Below, piece after piece: positions 1 to 64,000 of a DNA stretch of 64,000 nt. The notes beneath the pieces are model-generated. The model was not told where the DNA came from and ran no database searches. It worked only from the letters and a program-made list of their open reading frames with translations. Position 1 is the first letter of the stretch. Each line of letters begins with the position of its first letter. The translations under genes and the position numbers were made by a program. This DNA comes from Tribonema minus (Eukaryota; Sar; Xanthophyceae; Tribonematales; Tribonemataceae): NCBI GenBank assembly GCA_017506865.1, contig JAFCMP010000037.1, positions 186,001-250,000 on the forward strand, given 5' to 3'.

Positions 1-1418
1 AGCGTGCCCGTAGGCTTGAAACTGCAATGCGATACATGCCAAGCGCTGCAATGCTGGATGCTGTTAGCGCCGCGTTTGCAGCAACACCTCGCGAGCTGGA
101 GAGGCAGCGCGAGAATAAGCTTGCAGCTTCTGGGTGTTCCTGCGTGCAGCGGCAACTAGACCCCCAGCGCGCTGATTGGTGAACGGTTGTAGCGATACGC
201 ACGTACGCATACCCGCTCGCAAAAATCAGCAAGCGTGGCATCGCCCAAGTGCATCAGTAGTGCGGAGGCTTGCGCGCGCCATGACTTGGGAAGGCTCGCG
301 CCCTGAAGGGTCCCTCGCCTATAAATTCAATTCTACGAAATTACGCGCGCATCATGATCTATGAGGCTCGGGACCACAGTCGCAGCGCCGACCTCCGGTC
401 GGACGCTGGAACCTCTTCGGGATCGCTCGCCTACAAGCAAAAAAACGCCTTTCGCCACCATCGGGAGCGGCAAGAGATGTGCAACAGCCTCAAAAGGTGG
501 GCCGGTGCAGTTTGAAGTTGCGCTCGCAGCACTGCTGCAGACCGCAGCTTCAAGTCACATTGCATAGCATCAAAAGCATGAGCACTTGGTAAAAGCTGCT
601 CTCATTAAGTGACACGACCCTGTGTATTTGGGTCGTCCGTCGCTGCATGATGGACGCTAAGTGGCGCTGCGGCTAGTCTAATGCGCAGCTGTAGCGGTCC
701 ATACAACTGCAGGCACTATTTGCGAGTTGCAGCACTACTTGCGCGTTGGCTGCATGGATTACCGAGGCGGTCCCAGCACTTGGCTTACGTGGAGGTGTGG
801 TCGTCTACAACTTGCAGAAATTGACACTGTTGACGCTCAATACACAGAGTGTAGCCGTCCTCTGTGCGCAGTCTCCCGGGCATCATCAAGCGCGCCAGGT
901 GTTGATGCTTGCTTCACGACACTCTTGAACCTCTACACCCGGTGCCACAGGCCACCCCTGCCTAGGGCATAGCCGCACAACATTTAGGTAGCGCGTGTCA
1001 ACCACTTGACTGCCTCTGAAGTAGGGGCAGTGTCTTGTGTGCCGCACCACTGCTGCCCGCATTGCCCACAGCATGCGTGTGCCGTGCCCATGTGTGCACA
1101 CGATAACTCGGCAACGCTTTAGTGCATTGCGCGGCTAACAGCACTGGCGGGCGCAGGCAGTGAAATATGCAAAGGCGGCCAGCCATCTGGCAGCTGCTGC
1201 GGCGGTGAACACACCACGGGCGTGCGCCGGAGCACATGCCGCATGCTCACTCGCTGCAGCAGCGCATGCCGCAGGCCCCCCTTCCAGGGAATGAGCAATG
1301 CCGTTTTGAAATGCACATTCGTGGCAGGCTCAGCGGCCTGGCGGCGCGCAGCAGCAGCGCTCCTCAGTCACACGTCGGCACGCACCGCGCAGGCGCGCAT
1401 TAATACGACAGCACCGCT
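1..1418. other. Region downstream of the XPC gene, no gene recognised
   Basis: This stretch follows the XPC stop codon in the minus direction. The open frames here are short and overlap on both strands, and none shows a family motif, convincing codon bias or splice structure. I see no tRNA, rRNA or mobile element in it. Part of it is presumably the XPC 3' untranslated region. Confidence 0.5.
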
Positions 1419-4400
1419 TCAGTGCCCGTACTGCTGGCGCAGGCGCATGCGCTTGAGCAGGTGCTGCAGGAGCCGCTTCCAGCGCTTGAGCACTGCCTTC
1501 TCGCGCCGCGCCTGCGCCTTGCCGCGCGCGTCCTCCGCCAGCGCCTCGGCCGCCGCCATCACGGCGACGGCGTGCTCCTGTTAATGATGAGTGTGTGTGA
1601 ATGCGGGGGGGGGGGGGGGGGGGGGGGGAGGAAGGGAGCATAAACCTCGGAGTTGATGTAAAGCTTCAGCAAGGGACGTTTTGCTCTGTAACTGTGCCGC
1701 ACTTGGTGTCGAGATGCATACCATGTTCTTGACAGCACCTGGTTGCAAACTATCGACGGCGCGCTGCGTCACGTTGAAGCAGCCGCTGCGCAGCAGCGGC
1801 CGCCCGCGTCTGCCGCCTGAAGTGCGCGGAGTCTCTGCTGAGCAGCGCTGCCCCAGTGACAATCACAGCGCTCAGTTTGCTGCTCGCAGACCATCCCAGT
1901 CCAAGTGCGGCTCACCAAAACGCGCCTGTCTGTCCTCCTCGATTTGTCGACAACACAATGGGTTCATCCAAGCGTCATGCAGCTGCAGAAAAACCCTTCA
2001 TCGTCCCTGCGCTTTGCTCTACGCCACTTCTCATCGTCCCTGGCGAACACACCGTACACTACACCATAGAGGTCGACCGAGTATGTTTGCACAAAAAAGT
2101 GTACAGTGGAATACATGGCATACGTAAGCCCTTCCGGCCAAGGCGCAGGCTCATGTCAGCAAAATCGACACCAGCAAAATGGCATGATGCATACGTCTCT
2201 GCACGGCCGGTCTCTGCTTCAGAACGAGACTTGGACTCCTTCCCCAGCGCTCTGCACGCTGGCGCTTCATGCGCTGCCAGTATGCCACGAAGCTGAACAG
2301 TGCAGTGCGCTGGGAATTGTCTGCGGCGGCGGTTCATGTGCACATTCAAGTGTGACGCACCTGGCACACCACAAAGCCCTGCATCTGCGGCACGCCGCGG
2401 CCGCTCTTGAACGCGAACCCCACCTGCACGCGCGCACCACGGGCGGGAGAGAGTGGAGTTCCGCTGAGCACTGCGTCACACAAAACATACATACTGTCGA
2501 GTACAGCACGCAGCCAATGCTAAGTGCGCCACCTGTCTTGAAGCCGATCACAAGAGGCAACATCTATGAAGCGGTGACCGTGAAGCGCATGATGCCATCG
2601 CGCACGCGCCCACGCGCTGCTCTGGATGCGCCCGGAGAGCCGCTTTGCGGATGAAGTTGAAGTTCACATTTCACGCTGCAGGCGCGACAGTCCAATCACA
2701 GTCAGGGTGCTGGCAGCCCTGACTGTGGCGCGCAGGCACGTCGCGCGCCCCAATGTTGACAACGACAGTGCCATCGCTGTCGCGCACAACGGCGACTGCG
2801 AGTATCTCCGCGAAAACGGGCACACGGCACAGGTAAGTCACGATGTCACACGAAGTACGCCTTGCGGGCGGCGGTTGTGCATTGTGCGCGATCCGCACGC
2901 CCACTCATGCTTTTTCATTTTTTGGCAATTATTTTTTCAAAAACATACTTGAAAGTAATCATCATGACATTTTTTGAATTAATTACGAAACGCGCGGTTT
3001 TGTACCATTTTTCCCTCAAATTGAAAAACATGCGCTTACTTTTTGGGGATTTTTTTTTCCTCTACAACCTGTTGTCAGGAAGTACTAAAAAATCAATTTT
3101 TTGTCAGGAACTACAAAAAATATTAAAATTGTTGTGGTTCTATGTGCGAGCGCTGCTCGCCCTCTCCTCCCCCAAATCCTGAGTTGCCTGCTCCAGAGGA
3201 CACGGTCAACACTGCTGACACACTTGTGACTTCTGTTGAACGTGGCTGACGTTGAGCAGAGCTAATGTCCAGGTGTTGTTCAGTGAACATAGTGAGCACT
3301 GCTGGCAACTGATGAACGTGCCGATATTGCCGCCGATATTGTTGACACACATACAAAAACCCTTATGAATAATTCAAGTATGGTGTGTGTTGCTCACGAT
3401 GAGTGAACGTGATGAGTAAATGTGGTGGGCGCTAAGAGTGAGCATGGTGAGCGCTGCCGACCATCAATGAACATGATGAGCGCTGCTGACAATCGATGAA
3501 CGCGTTGAGCGCCGCAGATATAGCTACCACCGGCGATCGTGCTGACCGCCGCTGACACTCAATGCATGCGAACAGCGATGCTGACAGTTCACGACCGTGG
3601 TGACTGCTGCCAACAATCAGTAAACATGGTGAGCGCTGCTGCGGACCTTGGCGGGGGCGCAGTCCACGCCGAGCGCGCGCGCCGCCGCCGCGACGTGCGA
3701 CGCCCCCTCCTGGGGGTTCAGGTAGACCGTTCCGGCCGGAAGAAGGTTCCGGTCGCCGTTCCACAGGTCCACGGTGCCGTACTCGGGATTGCGCGGGATG
3801 ACGCCATTGACTGCCGGCGGCGGGCGGTACGGCTCCGTTTGCCAGTGGCCGTAGAGGGGTACGTCAGGGGCGGCGGGGGTGTCGTAGGTTGCCTGCGTCG
3901 GGAAAATGCGGGGTGGGGGTGTGGGGGGGGGTTTTGGGGGGGGGGGGGGGGGGATGAGCGTTCGGTGGAATTCATGCGCACGATGCATTTCAAGATCAAG
4001 TGGATTGGAAAACTGCACGGGGCACAATGGTGGTATCCAGGTCAGCTAGTGTTGCAGCGGCGCGTCGGATTGTGTGAATGTGTGCTCAGAGCGCACTTGC
4101 TCTGAGCACACTTGCTCAGAGCGCACTTGCTCTGAGCACACTTGCTCAGAGCGCACTTGCTCGGAGCACACTTGCGGGCACGCACTCAGTCCGTAAACCG
4201 TCTCGTCATCCAGATTCAACTGAAATCAATGACACCGCCAGTGCAGACGAAAAAGAAACAAAAGTCCAGCTCAAGCGCCAATCAACTCGTTCTGCCTACC
4301 CTTCGCAGACATCTGCCCAGGGCATCTTTTGAAGAGCTATCATGGGAGCACCAGCAACACTTTCAGAAACTGAATGGTGCACCGCGTCCCAGCGCGGCTG

Positions 4401-7400
4401 ATGCTACCCTGACAACATATATGCTGTCATGGTACTTCGCATTCTCACCCACTCTGTCTGGCATTTTGCTTAGTTCAGGTGTAATTCATTAGCGCCATGC
4501 AGAGCGCGACAACAGTCGCATCTCTGCCGCCACCCTGTCCCTCACTGGCCGACAGCGTCAATCAATGCCATGCATCTGAGCGCAAGAGATGGTATTATTT
4601 GTCTACAGCACTATTGAACTGCACAGTAAGTATACCCAATTGGCCAAGAGTACTTGGCATTGAGTGCCGCCATGCTGATTCATATATGACTCAAGCCATC
4701 AGCAGCTACTCTGAACCACACCATGCATAGAACCATATTCGGCCGAGACGGCAGCAAACCACACACAATGGCGACTATCACTGCATAAAGTGACGCCACG
4801 CGAAGGCAACAGATACTCTTCAACAGGCTCAAGGTCAGCGTAAGAGAGAGCATCCAGCCCAGCCACCACCTGCGCCGTAACAGTAGACGTTCAGCCCAGC
4901 CACCACCTGCGCCGCCTCACCATGCCCTGCCTACCTTGACAGTTAAAGATCACACCTGCGCGAACTGCAAACACCAGGAAGGTGGCAATCGCCAGACACT
5001 GATAGTATTTCACTTCTTCTTTGGAGCAAGCATCACATGTATTGAACTACTTCTTTAAAGTAAGCGTCATTCTCTCTGTCACCTGCGGCGCCGCGCGCGC
5101 GGCCCTCACGGACAGCGGCGTCTCCAGCTCGTGCTCCATGACCACCCTGCCCGCCATGGACCAGCCCGTTGCGGACTTTACCTCGCCGACGTCGGCCCTG
5201 GAGTACACCTGCGGCATGACAATGGCATCAAGCATGATTGTTGGCAAATAGGCAATGTCACTTGGTGTGTGCTTGAGCGGCGTGCGCTCTCACGGCAAGA
5301 CATAGACAGCTTGATGATTGCCTGGCGAAGTTTTCGAAAAGACGGCCCTGGAGTACACCTGCCCACCGCATAGCAGTGGCATCGAGCGCGGGTGGCAGGG
5401 CGGCAGAGAGTCATGTGGGGTGCTTGAGCATCGTGTCATTTTGCGACAAGGCACATGAGGCAGCGTTGGTATTTCTGTCTCAAAGTTCTCAAAGACACGG
5501 CCCTGGAGTACACCTGCCACAACAACAATGGCATCAAGCACGGTTGGCTGATGGGCAGTGACATGGCGCGTGCTTGAGCGTCGTGAAGTGTTGTGACGAG
5601 ATGTAGGAAGGGTTGATGCATTCATTGTCAACAAAAGCACTCGGACACTGTGATGAAGATCATGCAAAAAAAACACCAGGCCGAATTGGGACAGGGCATC
5701 AGGAACGCCCCAAATGAGCACACCATGACCATCCATGACCGTGATTTGTGTTTGTCTTCAAATGTAACAGTTTCGGCACAAACAGCAACATCAAGGTGAA
5801 ATTGATGTGAGAAACGAGAAAACTGGTTGTGAACGGGGGGAAGGCCGTGTGTGGCTGCAAAGAGACTGTGCATCAGTATCAGGACACTTGTGAGCATGGC
5901 ACTCGCCATCTGCTTGCCTGCTATGGCGTTGCGGTTCATTTACTTGACCGTGCGAGCACACAATAGGACAAGGCAACACTAAGACACGGAAAAGTACCAA
6001 CACAAAAATCTTGGCGATCTTAATTTATCCGCGTTTTAAAACATTGAATACAGTCTGATAGTTTGTTCGATTGTAATTCAATTTTTTAAAAATGATATGC
6101 TGTCGCCCCGAATAATTTTTAAACATCAGTTGACTTTTATGAATTTTTGAATTGACAATTAATACATAATTGATAATCATTAGTACAAAAAACATAAAAT
6201 CTTATTTCTCCATGTGCCACCAAGGCCTAATCTCAAAGTAAAAGGATGCCCAAAAACGCACCCAGGCCTAATTAGGATTGGTGCCCGGAACGCTCCAAAT
6301 ATTGGTCCGGTCATCCCAGCTAGGCACATGACGGTATGCATTGTGAGTTGCATGACACTTTCGGAGACGCTTTAATGCGGTATCGCCCACTTGCATAGGA
6401 TCAGAGCGGTGGTCACCGATGCGCGAGATGTGCCCTAGATGAGCATCACTGCCTAGGTGGCAGCGCTCTCACAATCTGGTGCCGTGCGTAAAGGCGCGCT
6501 GAGAGATTCCACCAGGACCTTACGCCGCTTGCCTCTGAGGCACACAATGGGTGAGGCCGACGGACGACTTGAAGCACACGCGCTCATTGCCGTCTGCACG
6601 CTCCGGGCCGCTCTACTTCAAATTACAACGAGAGGTGAACCGCACACTTCGCCTTGACCGGATCATCAAGCGCCTGCGCAGCTCAGCGACGCACAAAATC
6701 ACATCAGCACGAGCGCATGACACAACTTCAACTTCAAATTCAATTGTTCACGCGCACGGCGCGTCACCTCACCATGTGCCCCTTGACGGCGCCCACGGGC
6801 TTGGCGTGCGGCCGCAGCGCCTCCGCCTTGGACAGCTGGCTCGGCGTGCAGTACTGGCTGTGCCGCTTGAGCGCTGCCAGCGTCGCGGGGATGGGCTCGC
6901 GCGCCACCTGTGGGGTAGGATGGTATCACATCATTAGTACTGGCTGTGCCGCCTGAGCGCTGCCAGCGTCGCGGGGATGGGCTCGCGCGCCACCTGCGGG
7001 GTAGAATGGTACCACATTCATCACGGCGCACACATCGAAGGTAACTACGTATGCCGTGGGGCGCTACGTACCGGACAGGAAGCTGGGCAGAAATGGAGTG
7101 TGTTGCTGTGTACGTCACCCAAAGCTTTTCCTTAGCGCTGTGATTGAGCGCTGCTGATGGGGATGGGCGGGGATCGCGTGTTGCAGGCAGCAAGTGGGAG
7201 TCTCGGGCGGGCTCGCAGAGGGCGCACCACTCAATATGTGCACATTATCAAAATGCTTTAGGGTTTGATTTGCAAAACGTGCTCAATGCAAACATTCGGG
7301 CACATGAAATGTTGGGGTGCTGATGTCATTTATGAACAAGAAAAATATCGTCGGCAATTGCTGCAAGTGGTAAAGAAATTGTAAGATGGCTATGGAGCGG

Positions 7401-9749
7401 TTTTTCTGAAGCTGAGTTACCTGTTCAATCCTTAGTGTCAACCTCTTTTTGGTAGTCACAGCAGTAGCTTTCATTCATTTCGCTGTAATGGAAGCGCGCA
7501 CGTGTCTTTCCACTACTTCAGCAGTACTGCCGGCAAAGCCCTGCGCGATTGATGCTCCATGCGCATCAGCACAGTCCCCGAGTGCGGCGACCATATGAGC
7601 TCCAGTTAAAATCCAAATACTTCAAAGTACTGTCGTCCGCGTACAATGTGATTTCAAAGAAACAAAAACTAATCCTCATAGTAAAAAGTATCAAAGTTAC
7701 TGCGGGACTGCGGGCCAGCCAGCGCCTACTGCCGTCGACGCCGCCGGATGTTGCCACAACGCCCCCGCGCCGCACACGCCGCCGCCGCTGCTGCGGAGGC
7801 GAACCTGCGCAGCGCCTGCTTTCCTACATTGCGCGCTGCTGAGCGTCATCAGGCCCTGCTGCGGAGACCCTGCAACGGCGATGCGCGCGCGACCTCACGC
7901 GTTCGACGGTGACAAAGCGGAGCTGTCTCGTCGCGCTGCCACACCAGCATACTGGCGCCGAAACGGACCTCAGGTGCGGTCACTGGTTGAACTTCTCTGT
8001 TGAAGTTCAGCGCACCTGCTTGCTGAGCTCTGCCTCCTCCTGCGCCTCCAGCGCCGAGCCGAAGGCGCCGCGGCCAAAGTTCCACTGCCGCAGCAGCGCT
8101 CCCCACCAGCCGCCGTCGCCTGCGCCGGCGAGTAAAATATGTTTCACCAATAAATGCGGCCAAACTTCTCCGATCGAAAAAAAAAAACAGGAGAAAGACT
8201 TGAATGAGAAAACGCCCAGAAAAAGCAAAAAAAAAAAATGTTCAGATACACTAAAAGGGTCCGCGCGCGTGGCGTAGAGAGGTGCCATCGGCAGCATACA
8301 AAGATGCGCCTATGAGCAAGGCACAGCACAGGAGACAGCGATCGTCATGATGATGCGACCCGATGACACGATCCAGAGACATGGCGATGGGATCATCGCT
8401 GGCGCGTCGTGGTGCGCTCAGCCGGCGCGGAGTGCAGAGCCGCGTAGCGCGTGCCCCGATACGACGGCGGACGTGCGTACGACCACGTTGCGCCGCGTCA
8501 TCGCCGTGACGTATGCGCCGCGTCATCGCCGTGACGAATACGTCACGGCGATGACGCGGCGCAACGTGGTCGTGCGCCGACCCGCTGTTGGTCGCGTGCG
8601 GCGCGGACGCGGAACGCGCAGGCGCTGGCGAGGGTACACGAGAGGCGCGGCAGCGCGCAATGGCGCCCCCACGCATGCACGGCGCCGCAGCGACAGCGCA
8701 GGTGGAACAGACTGGGACGCCGCGGCCCGCGCAGCTGGTGGCTTCACCGTACTTCAAGCACTCAAAGTTATTGAAGTGGCATTCCCAGGCACATTCCAAC
8801 TGAAGTGCTACTACGAGATGAAGCATCCGCCGCACCTGGCGCAGCGCCGCCGCTCATGCTGCCGCCGCCGCCGCCGCCACCGCGGCTGCCGCGCCGCAGC
8901 AGCGTCCCCGCCGCCGCAGCGCGCGTCGGCAGCACGTGGCTCCACTCCGCGGCGTACCTGGCAGCAGCGGGGGACGGACGGCAGGTGGCGACGGCGCGTC
9001 ACGCGCTGCGCGTTGGTGTTGATGCGCATTGTGTGTTGCAGCTGTACCTGCAGGCGGGCCCGTGCTGCTGCGCGCTGATGAATACATGCAGACGCTTACA
9101 TGTTAAATACTTCTATATAAATACACTCTGAAGTGAAAATATAGATGTGCTTTTGTATGTCTCTTGATGTATGTACATACTTCAAGTATATACAGAAGTA
9201 TACATGCTGACCGCATCTGCTGCACGCCAGAGTCTCGTTGAACTTCACAAGAGGGCATGACGCAAGGTGGACTGTGCTGGTCACGCCAATTGTATTCCGC
9301 TTTCCGCTGTCGATGCAATCAGTGTGAAGTTGTTGCGGTAGTGCTGCAACAAGAAACGTCCGGCTCTACCACCCAGCCATTCAGAACAATACACTTCGGA
9401 GTATGAGTTTCAAGGCATGTGCAAACGGTGCACATTTGCGATGCACTACTGTAGTGCCGCAGGTACACTGGCTAGCGGTGCACAGCATGCAGCACACATG
9501 TCGGCACGCCCCCACGGTGCATCTTCAGCCACAACAAGATCAGCAGCTGCCTGCTGAGCATCAGCGCGTGGCCCGAGTTCAGTTTTCCAGGTGCCCTTGT
9601 GGATTCAGGAGCCCTGACTCAGACTCTGATCCCAGGTCTCACCTTCGTGTGACGTCCTGCCAGGCGCACAGCAGAAGGCGCACGATGCAGTGATGCAGCA
9701 AAACGGCGGCAGTGGGGGCAGCAGCAGCGAGAGTGGGGGCAGCAGCAGC

Positions 9750-9818
<69 letters not shown>

Positions 9819-12800
9819 CAGCGGCCAGCGGCGTGCGTTGATGCGACCACTGGCGACCCATGCGCCTAACCCTAGTTCTGATTCTAACTTTTACCCTTAT
9901 CCGAACCCCAAGATGCGGCGCAATTCACACAACCTCAGGTGCTACGAAGCGCATTCAAAGACCCTGTAGTGCGCAGCAGCGGCGGCACAGTGCCGACTTC
10001 TTGCACATGCGGGTGGCAGCAGCGGAGCTCGGCAGGCACGGCAAATTACAAACGCGCAGCGCACAACGCGCCGTGACTCATTCTAAGAAGCAAGCCTGTA
10101 AGGTCGCGGTGCGTTCTGCTTGCGGACCTCTGCTTTCTTTCAGTCACCAATGATGACCTAGGGCCTAGATTTTTTTTTTTGCATTTCTCATTGCCCTGGT
10201 GCGTATTTTTAAGGGACTCTTCCAAGCCTGGTGGTGCACTGTTGGTGTCAACCTTATTGACCTTATTCTCGCCTGGCTGTATTGGATGCTCCTACAGTCA
10301 GATACACAAAGCATACAACATAATTCAAAGTTTAGAAAATCACTAAGTGCCATGACTTTTGCCAATCATTCACAACCGTGTCTGTGTGAGCGTGTGCTGG
10401 TGGTGCAAGCAACTTCACCAGAAAGCTGATTGACAGCGGTTAGATAAGGCTTCGAAACAGAAGCCACACGTCGATTGCAGGTTTTCGTTGACGGTAATGG
10501 AGTGCTCATATAGGGTTGTTTCAGAGCCACATAGGGTTGTTTCAGAGCCCTGTCCTCTGTAGGCCTAGCTTTTCCTCACAACTGATTATAAATTGTCAGG
10601 TCCTTCCGCAACCAAATCAAGCACACCACGGTACCTTGACGACGCCGTCGGCGCCAATGGCGACCACAAAGGGCATGCGGCGCCCGCGCGGACGCGCCCG
10701 CTCCACCGACAGCGGCTCGTCAATGAGGTCGCGCAGGCAGTCCACGTGGACCCAGCTCTGCGCCGGCGGCGGCGGCAGCGGCGGCGGCGGCGCTGCAGAG
10801 CACGCGGGGAAGCAGGGCGGCGCGCGCGAACATGGGGACTCGTGAGTACGAGTCATGAGGATGGATGGGTTTTCCAGAGCCGACAGCGGGATGTCAATGA
10901 GGTCGCGCAGGCATTCCACGTGAAACGACGCCTGCGGCGGCGGCGACGGCGCTGCAGTGGCAAGATGCGCCACCACGGCAACTTGTGAGTGGTGGGTCGG
11001 TTGCACAGCGTCGGAGTGTTCACGAACAAAAGAAGCATGGAGGCGGGGGGGGGTGTGATGGTTGTATGGCTTGGCCGCGCGGTGCCGAGGCTGCACAGGA
11101 AGCGCGCTAGCAGGCTCAGCGGCGCTTTGGCGGGTGCGGCGCTGCTGCTGCCGCTGCGGCGCTGCTGCTGCCGCTGTGGCGCGAATGGCAGGCGGCAACA
11201 CGACTGCAGGGGCCACGCAACGCATTCATCGCAGTCACATACACTCAGGAGCATGTAGTCAGGTTTGAAAGAACTTCCCTCGACGTGCAGCTGCCAGCCG
11301 GGCACGGCAGCAGCGCTGCAACGACGGAGGCATTGATGAGGGAACAGCTGCACCGCTGCCAGTCACACCACATTACCATCTCCTCAAGCACTTGAACTTT
11401 CTGCCAGCCTTGTACTGATGGCGGGCATGTGGTCTGCGGCACTGTTCCGCTGTACATACCGGATTTGGAATAATTGCTCACGATGCAGCAGCGGCCGCCC
11501 GCGCTGCGAACTTCTGCGCACGCGGCACGACACACGGCCTTGACACACATCAACTGACGTGTTGGCGCCACTTGTGCCATCCCAGATACGAAACATCAAT
11601 CACTCGCACCAGCCATCTTGGGGTGTCACCTGTTGAGCCGTTCAGATCGCCATGACCGCATTCTGCAGCCTCCTTTCCACCGAAAAGCTTCAGCGATGCA
11701 CTCGTCCCGGCGCCGCCGCTTCCGCCGCCGCTGCTGCCGCCGCCACCGCCGTCCCCAAAATGCCGACTGGTGGTGGGGCCTTGGACACCATTCAAAGACG
11801 GCAACCGCTGTGGTCGCCCCTTTGCTGCCTGTTGCTTCCACGTTTGTCCCTTGTTTCGCCCCCGCCTCTTTCCCCGGTCATCGTCACCGCTTTCGCCGCT
11901 CATGTCCTCATCTTCATCCTCACTGCTGCTGCTGCTGCCGCCGCCGCTGCTGCTGCTGCCGTCAACCTCCGCCTCCGACGACGTCCGCTGCAAAGCCTCG
12001 CTCTCGCTGCCAGAGGTCTCTCGCGCCGCTGCTGCCGCCGCCGCCGCCGCCGTCGCCGCGGCGCCTCCGCCGCGTCTGGCGCGCAGGGCTCGTGCGCTGC
12101 CATCGCAGGCAACCTCAGCGCGTTTTCTGCGACCGGGTGAATGTACTGAAGGTCGCGTTGCCGCCAGCGCGTCCGGAGCCTCGGCGGCGCCGGCGACAGC
12201 GCCGCTGCTGCCGTTGTCGCTGCCGCCTCCGTCAGCTCGGCCCGCTTTGCCACTGCCAGCGGCGGCGGCGGCGGCAGCAGTGCCGAGCCCCTGCTCCTCG
12301 CCACTGCTGCCCTCGTCCTCAGACGAAGACGTGTCCGTGTCAAGCGCTGCCAGCTGAGCAATGATGCTGCCCCCTGTTCGGGGTGCGGCGCCAGCTGCGC
12401 CATCGCTGTTACTGTTGGATGAGGCTGCCGGCGCCGCTGCTGCAGCGGCCGCCGCGTGGTCACTGCGCTCTTCAAAGCGCAGCGCGCCGCCGCCACTGCT
12501 GCCGCCGTCGCCGATGGGCCCGCCACCATCGCTGCCATCGCTGCCACTCGCTGCAGCAGACGTGGCCGCGGCGGCGGCAGCAGCGGCAGTGGCAGCGCCG
12601 CCTTTGCCACGCTTGCTGGCACTGCCAGCACCACCGCTGGCAGCAGTGCCCGAGGCTGCTGCGCGCTTGCGACCGCGCGGCGACACCGCCGTCTCAGCCG
12701 CCTCTGGCGCCTTTCCCTTCGCCCGCCCCTTCCCTGTGCCCATCTTCGCCTTCGAGCCCGCTGCTCTGCGCTTCGCGGCAGGGCCGCTGCCTTTTTGCTT

Positions 12801-15800
12801 CGCCGCCGCGGGGGGGCTGGCCGCGCGCTTCCTGGCGGCAGCGGCGGCGCCACCTCCATTCGGCGCGCTGCTGCCGCCGCCGCCGCCGCTGCCACCGCCT
12901 GTACCGCAGGTCATAAGCACCTCCACCCACACAGGTGCGCGCTTGGCGCCCGGCTCGCCGCCCGCGCCGCCGTGCGCCGCAGCGTTTCGCAGGTCGATGA
13001 CGATAGGCGCGGAGGCCGACGCGCCCTTGCGCGCGCGCGCGGGCGGCGGCACGGGCGGCATCGGGTCCAGACAGGTGACGTACCTGGCGTGGCGGGGGCG
13101 TGCGGGGGCATGTGAGAGGGCAATGATGCAAGCTTCATTGGAACATACCTCTACGTACATGCAAGTATTGGCGAGAAAGCGGTGCGGGGTTCAAGACGCG
13201 CGGGCGCGCACGCGCGGCGTCGCATGACGTTGCTGCTCGCCGCTGCACGGTGTACGCGCGACTGTCTGTGCTGGCGGCGGTGGCGATAACAAAATCAGAC
13301 TTTCACGAAGGGCAAAGTGAAGGGTGGAGCTGGCGTGCGGGCATGGCGCTCATGGCTCCTGTGCGCACAGGAGTGTCACGCGCTGCGCACCCCTTACCTC
13401 ATTCCTGATCTCAACACCTTGGCCCTAATCTTTGGCCAAACATGAACTCCAAGCCTAGCCCTTACCATGATCCTGACACTGCGGTGATTGAGCCAACACT
13501 ACGAACGCTGCCAATTTTCAAGCGCGCAGTGGTCCCGACCGGCAGTAGCCATCAGCCGACATGCACAACGTGAGTTTGTGGATACTCACTCACGTACGTG
13601 TGCGGGCAGCATCGCGGCGCTTCGCCAACGAGAGACGGCATGGCGACAGGAATCAGCACAGTGACGCTGCGACAGTGTTGCCAATAGCGGTGCGCGAGCG
13701 GCGTGCGCGCGGCAGCGGACGCGGGACTCACCTCGCCTGCAGTCCCATGCCCCTGCACAGCGCGAGGAAGATCTGCAAGACGCACGAGCGACGGGGACGC
13801 AAGGCGACCAACAAAGAGAGCAGAGGTCGAAATTGAGTGACAGCTTAGCGGTGTAAGCTGAATACTGATGGGGCTAATGACACGAGTTCAATGCCTACGG
13901 GAAGCACACTGTGAAAGAGTACAAAACAACTAGCTTCAGCAACCTGTAAAAAGATTTGTTTGTATAGAGTGGGTGCGCAGGTACGCTGCTGCGTATGGGG
14001 AAAGGTGGGTACCGCGTGCAACCAGGCGCACCGCTGCCGCAGTGTAGCGGTCCCGCTCGTGAGGCGCTGCGGCACACGACCGGGTCCTGTGTCCTGCAGA
14101 GTTCTAACCACATGGGGATCTAGTCAACATGAGCCGTGTTGGCTCCAGAGCGCTGCGCGGCGAGAGCCCTGCGCTGCAGCGCATACGCCAGCTGGCGCGC
14201 ACGCGCACGCGATGAAGGCACACGAATTGCGGTGCCGACAGCGCCACATTCCCAAATCCTGCGCACGTGCGCTCAGTACCCGACCCAAGACGGGCGCTGC
14301 CATACGCCGCAGTGCGCTGCCGCTGGTGCCCCCCCCCCCCCCCCGCCCACCCCGCACCGCCGCAGCGTAAGCGCGGGAAACAAAGAGAACGCGTGTGCGC
14401 ACCTGCACGACCTCGTGGCTGGTGGCGCGCTGCCTGTCGAGCGCTGCGATGAGAACCCCTGCGCGCGACCCCGCGCCGCCGTCCTCGTCCGCCACCCCCT
14501 CCCCCCCCGCGCCCCCTATCACGCGCAGCCACAGCCGCGCCCACGCCATCAGCCGCCCCAGCCCCTCGCGCGTCGCCCAGTACGATGACGGCGGCGGCGG
14601 CGGCGGCGGCGGTGCGTGCGCTGCGGAGCGCTGCTGCGAGCCCGCGGCGGCGGCGCCCTGCTGCTGCTGCTGCTGGTGGTGGTGCTGCCGCGCCTCGGGC
14701 GCGTCGAAGACGTCCAGCGGCAGGCACGAGACTGCCGCCGCCTGCAGCACCTTGTCGCTGGACCAGCGGCCGACGAGGATCGCCCTGGTGACGCAGTGGT
14801 GAAGCGGTCGTGAGAGCGGGCGTAAGATTCCAATGGCATCAACAGAGCGCAGTACATGTCTGTTTTCATGACTTACGAAACAAAAGTATGATGAAGTATT
14901 TCAAAACATCTCATTTCACTGGCCGGTGGGCGTGAGCTGGCCACACCCAGATCCCTCGCGGCTGCCGCAGATCCCTTACTATGGCAGAGGTGAGCACGTG
15001 AAGCGCACGCCCTCAAAGCCAATACTGCTGGCGTTCTATTGCGGCGCGCTCACGGGGACCGCAGGCGATCGTCGTGCGCAGCGCCGAGCTCTGAGCATTG
15101 AGCACTGAGGAGCAGTCCTGGGCGCTGCTGTACATGAGACAGCGCACCAATGCGCAGCGCGGCGCGGACCTGAAACGTCTGCGCGGCAACGCGCAGCCGG
15201 ATTCCGCGCTGTTCAAGCAGGCCTGATCACAGATGCATAGGCACATGATTGAGCACTGACGCGCATCTGACCTGGAGAGCAGCGCGGCGAGGTGCACGCG
15301 GTGCATGGCGACAGCGAGCGCCTTTTCCGCGGCGTTCGCACGTCTGCAGAGGCGGAGACGGCGGCGGCGGCAGCGGCGGCAGCAGCGGTGGCGGCAGCGG
15401 CGGCGGCGGCGGCAAGAGGAGGGCGCGGAGCGAGATGAGGCTGACGTGAACATGATGACGGCCCGTCGCAGCACACACATTCTTGCAGCAGAAACACAAA
15501 CAAGGTTGTTCCCGTCTGTTGCAGCTAGGTGGCGCTGCTCTGCCGGCGACAGCCGCCCGTTGCAGCTAGGTGGCGCAGCACTGCCGGCGACAGCGCAGTG
15601 TGCGTGCAACATGTGGGTATGAAGCGAGGCACTTGATGAATATATTGAGGTGCATATTGAAAGGTCTTACGGTGCACGCATGGACTCGGGCGGGGCGGCG
15701 GTGGTGCTGCCGTCAATAGCATTGCAAGTTGCATGAATTGCATCGCAAGTTGCATGAATTAGCACTGCCGTAGCATCATGTGACAAGAGCAGGAAGCGGA

Positions 15801-16878
15801 ATGAGGCTTCGGTTCGCTGTGACTGCGCAGGTTCAGACCGGCACCGGCAGCTGGCAGCGCGCGCCGAAGTGCAGGCGCTCACGACGGTGAAGCTGCGTGC
15901 GGCTGCGCGCGTTTCAAGTGCATGGCGACGCGCCATCACGTCCACGCACATCTCTCGTGAGCTTGCGCGTGATGATGAATGTGCAATCGATCGGTCGTGC
16001 CAGTCAGTGTCAAGAAGCACATGCTGCTGGCACAATGGCAAACGCCGCAGATGCCAGCAGCAAACGCAGCGCATGCAGCGCGGCGCGCGGCTCACCTGGG
16101 CGCCCTCCCCTTCCCCTTGCCCTTGGCGCGCGGCGCGCCGCCGGCGCCGGCGCCGCCCACATCCTGCGCCGAGAGCTCCACCGTGATTTCGCCGGTCGCC
16201 GCGTCGAGCTGCACGCGCTCTCCCTCTTCGTTGCACCATCCGCCTGCGTCGATTATCGCACAGCAGTCCTTGAAGTTCGAAACAGTACAGATGCTTATGA
16301 GGGCGGAGCTGGATAGCGTGCACGTCTGATGCGCGCTTGCGTACGCGGTAAGTGCGTGCACCCCGCGCCGTGCATTGAACAAGTTCGTGCTTGTCCAGCT
16401 GGGGCTGTAAGATGTGCATCATGATGACACTGCGCTGCGGGGAGTGTCCTTGACTGTGTACACCAAGCGGCGAATGTCGTTCCTCACTGCACTCAACGTC
16501 ATCAGGGTAGACATGAAGGTGACGTTGTCAGCAAGCCGCCATGACAACGAGGTTATCAGCACCAGCTCCTAGCTGGTGGGTGAAGCGATGACGATGCTGG
16601 CCTGATGGGCCTTTGCAGCAACAAGTGTTGATGGGGCAGGCATTAATTTCGTAGTCAAGTGGATAGCCAACCATCCAACAAGAGGCCTTGAGTTGACATG
16701 ATGCCTGACGTCAAAGGCAGAGACAGCCGCCACCACGGTTTCCTGCCAAAACTTCACAGCCGGCACAAAACCTCATCGGCAAATACGTCGACATCAGCAA
16801 TTTGAGGAGCTTGCCTGCTTGTCCATCATCCCCTGCCTCCCAGTCGAGCTCATCCTCCGCTCCCTCCTCCCAATCCAT
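1419..16878 (-). CDS. XPC: DNA repair protein Rad4/XPC (multi-exon)
   Basis: Damage-recognition factor that starts global-genome nucleotide excision repair in the nucleus. Exons read on the minus strand: 16878-16815 (GC donor, tentative), 16243-16096, 15343-15272, 14784-14403, 13772-13732, 13083-11610, 10757-10635, 8119-8016, 6907-6773, 5208-5083, 3892-3647, 2423-2361, 1577-1419 (TGA). The start gives an acidic N-terminus (MDWEEGAEDELDWEAGDDGQ). The transglutaminase-like core includes RVHLAALLSR, IFLALCRGMGLQARYVTCLDP and WVHVDCLRDLIDEPLS. BHD1 includes AREPIPATLAALKRH and AKPVGAVKGHMVYSR. BHD2/3 includes LYGHWQTEPYRPPPAVNG, RALGVDCAPAK and VGFAFKSGRGVP. The tail (EKAVLKRWKRLLQHLLKRMR) is the usual basic Rad4 end. 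Placed junctions agree in phase. The exon at 8119 needs a phase-1 predecessor, so at least one exon between 8.2 and 10.6 kb is missing; an RVTRRR-coding stretch near 9000 is a weak candidate. The large exon 13083-11610 encodes a low-complexity Lys/Ser/Glu/Ala insert, as is typical in this family. Confidence 0.93.
1605..1628. repeat. Poly-G run of 24 (poly-C in the XPC sense)
   Basis: Homopolymer located 28 bases upstream of the acceptor of the last XPC exon. Read in the sense direction it is a C24 tract, in the place of a polypyrimidine tract. Confidence 0.9.
3230..3640. repeat. Diverged ~30-bp minisatellite in an XPC intron
   Basis: Repeated units resemble atgatgagcgctgctgacaa. They run through the intron immediately after the BHD3 exon donor (3647) and grade into the exon edge. 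Unit length varies around 28-31 bp and the copies are strongly diverged. Confidence 0.6.
3936..3953. repeat. Poly-G run of 18 upstream of the BHD3 exon acceptor
   Basis: In the XPC sense this is a C-tract followed by more C-rich sequence, lying 44-61 bases before the acceptor at 3893. Confidence 0.85.
4080..4174. repeat. 30-bp tandem repeat with internal inverted symmetry
   Basis: Three units alternate gcgcacttgctctgagcac and acttgctcagag. GTGCTCAGAGC and GCTCTGAGCAC are reverse complements, so each unit can fold back on itself. The block lies inside the XPC intron between the exons at 5083 and 3892. Confidence 0.8.
5197..5640 (-). repeat. Three tandem ~150-bp copies across the acceptor of an XPC exon
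   Basis: The plus-strand string cctggagtacacctgc occurs at 5197, 5347 and 5502 (spacing 150 and 155). Similar flanks follow, such as atggcatc.agc and gtgcttgagc.tcgtg. The first copy is the true start of the BHD exon (acceptor at 5209, coding VYSRADVGE). The other two are diverged copies in the upstream intron, each keeping an AG-GTGTACTCC-like junction. Confidence 0.85.
6851..7022 (-). repeat. 86-bp tandem duplication across the acceptor of the XPC BHD1 exon
   Basis: gtactggctgtgccgc starts at 6851 and again at 6937. The two copies are nearly identical through the exon edge (gggctcgcgcgccacctg) and into the intron. The copy nearer the rest of the exon (acceptor 6908) is in frame with BHD1; the second is an intronic duplicate with an intact AG. 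Confidence 0.9.
8479..8573. repeat. Perfect 35-bp inverted repeat with 25-bp spacer
   Basis: Arms at 8479-8513 and 8539-8573 are exact reverse complements. The spacer contains a near-copy of part of the left arm (gcgccgcgtcatcgccgtga), so a direct and an inverted duplication are combined. It lies in an intron of XPC and could form a very stable hairpin. Confidence 0.92.
9725..9817. repeat. (CAG)n trinucleotide array, about 28 units
   Basis: An almost pure CAG/CTG run inside an XPC intron. It opens poly-Ala, poly-Ser/Gln and poly-Cys frames, but no coding context supports translation. Confidence 0.9.
10635..10945 (-). repeat. Functional XPC exon plus decayed tandem copy (period ~174)
   Basis: The exon 10757-10635 encodes SWVHVDCLRDLIDEPLS. 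Its upstream duplicate, with acceptor near 10932, reads FHVECLRDLIDIPLSALEN. It keeps a CAG acceptor and the first ~20 codons but then diverges. The plus-strand string tcaatgaggtcgcgcaggca is shared by both. Confidence 0.85.
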
Positions 16879-17162
16879 GTTGGCGCGCTGGGATACTTAA
16901 ATCCGATTGTGCTCTGTTGTTGCACCCGCTTGTCTGCTTGTTGCGTGCTACGCCTGCCTGTTACTGCTGGTGCAGCATAGCAAGCGCGCGCAATCAATGA
17001 ATCTCTCGCTGTGTCCTGCATTCGCGCCCTTAAGTTCGCCTTGAACTTCAACTTCAGCGAGAAAGAAAAAACACACACACACGAAGCAAGGCAGCCGCCG
17101 TCGTTTCCTTCATCAGCTTGTCGTACGAGGCCAGCAAGCTGTCGTTGAGGAGCTCATCAAGC
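16879..17162. promoter_or_regulatory. Divergent promoter between XPC and the At4g14100-like gene
   Basis: The two start codons face away from each other 284 bp apart. The interval holds ttggcgcgc directly at the XPC start (E2F-like by sequence only) and a gaacttcaacttcagcgag block. No clear TATA box is visible. The bidirectional promoter role is inferred from the geometry. Confidence 0.5.
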
Positions 17163-20100
17163 ATGACATCAGGACTGCTCTTGGCCTTCCTGGTGCTGCT
17201 CTCGTTGCACGTGGCATCATGTGAGAGCTAATTACACATCTGATTCCGCATAAGGTTAGCTTTGTTGGAGCAGATCTGTTGGCATTTTTCGCTGTAGGCA
17301 AATCATGCTCCCTAGCCAAATGAAGTCAGCATCAGCATTATCAAGCTGCATTTGTTAGCACTATGTACTCATTGACAACAAATCCGAAACTGAGCTCTGC
17401 TAGCCCAATGAAGTCAGCATCAGCATTATCAAGCTGCACCTGTTAGCACTATATACTAATTGACAACAAATCCGAAACTGAGCTCAGGGTTTCTATTGTG
17501 TCATTTCAGGTCGGGTGTTTGCAGCCGAGGACCCCATCCCAGGCCCGTGGCCCGACTCCTTCTTCGCCACGCTGGCACGCAATGGTACCAAAGCGGACGG
17601 GGCACCCACAGGCACGGACGTGCAGGCCAAGTACTACGACTACTCCAACCGCAACGCACCGTTGTATCGGTGAGCAGAAGCCAACAACAGCGTCTCGTGC
17701 ACGCGCACGTATTACATGTGTGTGCGCTTGGACGCTGTGATGTGGTGATGGTGGCATCCCAGGTGGATGCTGAGGCGCAGACCTCATGTGTTGCTACACG
17801 TGTCAAGCTGCAACACGAACTGCACCTGGCGTTGCTGCTCGTGACTCTGAGATTTGCTGCGCCTCAAAATGGTTGCACACTGAATCGGACACCTGAACAT
17901 CTGCTGATGTCAACATGTCCCGTACTCATCGTACGTCAACACTGCTCGCCCCCTGCTGCCCCCTGACGGAGACAACAGCAACACTAGCATAACACGACGC
18001 TGACGTGTGCTGTGCCTGCTGCGGTGACTTTACTTCCAGGCAAGACTGCTCCAAGAACGGCATCACCAGCACGTTCCTGCTGCTGGGAAAGGAGGGCTAC
18101 ATCTTCACAAAGGCCAGCGAAGCGTGCGTGCACGTCACGCTGCCGGTGGCCGTGGTGAAGCCCGAGTGGATGCAGGGTGGCGAGTACCAGGGTACTGAGG
18201 TACGCCGAGTGACCGCCGTTCATGAGTGATTTGTGCCGTAGACCTGACATTTACAAGAACATGATTGAATCAGATCAGGTCAGGAGAAGCGTCAGCCACC
18301 AACACCAAGAGCTCAACACTCTGAATTACTCACAGCCGCAGCATCAGACATCGCTCCTGTGCGCCCGCTGGAGAGTGCGCGCGTTGTAGGCCGCTTGAAG
18401 AATGAAGGCTAATGACGGTCATGTCTGCTCGCCACCTAGGTCAAGGCAGGGTGCTGTTTTCTCGCCTCGGATCCCGCAGCGAGCAGTCGTTGTGGAGTGA
18501 TTCTGTGTTGAAAATGTCTGCACCACAACGCGGCGGCAGGCGCGAAAACTACCCGGGCCAGCTGTGCTCGAAGGCGCGTTCTCTCTTGACGATGGGGGGG
18601 TAGCTGTACCAAGTCCTCTTCAAGTCCTCTTGTTTCGTGCACAGGTCTCCCTGACCGATCCTGCAGTGGTTCAACCACATACCCCCGATGTACATTGAAA
18701 CGGATGGAGCTTCCATCTTTCCTCAGACTATGGTTGATTTGCAAGCGCCGCATCTTCTCCTTGGCAACTCTTGCCTGCTTGATGCTGGAGACATATTACT
18801 TCTGCTAACCGCCGCATGCGCTGTCCCTGTTCCTGCCCGCTCTCTGGCGCAGGTGGTCAACAACGTGCCCAGCAACCTGGTACATCACAGGGTGCGCTTG
18901 TGCTCACATTGGTTGCGGTGTCTTTGGCACAGCTGGTCTCATACTCACCCAGCGACTGACTACATGCACAAGTAAGGTTTGCAGTTGTTGCCGTGTTCCG
19001 CGCCTCGTGCTGCATTGCTCAGCAGTGGCAGCGTATGTGCAGTGTACGGGCTGTAGGGGCTGGAGCCTCCACCTACAGGACACGTACACTCATAGGCGCA
19101 TGCATGACGGGCCAGGCGGGCTAGGACAGATCGACTGACTGTAATGTGCGCACAACGCAACAAGCGACCGTCACAAACGGCATGACTAGCATACGGGCCT
19201 ATGCGCAGCATAATTCACAAGATAGTGCGCTGACGACTAGGCTCATATGGCAGAGTCCATCATGCTGACCTTGACGTGTGCTGCTCCATGGAAATCACAG
19301 CGCAGCTGAACTATGCACACTCCCCTTTGCAGTGCAAAGACGCCGTCTGTGCCGTCCTGTCGCAGTGCACCCCGGCGTTGCGACAGGATCAGGTGCTCGT
19401 TTCATGCGCGCCATTGTACGTGGCGCACACCGTGACGCCGCAGCCGCTGCTCCTGCCGCCGTCGCTGCTGCCTCCGTGCCGGCCGCAGTGGATCAAGGCG
19501 GACCACCGCTACTACGAGTCCGTCACGGCGCCCAAACGGCCCACGCGCGTGTTCACGCCCTTTGACCAGCTCGGCACGGCGCATCAGGTGCGTTCGCGCG
19601 CGCTGCTGTGAACTTCATTGAGTTGCACGGGACCTGTTACCCAATAGTTTTGCCTGCGCAGTGCTGCTTGCTTGTGGCGCCGCTGCACGAAAGCCTTTCG
19701 GCCGGCCGACGTGGGGGGCGTACGCATTCATCGATTGTTGCAGCAGCGGCGACGCTGTGCTATCACCGTGCATGTGCGGGCCGCAACATCAGTCTGTGTC
19801 ACCATCTGGCTTTGCGCAAGTCCTCAGAATAATCGCGGTCGGGGTCCACGAGAATGAATCTGCCGATGTTGCAGTGACAGCGCATATGCGTTAGGGCTGT
19901 GTGTAGGCAGCAGCCTTCTACTGCAGCCTCTGACTTAGATTTGGGTCAGGTTATCCCCCAACTTTAACCCCGTTGATTGTGCGTCGCGCGCTGCTCGCTG
20001 CTTGACACGGCAGGGTCATCGCTTGTGCACTGTTGCCGAGCACGCCTGTTGCCCGGCGACGAGGACATCAGAATCTGTTGTATGGTTGAATGCGGTTCGG

Positions 20101-20591
20101 AGCGTTTCACTGACAGGGACGCGATTTGTTGCAGCCAGGCAATCCTGACAATCCCATGTCCTGAGCTACACGTATATGCAGACAATCCCTGGGCAGCCAA
20201 TTTCACTGCAGCATCCCTTATGAGGGTGTAGGCAAGGATCAGTGCACACATTGCAGGTCACGCGCGTTGGCGCTCAGCTGCGACACCTCGAGCAGTACAT
20301 ACGTACCCGCCCGTATCCCGATACGGGTATCGTCCTTCCTGCGTGGCACCCCCATGACACTCCTGCCCGTCGGCCGCTCCTGTCCGCCAGGAGGACTACG
20401 GAACGTTCACCGAGGTGCAGCACACGCCGGGAACGTTCGACATACCGGCGTACTGCCCCGCGGCGCCCGCGCTGTTGTTGCTCGATACGACGCCCGAGCT
20501 CGCTGCGCGGGGCGCGCTGAGCGTTGCGCGCGGCCTCGGTGCCACTGGCGGCGTCGGCAGGGCTGTGGACCCGGCGGGCTGCTTCATTTGA
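17163..20591 (+). CDS. Secreted At4g14100-like protein (six exons, 234 aa)
   Basis: Exons 17163-17220, 17510-17669, 18040-18199, 18853-18879, 19489-19587 and 20391-20591 join in phase to 234 residues. Exon 1 is a signal peptide (MTSGLLLAFLVLLSLHVAS). The body follows the At4g14100/At3g23760-type plant family: PWPDSFFATL, YYDYSNRNAPLYR, CVHVTLPVAVVKPEWM, WIKADHRYYESV, KRPTRVF and GTFDIPAYC. These align with the PWPEQF, LWYDWPNGRN, VEVGILRPNWL, DFIWYYED, KRPV and APVYCF blocks I recall for the family. A 27-nt micro-exon (VVNNVPSNL) restores the exact spacing between the YQGT and WIKADH blocks. Only the plant automatic annotation as a glycosyl transferase is known to me; biochemical function is unproven. 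Beyond the usual Cys-Phe end the protein has ~45 extra residues (PAAPALLLLDTTPELAARG). Confidence 0.78.
17312..17487. repeat. 88-bp tandem duplication in intron 1
   Basis: atgaagtcagcatcagcatt begins at 17320 and again at 17408. The two units are almost identical. The second ends about 22 bases before the exon 2 acceptor at 17509. Confidence 0.92.
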
Positions 20592-22076
20592 AGTTCAGTT
20601 CTGAAAGCGCCGCTGTCTCGCGGTCTATGCGCCGCTCATTCCATGCTCTGTGATACGTCGTGCCATTTTGCGGTGCCGCGGAGCGCTGCAGCGTAGCGGC
20701 GTCGGCACACCTGTAGCGCAGATGTCAAGTTGAGGTTGAGTTGCCGTCTCTTCCTCCCCCTCTTTCACCGGTTATCGAGTCCCGCTTGCGTGGCTGCTGC
20801 CCGCTACATAGCCCACGATGGCTGTGGCTGCAGTGCGCAGGTGCCGTTAATAGTGTCACGTGCTGAGACCATCTAGACGCATAGACCCCTGCCCTTACTG
20901 GAGAATGGCTGTGCGATCCGGCTGCTGCGCTGGCGCACACGCTGCAGTCGGGTGCATTCACATACACGATGCCAAATAAAGTATGCCTTGTTAGTTAGGT
21001 CCAATGTATGCATGGCTGGCAAGATAGTTCAGCAGCGCTTTCAGCCGGCAGCGTTGATGCTGGAACACATTCTACATGGACAACGTCGTGCGCATCACAC
21101 CAATTCATTGATGGATGCTGACATCATGCTGATCTTATGCTACAATGCTCTCTGCTTGTCTGCGGAGTTTTGTCGCCAGCAATGATGCTGCCACTGCATG
21201 CGCTGCCTGCTTATGCAACGCACGTCTGTACTTCATGGCCTTGGGTATATGAAGGCCCCGAAGGAGACCAGGTGTCCTGCATGTTTCTACAGTGTTTACT
21301 GTTCAAGTTGTGGTGTCCATCGTGTCAATTGCACACATGTGTGTCAGCCTGCATCATGGTGTTTATAGTGGCATGCGAACAACTCCATCTTATACGTACC
21401 AGCTATATGAGACAGAGGTGACATTTGCAGTGGCTGCAACGGTGTCACCAGTGCTGTATGTTGGGGCATGCATGAGCATACATGGCCCACTGGCAATCCG
21501 CATGTTGCTGTGCGACAGCCATGAATGAATGATTCAATGCCATAATGCTGGTTCCGACATTGCATACAGCACAGATCCGCACATTGTGTAGTCCAACAGT
21601 ACACATTCCTATACACATACGCATACGGTACGCAATGCCATGCTATACTATTAGCATATAGCCTGTCCTGCACAGATCACAATGTCAGGTTGCTCAGTAC
21701 ACCTTGCAAATTGATTTTTGCGCACAAACCGCGCCACACAGTTTGTGCCTTGTGATGCTGTGATGTATCTGTGGTACTGCACACACACAGTGCACTTGTA
21801 ATTATTCACAAGACACCAAAACCATGGTCGCCCCTTTTGTTGCATTCAAGGCAAATCAGGCTTGCCAAGATTCGCACTCCGCTTTTCGCATCTGCTCCTC
21901 CCGCGCGATGCTCTTACGCCGCAAAACAAATCGAATCTTGCAACATGCACACCTGGCTGGCACGCACGACGACGGCCTGTTAGCTGTGAGCTTCGAGAGA
22001 TTCAGCATGATCACCACTCGCCACAACACAATCACCTGCACGCACAATACAGCTGCGGAAGCTGTGCCAGCCCACG
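20592..22076. other. Intergenic region, nothing recognised
   Basis: This lies between the At4g14100-like stop and the first phosphoesterase exon. Open frames are short and carry no family motif. I see no repeat array or transposon in it. Confidence 0.5.
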
Positions 22077-25000
22077 ATGATCCTTCCCATGGCATGTGTT
22101 TTGGCAGCCATGCTGGCGCTGGCCAGCGGCGCGCAGACAACGGGACCTTTTTCATTTGGTGAGTGAGTGGCTAGAGGAGAATTCTGCGGAGGCATTTTTT
22201 GCTGCAGATCCGATTCGCTGAACTACTGCGGCAGCCGTTGCGGCAGGAGGGCGTGCAAGAGCACCCAAAGATTCGTACATCATATAATGCTCGATGCATG
22301 CAATCTCGTTGCCGCACCCGAATGCAGGAACATATGAGGAGGAACTAGATCGTAGCGTGCTCGCGACGTGCAACTTGTCTCGCAGGACATACAGACATAC
22401 TTCAAGTTGTGAATACAAGGAGAATGATCTTCGACGTCGGGCGTCATACCATGAAACCTTAATCCAAGTAGGGCAAGCTATGGTGAATGCGGTGATGGTG
22501 TTGGGCATGTAGGTCAGTAGGTCATAACCTACGGTCAATCAAGCAGGAATTGTTGCAAGTCATGCATCGCCAGCGCCAAATCAGCAGGCATGCAACACCC
22601 AGCTCCTAGGACATTGCAGTCAGGCACAGGCAGTGCAGCCATTGTGGTTTGTTGTGAAGGATATGGCAATTTGAGAGCGTATCATAATGGTACAGCATGC
22701 TGCAGTGAGCAGGCCACGCAGGCGGCGGCACGATGCAAAGCGTCACAAGGCACACATTTATGTATGCAAAATGGTGGGGCAGAGACTGAGCCATCTGTTG
22801 CACTGCATTGGTGTTGTCCAGCGTTGTCACATGCCCTGCGTAACCTTCTTGTCCACCAGGCTGAGCCAGGAAGGCCGCCGCGATACACATTTACCATGGG
22901 TAAATGTAAGCATATGCATACTATGTAGTAGCTGTTCCAAATATGTGAGCTCGGACGGTTCAGGGGGACCTGGTTCAAGGACCATGTGACTCTGAACGCT
23001 GAAGCCTGTTGGCATAACAGCACTCGATGTGCGCTGTCGGTAGGATTTGTATGGACCTATGCATTCGCTACAGATGAAAACTGCAGGACAAACGAAAGGA
23101 GCATGAATGCTCGCATTCTTGTGCTTAGCTTGCTGACACTCGTCATAGGTCTCCTGTGGCCAAGCTCCATGACACACGTGGCAAGACTTGACTTCGTAAA
23201 AAATACACATGGTCATAGTCATGTGTCATGTCATATCACTCCTTTGCCAACCTTAGAACATGAGGACTCTCGAGCAAATCTGCATGTATGTAGTGGCAGC
23301 CCATCCGGTGATCGTCCTGTAGCTGATTGCCCGTGTAGCAACTGCACATGCGCAATTTGAGGGTCCGCACGTGATGAATCACTGTGCACCAGGACTGAAT
23401 GCGTCTTCGAGTGAGATTTGCGCGTTGGTCCAAAAAGTATTGTTTACTCTATGAGCAGCCACTCTGGCACCATCTGCAACAAGTTGCTGCTCAAGTTGCT
23501 GTGGGTTCTCTCGCGCACGAGCATCAGACTGCCTAGCATGACGCGCAGCGAGGCGGTGCTCACGTTGCTCTGGTGTTTCGCGCACAGACCGCCTAGCACG
23601 GTCAGCAGCAGACTGTTGCTCACGTTGCGCTGTTTTCTCTCGCGTAGGCCACCCAGCACGGTCAACAGCAAGCCCGTTGCTCACGCTGCTCTATCGTGGT
23701 GGACACGACTAGCCACTCTTTTTGCACCTCTGCGCTTGCGACCTTGCTGCTCTGATGCGACGGCCGATTACGTGCCACTGCTGCACGCTGCGGCTGCTGT
23801 TACTGCTGCTGCCACTGTCGCCGACACTGCGCCTCGCTCGCTCCTTCTTGCACCTGGTTCTGGTGGCACTTGGTTCTACGTGGTGTTCGTTCTTGGTTTC
23901 GGTTTCGAAGTTCAACTTTTGCGCACAGCACACCGACTTGAACTTTACACACCATCCCTAGTCCCCCGCGCACGAAGTGGAAGGCGTGCGCACGGCGCGC
24001 GCTCGCTTGCGCTCGCTCGCGACCGTTGACGCCCGCCGACAATTCTCAGCTGCTCAGGCTGGACGTGATCTGAATTTGCACAGCGTGAGGGCAGCCCATA
24101 TTATTGCTTGACACACACACTACTTGAAGATTCGGATAGCTTTTGTGTGAAGTAAAAATATCACAAGATCATGAAAATTTAATCTAGTCCTTCAAGTTGC
24201 AAACCACTCGTCCACAATGAATGGATACATCCGATGAGTCATACCTCACGGCATCGGATGATCGTGTTCGACTTGGCACTACTATTATAAGCACATGGTC
24301 CACAGTGACTGTCCGCTCATTGCAGAACGGAATACCTGTGTCAAACCTACATGGCATTGCTGTACTTCAATGGCATAAACATTCACCATCTGTCCAATTG
24401 CACCTGCCAGCCAGTGGCTTGAATGATTTCTCCACTGAAAGTACAGACAAGCCGGCCTTTCAAATGTTCTTCGACGTCAATACGAGGATTGCCTGGTGGA
24501 GGACCTAGAGGCTGCCTCGGCTGGTGCCGTGGGCAAGCCGACGCAGGCTGCACCTATTGGTGACTCGCGCGACACCAGCCGCCGCCGCCAACAGGCTAGC
24601 GCACGGGTCCTGGCGCAGCTGCGCAGCCAGCGTGCGTCCGGGGCAATGGCGTGGATGAGCGTGCCACCCACTGCCAATGACCGCCCGGGTGCGGCGCCCA
24701 TGTCCAGTATGGCAGCAGCCACGATGATTTTGATTGCGATCTTCATAGACGGGTGGGGCATACAGGGCGAGGTGTGCCCATGGCGGTGCAGTGATGTGAG
24801 CCCCACCTCCACGCATGCGATCAGCTGCCCCAGCCAGCACATACGGGGGCACAACGCGACACACACTGCCCAAAAGCGGTGCCTGCAGCGCATCTTGAGA
24901 CAGCACCATGTCTCTATTGTCCGCAATGAGGACGCTAGCGTCTTCAAGGTACCGGGGTATCGGGCGGACACAGTCATTGACCCAGGGTGTCTGCACTTTA

Positions 25001-28000
25001 GCAGTGCATACCGTAACAAGGGAATAGTGCTAGACACAAGTGTGCGCGCGCCCACAGCGAGCTCGTACCTGACAGGCAGAACAAATGCCTCGAACACGGA
25101 CGGCTATGCTGCTGGGGTGGGGGAGGACGCGAAGGTCAAGCACCACACCGGCACCTTGACGTCATCTTGGGCTTTTGTGCCATTCGTGCAGGAGTCGTAC
25201 GGACGGCTGGGCAAGCAGACAAGCCTTTTTGTTAAGGAGTTGGCAATGCACTCAGCACTGTGCTCAGGGGGGGGGAAGGCAGATGTGTTACGCAAGGCCG
25301 GGTTAGCTAAGCGTCAGATCCTCATTGAGCTGAGCATATCGCTGGCGCGGGAGTTGGCGGAGCGCGTCATGGCGTACACACGTGGAGCGCGAATGCTGGG
25401 CTGTGTTGCGGCGCCGGTATCCAAGCTCCTAGGGCACAGCGCAGACTAGGCTGCTGCGTTGACGCAAGCTTTTCGATTGCATAGGCAACCCGGCCTCCCT
25501 TGGGCCTTTATAAATACAAGTCCATACGTACAGTAAACCCAACTTCAAGTTGAAGGCGTAGTACTACAGGTACAGGTCCGACAGAGTCTGAATTTCAACT
25601 TGAGGGGGACCCAGGGTGCAACACGTTGGCAGCTGACTTATTCTGTCAACAGCATTGGAGTTGAAGCCTCAGGCCGCCGCAGTGAGGCAGATCGGCTGCC
25701 TATTCATAGTTATTTCTAATGGTCCAACTTGCAGTTGAACAACTACTGCAGCCTCAGTCTGCCACTGTAAATTAAAATCTTTGTTGGGCTTGACAATGCG
25801 CATCAGGCTGCAGCTTGACCGTCATCATGCCTTCATCATGATGATTGTGAGAGAGGCTTCAGGGCCAAGTCGTGCATAATGGTGGCTGCCGCCATACATT
25901 TGCCGCTCACAGCATTCAATTTGTGTGCAACGCAGCCCATTTGATGTCATGATGGCAATTCAATGGCAATTTCAAAGTTAACAAGCAGCGTTAACTTGAA
26001 GCGTTCAACTTAAAGTGCTAGGACTCTGAACTCACTTAAGTTGCTAGGACTCTGCCAGTGAACTCAAGTTGACAGTAGTACCTGACTCATCGGATGTCAT
26101 CACACTGCTGACAGCTCTGGTATGATGATCATGCTTTCCTCAAGCAAGGTCAACGATCGCCGATCAGTGCCACAGTGACCTTCAAGTTGCGGCGGCAGTC
26201 AATGACAGGTTTGACCGCCTGGTGGAGTCAACACTCCGTTACGCACAGTATTACTCAATGACATTGTGGTGTTTGTTGTCCGCTGCAGCGGACTGATATT
26301 GAGCCCTGGTCGTAGTATTCACAAACTCGCGGTACTACTCACAAAATCTTTCTTAGACTACTAGTAGGACCTGATGATTTTTACCAAGGCACGTGCTCCG
26401 TGCGGCGCGCGGCTACGTCGGCACACAAAGTGATTGTGGCAGTAACCTACTAGGTACTGCTACAGAGCTTCTATGTACTAGGCAAAGCAGTTTGGTCATC
26501 AGTGTGCGTACCTCTTTTTTCAACTGCATTCAATCAACGACTCAGATGGCGATGCAAAATCAGGTTTTCCAGTGATCCAATATATTGATGTTGCCGCCTG
26601 GGATGATTTCACTCAAAGCCTCCGAGCCTCTGCGATGCACTGCATACCACAGGACCTGGTGCTGGTGACACTGTGCTGACCTGCGCGCGTGCTGGCGTCA
26701 TGCATTGGCAGAGTCATGTCAACGCCACGCCGTGCATGCGATGCCCATTATCATCAGCTCCTGCGCATATGCCAACTTCAAGTGCCGTGCGCCGCGCGGC
26801 TGCAGGTGTCTTTGGCGACCTGCCGTACTACTTCAACGACGCGATCATGGACAAGTACATTTACCCCACCGCGGACTACACGGCAGATCCCTACGTGCAG
26901 CGGCTCGTGGACAGGTGAGATGAAACTTCAAGCCCTTGTGGCACTTCAATGGTGGTTAATCAATGACAGATCCAGGGTGGCGCTCCTGCACTCAGTCTTA
27001 TCATCCGAAGCAAGCGAATACAGTGGAGTTCGGACGTGACGCGGCCACGCTCACAACTTCAAGTTGAGCATTCCAGTCCATCAATCTCCTCACTTCAACA
27101 TGTAGCCACCAGCTGGCACGACCTGTGGACCTACTGCTGCTAGTATGCTTGGAACCACTGTGACAGCTCTTGTAACACCTTGTTTGGTTGGCAGTGGCTG
27201 AATGGTGGAGTGTCGTGTGGCCAACAAAGTGTGCCACATGATCTGGTTCTTGCACAATGTGCGCATGCGGCAGGCGCAACGTCCCGCTCTCACGCCTGAC
27301 AGTGCGGCGCAACGCGGGGAACGCCGTCGGACGTGCGGCGCGGACCCGTGCGCGCCGGCGTCACAGCAGTCGCGAGCGACATCAACTTGTGGAGAACCCA
27401 CTGCTTCTTGCATCACCTCACACCTTACACTGCACAGTACTTCGAAGTGCTCCACTGCAAATTGCGACGAGCGCTGCGGTGCCCACCGCTGAAAGCGAGG
27501 GACCGGAATTCAAATCAACTTGAAGTGCGGCACAGCGAGCGACTCTCCCCTCCCTGCGCTCCTCCGTCTCGCGCAGCATCAACGGCGCAGGCGTCGCCTT
27601 CATGGCGTTCACGGGCGACACCAAGTCCGGCAAGACGTCGTGCTCCGACGACGTGGACAACGCGGTGCTCAAGCTCTTCAGGACCTCGCTCAAGTGAGTG
27701 TGGCGCTGGCTTTCGTGCAGGTGCCACACGCCAACTTGTTCATCATTGACAGCGCCTGACCACGTTTTTCGAACACGCGCAGCGCCGAGTCGCAACAATG
27801 CCTGAGCGAACTTCAATGCAAGCTGCTGGGGTCTGCGGCCGTTGTGCTCGCGTCAAAACCCGCATATCATAGAGCGAATGTGACCACCATCGCTCTCTCC
27901 CGCACGCGGTCCTGCAATGTCAAGAGCTCGATGCTGTATGCATAGCGTGCGCACTGCGCATGAGTCCTCTTATCAACGGCGGGGCGCAGATCCGCAGCCA

Positions 28001-30903
28001 TGCCAAGGGCGAGAGCTGGCCCGCTTTGGTATCGCGCGCGTTGAAGGCATCTTGCTGCGCATCTTGGTGCGCTGCACGCGCGCAGGTCGTTGCTGTCAAC
28101 TGCTCTCAAGCGCATCCGTGTTTCATCCTCTTTTGTGCTGCTCCCTCCTTGACGCATCATCGCGACCCTGTTTGAGTACCCGTTGCTGTTCCACCCATGC
28201 TTGTCACTTGCCCGTGGATCATGGCGCCGTGCCCCACTGTTTCATAACTCAGCAGTGCTCAGACCAACTTGCGCTGAATCGCACACAGCGTTCTTCGGCT
28301 GCGAGTACTCAGCTGCGAGTACTTCAGCTGCGAGTGCATTGGAATGAGCATTAAGCTGTGTCATGCCTTGCATTTTACTGACTTCAACTTGCCCCGTCTC
28401 CGAACTTCACCTCAGGGTCCCCCTCCTGTACGCCCTCGGCGACAACGAGTGGACGGACTGCCATAAGAACACTGGCGCGCCGACGGACCCCCTGGTTCGC
28501 CTGGAATATGTGAGCTCAGACCACATGGGGGATTTTTGTCCTGATGCGTGTGCTCAGTATAGCTGACAATTACAAGCTTGCGTGTAGCTGCCAGTGCGGC
28601 TTCAATTCGTGCCGGAAAGTGTGTCTTGAGCCGGTCTACTAATAAAGCTCGATGCGACGAACATCAGACTTTGCCATCACTCAGAGCTGGTGCGCGCAGA
28701 CTACTTGAGGTACGAAAAAACACAGTGCTAACGGCGAGGGGGGGGGGAGGGGGCAAACAGCTGTTCGGTGGTCCAGGCTACTGCGGTCTGCATTCGGGGT
28801 GACGAGAATACAGTGATTTGCCGTCGCTGTCGCGCCATGAGCCTTTATAATGCCGCCGTGGCAAGTGCTATGCGGCTGCGCCGGCCGAGCGCTGGCGCGC
28901 CGCCGAACCTATGCCCTACATACCTGTGAACAGTGCGCGCTCTTGTCGAAACGAAGTACTGCGCAGGGGGCGCGTACATCAGCGCTGCTCAGCGCATCCC
29001 CATCGAGGCTGAAAGCGCGGCGCTGCGCTGGCAGCGGGACGCGCAGCGCAGGCGCGCGCGATGCGATACCTTCATACTGTGACTGCGGACTTGTTGAGAC
29101 GTGCTGCAGTCCAGCGCGCACACACCCTGATGCGCCAGCTGAAACCGCAGCGCGTTCGCGGCAGCGCCGCCGCTGCGCCCGTCAGTGCGCTCGTCCGCAC
29201 CTGATGATGCGTGTGCCGAGACGCAAGAGTTCAAGGAGAAGCGCCCTGATGGTGCTCACCTCTGAGCGTGCCTTCCGCATTTTATAGTGCCGTGAACGCC
29301 TATCACGTGTCTGCTAACGCTCACCTCAACATTGAACTTTGCCCCCCCCCCCCCCCCCCCCCCCCGTCCCCCATCAGCTCCGAACGCACTTCTTCTATCC
29401 CCAGGGCACACCATCGGGGGCGGCTCCACCATCCAGACCACCAACCCGGCGGCCATGGGGTACCCGGACCTGAACTTCTACCACTACCAGGGCATCACCG
29501 TGGGGTCATTCAACGTGCCGGGCTCCAACAACAACGTGGTAAGCGCAGGCATCCGCACAGCAGGCTTACAGCGTAGCAGGCATACAGTGCGTTGCTCGTC
29601 GCAACTGCGACCTGCGAGACTAGATGCGTTATGCAGACATTGTGTGAGTGTGTGTTTGATGTCTCGGCCTTTAGACGTTGCCTGCATGTGCACCAATGCT
29701 GGCTCACGTGCTGGCAGTTCTTCCCTCTTTCTGGTGCCGCATCACGACTATTCAGGCCGCCCCCTCGATGTGCTTAGTCTGTAGATGTGTGCTCCGTACG
29801 CAGCCCTGCGTGCGCATTAATCCGCTGTCGGATCTTCTATATTTTTGTGCCTGCATTATCTCCATACAGGCCGCCCCCCTCACAGCCGACGGAACTGCAG
29901 ATGAGACGTGCATGTGGTTCTCATCGGACGTTCAGAAAACCGGCAAGCCGGCCTCCTCGAGCCCCGGCTACAACTGCCAGAAGAACTCGTTCCGCTCGTG
30001 CCAGGACTGCATCGACGCCACCAACGAGTTCATCGCGCGCGACGCTGCCAACACCGCTTTCCTGAAGCAGGTGCGTGACAGCGCTGCTGGGTGCTGTAGC
30101 ACAATGTGCGTGAGCTGCGTGTGTATGTTTTGTTTTCTGCATGGTTTTTGCTGTGGTTGAGCCAGGACGCCCCCCCATGACCACTCAGTCAGGCCGCGTC
30201 TCTCGGCCGCCCCTGGCGTGGAAGCCGGTGACGCAGCGCCGGCATGTGGCAAGTATAGTGTAGTTCAACTGTGAAGTTCACATGTAGTACACTGCGAAGG
30301 AGCCGGCTGAATGCGGCAGCAGCAGGGCATTCGCAGAGTGCTGTCGTCTGGGGCAATACGGAAGCACCTCACGTGTCAGGACCGCCGCATTCGTCGCCAC
30401 GAACGAGTGCGGAGAACTCAACTCGACAAGCGTCGCCGCCTCGTGAACATCGTATGGGAGATTTGTTTTTTGCTTGCTGCGCTCCATGCAAAGTAACGCC
30501 GCTGGTCATACATAGCTCGCAAGTCGATCACACAAGCTGCTCGTAAGCCTTTGCACGATGCATGACGCATATGCAACTATTCATGGCACCACCCTATTTA
30601 TCGCGTCATCAAATGCCCGTCTGGGACAAACAACAAGTATTGTTTTGGCTTCCGAGCAATCAAATTGAGGGGGAAATAGCGTGGCGCAAAGCAACAAAAT
30701 ATTTATCGCAGGTACCGTGCTGACGTACGTGGAGCGGTTTTCTGCAGCAGATATGTGCAAGAAGAGTACAGCACGGAGGGAAGTGCTCGGACTACAACAC
30801 GCCGCCGTCAAGACACGTGCACAGACCACCTGAATCGCGCCTCAGATGCCCAGCTCTCACATCTGACTTTGAGTGTACATGCAGGTGCCACCCTGAGCTG
30901 AGC

Positions 30904-30938
<35 letters not shown>

Positions 30939-33132
30939 GCTGCTGCTGCTGCCACCAACGTCATCACGGACTCCATGCGCTGTTGTTGCTCCGCCAGACG
31001 TTTGCCGCTGCCAAGGCCAATGCGTCCAAGGGCGTCCTTGTGGTCAAACAGGCGGTAAGTGCCCCCACCAGAAGTGTACGTTTATATAAATGTAATTCCA
31101 TCTATACAACTAAGTTATGGCAAAATCGCCGGTAGCAGTTGCACCTTATGAGGCAGCTACCATCCTTGGCACGCTGACTAGGGTTTTTCGAGCGCATCTT
31201 GCGGCTTGCAGTGCAAAAGTGTGGAGTGACACATCGTTAAGGGGCATGGACTCTGTCGAGTCTCTGACAACACCCCCCCCCCCTCTAAGTAGCGGCAGTG
31301 CTGTCAACAGTCACATCGAATGGGCCGCGCCCGGAGATGAGTCGTGAGTGACCCCCCCCCCCCCTCATCTGACTTCAAAGCCGGTGTGCACCCAATATCG
31401 CTGAACTCTTTGCATCTCAGAAGTGATTGTTCGTACTGCTGTGGACAGACGGCAGGTCATCAAAAGCAGCAGCGCTCTCAGGGCCTTGAAGGCAATGATC
31501 GTCCATAGAGCTGGGGTGTCCGTCCGCGTATAACCTACTTCTTAAGTATATGACCGTGTCCTTAGGGCTCGGGTTAGCCTAACCCTGCCCTAACCCAAGA
31601 ACTTGCATGTCACGCGCAGGAATAAATTATAGTCACACACAGGTCCTGAGTTTGTGTGCTCTCAAATTCATTCGGCATCCTGGCCCGATGAAGAAGCTGA
31701 AGGTCTGAATTGGCAAGATTTCAGGCTGCTGCCGAGGCAAGACTCTCACTCTCTAGTTGCCCTTGAACATGCACGTACAGCGGCTGGCATGCTTGGCTGC
31801 GCTCGTTGCATGAACATCACATTGTGACTCACTGGCGGCGGCACACGCAGCGTATGCACATGCCAAGGCGCGAAGAACACTGTGGAAGTCAGTGTGTATT
31901 TCATTGCAACCTTCCTGTGTATTTCACATACTGTTGGCGTTGCATTCCAGCAGGCTAGCGCAGCGCCTGAACTTATTATGCCAATGTCTTGTACCGTCCC
32001 GCCACGCCGTACATTAGTTTCACCCGGCAACACAATACCTACCGTATGCCGCTGCAGGACATGACCTCGCCGGACTCCACCTCGGCCACGTTCGGCACCC
32101 TGGCGTTCCCGTACCCCTCCGTCTCCGGCGGCCAGTACGCGACCGACGGCTACGAGAACTTTGTCAACGCGCTGCACGACGAGGTGGCGGCGTACCCCGG
32201 CCAGGTCCTGCTCGTGCACGGCGACTCGCACGTGAGTACCACTTCAACTTGAGGTTTCAGCGTACTTCAATGTGAGGTTTTACGAGCTGACTTCGGCGCA
32301 CCGCGCCAGTCACCTCGAGCGGCCACTACATGGCTGCTGGGTTCACGACGTGTGTGACATGCCGTTCGTGGCGGGGTGGTGGCATTGCCTGGTCAGGTTG
32401 CGCTCAAAAATGGTCTGTCACACAAAATCTCTCTGTATTCCGTTGTTCAAGTTGACAAGCACCATCCACCACGGCCGGTGCGCACGTAGCGGGTCGTGAG
32501 CGCATTCCATGATGAGGTAAGTGCGTTGAGGTGACAGCGCCCCGCGGCCAGGTTTCGTGACTTGCGCACGACCGCCGCGGAAGCAGTTTGCATCGAGTAG
32601 TACGGGTGGTGAGCTGCAGATCGCTGCCTGCTGACGTTCGCTGTGCGTGATGCGCATGTGCACAATACATCTGGCGCCAAGGCGCGTGGAATGTACTCTT
32701 CAAGTTCTTTGAACCATGCGTATGAAAGCACACCTGCTCGTAAGTCAACGCATCCCAGAGTGCGTGGCACGGCTAGCACCGCGAATGCATGCTTCAGACC
32801 TCTGCTGCGCGTTTTTGGGACAGCGGCAGCAGTCATCCTTGTCCTAATCACTACGGAGGGTGCACATGTGCCATCAAGCATCGATGCCCGAGTCGTCGTT
32901 GAACGTGGACATCTCTTTTCTCTTGCCCCTGCAGGAATTCGTGAACCAGTCCGGCGAGATGGGGCTGCCCAACTTCAAGCGCGTCATGAACCCCGGCGAG
33001 GCGCAGGTGAACTGGGTCAAGGTCACCGTCGACGCGAGCGCGGGCACCGCCGCCGACAACTACAGCGGCCTCTTCTCCGTCGCGCAGCAGGTCCCCAACC
33101 CCATGCTGCACGCCGAGTCGTGCGAGAGCTGA
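22077..33132 (+). CDS. Secreted metallophosphoesterase-like protein, copy B (nine exons)
   Basis: Exons 22077-22158 (signal peptide MILPMACVLAAMLALASGAQ), 26806-26914, 27577-27693, 28416-28509, 29378-29538, 29870-30070, 30998-31054, 32058-32231 and 32935-33132. The product matches a mainly bacterial secreted calcineurin-like phosphoesterase family. Blocks in order: FGDLPYY, FTGDTKSGKTSC, LLYALGDNEWTDCHKNTGA, DPLVRLEYLR, VPGSNNNV, QTFAAAKANASKGVLVVKQA, GYENF, QVLLVHGDSH, and NFKRVMNPGEAQVNWVKVT. The GD, GDNEW, GSNNN and HGDSH blocks sit where this superfamily places metal and phosphate ligands; catalysis is inferred. Exon lengths equal those of copy C for exons 2, 3, 4, 7 and 8. Exon 5 is one base out of frame: LRTHFF and GHTIGGG lie in different frames, and one more C in the run at 29398-29402 would join them. 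It is therefore a recent frameshift or a sequencing error. Intron 1 is 4.6 kb and carries transposon remains. Confidence 0.85.
23385..23720 (-). pseudogene. STPR-like 23-residue repeat fragment
   Basis: The minus strand encodes diverged units such as RETPEQREHRLAARHARQSD and RENPQQLEQQLVADGARVA, spaced ~23 residues apart. A further broken unit (TTIEQREQR) follows in another frame. This is the score-and-three peptide repeat (STPR, as in FMBP-1), often found in ORFs near helicase-type mobile elements. No helicase or Rep motif is visible here, so only a repeat-region relic in intron 1 of copy B is supported. Confidence 0.55.
24439..25531 (+). mobile_element. 5'-truncated LINE-like (non-LTR) retrotransposon, 3' end
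   Basis: An open frame from about 24439 to 25449 encodes only the C-terminal part of a non-LTR polyprotein. It has a short helical lead-in (LRRQYEDCLVEDLEAAS), a Cys/His knuckle (CPWRCSDV then THAISC), a nuclease-like block (GYRADTVIDPG, IVLDTSVRAP) and a tail block (WAFVPFVQESYGRLGKQ). This order resembles restriction-like-endonuclease ends of LINE proteins that I recall from algae and oomycetes. The reverse transcriptase domain is absent, so the copy is 5' truncated. The last 97 bp (25435-25531) recur exactly at 55728-55824, marking the element's 3' tail. It sits in intron 1 of copy B in the sense direction. Confidence 0.65.
29342..29365 (+). repeat. Poly-C run of 24 upstream of copy B exon 5
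   Basis: The C24 homopolymer ends 12 bases before the acceptor (cccatcag) of exon 5, in polypyrimidine-tract position. Confidence 0.9.
29711..29885 (+). repeat. 114-bp tandem duplication across the acceptor of copy B exon 6
   Basis: The true junction is tccatacag/GCCGCCCCCCTC with the exon starting at 29870. A diverged copy with cgactattcag/GCCGCCCCCTC starts its exon-like part at 29756. The upstream intron sequences (gctggcagttcttccctc versus gctgtcggatcttctata) are also alignable. Confidence 0.8.
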
Positions 33133-34166
33133 GATGACGTGGCAGCGCTCCATTACATTTTTGCCTTACTAAGAGAGACCTGCGTGTCCCTACATAGGGT
33201 CAAGGCGGCATAGAATATGCGGTGATTTTGTCCATGGCGCCGAAGGCGTGTGCTTGACGAGCAGCGCCACGAGTTGCGCGAGTTCAGCCTGTAGACCAGG
33301 TCCGCATCAACAGCGGAGCCCTGCACATCATGTCTCTGCAGCCGCACTGGTGGCAACCAGCGCCGTTTGTGAGCGGTCCCGACGCACGTTCCCAGCCGGG
33401 GGTGCGTAGATCATCCTTTCCCCGCTTATTAAATTTATTATTTTCTTCATAGGAATTGCCAGAGCACGTCGACCACATCACACCCTACACCGGATTCGTG
33501 TACACCGTTTTGTCAGATGTCAGGTTTCCGCTCTTCTCTTGTATGTTTACTAGCCAAGAGCGTCAGCATGCAAGGTGCGAGCTACGCCCTCAGCATACCA
33601 TTAATGCCCGGCTTGATGTTTCGAGAAGGGTACCAGCTTGTCAAATTTGATGCAGCAGGTAGACGACTAAAGATAGCACAACTTTCAACTATTGCCTCCC
33701 CTCCCCACTGCCTGCTGCCGTGTCGGTTTTGCCACCTTTTTGGAGAAGAGAACGGCATGAGCACCTGTGGCATAGTGCACGAAAGATGGATTTCATTGTT
33801 TCAAAATACGACTTCAACGAAGACGCAAGCTTCCACGGTGCTTGATCCGCTACCTTCTGTGAAATCTGATGTCATAATCTCTGAAGGCACCCTAGTGTGT
33901 GATTCAACCGGCTACAACGTCCTCGGCTTCATGTGCGCAGTTCGGCAGTAGCATGATACGTGGCTTGCCGGCTGGCCATGGGCAGGGTTTATTCCAAGAT
34001 TCAAGATTCCCTTCAACTTCAACTGCATCAACGTTGGTGCGAAAGGCACAGCACCACACACGCATTGTGTGTGTGCTAAAAGGAATTTAGGATTCGATCA
34101 TGCTTGTGGCCCTGGCATCGGCAGCACTACCACTTCAACACTGCACACCAGCGCGAGAGCAGCAGC
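33133..34166 (+). other. Spacer between the two phosphoesterase copies; possible small ORF
   Basis: This ~1-kb spacer contains a plus-strand frame at 33517-33951 (144 codons) with segments such as GASYALSIPLMPGLMFREGY and SDVIISEGTLVCDSTGYNV. It has reasonable composition but no family I recognise. It could be a small gene, a terminal exon, or chance. The rest looks non-coding. Confidence 0.25.
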
Positions 34167-37100
34167 ATGATGAAGGTCCTCGTGTGCTTGGCTGCCGCCT
34201 TGGCCGTCGTCTACGGTGCCCGGTGCCCTGCCCCCGCCACCAGCTCCTACTCGTTCGGTAAGTTCGTACAACATTGCAGCATTACATCGACTGAAGTCCT
34301 CCAGCTGCACCCACCTTGTGATCTGCCACCTTGCTAGATACTGATGCTCAAACGTGATGCTCTCCAGTGCCGAGCAGTTGTGCCGGGCTTCATCATCAAG
34401 CTGCAAAGCTGTGCTCTTAGCTTGGATCGTGTGGATGCAATGTCAATGCACCATGAGAAGCATGAGAAGCAGTCGAAAGATGCATTTGCATCGCCTACTT
34501 TTGCCCCCTACCCGCGCAAAAAATTTGCACCGAGCAGCACGTCTGGATCCTACAGTATGCCTGGTGGTGTACAGTCTGTTCGCAGTTCTTCGTGAACTGG
34601 CAATGGATGTACCTACTGTAGGTGCTTGTGAATCATGCTTGGGACTCCTGGTTGCACATGCAGCATGCAGCACTCAGCACATCAGATGACGGCAAGCATG
34701 ACCAGCTGAAGCGTGTAAGATTCAGCATCTTGCATCTTGCAAGGTATACTGTAGTTCAGCTGCTGCAGCAGCAGAGTACTCGACAAGCGTGAGCGACCTG
34801 CCGCGGCAGACACGTGCATGCCTCGTGCAGCACGCGAACCGCGTGTTGAACGAGAAGCATCATCAACTGCGCTGCCAGCCCCAGCACACCGTGTTGGTTT
34901 GGCTCCCAGCGCTTAAGCAGAAGCAGCTAAAAGCAGCGCGCCATGGCCACCTACACTTCAATTGACTCTCTCGTAGTATGGCTGGTGCCGGCGCTGCAGG
35001 CGTGTTCGGGGACATGCCGTACTACTTCAGCGACACCATCATGAACAAGTACCTGACCCCCACCAAGAACTACAAGCGCGACCCGTTCGTGCGGAACGTG
35101 GTGGACAGGTGAGCAACTTGAATGCGTGATTCATTTCACACGACTCGTGTCGACGACTCATGAAGTCCTACACATGTGACCGGGAGCTGTTGATGCAATG
35201 TATCGCGATCCCTGCATTGCATTATGGTTTTGCTGATGTATTGTACTTACGCCGCGGCTCGTTACGTGAACTGTAAGATCTCGGTACCTGCATGATGTCG
35301 TACAGGTAGCGAGATGCCTTGCGGTAATGATGGTGCACAAATGGCATACTGCGTTGCATCGATGACGCCCGGGCGCACGGTGCAGTGTATCACGACAGAC
35401 TGCTTGATCTGTACTGAGCATTCAGAGGCTGTGATGCCTCGCGTAACCCGCAGCATGTGTCGGCAGCCTGCTGGCAAACGCACGGACTCAAGGAGTGACG
35501 AATTGTTGTGGCACTCATTCGTAACGGCACAAGGTTTTGATTCACGAATGGTGTGATGACTTCTTCATCAATAACTGCAAAAATATTGTATGCTGGCGGA
35601 CACCCATCATGTTCAGAGAGGCCCGCCATTTGGCGCAAAATACATGCCGGCGGTTCAGCTTGAGCTGTGCTGCATACGTAGTGGATTGGGATTACCGTAA
35701 ATCACGGGGTATAAGATAGTAACTCGGTATAAGAAACGGGTATATTATACGGCGTACATATAAGATACCCGTTTCTGGCGTACAAGATACTCGTTTCTTA
35801 TAAATAGCATTCTGACAGCAAGTATGTCTAAGATACTAGGTTTATAAGATACTCCCTTTCTTATACGGCGTATAAGAAACTCATACCTAAGAGGGCCTAA
35901 AAGCTGGCGTTGTTAAGGAACGGGCGTCTTATACCCCGTGATTTACGGTAAATCACGATCATATGGTACATGTATCTGGTTAGGTTGAGAATCATGTAGC
36001 CAACTGAAGTGTTTTGCTGGAAGGCCAGATTTCATGTTGCAAACGTGACAGCTATGCCTTGCTGTCTGTTGTGAGCACCTCCGCGGCTTCATCGTACTCA
36101 ACCCTCCCTCCCATTGGTTCTTGCAAATCAGGACCCGGTAGTACTGCTGGTACGACTGGTAGAGCAATTGCATGAGTTGCCGTAACCTGCTCTCCCAAGT
36201 GGTGACCTTCAGGGCTTCCGACTTGTGTAGGTCCGGGTATTGGCATACGTGCCGCATGCTGCAGCTTGCACTGCACCACCGACACTAGCATATGTAACGG
36301 AGTGAGTCTACACGCCATACTGGGCGAGCGGTATTCTAAAGCAACTACTGAGCAGTGCTGCGTGCGCGCAGCACCACTTTTTCTAAAGGCAGTGCCGGTC
36401 AGGCCCTTCACAGAGTCACTGTGACATGCGCCGCTGCTGCTGCACTCAGCAAAGCCCTGCGGCTTGCCGTTGTAGCAGGCAAGACTCAGTGCAGGAGTTT
36501 CGCCGTAAATGCACACTCGCAAAGTAGGAGCTGCATAGAAGGAAGTGACCTGACCTCTGGTTCATGCTCAAAGACTTGGAGTCTGTCCGTCGATTAACTG
36601 GTGCCATGACAAAGTGCAAGTTGCATAAGCAGGAGAACAATCATAAAAGACGAAAGTCAATCAAAGACGTTTTAAGTTTGAAGATGTGGTTTCCACTTCA
36701 AAAGCAATGTGCATCACAAATCATATGCTTCTGAGTAGCATGTCATATCTGGTCTGAAACCACAGCATTCCTACGACTTCGAGGTGTTCTCCATCAGATC
36801 CGGCGTCTCTACCCTCATACGTAATGATACCATTTACTTCCATCACATAATGCTATGAGCGCTCATGTGCACCCGGCACGACGTCGTCAGCGAAAGCGTA
36901 CTTCAAGCCCTGACACTCCGTTTTTCCGCGCCTCACCGCCGCAGCATGAACGGCGCGGGCCTCTCATTCCTGGCCTTCACCGGCGACACCAAGTCGGGCA
37001 AGACCTCTTGCGCCAACATCGTGGATGACACCTGGTTCAAGCTCATCACCACCTCCTTCAAGTGAGTGCAGAGGAATCGCTCACAGATAAACAGGTAGAC

Positions 37101-40100
37101 AGGCACATCATTGGGTTCGAGACAGACCCCGCATGACCCCATGGCGCGGATGAAGACAGCGCCCTCTGCGGAAACAAGACGCGCATGGCAACTGTTCCAT
37201 TGGCCCTCAAGCTGAAAGCAAAACCTTTGTTGAACCTCTGGGCGTACGTCCCGCGCACCGTCGCGCTGCGGCGCCGTCTCGCGCTGAGCCTCTCCGCTCC
37301 CCCCCCCTGTCCCCCCCTGTCCCCCCCCGCGCAGCGCTCCGCTTGTGTACTCCGTCGGCGACAACGAGTGGACGGACTGCCACAGGAACACAGGCGCGCC
37401 GACAAACCCCCTGGACCGCCTCGCATACGTACGTACCCCCCCGTGTGGTGGGCGGCAGCACGGCTCAGCATGTCCGGCGCATCCGCCTGTTGAGTGGCAC
37501 ATCACCGCTGCCTGTCATGCGTTGTGTCCTTGCTCTGCGGAGCGTGAACCTGTGAAAGGTGTCGCGCCTTAATAGCAATCGGACAACGCTTCCAGGCGAT
37601 CACGCCCCACAAGCAATGACCCTTTTCTCTCCCCCCATACGAGCGAGCAACGCTTCGCTGGGCATCGTTCCATGATGTCAGGATGTCTCGAGGGGGGCGG
37701 GGATGATCGGTGAAGCAAGTCAAACCCCTCAGCGCTGCCAGTCAAACCATGCTATAAATGTCTTCTATAGTGGACAGCATACAGCCATTGCTGCACATTT
37801 ACTGAGCGTTGCTGCCTTACCCGCCTCCGCGTCGCACCCCCCGCAGCTCCGGTCCAAGTTCTTCAAAGGCAAGACCCTCGGCGGCGCGTGCTCCATCGAA
37901 ACCCCCAGCCAGATTGTCAAGGGGTACCCCGAGAATGTACGCTTCAACTACGGCAAGATCACCGTCGCCGCCGTCCACGTCGTGGGGTCCAACAACAATG
38001 TGGTGAGTCACTTTCGAACTTGTGCGCGTTGAAGGAAAGAGAGGCTATGGCGGGCTCCAGGGGCCACTGCTAGCTGTGGCAGCTGTGCGTCGGAAGTGAT
38101 GCCGTGATAGGTCGAGTAGAGTACAGTGACCCTGACTAGGTTTGGGTTAGGGTTAGCCTAACCCTAACCCTAACCCTAAGGTTAGCCTAACCCTAACCCT
38201 AACCCTAAGCAGCTGCATAGGACGTGAGCCGTAGGAACGCAGCGGACACCCGGCGTTCCTTGGGCCTCCATGAAAGTGTATGAGTGCGGTGACGTCGTGT
38301 CCTCGGAGGTGTACACTTGGGCATATGGTCAGGTGGACGCTGCAGATGGCATTGGGCAACGACGCCTGCACCATCACACAACGGCACCCCCCCGCAAGAT
38401 GTTAGGGCGAGAGCACAGCTGTGCACGCGCTGCCAGCTGCGGCTGCGTGTGCTCTCAGTCGACGAAAATGCTCTGTCTGGGCTTCTAGAACGAAAGCGGG
38501 CGCACTACAAATCTCATCCCCTTTTTCATGCCATTGACCTCCAAGACACAACCCAGAAGCATTTACATTCTCACCCCCGGCAAGCCCCAGCGCTCGACGG
38601 TCTGTGCTGCAATAGACACGTTGCCAAGGCCTCACGCAGGCGCGTGGGCACCCCTGCTATGTCAGGCATGTACGCACCCGTGGTTTTGCTCAGCAATTGC
38701 ATCTTCCGCTGCTGCCGCTCGCTTCCGGCGCTGAAAACCTAGGCGCTTCAATACAGCACCAGTTATAGTCACTAGTACGTTGAAATACAGCATAAAACAC
38801 ACTTGAGATTGCACTTCCCTGTTTTGATGTTTTACTTATCAAAATATTAATTATTATGACTTATGCGCATGCGAAACGACAACGCAGGCCGCCCCCCTCA
38901 CCGCCGAAGGCGCCGCCGACGAGAGCTGCGCGGACTGGTTCTCGACGGATGCTCAGGCGACCGGCAAGCCCGCCTCCACCAGCGCCGCATACAACTGCCA
39001 GAAGAACTCTTTCCGCTCGTGCCAGGAGTGCATCGACGCGACCAACGAGTTCATCGCCCGCGACGCCGCCGGCATCGCCTTCATGAAGACGGTGAGCGGG
39101 GGGGGGGGGGTTGAATGAATGAATCATGTAGGCATGTTCACGAATGTGAATTGCGAGTGAAACGCTGAGCATGATCGCATCGACGCGACCAACGAGTTCA
39201 ACGAGCGCGACGCCGCCGGCATCGCCTTCATGAAGACGGTTAGCGCAGGGAAGGGGGGCGGGCTTGAATGAATAAATTGTGCAGGTGTGTTCATGAGTAT
39301 AAATCACGCATGAACGGCTGAGCGTGACTGCATCGACGCGATCAACAAGTTCATCGCGCGCGACGCCGCCGGCATCGCCTTCCTCAAAACGGCGAGCGGG
39401 GGGTGCGGGGCCGTGCATGAATGCCATCAGTGAGTCGTGTAGGCATGTTAATGAACGTGAAACATGAGTGAACCGATGCACGCACCAGCATTGCCTTCGT
39501 CAGGAGGTGAGTGAGAGGGTGGGGAGGGGGGGGTGGGGGGGTGAACGCATTGCCTGTGATTTGATGAACACATACATTAGCCGAACACAGTTTGTCGTCG
39601 CCAAGTATTAGTGCACATCTGATTGCAATGCGTTGACCTGCATGCTGGGAGCCGCCTGCCCATGACAAGAGCGTCTGTGTAAGCGCCAGCACAGCTACGA
39701 CGTGCGCAAGGGGACGCAGCAGGCCGTGGTGCTCGCACGCCACGCACGCACTCATGCACCACGTTCTGGTACACAACCAGACGACAGTGCGGTCTGACGC
39801 ACATTGCACCTGCGGCCGCGGCACCGCGCAGACGTTTGCCGCCGCCGAGATGGCTTGTTCAATACGTGAGCACCTACATGTGAAATACCCACATTGTACA
39901 CTGCTAGGAACCGCGTTTCTGACGTGCGCTGCTGCCCCGCCGCGCCGCGAGCCCGCAGACGTTCGCCTCCGCCAAGGCGCGCGGCTCCCGCGGCGTCGTC
40001 ATCGTCATCCAGGCGGTAAGCTCCCCCGTGTCTGAACGCGTGACGCTATTGCTTCCGCCGCATATGAGAGAGAGCTGCATGGGGCCTGGCCTCGGTAGCG

Positions 40101-41558
40101 AGAGCGCGATGCGGTCGGCAACTTTGGGGTCCCCCCCCTTCGATCATGTCGAAATATTGTTAGTGCATGGCCTCGCATGCTGCCGATTGCTATCAAGCGC
40201 CTGCGAGCCGGTGGCGCGCGTCTCACCGCCGTCGCTGTGCAGTGCTCAGCCAGGCGCTACTGCAGCATTCCACCCTGGCGCCTCATGCAGAAGTCAGCGC
40301 GTCCCACATTGTTGCAGTTTATTGTGTTCCGGCAATGGTTAGAGGCGCGTGCGCGGGCTGCGTCGGACGTGAATCAGTGCGGCGCGCGCTGCGCAGCACC
40401 GCAGAGGCATGGCGTCGAGCGCCTCGGCACTGTCACCCCGTCCATCGGCGGCCGCACGAAGATGTCCATGTTTGGCGCCGTACACTCTGTCATTTATATG
40501 GTTGCAGTTGACTCTCCCCGCACGAGCGGGCGCGCCACCGCACCGGTCACTGCCGCCTCACGATATTAACGGCGTCGCACGAGCGCCGTCGCCCAGCACT
40601 TCAAAGTTGAGGCGGCGGACTCTCCGCCCACATGAGCCCCGTTGCCGCACGTCATACTTCAAATTCAACTGCATCGTTCGCCGGTTGTGCGCAGGACATG
40701 ACCTCGCCGGACCCCACTGCGCTCACGTACGGCACCCTGGCGTACCCCTACCCCTCGGTTGCGGGCGGCCAGTACGCGACCGACGGCTACGAGAACTTTG
40801 CAACCGCGCTGTACGAGGAGGCGTCTGCGTTCCCCGGACAGGTCCTGCTGCTGCACGGCGACTCTCACGTGAGTGGCGCGGGTGCTTCAAGTGTGACTTG
40901 CCGTCAGGTTCAGCATGCCTGCGTGGTTAGTTGCGTGCAAGTTGCTGCAACGCGGTGTGATGTGCGCTCTCGATCGGTTCAGTGCATGATGGATAGGACG
41001 GTGTGTCATCATGCCCCAGGTTCTGCTGGGACGCAGCGCCACTCTCACTCACACTCTTGCGCTGCAAGGCGGCATGGGGAGTAGTATGCGACATTCGGCT
41101 CGTATTCCTCATCGTTGGCGCGTGGTCACAGACGTGACAACCATATGAGTCATGGCAGCTCAAGTAGTCTAGGCTAGTGGCACTCCTTGCCTTCAGCCAG
41201 ACTTGCGTGCATCGAGCCCCCCTTCTGCGTTGCTTGCCTGAGGGCCCGCCCTCGCCACAGCGCACCACAAGTGCCGCACGTCGAGCGAGCTCGCAAAATG
41301 CTTTCAAATACGTTGATAACGACGTTCCCAAAACGTGCGGCGCGCCAGGTCTTTGTCCACGAGACCAACTCCATGGGCCTGCCCAACCTCCAGCGCGTCA
41401 TGAACCCCGGCGAGACGCAGTTCAACTGGGTCAAGGTCACCGTCAACGAGGCCGCGGGCTGCACGTGCAACGCGTACGAGGGCACCTTCAGCGTGGAGGA
41501 GGTCATCGCCAACGCGGGGCCGCACACCGAGTCGTGCGACCCCATCAAGGGCTGCTGA
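34167..41558 (+). CDS. Secreted metallophosphoesterase-like protein, copy C (nine exons, 403 aa)
   Basis: Exons 34167-34257, 35000-35108, 36945-37061, 37335-37428, 37847-38002, 38888-39091, 39959-40015, 40695-40868 and 41349-41558 join in phase to 403 residues. Signal peptide MMKVLVCLAAALAVVYGA. Motifs: FGDMPYY (33-39), FTGDTKSGKTSC (about 78-89), GDNEWTDC (114-121), GSNNN (184-188), a Cys-rich insert with YNCQKNSFRSCQECIDATNE (exon 6), TFASAKARGSRGVVIVIQAD, GYENF, LLLHGDSH (to 334), then MNPGETQFNWVKVTV near the C-terminus. It is the frame-intact paralogue of copy B, with identical intron positions and phases, so the pair arose by tandem duplication after the introns were in place. Likely an exported or cell-surface phosphatase; substrate unknown. 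Confidence 0.88.
35693..35950. mobile_element. MITE with TA target duplication (Tc1/mariner-type ends)
   Basis: The ends begin CCGTAAATCACGGGGTATAA and are perfect inverted repeats (about 35695-35716 and 35927-35948), flanked by TA on both sides. The 254-bp interior is AT-rich, with repeated gtttcttata and ggtataaga blocks that extend the palindrome imperfectly. It has no coding capacity. It lies in intron 2 of copy C. Confidence 0.8.
38141..38213. repeat. Interstitial telomere-like TTAGGG/CCCTAA repeats
   Basis: Several ccctaa units in two short blocks joined by ggttagcctaac, with one ttaggg block in the opposite orientation at the left. Inside intron 5 of copy C. Weaker traces occur near 31570. 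Confidence 0.9.
39031..39510 (+). repeat. Tandem ~150-bp copies across the donor of copy C exon 6
   Basis: catcgacgcg starts at 39031, 39178 and 39331 (spacing 147 and 153). A fourth partial unit lies near 39484. Each unit holds the last ~60 bp of exon 6 (ATNEFIARDAAGIAFMKT), the donor region, a G-rich tract and the intron stretch tgaatgaat...tgtaggcatgtt. The first copy is the real exon edge (donor gtgagc at 39092). The later copies carry gttagc and gcgagc, so the GT is lost in the third. Confidence 0.9.
39820..39860 (+). pseudogene. Decayed copy of copy C exon 7 start
   Basis: cgcgcag/ACGTTTGCCGCCGCC at 39831 matches the junction of the true exon 7 (cccgcag/ACGTTCGCCTCCGCC at 39959), 128 bp upstream. 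It resembles the copy B exon 7 start (ACGTTTGCCGCTGCC) even more closely. It lacks the rest of the exon. Confidence 0.65.
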
Positions 41559-42829
41559 GCGCTGCTGTTTGCCATGGAGCATACATACCCCCCCCCCTCC
41601 CCCGTAGTTCAAGTGGCGGTGACGCTGCGCGTGGCGCGCTCCGCCGCTGCTGCGGCAGGGCCGGAGCGCGCCACTGCTGCGGCAGGGCCGAATCGTCGCA
41701 TGCGTCGTTGCTCGCAGGCCTAGGCCATGGAGAGAGGCGGGGGAGCAAGCACTGCAGCAGTTGCCTCGTTGCGTCAGATATGAGAAGTATGTGTGTTACC
41801 GTAGTTTTATCCCCGGTGTACCGGATGGCAGTATGAGTCTTTCACTCCTCGTGGTATCGTCGTATTTTTGCAGAAGCGTAGTGCAGGCGCAGCGCTCGGC
41901 AGAGTAGAACAGCCGCTGCGCCAGCAGATTTTCACGTTGGCGATCGTTCATCAAAGCAGGGACAGGTTGGGGGGGGGGCGGTAGCTGAAGCAATCTGGGG
42001 ATAAGAGGTGATTTACCCACAGGCTGTTGAGCGCTGCCTGCGATGCGTGCGCGTACCCGTCGTTGCGTGGGTGGGGGGGAGGGGTGGCGGAAGGTGTGTC
42101 ACACATCTCCTAGCTAAATGTCAGACCCCAATTTTGGAACGTCGCTTTTGCTTTTCCATGCATCACTCACAGCTGTATCTGTTTCTGAATGCGCTTGCTT
42201 GATTGATCTTTGCAGCATGTTGTTGTGATGCAATTTTGCTGCACCATGTCGTGGCTGAGGTGCAATGATGTCGTGTCCAAGCCACCATCAGCTGCAACGT
42301 ATCGATGCATGTCACGCAATGCCTTGGGGCAGCCCTTGTGTGTACAGCTACGGTACAGCAACCAATGTCCGACAGCCCCAGAGCGCGATGTGCGTGGCAG
42401 CGCACGTACGCAAGGAGTGCATGGGGAGCTCAGTACAGGCTTCAACACCAAAAAGCAGGCGTGATCTGAACACAATCAGGTTCTTACTACAGATTCTTGC
42501 AGTGGAATGCATCCTTTATTGACAACAGCGCTGTACAAATGCGTGCTGGCCCTGAACTGCCTGCGGGGAACTACAGAACTCGGCAAGGTTGTGACAACAA
42601 CATATATGTCGGCAACGAAAGGCCGCGTTCATGCAGAGGAGCACGGTTGCCCACGCACGCGGCGCTGTCAAACGCGCACTCCCTCTTTTCGCAGAGCAGC
42701 AGGACGGCACCATGACCAACACACGTGCAGCAACGAGAAACTAACGCATCCATGCAACACTGCCAATGCACACACACACTCATCATGTCTTATGCACAGG
42801 CGGCCGTGGCATTCACGCTGAGCTGCAGA
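41559..42829. other. Convergent intergenic region
   Basis: This lies between the stop codons of copy C (plus) and the calpain-like gene (minus). It contains a C-run at 41588 and G-rich patches. No gene, RNA or element is recognised. It presumably holds both 3' untranslated regions. Confidence 0.5.
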
Positions 42830-45800
42830 TCATTCGCCCAGGGCGATCGGCAGCAGCGAGCCGGGAGGATCGCGCTTACGCGCCGCCCCCCGCGGCGACG
42901 CCATCGCCGCCGCCCCGCCCCCATGCCGCAGCTCCCCAAAAGGTGACGGCGCCGCCGCCCCCGACCCCCGCCGGTCGCTGGCGCTCACCGGTTTTGCCGG
43001 CAACTTGAGAGCTGCCGATGGCGATGAGGGTTTGCCCGGTGCCGCCGCAGCTGCTGGGCCGTTGGCCGCGGCGGCAGCGGCGGCGGCGGCAGCACCGGCG
43101 GCGGCATCCATGGCGATGGCAGCGGGGACAGTGTCGCTGCTGCCGGCGCCGCCGTCGACGCCTTCATTGCCGCCGCCGCCACCGCCGTCGCTGGCAACGA
43201 CTCCGGCAGCATCGCCGCTGCCGGCGCCGCTGCCGCCGCCGCCGCCGGCACCGCCAGCGCTGCGGCGCTTGCCGCCGCGCCGGTGCTTGCTCTTGCGGTC
43301 GCCGGCGCCGCCGCCGCCCGCCGCGGCGCCCGCGGGCCGGTCGCCGCGGTCCGCGCGTTCGCGCCGCAGCGTGAAGTCCACGTCAGCCGTGACCGACAGG
43401 TGGAAGGGGCCCTTCTTGCCAGGCGCAAACGTTGCGGGCATGATCTGCGCGCGGCGCGGCGGTGTCGCGGGTCGGCGGCAGCGCGCGGGCGGGCGGCAGC
43501 GCGATGGGAACAAGTGGGGTCAGAGTAGTGCTTGAGCCCTGACCATGAGGTGATTCTATGCGATGCACGGGAGCGCGCGTATGGGGTTTCGCGGCGCATG
43601 CGTCTCTGCGCTGCAAGTTCACGGGCGCCGTCCCCGATGTCATCGCGGCACTTGCGCGCCGCGCCGCGGCGGTCGCGTTGACACACCGCAGCGCGCTAGC
43701 GCTGCTAAAAGGCCGCACTGACCTCCCATCGCACTCATAGATAATGCCTGACATGTGGCGGCAGCAGCGATCGTCGGTGCTCTGCGGTGCACACATGGCA
43801 GTGATGATTTGATGGCTGCGCTCTCAGTGATGCGGGCCGACAGCGCTCACCGTGAAGGCGTCGTCCGGCCCGGCGCTCTCCAGCACGAACCCCGCGGGTG
43901 TCGCGACGCAGTGCGTCGGCACGAACGGTGACTCGTCCCACGGCTTGCCTTCGTGCAGCACGGCGCCGGGCGCGCGCACGGGGCGCGTCCCGTGCAGCAC
44001 GTAGAAGCCCATCATGCAGCCGACGGAGTCCGCCTGGCACGCCGCGCGCCACTCCGCCTCGGGGCGGCTGAGGGCGATGCGCACGCGCGCCGCGCCTGGC
44101 GGGAGGGGGGGAGTGAGTGGGTGAGTGAGTGAGTGACTAAGTGAGTCAGCGCGCAGTTGCTGCAGAGTCGTACTCTGGCATGCGGCGCGCGACTCTGCCT
44201 CGGGGGCGGCTGAGGGCGATGCGCACGCGCGCCGCGCCTGGGGGGGGGGGGTGGGGGCGAGTGAGCGAGTGAGTGGGTGAGTGAGTAAGTGAGCTAGTGG
44301 AGACCCACACTCTGGCATGCTCCACTGCGCCTCCGGGCGGCTGAGGGCGACGCGCACGCGCATCGCGCCTGGGAAAGCATAAAACTGAGTGAGTGAGTGA
44401 GTGAGTGAGTGAGCAAGCAAGTAAACTCTAGCGTGCTGTAACGCGCCCTCTCCGTCGTGCAGCAACGGCCACGCTCGCAGCACGTCCCGACCACTTTGCA
44501 GGGCACGCGCCGCAAGCGCCTCGCACAGCCGCAGCGCTTTCTTGGCATCGTCAACACACGCCGTCCCGAAGTCAGTCTACAGTTACGTGCGGTGGGAACT
44601 CATCAGTGCTCAGCACCGCCGGACCCGACACCCACCCGCGTCGCGCAGCCGCAGCTGGAACGCCGGGTTGCGGCGCCACGTCTCGGCGTGCAGGTGCGCG
44701 CCGCCGGCGCTGCCCTCCGCCCACTCCGCCGCGAGCGCGCGCGACGTCGCCTCCGGCAGCTCGCGCGCGTCGAGCGGCAGGTCGCTGTGCACCTCGAGCG
44801 CGAACGCGCCGCGCGCGCCGCGCTCGCCGAGCGTCGGCACGACGAGGACGCCGTGCGGCGCCCAGTCGCGGCGCAGCGCGGGGAGCGCGGCCGCCGCGGC
44901 GTCGGGGGACGCGTAGGAGGACATCTGGCACCACTCCGCGGGCGCGATGCTGATCTGCGCGCCGGGGGGGAGGGGACGGGGGGGAGGGGGGTTTGTGGTG
45001 GGGTAGGCATGCGGTGTATGTCAGAAGAGTGCGGCTCTGCGGTATGCAACCTTGTCCTGTTGAACTTGAACGGTAGAACGTGGAACTGTTTTGAAATGGC
45101 CAGGAAAAACCTGCAGGCACCACTTGCGTGCAGGGCACAGGGGAGGCGATGATGCTGCTCTGCGCAAAGCTAGGGGTAGGCGGCTGTGACAAGAGGGTAC
45201 CATGAGAGCGCGCAGCATGACAGGCACACAATGCCTCCTGCGGCCACTTTGACGCCTCCTGCGGCCACTTTAACCTGCCGTCATCAAAAGTCTTGACGGA
45301 GACACAGCATGACGCGGACACTTCGCCACACGTCCCGTCACTGTGGCAAACCCCCGCCGCGCAGCAACAGCCACTGCGCGCGCAACCCCCACCTTGCGGT
45401 CCGGCAGTGCGTTGTCGCCGCCGCCGCCGCGCCGCCCCCCCTTGCCCCCCTCCCCCTCCCCCTCCCCCTCGCCGTCGCTGCCGCCGCCGCCGCCGCCGCC
45501 GCTGCGCCATCGCCCCGCGGCGCCGCTGTGCGGTGCGCGCCGCAGCGAGGACGCCTTGCGCGGCACGGGGCGCCCGAGCGCGTCGACGCGCGCGTCGCCG
45601 GGGCCGGGGCGGCGTGGCGGCGGCGCGTCCGCGCGCGGCGCCGCGCGGCAGATGACGACGCCGACGGCCGGCGGCCGCAGGCCCGCGCTCGAGCGGCGGC
45701 CGGCGGAGGCGGCGGCGGAGGAGGCCTGCGGCAGCGGGTGAGAGGCGGCATGAAGTCATATGCTGCAACTAGTCATGCCTTGGGGTGATCAAGTAGGTCT

Positions 45801-48800
45801 GGGGTACCTTGGCTTAACCAATGCTGTGCAGACACATGAGAGCCTGCGATTACAACAGGCAGCGGCGGCGCGAGGGCGTGCATGTGTGCGTGAGCGAGAC
45901 TGGCCGGCGTGCGGCGGGGGAGTATCGGGGCTCTGAAGGTGTGCAGGTGACAGGGTTCGGGGCGGCAGCAGTGCAGCATGGGCAGACGATGGCGGCGCGG
46001 GCAGCCGGCAGTGGCGGCAGCAGCGCCGCGCTGGAGACTGCAGCGCGCGGAGGCAGGCGCTGGGTGGTGCCAGGGAGGGATGGTGCGGACCTCCTATGTG
46101 GGGGACGCCTGGGCAGTTGACAAGGGGGGGCTGCTTCGCGTCGAAGTGGTTGCTTTGTGCAGGCACGTGAAACCATTAGGAGGCAGACATTGTAAAATGC
46201 TATGGACTGTCAGCAAAACCTGCCGCCAAACGGCTGCCGCCAGCACCACAATTCCTGGGGCTCCTACCGCGGTAGTGTATTGCGCCGATGGGGCATGGCA
46301 GTGGCGCCTGCCTGATGCTCCGCTTCAAACACAGTCGTCAACGACAGCCTCGTGTAGGCTACCGCAGGGGCGGCGTCACACCAATTGCGCCGCAGAAGCA
46401 CGTGCACGGCACAAGAAGCCAGCAATCAGGTGATGCTCAGCAGCGCAGTGCTGCCGTGCGACCCCGGCGCGAGCGCGCACCTTGGGGGGCTTGCCGCCGC
46501 GCGCGCCGCCGCCGCCGCCGCCGGGCCCGTCCGCCACGCGCCGCAGCACCAGCTTGACGTCGACGGAGTCGTACGCGGCGCCGTCGGGGATGCGCAGCCA
46601 GAACTGCGGGTTCTGGCACCACTTGGGGTTGTTGCGCACGCCGCGGCCCTCCTTGCCGCCGCCGCCGCCGCCGCCGCCGCTGCCGCTGGGCGCCTCTTCC
46701 GGCAGGCGCAGCGGGCCGCCGGCGGTGTCGCGCTCGGAGGTGCGGTCCCACGTGCCGCGCAGGTACAGCGTGTGCGTCTCGGGGACGGGCTCCATGACGA
46801 CGTCCTGGCGGGGGGGGGAGAGGGGCAAGGGGGGGAAAGCGGGGGCTGAGTGCGTGCGGTGTGGGGGGGGGCTAGCGGCATGGCAAAGCATACAAACGAG
46901 GGGGGGGGGGGGGGGGGGGGGCATGCGGGCGCTGCGCGTAATGGTGATATCTCGTGCGCGTGCCCATTGGCGCACGGAGCGGACGCTGGGGCGAGAGTGT
47001 GCTGCTGCGGGTGGCGGGCGCCCGCCAATGGCGCGAGCGCACGCGGCGCAAGCGAGAGGCATGCGGGGCCCCATGCAGTCACGCAGAGGGTCATGACGTC
47101 ATTCCTGCCGCGGCGCGCTCCCGCAAAAGCGCAGGTATTTCAGATTCACTGTCGACGCACGTCTAGACGTGCACGGCAAGCACGCGCCACGCATGCGACG
47201 CCCGCCGCGCGCGCCACCGCGAGAAAGCCCCGTCAACCAACAAACTACCGCGCGCGCCGCACGTGACTCACCGACTGCGCGAACACGCGCAGCGTGAACT
47301 TCCCCTCGCGCCCGAGCTCCGCGCACGTCGGCACGACCACGTACGCAAGCCGCGGGTCCAGCGTGACCCCCGCCTTGGCGACCTCGCGTTCAGGGCGCGC
47401 CGGCGCGAACGACGCGCGCGCGCTGTCCGTCACGACGTCCTCCGCGCGCCGCTCCCAGACGCGCGCGTGCGGCGCCGCGGCGGCGGCGGCGCCGCTGCCG
47501 CCGCGGCGGCGCGCGCGCAGCACCTCGAAGCCGACGCCGTGGTTCTCGCGCAGGTATGACGCGCTGCGACGGTCCTGTGGGGAAGTGGATGGGGGTGGGG
47601 GGGGGGGGGGGGGAGGTCAGGGCGGGGATTGGTGAAAGAGGGGTAGGCTATGATATTTTTACATTTACGCCGTGCACAGCGGTCACGGCAGCGCTGCTTC
47701 AAAGACTGCAGGGGCCTTTGCTCTGGGCGCTGCGCATAAACAGGCGACGTCAGGCTCGCTCCAAGCGCGAACGTCTGCCTGCAAAGCAGCATAAACCGGC
47801 GGCGGCGTGCGTTGTACTCAAACACGGCCGCCGCTGCCGCCACCGCCACCTCTCTCGTAAGGAGTGCACCGCGTGCGCGCACCTGCTGCATGAGGCTGAT
47901 GAGAACCTCCGTGGGCTTGTCCACCGTCAGCCGATACTGCGGGTTGTTGAACCAGAACGGGTCGCCATCGGGCTGCACGTCTACCATGGTTGTGCGCCGA
48001 AGGCTCTCCGCGACGGCGTCGCCGCCGCCACCGCTGCGCGCCGCTGCCGCCGCCGGAGCTGCCGCGAGGCCCATGGCGCTGCGCCGCCGCGGCGCGCCGC
48101 CCGCCGTCTTGCCTGGGGGAGGGCGCGGGGGTAACAGAAAATGCGATCGTGAGACGCTTTGCGTGGGTGGGTGCTTCAAACGCTGACGTGAACGACGACA
48201 GGACTCCGACAGGGCGCTTATTTTTACAGCACGAGCGGGCTACAGCTCGAAGCTTGCAAGGTCTCGGTGACCGTGCCACGCTACTACACAGCAGGGGTGG
48301 CAGTGGAAAGGCAGGGCGGTGGACGAACGCCTATTGTGCAGTGTCGCGAGCTTGCACCAACAAGGCCACTGACGCTGCTCTAGCCCAGAATCCAACAGCC
48401 TGCCAGAATGAGCACTGCTCCAACGGCAGTACTTCAGCAGTTGCGTTCATGAGGGTTTTCACGCGGCGCTTTGCTGGCTGGCTGATTTCGAGCTGCTTCA
48501 ACGGACGCACCGCCGCAGCTGCCGTCGGATGCATCACTCGCACCTGCGCGGCACGTTGGCGTGCACCCCAAGCACGCGAACCATCACACTCTTGAAGGTA
48601 CAGAGGTGGAACGTCAACGACCACGTCGCGCTGCCACACAAACGCAGATCAAATCAAAGCAGCGCTCAGCGCAGCGCGCGACCACTCGCCTGCCCACTCC
48701 CCGTGCACGCAGTACTGGCGGAACCCCGCGCCGTCGGGGAAGACGCGGCACACGTACACGTGCGTGAAGCGCGCGACAAAGTCCTCCCACGCCATCCAGA

Positions 48801-48851
48801 ACGTGCCGTCGCCGCCGTCGCGCCGCCACGGCCCGCCGCCGACGGCGTCAA

Positions 48852-48883
<32 letters not shown>

Positions 48884-51667
48884 AGCTGCGCGCTACTGCC
48901 GCCGGCGCTGATCGCCGCGAGCACCTCCGGGTAGTCCTCCCAGCGCGGTGACGCGTCGGACCAGTCGCCGGTCCACGCGGCGGCGGCGCCCCACGGGCTG
49001 CGCACGCGCACGAGGCGGAAGCCGCTGACCTCCCGCAGGCCCACGAGCGAGCACGCCGCGTTGAGCGGCACGCCGGCGCTGTCGGTGGCGACGCCGCCGC
49101 CGCCGCCGCTGGTGCCGCCGCTGGTGCCGCCGCTGGTGCCGCCGCTGGTGCCGCCGGTGCCGCGCCCCGCCGTCTCGCTCGCGCACGCGAGGATGTACTG
49201 CCAGCGCAGGTAGCGGCGCAGGCGGTCCCAGAGGCGGCCGTCGCCGACCATGGCCTCGACGCGCGCCTCTTCGAGGCAGATGCGCGCCGTGGAGCCGCCT
49301 GCAGCGGCGGCGGAGATGATAGCACGTGCGCGTTGGCGCCAGTGTGGTGGTGGGTTTGCCGCGTCGAGAGGTTGCGCTGGGCGCATGGCAAGCATTGGGA
49401 GTGTGGTCACAAGTGCCGGCTCTGTGTTGTCGCGTAGTTGGTGCTGAGAGCGGAGTCAGCCGTGCGCTGTAGAAGTACGGTGAGCCATCTAGGCCTAAAG
49501 CTCGCTGGGCAAAAGAGCTTTTCTGGAATTGATGCCAAACAAGAGCTCTATTGCGCGCACTTGTCACGTCCACCAGTGTTGCCGCTGCCGCCTTCGCTGT
49601 ACTGATCCAAAACAAGCGCAATCCTCACATCTGCACTTCAAGCTCAACCGCTCATTTCAGTCATGTACTGCGCGCTGTACGCACCTGTGAGGTCCACCAG
49701 CGCATCGCCGCCGCTCCCGCCGCTGAGCGCCTCTCACTACAACTTTTGGATAAGATGTGCAAGCACGCGCAGCGCGCACACAGCACCTTGTTCCGACCAC
49801 TCTAACGCAACTGCTACGTGGAGTGCTGCCGCGCACCTGTGAGGTCCACCAGCGCCTCGCCGACGCTCCCTCACACCACAACTTCAACTTCAACTGCTAC
49901 ATGGAGCGCTGCTGCGCACCTGTGAGGTCCACCAGCGCCTCCCCTACGCTCCCGCCGCTGAGCGCCTCGTACGTCCCGTGCAGCTTCGCGTACGCCTTCT
50001 CCAGCAGCGGCACCCAGAACTCGTTGATGTCGACGCCGCGGCCATACAGGGGGACGTGGCCGCAGGCGGCGCCGGCGGGGGGCTCCGCGCCGGGGGGCAG
50101 GGGGGTGCACGGCAGGCGCGTGTCCGTCACGATCTCCTGCCACTCGCCGTTGATGTAGAAGCGGCACGTGTAGATGCCGTAGCTGCGCGGCAGGGGGGGG
50201 GGGGGGCGACAGGGGTTACGGCGGACCCTGATTCTAGGGGTACAGGCTGCGCGCATGACATGCATGCGCATGTTCGTTATGTGTGCGCTGGCGTCGCGCA
50301 CAAACAAGCCTTCATGTGGCTGCCATGAGGGCGGCACACTTTATTGAGCAGCCGCAGGGCTCATGCGTACGGCGTCTGCAAGTCACAAGCTGCTTGGGAC
50401 CACTGACGCGCTTGTGCATGTGCCACACGTAGACTCATACCTCAGAGTAATCAAAAGCCGGGCCTAGCGGGCATCATCAGTGGTGCCATAAATCTGCACT
50501 TTGACCGTTGTACATGCCAGTCTCCCGGTGAGTATGGTCGCGCTTTCACACAGCACTTCCGCACAGCAGCTGTGGATCAAGCACCAGATGTAGTTGTGCT
50601 CAGCTGCTTACAGACATTGGCGTACTTTCACAGTCTACATCTGTTGTCGCTGCACCTGGCAAGTCTCTGCTCACAATACATGTTTCGGCCAGTGCGCTGC
50701 GGCCATGTGCAAACCGGATGCTCACAATTACGTACGACTTCGATCGCAGTGTAACACTGCCCGTGCACGATCCATGCCCTGCAGACGTACATTGTACTTT
50801 AACTGCACATCCTCTCGGCTGCTCTGCAAGGGTGCTGTGCTGCTGGTGTGCTCACGTGATATCACCTTTGCATACCAACCGACTGGGCCTTCCCGACACT
50901 CGCATGTGCCTTAACATACACCAGTTCATTGAACCATGTACAGCCTGTTGTGTAAGAAGTACACCTCTCTCAAGGCCTTGCAATCCGACAATGAATAGCT
51001 TATTATAAGTATCTACGGTAGCCGTCAATTCTCGAACGCATTCTATGAGCACTCTGGCAATTACCAGCCAGCAAGTAGCGATTTGGCGAGACTTTGTAGT
51101 GCTGTTGACAATGCTTAAGCAGGCGCGCTACAGCAGACAATGATTTGAAACCTGGACAGCAAAAGCAGGTATGGGCTTGGCAGTCATGGGCTTGGCAAGA
51201 GCTACACTGCTTTCACAATACAAGTGGTTAGATGGACACCTGCTCACACCATCGCCACAAATGCGTACTCACTTGTTGAAATCTCCTGGCTCCGATGTGA
51301 ACAAATTTTCGATCAGGTTGCTCGGGTGAGCCGCAACTGCTGCCATGGCTCCGAGCAGCCATGCATCGTCGAGCCTCCCCTTCACCACATTCCCCGCTCC
51401 AGCAGATCCATCGTTGAAATAGGTGGGGTCCCGTGCCAGCTCATGCGGCCTCATCCACTTGATCTCTCCCACGCCCATGTCGTACTCTGGTACGATCGTG
51501 GAAGAACGATACAAGGCAGACTTGCTAGCAGGAAACGATGTGTCCTCGTATCGCTTGCCGCTGCCGCTTTCACGCAGATTCTCGATGACATCCGCTTCTT
51601 CGGATTCACCCACTTCTTCATCGTCCTCCTCGTCCATGCTGTCCTTCAGCGCCTCTAGCTTACCCAT
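42830..51667 (-). CDS. Calpain-like protein with all catalytic residues replaced (ten exons, 1211 aa)
   Basis: Exons on the minus strand: 51667-51273, 50182-49920, 49298-48690 (GC donor), 48112-47883, 47574-47272, 46804-46481, 45725-45393, 44954-44636, 44095-43851, 43444-42830. They join in phase to 1211 residues. An acidic N-terminus precedes a CysPc fold: IKWMRPHELARDPTYFNDG, LDDAWLLGAMAAVA (99-112), YGIYTCRFYINGEW, INEFWVPLLEKAYAKLHGTY, ALVDLTGG, GFRLVRVRSPWG and DGTFWMAWEDF. The catalytic Cys position is Ala102 (GDCW to DDAW), His is Ala300 (GHAY to NAAC), and Asn is Ser320 (RNPWG to RSPWG). Three calpain beta-sandwich (C2L) repeats follow, marked by FNNPQYRL, CQNPQFWLRI and WRRNPAFQLRL and ending in blocks such as MPATFAPGKKGPFHL. 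The C-terminus is ~190 residues of Gly/Ala/Ser low complexity. A regulatory or scaffold role is inferred. Confidence 0.93.
44035..44460 (-). repeat. Tandem copies across the acceptor of calpain exon 9, with GTGA microsatellite
   Basis: ggctgagggcga occurs near 44066, 44207 and 44339 (spacing ~141 and ~132), with a fourth weak partial near 44430. Each unit holds the first part of exon 9 (ARVRIALSRPEAEW), its acceptor and a (GTGA)n-type intron stretch. The copy with acceptor at 44096 continues into the full exon. The others are decayed exon starts in the upstream intron. Confidence 0.88.
46900..46921. repeat. Poly-G run of 22 in a calpain intron
   Basis: In the gene sense this is C22, about 95 bases upstream of the exon 6 acceptor (46805), followed by more C-rich sequence. 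Confidence 0.85.
47597..47613. repeat. Poly-G run of 17 directly upstream of calpain exon 5
   Basis: In the gene sense this is C17, ending ~22 bases before the exon 5 acceptor (cttccccacag). Confidence 0.85.
49681..49985 (-). repeat. Three copies across the donor of calpain exon 2
   Basis: gcacctgtgaggtccaccag occurs at 49681, 49833 and 49916 (spacing 152 and 83). The copy at 49916 is the functional donor (CTCACAG/gtgcgc after ALVDL). The other two, further into the intron, repeat the last exon codons with the same donor. The duplicated blocks also carry caactgctac.tggagtgctg. Confidence 0.88.
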
Positions 51668-52712
51668 GGTTGCTGCCGCTGTAGCTTGCTTGAAGATGGT
51701 TCAGCAACTGCAGCCTTTCAGGTTCGCTGCTATGCAGCAGAGTGATCTTGTGAGTCAACAGTTGCACCATACCAAGCCGACCGAATGGCGGTTACAGATT
51801 GATGAAACGGTTGAAGTTCTACAACTTTCCAGATTCGAACATTGATAAATTTGCCAGTCACTGCTGCCGACTGACCCGGGTACCCGCTATCTCTTGTTGC
51901 ACGCAATCGCATGTTTATGAAAAATGTAAATGTTGGGGGCAAAAGGGCACTCTCCATAATGTAAATAGCATTGCACCGAGTGCAAGCTGGGTGGGCGGCT
52001 CGCAGAAGTGACAACAGCGCAATGAAAAGCAGTTTGAACTGAAATGTGCTTGCGAAGCTTCACGAGATTTATTGACTTTCTGTGATGCGCATGTATCCGG
52101 ACGCTCTTCTGTGCTGCAGAACTTGCACAAAGCAGGCTGGTTGTCTCATTCCGAAGGCATGTATGCAATAATAGATCCACACATTCGGCCGTAAACCACT
52201 GCAGTGCATTCGGCACACTCGCCTATGGCACACCCCTGACCATTCATCGTGAGATGCCATTGGCACATGACTAGTAGGCGGCACATCTCCAGCAAGCTCA
52301 TGGCTGATGCCCAAGTCGACATCAGTGTCCGTAGGCAGACGGTGCTGTTAAAGAGCTGAAATCATGAAATGAAGGGCTTACTCTTAGTGGCATGTTAATT
52401 TCGACAGATTTTGATGTCATTCATGAAAGTTGCATAGTATGCCATACTATAGATCTTTTGATTCGTTTCCACAAAAAAATTACTCTTCATGTTGAAAGCA
52501 TTCTCCCTGCAAGTACATGGGAGAATCGTGACAGAAAATTACCCCGCATCGACACATACGTCACCTACTCCATGGGCCTGGGCCTGGGCCTGGACTGCGT
52601 ACACTCCAGACCACTACGTACAGCCTGTGAAGGTTCAACTTCAACTTCAACGACAAGTTCAAGATCATTTTCCCGCTTTGCCCTCTCGACCACAGGCTGG
52701 CACACAGTGTCT
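51668..52712. promoter_or_regulatory. Divergent spacer between the calpain-like gene and D1
   Basis: Start codons at 51667 (minus) and 52713 (plus) face apart across ~1.05 kb, so both promoters must lie here. The D1-proximal end carries ttcaacttcaacttcaacga. No TATA box or known operator is evident, and no other gene is recognised. Confidence 0.45.
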
Positions 52713-55700
52713 ATGAGGTGGCTATCTGCGCTTCTGCTGGCTGGGCTTGGGGCGCTGCTGGAGGCTGCGTCAAATCCTGCACGTCTGCCAGACAAAGCCG
52801 AGGGTAAGGTTTCATAAGATTTTTTACAAGTGTCACTTCGTTGCCAAGCTATAACACCGCGGTGCTACGCCACGGCGCCGGCACCTTTGACAGGCATGAC
52901 ATGGGTGTCGCGTTGCTTTCAATGGATCGTGCAGTAAACGTGCCTGCAGCTGCCGGCTGCATCAGCCTTAGGGGAAAGCAGTAGCATCTGTGCCACGTGG
53001 GGTGTTGGCAGTTCCACATCATGCCAACAAGTGCCCACTGCAGCAACATCGGGCGCTGTAGTGTGCCATGAATCGTTGGTGGTTCATTGAAGCCAGCAGC
53101 TATCGATGCGCAGATCCAGACAGGGTATCTGCTGTGCAGAGTCCTTCGACATTCTCACTGCTCCTTTCGTGCTGGCTCTGCCGCAGACGACAGCCGGGTA
53201 GCTCTGACAGGTGGTGCATTTTTGAAAGAGAGAGGATTCCGGATACGTGACAACCCCTGGAGGAAAAACTTTGCACTGTGGGGAGCAGGAGAGGCGGAGA
53301 ATGAGGTGCTGGTCAGTTTCACCAGACAAGACTTAAAAGAGGTATGCACGTGCCCTTTACACATGCTGGTGAGCTCTCGAGCTGCTGTCCTTCAAATTAT
53401 GACTGTTAGGACCGACCTTACGTATGCTTTCTCAGTAGTCAGAGGACTGTAAGGCACAGCATATGTCTAGTCAACTGTGAGGCAGGCGCAACAACGCAGC
53501 TGCGGCGCCTGACGCTGCTGGTGGCGATGAAGCATGCGCTCAATGAGCCACGTACTGCCACCACAGAGCTACATGAGGACTACGCAGATGGTGCTCACTG
53601 GCAGGAGTATTCACATAGCAGGCATACGCTGCTGCCACTGCTGCGAATCCAAGTTCAGGCATGTGTAGCAAAATGCGCTGCCAGATGCAATCAGGCAGCA
53701 ATCGTCACACAAGTTGCTGGCAGCAGCTAACAACATGATGGTGATCACCTTGGTGGATGGCATCTAGCTCAGTGCTCATGCACAATGAAGTTGAAGCTCC
53801 TGCTGTTGCGCCAGGCATAAGCGTACGTGCTGTGTTGAATTTTACTGGACTCAGAGGTTTGAGCATGCTGGTGCCCATTGACAGATAATCCACCGTATTG
53901 CGTTGATCGTCATCCAGCTGTTGTTGCGCATGCTTGGCATTGCTTTGCTTGCCGACTCGCAACGACTGTTCCCATGTCATACAGGTTCCAAAACAATGCG
54001 GGAGGCGGCTCGGTCTGTGCACTGTCCTGATGCAGAAAACTTGTCAATGCCGCTGACTGGCTCCTCTATGTGTGCTTTGCATTGTGTGGCTGCAGGATCA
54101 GCATGCTTCTAAAGGTGAGAACCCAATTGCTTGATCCAGTTAAAAGCACCTTGCCCTCACAACTCGCTTCCCCTGTGGGCTTGCGTGCAGGGCGTGCTGG
54201 GCCTCTGTGTGAAAACTTGAATTGTTGTGAGTAGCTTCCAAAAAAGAAGTTGGCCAAACGGCGTGTGCTATTGCAGGCGCATCCAGCTACAACTGTCCAC
54301 ATGGCTTCCATGTTATTGTTGCCAGGGCTGCCAGCTGCAATTTGGCACGTATATCACCATCTTTCCAACGCTTTCCTGGTTTGCTGCGTGTGAATTTTGG
54401 TTACTGTGCTGCCCATGGTGCATCCTGCAGTACCATTGTGACAGACATGATAATCTGATTTGGTATTCTTCTCATCACTTGCATGCACGCAGGGCTGAGA
54501 TTCATGGCGGGAGTTAAAGGGGACAATGGCTGCCTGTTTATGTTTGGCAAGGCCGCGCAGAATGTGAGTCTCCCAACACTGATATCTTGACTAGAATTAG
54601 CTGAGCCAGCTTTGTTGTACTGTACAGAGATGCTGCAAGCTTCTCGCGTGTGTGTAATAGACTGGTCGTACATTTGAGAGTTGGGGTGTATGCACCAGTG
54701 AAATTGAAGTAGCCTGACTTGCAGCACTGATGGTATTCCAGAGTTTTATTTTCTGACGTACTGGAAAGCTGTGCGTGGGGCTAAGCACATACACCGCATG
54801 TGCTTGCCACACATACTTTTTGCTAAGCTGCCCATGCTGCCTTGCACCACAACCTCTACATACCAGCCACCCTATAGCTGTACTCCCTTGCTGATCTTAC
54901 CCCAGTTTTATTGTGAAAATGTGTTGGGGCAGTTGACACCCCGTGCTTCTTTCAGGTTGCAGGGACAGTCCTAGCATGTCTGCCTCATACGGCGTCGACG
55001 AACTATGTTTTCACATATATGTGAATATATTTGTGGCTGCCGTTGGTGCATGTTCGTCATGTACTTGTTAGACAAGCGCACTGCATTTCATGTATGTCAT
55101 CAATTTCAGCCGCAATCGTGATACTGCCTGCTGATATCAGAACCATTTTGACGTGTTCAATCGCCTAAATGACGTCCGAGCCACATTGTCATCCGAATCT
55201 GCGTTTGCACCTCTTGCAACACTTGCTTACAACTGTTATATACACCTGCCTCCTCTCTTCCTGTCCCCGCACTTGCAGGTCAATGTGGAAGCCATCGCCA
55301 TGTCACCGCTCAGGGATCTGAAGGTCGCCAGACCCATCGACATGCAGCCAGTGAGCCCTGATCAAGCGCTGCTTCTCAACCACGTGCTAGAGAGCAGGTC
55401 AGTACTGAGACGATCACAGTGCGTGTTGAGTTGCTGACCGACGTGCTCTTGAGTGCAACATGCATGCGAGTCAAATGCAAGGCAGTCAGCCAGTGCAGTG
55501 GCAAGTATTCAGCAGACAGTGCTGCAGAATTCCTCGCAAAGCAGCAGGTGTCATCATAGCAAGGGCTGCAGCAGGACAATCATGGTACATCCTGCTGACC
55601 ATCGTTGCTTTTCTCTACTGTGTTGAGGTGACATGAATGAATGTAGGGTGCTTTTCCAGCATATGCCGCTTCACTGAGAGTACATGGGGTGATCATATAC

Positions 55701-56162
55701 TCATGGTGCACGCTGTTGACAGTACCACACAGCGCAGACTAGGCTGCTGCGTTGACGCAAGCTTTTCGATTGCATAGGCAACCCGGCCTCCCTTGGGCCT
55801 TTATAAATACAAGTCCATACGTACCCCATGAAAACATCGCAGCACACTGCATGCTGTACACTCCGCAGTCCATGACAGTGCACGATTTGCAATGTTTGCT
55901 GCACAAGCTGAACAGCGATCCCCTCCGTATCCCCTGACATTTACAGCACCAATTGAATACCCCTGCACACTGCAGAGGCATTGACCTGGACATGGTGACA
56001 GCAGTGCGCCAGTACTGGTCGCAAAAGACCAGGCGCTGGCAGCCCTTTCGAGGAATCCGCTCTCGATTGCGGTCGGCGCTGGCGCACCTCCACTCGCACG
56101 TCAGGATGTGGGGCGGCCTGCTGCCGTCGGCGCAGTCGCTCGAGGAGGAGACGGACCCGTAG
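52713..56162 (+). CDS. MAM33/p32-like protein with signal-like N-terminus, D1 (six exons, 213 aa)
   Basis: Exons 52713-52803, 53187-53341, 54096-54114, 54493-54563, 55279-55397 and 55976-56162 join in phase to 213 residues. The N-terminus MRWLSALLLAGLGALLEA looks like a secretory signal rather than a mitochondrial one. The body follows the mitochondrial glycoprotein (MAM33/p32/C1qBP) plan: GFRIRDNPWRKNFALW with ENEVLVSFTRQDLKE (paired strands), GLRFMAGVKGDNGCLFMFGK, VNVEAIAMSPLRDLK, then PVSPDQALLLNHVLESRGID and LDMVTAVRQYWSQK. The last part matches the family's LD-x-LQ-x-YLE-x-RGI helix. The 19-nt third exon (DQHASK) is conserved in D2. The family assignment rests on pattern order and is not certain. 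Intron 5 holds a copy of the LINE tail. Confidence 0.6.
55728..55824 (+). mobile_element. 97-bp solo tail of the LINE-like element
   Basis: Identical over 97 bp to 25435-25531, the end of the LINE frame plus its 3' untranslated tail. Both sides carry a GTACC-like string that may be a short target duplication. It is the kind of extreme 5' truncation expected from LINE integration. Identity implies recent insertion. Confidence 0.85.
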
Positions 56163-56833
56163 GCTGAGCAGCGCTGCCTGGCTGTCTGCCAGCTGTCTGC
56201 ATGCCAACTGTATAGAAGGGGTACCATTGCACCCGTGCGGTGAAGGGTGCACTGGTACTGCGTGGGGAGCACGCGTGCGTGCACGTGCCGATGGGTAGCA
56301 AGGGGGACGTTTTTTGTGCGCGCGCGGGGCCGGTGCTCGGAGCGCTGCATCTAGAGGAGTGACATTGTGCTCAGTTGCATGTGCCCAGTTTTTGCTGTGC
56401 TAGCTCCTGGCTGAGCGCAGTGTGTATGGTGTTGACGAGCCGCTTCGAGCTGACGTGCTTGATAATGCGTATGCTGGAAAACAGAAGTGCATACATTGCT
56501 ACTGGCAGCAGCTGTCGGCAATCTTTCATGCCCATGCGGTGATTTTTTAAGGTCACTCTTGCATCTGAAAAAGATATCACGCACCTGCAAGCTCCTGCCC
56601 GCCAACCAACGCCATTATTGTACTGCCCTGTATCGTGCTGCAGCTGTCTTGCATCGCAGAGTGGGTAGGCTGACAAACAACTGTTTTGTCTGCCTGAACT
56701 ACACACAGACCACACTTGTAGACTTCACCACAGATCTTAAATGTAAGTCCAACTTCAACAGAAAGCGCGAACTTCCGCAGGTCAGTTCAACTTCAACTGC
56801 GGTGGTGATTTTCTCGCACAGGGAGGGTACTAC
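56163..56833. other. Spacer between D1 and D2
   Basis: The part around 56369-56480 is alignable with the region after D2 near 60580-60680 (shared gagcgc, gtgt.ttgg and gagccgc strings). The duplicated unit therefore includes ~0.5 kb of downstream DNA. The D2-proximal end has ttcaacttcaactgcgg just before the start codon. Confidence 0.5.
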
Positions 56834-59800
56834 ATGAGGTGGCTTGCTGCGTTTTTGGTAGCTGCGTCGGGAACGCTGCTACAAGCTGTGCCGGAACCAG
56901 CTCGTCAGTCAGATGGAGCTGAGGGTAAGATCTCACAGATTTTGAACAAGAAGTGTCACGGCGTTTGAGTCACGATCGTGGAGCTGCTCCCAGGCAAGCG
57001 ACCGGATATAATCCGCGTCGCTTGCTTACTTCATGCATCGCATGTACCATCGCATGTACCCGCGGCTGCCTGATAAATCAATCATAGCGAAGCATAGCAT
57101 CTCCGCCACGTGGGTTGTTGTAAAGATGTACTTTAATCGGCATCGCTGCCTTGACCTCGTCGACTTTGGCACCTGCCTATATATACTCGCCGATATGTAG
57201 GTGCATGCACGCGCTACTTGAGTAGACGCACTTCACAAACCACCTCACGTACCAGCGGACTTCGTGGCGGTGCTGGTAGGTTCTGCAGATGACTGGCAAG
57301 CTCGGACAGGCAGGCCACTGTTGGAGGACAGTGGGTTTCGGATACGTGACCACCCCTGGAGGCACACCCTTGCGGTGTGGAGAGAAGGAGAAGCAGAGGA
57401 TGAGGTGCTGGTCACCTTTGTAAAACATGACTTGAAGGAGGTATGTAGCCCACCTTGCATGCTGGCCTGTCTGCCGTACCCACTTCTACTACCTACCACA
57501 AAGTGTTTTAAATGAAGTGAGAGGCAGACACCATGATGGCGTAGTTTCTGCGTCTGCCCCTACTGGTGGCTATCATATGTGTGGTGGATTAGCCCTTACT
57601 GCCACCAACTTGAAGGAGCTTACAGAAAGCGATCAACTCATGAGCATGCTTGTAGCAGGCGCATGTTGGGGTGCTGCCGCAGGTCCAGGTGCAGACATGT
57701 GTAGCGCACTGTGGATGCCATTGGCATGCAGTCAGGCTTTCTCCCACATGGAGTGCTGGCAGCTGCTGACAACGTTGTCTACGTATGAGGCATCTGGCTC
57801 CGCGCTCGCACAGCGATCCATGACACGTTATGTCGTGAAGCTGTGCACACGATTAGAGTGTGCATACGCCGTGTTTCCTTGACACTCTGACGTGAGGTGT
57901 GATCATGCCGGTGTTCACTTATACTTTTGCAATCAAAGGCGTTGATGGCCAGTGAGCTGTGATTGTTGCTGCGCAGTGCCATTGCATCAGATTTTGAAGA
58001 ACGCTCGCAATGCCTGTTTCCATATGTCACCATGTTCTGACCGGCGCTGAAGAAGGCTCACCCCGTACACTTTCCTGATGCAAACTGTTTGCTGATGTCG
58101 CTGACTGGCCTCTTTGCGCGTGCTTTAAATTGTGTGCAGGACCAGCATGGTTCCAAAGGTAAGCAACAGAGGCATCTGGCCCAATTATGGTATCTCACCC
58201 TGACGACCATAGGCTTGCCAACGACATGTGTGCGTGGACGCTGAGCGTGTGTGTGGCAAGGTGAACATCTGACGTACAGTCGCTGCAAAAAAGGGGAAGC
58301 TGCACATTGGTGATGAGTGCCACAACGGGCGCACACGTTCATGTGCTGTCTTACAAATGCCTTCACACAGAGCTGTCGCCAAAGACGTTGCCAGCTACAG
58401 TGCGGCAAACAGTGAAGACAACATGTCGATTTCCTAGTGCTATTGCAATATGCTTTACAACCGATGAGCTTCAGCTTTTGTGTACAGCCCATGTTTAGTG
58501 CATACCATTCCCTAGCAGTACACTCACAAGTTATATATGGTCCGCTATCTGTGACTTCCATGCATGCAGGACTGAGATTCATGGCGGAAATTCAAGAGGA
58601 CGTCAGCAGCCTGTTCATTTTTGGCAAGGCCGTGCAGGATGTGAGTCACACAACACTGACATCCTGGTTGAACGTCTGTAAGAATGCGCACAAGCTATGC
58701 TGAACTTTTTCGTGGGGTCCAGTGGCTGCAGGATTTGCATTTGTTCTCTTTACACTGTTGATGTTCGCCTACACTGACATGCTTGAAGTAGCCTATGGCG
58801 CTGCGGCGTGCCGCAAACTGACTTTATTAACATGGACCGCGCGTGGGGCTGGTAGAAGTAGAGCCTGCGGACTTCAAGTTACTACGTAAATTGTAATTCC
58901 GAATTTGCCAAGCTGATTTTAATCTTTATAGAAGTATCAGCAAGCCCGTACTCGTACACTTATTCCATCTGTGCTCTGAAGACTTGCTGGGGCAAGGTAC
59001 AGGCTTTGCATTTTTCAGAATCTGGTGCCATCAGCCTGAGAGTGGCTAACTTGTGCAGTCACTGTGTTGCCTGCTTGTTTTAACATGGAACATGGTTCTA
59101 TGGCTGCTGGGCTCGCACGATAGCCAGTTGCACGCATGTCACCACTCCAGTCGTGATGACGATGTTCTGAACCGAGTCTGCAGTGCGCTGCTGGCAAGGG
59201 CAGCATCGGCTCGATGGTTTTGCGGTCTGACCGACGGCTGTGCCACATTGTCATTTGCGACTGATTTTGCACTGGAGCATACGATTTTATTTGAATGGAC
59301 TTTGCTTCTGCGGCAACTTGTGTTGAACAATGCCTGACCGCCCGCATGTGAGCAGATAATGGTAAAAGCCATTGCCACATCAACGCTCAGGGACCTGATG
59401 TCTGCCAGCCCTGATGGCATACAACCAGTGAGCCCTGACCAAGCGCTCCTGAAGCAGGTGCTGGAGAGCAGGTCAGCAATCAACTATTGAGCACTGTCAC
59501 GTTTCTCTTGAGCACAGGACATACTTGCATGCTCGGATCAAGCGGGCCAGTCAGCCCTTAGTATGTAAATAAATGAAATACTTATTTTGTGTGCGGCCAT
59601 GGGGTTGTCCAATGCTGGACATTATTAGACAAGGCAGCAATCGTCACTGGAGCAGAACGCTGCAGCAACATTTGTGCAAATTCTGTGGACCCTTCTTAGC
59701 GCTATAACCACGCTGAGGCAACACAAATGCATGTCAGGTGCTTTTACCACCTATCGCTGCCGCATTTTGCCTACACTATCTGAGGGCAATGTGTGTGCCT

Positions 59801-60319
59801 TGCTGGTGACAGTGCTCCATCAGCAGCATTGTCATATACTACATGCTGTGCACTCTTCGGTTCAGGTCAGTGCATCCAATGTGTCAGTATGATCTCAGTG
59901 AGCACGTGCCAAGCGCCAGTCCCCCTGAGCTCTCAACAGCCACTAGACCAATCCAAATATCCTTATTACCTTGCAGGGGCGTCGACGTGGACATGGTGAC
60001 AGCGGTGCGCCAGTACTGGAGGCAGCAAATCATCAAGAGGAGCCTGCCAGTGAGGTGGCACGTCCCTCATGAACTCCTCTTTCTACTCGGTACGCTCAGG
60101 CTGGTCTGCGCGCCCGTGATGTTGCCGCTGGCATACATCAGATCCGCAATCCGCTCAGCAGACAGACCCAGAGTCCGCTCTGAGCCAGCAGGCTGGCATC
60201 GTGCCAGGATGGTCGGTGGCCTGGTGGTGATTATGATTGGCTTGGAAGTGGCCGCGCAGCTGCGCACCGGGGACAGCTTTCCGGCGCTGCTCAAGGCGAT
60301 TGAGAGGTACCGAAGTTGA
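56834..60319 (+). CDS. MAM33/p32-like protein, D2 (six exons, 274 aa)
   Basis: Exons 56834-56924, 57256-57440, 58140-58158, 58570-58640, 59356-59471 and 59977-60319 join in phase to 274 residues. Tandem paralogue of D1 with the same intron positions, including the 19-nt exon (DQHGSK). Signal-like start MRWLAAFLVAASGTLLQAV. Core blocks: RPLLEDSGFRIRDHPW, EDEVLVTFVKHDLKE, GLRFMAEIQEDVSSLFIFGK, PVSPDQALLKQVLESRG and VDMVTAVRQYW. Exon 2 is 30 nt longer than in D1 and adds a VAVLVGSADDWQART lead. The C-terminus differs. After QYWRQQ there is a hydrophobic insert (ELLFLLGTLRLVCAPVMLPL), and after RMVGG a second hydrophobic run (LVVIMIGLEVAAQL). D2 may therefore be membrane-anchored where D1 is soluble, or the insert may be an unrecognised intron. 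Confidence 0.6.
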
Positions 60320-60532
60320 GCAGCGCTGCCTGCCGCATCGCACATGTGGCAGCTAACTGTATATACAAGTGGCGGTGAACCGGTGCGCTGGTGCAGCGGC
60401 GTATTAAATTTGGAAGGGCGGCCTGATGGCTGAGGCCTGCTCTGATCGGAAGGGCGGCGTACTGATGCCTGCTCTGGTAGCCTCAGGGGACTATGCAAGA
60501 CGTGTCACCTTGAAGGTCATGGTGCATGCAAA

Positions 60533-60859
60533 GTGGTGGGGATCATGTTTGTACGATGTCCAACTGGGGCTGCCATCATGCTCAGTGCCATGCTTTTGTA
60601 TTATGTAGCGGCCGAGCGCGGTGTATTGGCATTGATGAGCCGCATTGATGTGAATGACACTGCGTATGCTGCTGCCATGGTTTACACAATACACATGTTG
60701 ATAGCAGCGGCCATTGCTATCAGTGATACTCGCTTCGGCGAATGCATGTGCTTTTTTTTCGTGCTGTACATGTGGTTGCATCAGCTCTGTTGCGCACTGA
60801 GCCCTTTTGTTGTCCCAGGAGCTGCCACACCAATCAAGGGGGGTGTTGACTGCGCATGA
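60533..60859 (+). CDS. Possible small multi-pass membrane protein downstream of D2
   Basis: A 108-codon frame with at least three hydrophobic stretches (AAIMLSAMLLYYVAA, AMVYTIHMLIAAAIAI, MCFFFVLYMWLHQL). The equivalent place after D1 keeps alignable DNA but no long frame. It could be a real exon, a separate small gene, or chance; no family is recognised. Confidence 0.3.
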   Translation: MVGIMFVRCPTGAAIMLSAMLLYYVAAERGVLALMSRIDVNDTAYAAAMVYTIHMLIAAAIAISDTRFGECMCFFFVLYMWLHQLCCALSPFVVPGAATPIKGGVDCA

Positions 60860-60970
60860 AAGTGTCTTGTGTTGACACAGCAGCCTGAGAGTGGGCTGTG
60901 AATAATGTGCACCCACACTTACCCGAAGGGGAATAAAAAAAGGCTTCTTTTTATGCAGGTTTTTAAAAAA

Positions 60971-61140
60971 ACGTATTGAAGAGGTCAACGTTCAATGAGG
61001 CTGTTAACGAGGGGCGGTTCAATCTGATGAGGCCGAATGCCAATGCAGGACAAACGTATTGACAATGTCAACGTTCTATGATGCTATTAACGAGGGCCAG
61101 TTCTATTTGATTGGGCCGAATGCCAATCCGGGACCCGCGT
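60971..61140. repeat. 84-bp tandem duplication
   Basis: acgtattga begins at 60971 and 61055. The two units share aacgttc.atga.gct.ttaacgaggg and gggccgaatgccaat blocks with moderate divergence. Confidence 0.85.
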
Positions 61141-61260
61141 TTATTGCAAAAAGTCGATACCGAGCCGCGAGCCAGAGCTGGGACTGCAGCAGTTATTGAA
61201 TAAAGTTATATGACTCAATTCAAAAGCATATTGACATCGAGGTCACCTGGCGCTCTGTTA

Positions 61261-61420
61261 GCGAGGCGAGATGGCGAGTGGCGCACGCTCATGCCACCCC
61301 GCTTCATTTATATAAAACGTACCAACAACGCAGTCATTAGCGCGGCCGTTAGCGAGGCGAGATGGCGAGTGGCACACGCTCATGCCACCCCGCTTCATTT
61401 ATATGAACAGCCCACAATTC
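61261..61420. repeat. 91-bp tandem duplication
   Basis: gcgaggcgagatggcgagtg begins at 61261 and 61352, with near-identical following sequence (cgctcatgccaccccgcttc). Confidence 0.9.
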
Positions 61421-61424
61421 AGCC

Positions 61425-61960
61425 TTGCAACTGAGCCCGTCAGTTCAGCCTTGCAGCTCAGCCTGGCAGTCCAGCCTTCAAGTTGCAGCTCAGCCTTACA
61501 GTTCAGTTTGCAGTTCAGCCTCGCAGTCCAGCCTCACAGTTCAGCCCTCAGTTCAGCCTACAGGTCAGCCTACAGGTCAGCCTACAGTTCAGCCCTCAGT
61601 TCAGCCTACAGTTCAGCCTACAGGTCAGCCTACAGTTCAGCCTACAGGTCAGCCTACAGGTCAGCCTACAGGTCAGCCTACAGGTCAGCCTACAGGTCAG
61701 CCTACAGGTCAGCCTACAGTTCAGCCTTGCAGTTCATCCCACAGTTCAGCCTTGCAGTTCATCCCACAGTAAAGCCTTGCAGTTCAACCTACAGTTCAGC
61801 CCCGTAGTTCAACCCACAGTTCAGTCCGCAGTTCAGTCCGCAGTTCCTGAGTCAACCTACAGTTCAGTCCGCAGTTCAAACTACAGTTCAGTCCGCAGTT
61901 CAACCTACAGTTCAGTCCGCAGTTCAGTCGCAGTTCAGCTGCAGTTCAGCTCGCAGTTCA
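61425..61960 (+). repeat. 12-bp minisatellite (cagcctacaggt and variants)
   Basis: A core of regular cagcctacaggt/cagcctacagtt units (about 61545-61720) is flanked by looser cagttcagcc and cagttcagtc units. One frame reads (QPTG)n, another (SAYR)n. QPTG/QPS tracts do occur in some algal and stramenopile surface proteins. However, this frame lacks a signal peptide, has no flanking domain, and stops soon after, so a non-coding minisatellite is the safer call. Confidence 0.85.
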
Positions 61961-62328
61961 GCATTTTCGCACGCTGTTGTTAGGGTAAGTACCTTGAGCA
62001 CAGTAGTAGATGCAAGTAAACTCGTCTGCTGCAACGGGATTAGCTGCAATGCAATAAGGCACATCTCTTCGAGGGCCCCACCGGCTTTCGGCAGCAGGAC
62101 TACATGAGAGCTGTGTTACTATAGTACAAGGCTTGAAAAACCCGCTGCAACGGAAATATGTGCCAGCATAAGGTGGAAATAAGGTGTAATGCTTAATTTA
62201 CAGCGAAATGGCATGACCCCACCGGCTCTCGACCAGCAGCGCAGGCCAGTCTACCAGGTTCACTCCCTCACAGCTTCAGCCCAAAACTCGGCAACCAGCG
62301 GCCACAGCGCTCGCTCGCACGCATCGCC
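61961..62328. other. Upstream region of the RING-like gene
   Basis: No gene is recognised. It presumably includes the promoter and 5' untranslated region of the gene starting at 62329. Confidence 0.4.
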
Positions 62329-63546
62329 ATGGTTCAGACGATCCAGCAGGTCCACTCCGCCGCCCAAGCCGCGTTGACGGCCGCACTGCGCGACGGCAGG
62401 CCGGAGGCAGAGCTAGCCAGACTGAGAGCTCGAGTCGCAGCTGCTTGGCAGCCCATTCAGCAGAGGCGGTCGCTCTACTCCGTCCTTGGCCGCGCCAAGA
62501 AGGACCTGCTGATGGCGGAGCTGCAGCACAGGGGTGCTGCAGTCATCGCGGAGTGCAGGGGCAGGGTGGCCGCTGCCGGCGCTGCCCTCGACCTGCACTT
62601 CAATCAACATGGAGGAACGAGGTCGGCAGCTAACGGAGGAGGAGGCGGTTATGGGGCGGTTCCATCCCTTGGTGGCGGCGGCGGTGGCGGATCTGCTGGC
62701 GGTTTCATGGGGCACCCCCCTGTGAGGGGTGCGTCGCGGCAGCTTGCTCTAAACTTGACCAGCAGCAGCAGCAGCAGCAGCAGCAGTGACGAGGAGGGGG
62801 CAGAGGGAGGTGAGTTGCAGTTGCTGTGTGCGAGGGTGCAGCGTCAAGAGGCTCAGCTGACGCAGCACAGCTTGGCCCTGGAGCAGATGGCCGCCGCCGG
62901 CGATGACATCTGCGCCGTCTGCAGCGAGCCCATGGATACGGCCGCCGCCGTCCCCCTGCCGTGCGAGCTTCACCATCTACACCTTCACGTCTGGCTGGAG
63001 TTCGTCTCCAGTACGGACACCACCGCCTACTGCGGTGCAGGCAGCGACTGCAACCTTGTCGGTGGCCACTGCAGCGGCTGCACCAACTCACTGGAGGTGT
63101 ACAACTGCCCCACCTGCAGACTCTTCAAGCCTAGCGTGGCTGTGCTGCGTGAGGGTTTGCATTTCGTCCTCCCTCACATGCGCAACATGGCGACAAAGAT
63201 CAAAGATCACTATCGCAGCCAGGCGCACAGCGCCGCAGTGCGCGACTCTGCGGTGCGGGTGGCAGAGACAGCACAGGCGGATACTCGTGTGTTGCAGACA
63301 GCGATGCAGGAGCAGCGCCAGAAGCTGCAGGCAGCGGACGTTGCTCTGGCAAGGATGGCTGCGCGCATACATGGCGCGGACGAGGCGTGGCGCGCAGCGG
63401 AGGGGGCGAGGCGCGCGGCGGAGGAGGCTCAGCGTGCGGCGGAGGAGGCGGCGGATGCCTGGCAGGATTCTGCACGGCTGGAGCGCGCTGCACTGGAGAT
63501 TGAGAGGGGGACCAAGCGCAAGTCTCACGCTCTGACGGAAGAGTAG
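62329..63546 (+). CDS. Intronless RING-like, coiled-coil protein (405 aa)
   Basis: An uninterrupted frame with start context catcgccATGG. Layout: an Ala/Arg-rich helical N-terminus (1-90), a Gly-rich linker (100-125), a Ser run then acidic patch (145-162), a zinc-binding-like region, and a long Ala/Glu/Arg coiled coil (~295-395) ending in a basic KRK. The zinc-like region has C195-x2-C198, C212-x2-H215, a His cluster at 216-220, then C235, C241, C248, C251 and a closing C260-P-T-C263-R. CP-x-CR is typical of RING fingers, but the central ligand order is not canonical. E3 ubiquitin ligase activity is possible, not shown. It is the only long intronless gene in the window, which suggests a retrocopy, transfer, or mobile-element origin. 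Confidence 0.55.
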   Translation: MVQTIQQVHSAAQAALTAALRDGRPEAELARLRARVAAAWQPIQQRRSLYSVLGRAKKDLLMAELQHRGAAVIAECRGRVAAAGAALDLHFNQHGGTRSAANGGGGGYGAVPSLGGGGGGGSAGGFMGHPPVRGASRQLALNLTSSSSSSSSSDEEGAEGGELQLLCARVQRQEAQLTQHSLALEQMAAAGDDICAVCSEPMDTAAAVPLPCELHHLHLHVWLEFVSSTDTTAYCGAGSDCNLVGGHCSGCTNSLEVYNCPTCRLFKPSVAVLREGLHFVLPHMRNMATKIKDHYRSQAHSAAVRDSAVRVAETAQADTRVLQTAMQEQRQKLQAADVALARMAARIHGADEAWRAAEGARRAAEEAQRAAEEAADAWQDSARLERAALEIERGTKRKSHALTEE

Positions 63547-63698
63547 GCTGCATCGCGTGTGTGCATTGTGTGTGCGCGGTTGGTGAAATGCCAAGCACCA
63601 GTGATATCATGCAGCTGGCGCGCAGTGTAATGTTAACGCTTTCGATTTGCAATGGCAAGTGCGGCGCGTGTCAGCCTCTACTTCTTGCATTGCCCATG

Positions 63699-63995
63699 CT
63701 ATGCGGTGCCATTGTAATTCGATTTGATCTTCATGAAATGCATGGTGAGCCACAGAGCAGCAGGGTCTACCACAGTTAGATTACTCAGCTGTATGAGCCG
63801 TACGCGCATGGTGCGCGGCGCGAATGCAAAGTACAATGTGCCTTCAGCTTGGTCAACGCCGTTCATCGAACTAACTGTAGCCCAACCATCATCAGCAGCA
63901 CTTGTCGATGCAAGTGTTACAGCGGGGGCCTTGATCTGCAGCCCATACGCTGTAGTGGCACTCAGGTTTGCCAACATGGAGGTGATCACACACTT
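63699..63995 (-). CDS. Partial minus-strand ORF at the window edge
   Basis: Open from the right edge to a stop at 63699. It encodes a beta-rich sequence (KAPAVTLASTSAADDGWATV, GTLYFAFAPRTMRVRLIQLS). The alternating hydrophobic pattern suggests the end of a secreted beta-sandwich domain, loosely like discoidin-type domains, but I cannot name the family. It may be a terminal exon of a gene that extends beyond the window. Confidence 0.4.
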   Translation of the reverse strand, partial: KCVITSMLANLSATTAYGLQIKAPAVTLASTSAADDGWATVSSMNGVDQAEGTLYFAFAPRTMRVRLIQLSNLTVVDPAALWLTMHFMKIKSNYNGTA

Positions 63996-64000
63996 ATAAT

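Follow-up and report, generated by a model that had tools for sequence, protein, structure and literature searches.

Introduction

Internal gene duplications, as Gao and Lynch reportedly described them in 2009, may run across exon–intron boundaries, and some are said to supply extra splice sites. The arrays that we describe here are likewise direct repeats within genes, most of them probably tandem duplications and some covering exon–intron boundaries, but they consist of short, incomplete exon edges that decay inside existing introns, and we saw no new intron among the 38 studied. In the review PMC3443670, which cites Hellsten 2011, new introns can arise by tandem genomic duplication; in that mechanism an exonic AGGT is duplicated and an intron is made. 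The mutation type is shared, a tandem duplication carrying splice signals, but that process creates a new intron whereas here existing introns are lengthened. Tandem duplication across junctions is known in kind; the lengthening of existing introns by decaying copies of their own edges is the variant found here. A literature search of limited coverage returned no report of introns filled with decayed exon-edge copies at such density, which is weak evidence of novelty.

Short direct tandem duplications have also been produced experimentally: according to PMC5730883, staggered breaks or paired nicks followed by end joining leave them in mouse embryonic stem cells treated with Cas9 nickases, and the same text discusses such lesions as a source of genomic tandem duplications. 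These products, too, are short segments duplicated directly side by side and suggest a plausible molecular cause for ours, with the difference that they were shown in mouse cells with Cas9 nickases. Introners and transposon-derived introns likewise bring about genome-wide intron change within a lineage, but introner copies share sequence across genes, whereas the units here hold each junction's own exon sequence. Here, we follow up a prediction made for a 64-kb stretch of the Tribonema minus genome (hereafter, the window), according to which recurrent tandem duplication of exon–intron junctions has left decayed exon edges inside introns.

Materials and Methods

The genome containing the window comprises 158 Mb in 554 contigs. 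We sampled ten 20-kb blocks on ten contigs; the positions were not chosen for repeats, the contigs being those listed in the repeat search. Block S15 was excluded from the repeat counts and the counts of sequence windows. Three genes, encoding mitochondrial ATP synthase beta, cytosolic isoleucyl-tRNA synthetase (IleRS) and an aminopeptidase, were chosen for curation as recognisable and having solved homologues. Of the 47 introns found by spliced alignment, we retained 38 (median length 759 bp): two beside a zero-length exon were merged into one, and eight in IleRS, next to gaps in the reference or to tiny exons, were discarded. The three curated blocks hold 40 (S27), 10 (S17) and 5 (S09) of the 106 primary repeat pairs; as two of the three are repeat-dense, the edge rates do not represent a random sample of genes.

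A self-trained gene finder, not transcripts, supplied the gene models for the window. Counts on gene-finder edges take in the window plus eight blocks (of the other two, one lacks multi-exon genes and one is S15) and accept copies within 500 bp on the edge's own side. Because the gene finder itself calls copies as exons, counts by sequence class are biased, and our claims about junctions rest on the spliced alignments. Two sets of 27 edges are used below, one from the own-intron test and one for the tests of geometry and flanks; they have 26 edges in common.

Results

With Tandem Repeats Finder, self-BLAST and direct reading, we recovered local direct repeats where the original prediction had placed them. 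Among the predicted exon edges of the five window genes, 9 of 82 matched their own introns above the 99% threshold of a null formed by exon edges and non-adjacent introns, which 1% exceed by construction. At least eight junction arrays in four genes had been claimed; we find six convincing ones in three genes, XPC/Rad4, a phosphoesterase-C-like gene and a calpain (Table 1). The gene taken as "phosphoesterase B" (26806–33119) has no edge that passes the 99% null in the own-intron test, three edges (11888, 13083 and 45725, with scores of 32–40) are weak candidates in what looks like low-complexity sequence, and one duplicated block lies within a predicted intron. The XPC edge at 5208 reaches a score of just 32, owing to its very short exonic part; the longer array is clear in self-comparison. 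As described, neighbouring copies lie ~83–174 bp apart. On direct reading the splice dinucleotide is mostly intact, 10 of the 11 intronic copies retaining GT or AG and one having GC. Pfam confirms XPC (BHD_1-3) and the calpain (Peptidase_C2 and Calpain_III); its search of the phosphoesterase-like genes gave no match.

Table 1. Junction-spanning arrays and other local repeats in the window (positions within the 64-kb stretch).
Feature	Coordinates	Strand	Unit, spacing or identity	Copies and context
XPC/Rad4 acceptor edge, exon 5083–5208	5193..5585	-	spacing ~150 bp; exonic part only ~16 bp	two intronic copies near 5343–5358 and 5498–5513; AG kept in both
XPC/Rad4 acceptor edge 6907	6850..7017	-	86-bp unit, 95% identical	one tandem copy 6936–7017; AG kept
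XPC/Rad4 acceptor edge 10792	10706..10961	-	spacing 174 bp; copy 83% identical	copy 10880–10961; AG kept
Phosphoesterase-C-like donor edge 39091	39029..39510	+	copy spacing ~150 bp	three decaying copies after the edge; GT, GC, GT
Calpain acceptor edge 44095	44046..44408	-		copies 44177–44237 and ~44319–44368; AG kept in both
Calpain donor edge 49920	49672..49985	-		copies 49832–49870 and 49672–49733; GT kept in both
88-bp block, twice	17312..17485		88 bp	inside predicted intron 17221–17524, no junction touched; intron-internal event of the same kind
Local repeat	23488..23692			outside predicted genes
Local repeat	60969..61134			outside predicted genes

The window also holds a dispersed repeat of ~350 bp (5623–5983), lying beside an XPC acceptor array and having at least 39 further copies on other contigs at 73–82% identity; CCCTAA telomere-like repeats (38151–38209) within a predicted intron of the phosphoesterase-C-like gene; and an array of 12-, 24- and 36-bp repeats (TTCAGCCT-like) at 61418–61962, outside the confirmed genes.

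The pattern occurs on many contigs, which supports the predicted general process that lengthens introns. In the three curated genes, 27 of 76 exon edges match a copy within the adjoining intron by the null of edges against non-adjacent introns, and 20 of the 38 introns are affected; donor (13/38) and acceptor edges (14/38) are involved about equally, in keeping with the expectation that both would be. As a control, the same edges set against the intron across their exon gave 1/32 and 0/32 (Fisher p ~1e-7). The genes differ among themselves, with copies at 16 of 26 edges in IleRS (L027–L028), 8 of 18 in ATP synthase beta and 3 of 32 in the aminopeptidase (L009–L010). Gene-finder models from the window and eight blocks have an own-side copy within 500 bp at 56 of 239 edges and at 4 of 113 controls; when the three curated blocks are set aside and the window is retained, the counts are 24 of 137 and 4 of 74. 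By sequence class, the biased gene-finder counts of positions with a local copy are 102/309 for junctions, 292/1741 for introns, 61/757 for intergenic sequence (36 of the 61 from the single block S21) and 38/260 for exons. In the ATP synthase beta alignment, extra predicted peptides coincide with copies. The density looks high for a process known in kind, but the window, thought to be unusual in this respect, is not: 7 of its 58 edges have a copy, against 49 of 181 in the eight sampled blocks.

The copies are direct. No inverted copy of an exon edge was found above threshold (0/76 edges of the three curated genes), and inside introns 147 of 448 sequence windows had a direct and 9 an inverted copy. 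Spacing is 60–240 bp in 89 of the 106 primary pairs, the fullest bins being 80–100 and 140–180 bp. The nearest copies of 27 edges have a median spacing of 168 bp and an exonic part of 20–76 bp (median 44 bp, none of the 27 above 76 bp), and the duplicated unit would reach ~40–255 bp into the intron in 26 of the 27. A median of 0.49 of the spacing is aligned, and the remainder shows residual homology in 20 of 27: the stretch between edge and copy matches the predicted tandem flank in those 20 (p≤0.05) and the opposite flank in 5. An earlier, more strictly scored test detected residual homology in 15 of 35 gapped pairs. Judging by the tandem-flank match, most copies are probably worn direct tandem duplications, and copy-paste with a nonduplicated spacer is disfavoured for most cases. 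Taken with the 27 of 76 edges that have a copy, these counts describe direct within-gene repeats that include an exon–intron boundary.

The copies decay. True edge and copy differ by 7.4% at the first codon position, 6.9% at the second and 17.5% at the third, and by 15.7% in the aligned intron sequence (868 bases, each query including at most 40 intron bases); the pattern is close to the m, m, ~2m and 2m that would be expected under neutrality when a dead copy is compared with a constrained exon. Copies agree with one another against the true exon at 53 third-position sites and at 4 sites of positions 1 and 2. Differences from copy to copy are also highest at position 3 (14.1, 10.1 and 27.1%), perhaps because the true exon drifted from one duplication to the next and because third positions are rich in GC. 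The copies hold 5 in-frame stops in 689 codons, where 8.0 would be expected from random change, and 16 of their 17 indels are not multiples of three; with such stops and frameshifts they look dead, and coding selection on them is unsupported. They are partial exon ends, not the complete duplicated exons with an open frame that mutually exclusive exons would be. Among copies whose alignment includes the dinucleotide, GT or GC is present in 26 of the 27 at donors, and AG in 15 of the 16 at acceptors; these figures leave aside 5 donor and 4 acceptor copies, of 52, whose alignment stops short of it (extrapolated ones read AT, GC and TT), and local alignment favours copies with a matching dinucleotide. 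A divergence of ~7% leaves dinucleotides mostly intact, so selection is not required for their survival, which the youth of the copies predicts.

A route from tandem duplication to new introns had been raised as well, but we found no newborn intron among the 38: donor and acceptor regions of the same intron were homologous copies above the 99% null in 0/38. This null was a high one (87), which the exon shared by neighbouring introns probably explains, but the best own-intron score reached only 30.

Whether junctions are duplicated more often than other places, the check attached to the original prediction, has a different answer by windows and by events. A local copy is found for 28 of 76 sequence windows at junctions and 147 of 448 inside introns (Fisher p=0.51), and the profile of 30-bp tiles inside introns has no peak at junctions. 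By events, half of the pairs (27 of 54) touch an exon, where random sliding of the aligned copies would give 7.9, and among pairs of at least 88% identity the count is 10 of 16 against 1.7. Forward simulation, in which whole units decay and are scored by a comparable detector, gives a junction-spanning share of 27–33%; the excess of 27/54 over 27% has p ~3e-4 if pairs are independent, which pairs within one array are not. The conservation gap between exon and intron halves, strong when copies are found by their exon half (26.3 vs 21.0 matches of 30), is largely an effect of that search: among copies found by the intron half, 17 of 30 have an exon half and the contrast is 25.8 vs 23.4, so that the gap shrinks without being fully removed. 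In our reading, the process is general, and any excess at junctions is modest at most.

Two features exceed what general duplication with decay predicts, the shortness of the exonic part and the frequency of junction-spanning pairs; the coverage of units, the remaining gap between exon and intron halves, the high position 3 between copies and the strong differences between genes also count against it. In the simulation, the exonic part exceeds 76 bp in 28–34% of edges, against 0/27 observed, and copies of at least 88% identity fill a median of 0.99–1.00 of their unit, with 25–32% below 0.6 under heavy indels; of the observed pairs, 25 of 34 fill less than 0.6. The short exonic part may mean that long copies are removed as they are taken for exons, or that breaks are confined to exon edges. 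In one paralogue, the exonic part is ~85 bp by reading, and the 76-bp limit is thus not absolute.

Two light-harvesting paralogues (L035 and L036) align only in pieces of ~81–93% identity, which we take for exons, with nothing aligned between them, and intron sequence in this genome seems to turn over quickly. A three-copy acceptor array, with two extra copies, is present in L035 only; L036 lists no local repeat. Around a light-harvesting gene, contigs L033 and L034 share 3.4 kb at 99.9% identity, either a recent duplicate or a second haplotype, and the best match of one light-harvesting protein is to fucoxanthin-type proteins, a partial placement that points to an alga of the red-plastid lineage. 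Elsewhere in the sample, a 1.2-kb repeat lies inside an ATP synthase beta intron (L017:7949–9149) and has at least 31 near-full-length copies elsewhere, 87–92% identical. The block L015–L016 (G000:C223:1000001-1020000), excluded from the counts of repeats and sequence windows, is GC-rich and intron-poor, with long open reading frames, a histone-like fusion and tandem arrays of 257 and 312 bp; our impression, and only that, is of an inserted large-virus-like region.

Discussion

Our analyses reveal copies that are direct in orientation, adjacent to their own junction, mostly tandem in their units, marked by stops and frameshifts and, in one case, present in only one of two paralogues. We consider it probable that they come from short tandem duplication acting genome-wide, tolerated within introns and across single junctions. 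A mutational process would generate short direct tandem duplications throughout the genome; those wholly within an exon would usually be removed by selection, and those within an intron or across one junction would be tolerated, the latter because the exon-proximal copy remains available to splicing, so that the mRNA stays the same. Purifying selection would then hold the true exon edge while the extra edge and its splice site decay inside the intron, and with repeated rounds of duplication the intron would grow longer. That the exon-proximal site is the one used, we infer from its conservation. The most likely molecular cause seems to be staggered breaks or paired nicks that are filled in and end-joined, or else replication slippage.

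A duplication process aimed at the junctions themselves, tied to transcription or splicing (for example, through breaks near splice sites) and taking in ~45 bp of exon with the adjacent intron, would account for the excess of pairs that touch an exon, both overall (27/54, against 7.9 by sliding and 27–33% simulated) and at 88% identity or more (10/16 against 1.7), as well as for the narrow range of the exonic part (20–76 bp, median 44). It fits poorly, however, with the equal rates at junctions and intron interiors (28/76 and 147/448) and with a tile profile lacking a junction peak, and its supporting counts are inflated by the constrained exon half being the easiest to detect and by arrays that contribute several nonindependent pairs; on balance, we regard it as unlikely. 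The same doubt applies to its more specific form, in which splicing- or transcription-linked breaks ~20–80 bp inside exon edges focus the duplication and introns grow outward from their own junctions. Given that sequence windows at junctions and in introns have equal rates, general duplication, together with purifying selection that holds the true exon, accounts for most of the pattern.

Less probable still is that selection keeps the copies as spare or regulatory splice sites or as alternative exons. Mostly intact dinucleotides, the greatest difference at position 3 even between copies (14.1/10.1/27.1%) and stops slightly under the random expectation (5 vs 8.0) would all agree with it, but 16 of 17 indels shift the frame, the codon pattern can be explained at least partly by synonymous drift of the true exon (53 vs 4 sites) and the survival of dinucleotides fits ~7% divergence. 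The proposal that duplication supplies spare splice sites does not, as far as their maintenance goes, agree with copies that hold stops and frameshifts. We give next to no credence to an origin from mobile elements or introners that landed near junctions. A 1.2-kb repeat with at least 31 near-full-length copies elsewhere does lie in one ATP synthase beta intron, but the units contain their own gene's exon sequence, and the presence of one sequence at many unrelated sites, as introners would have it, was not seen: both spacers tested match only themselves in the genome, which rejects a mobile origin for these two, and the window's array near position 39 kb has no match in the genome beyond itself and one paralogous exon. 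Artefacts of assembly are about as implausible, the pattern being present on several contigs and the copies carrying private substitutions and indels, which misassembly of one sequence would not produce.

With general duplication and decay as the preferred explanation, the finding has a practical side and a biological one. As our own gene finder called dead copies as exons, the annotated proteins of such genomes may hold false peptide repeats. For intron evolution, a single genome displays the lengthening of introns at many stages of decay, and near-identical competing splice sites, mostly 90–300 bp apart, stand at many of its junctions, a natural experiment on the choice of the exon-proximal site.
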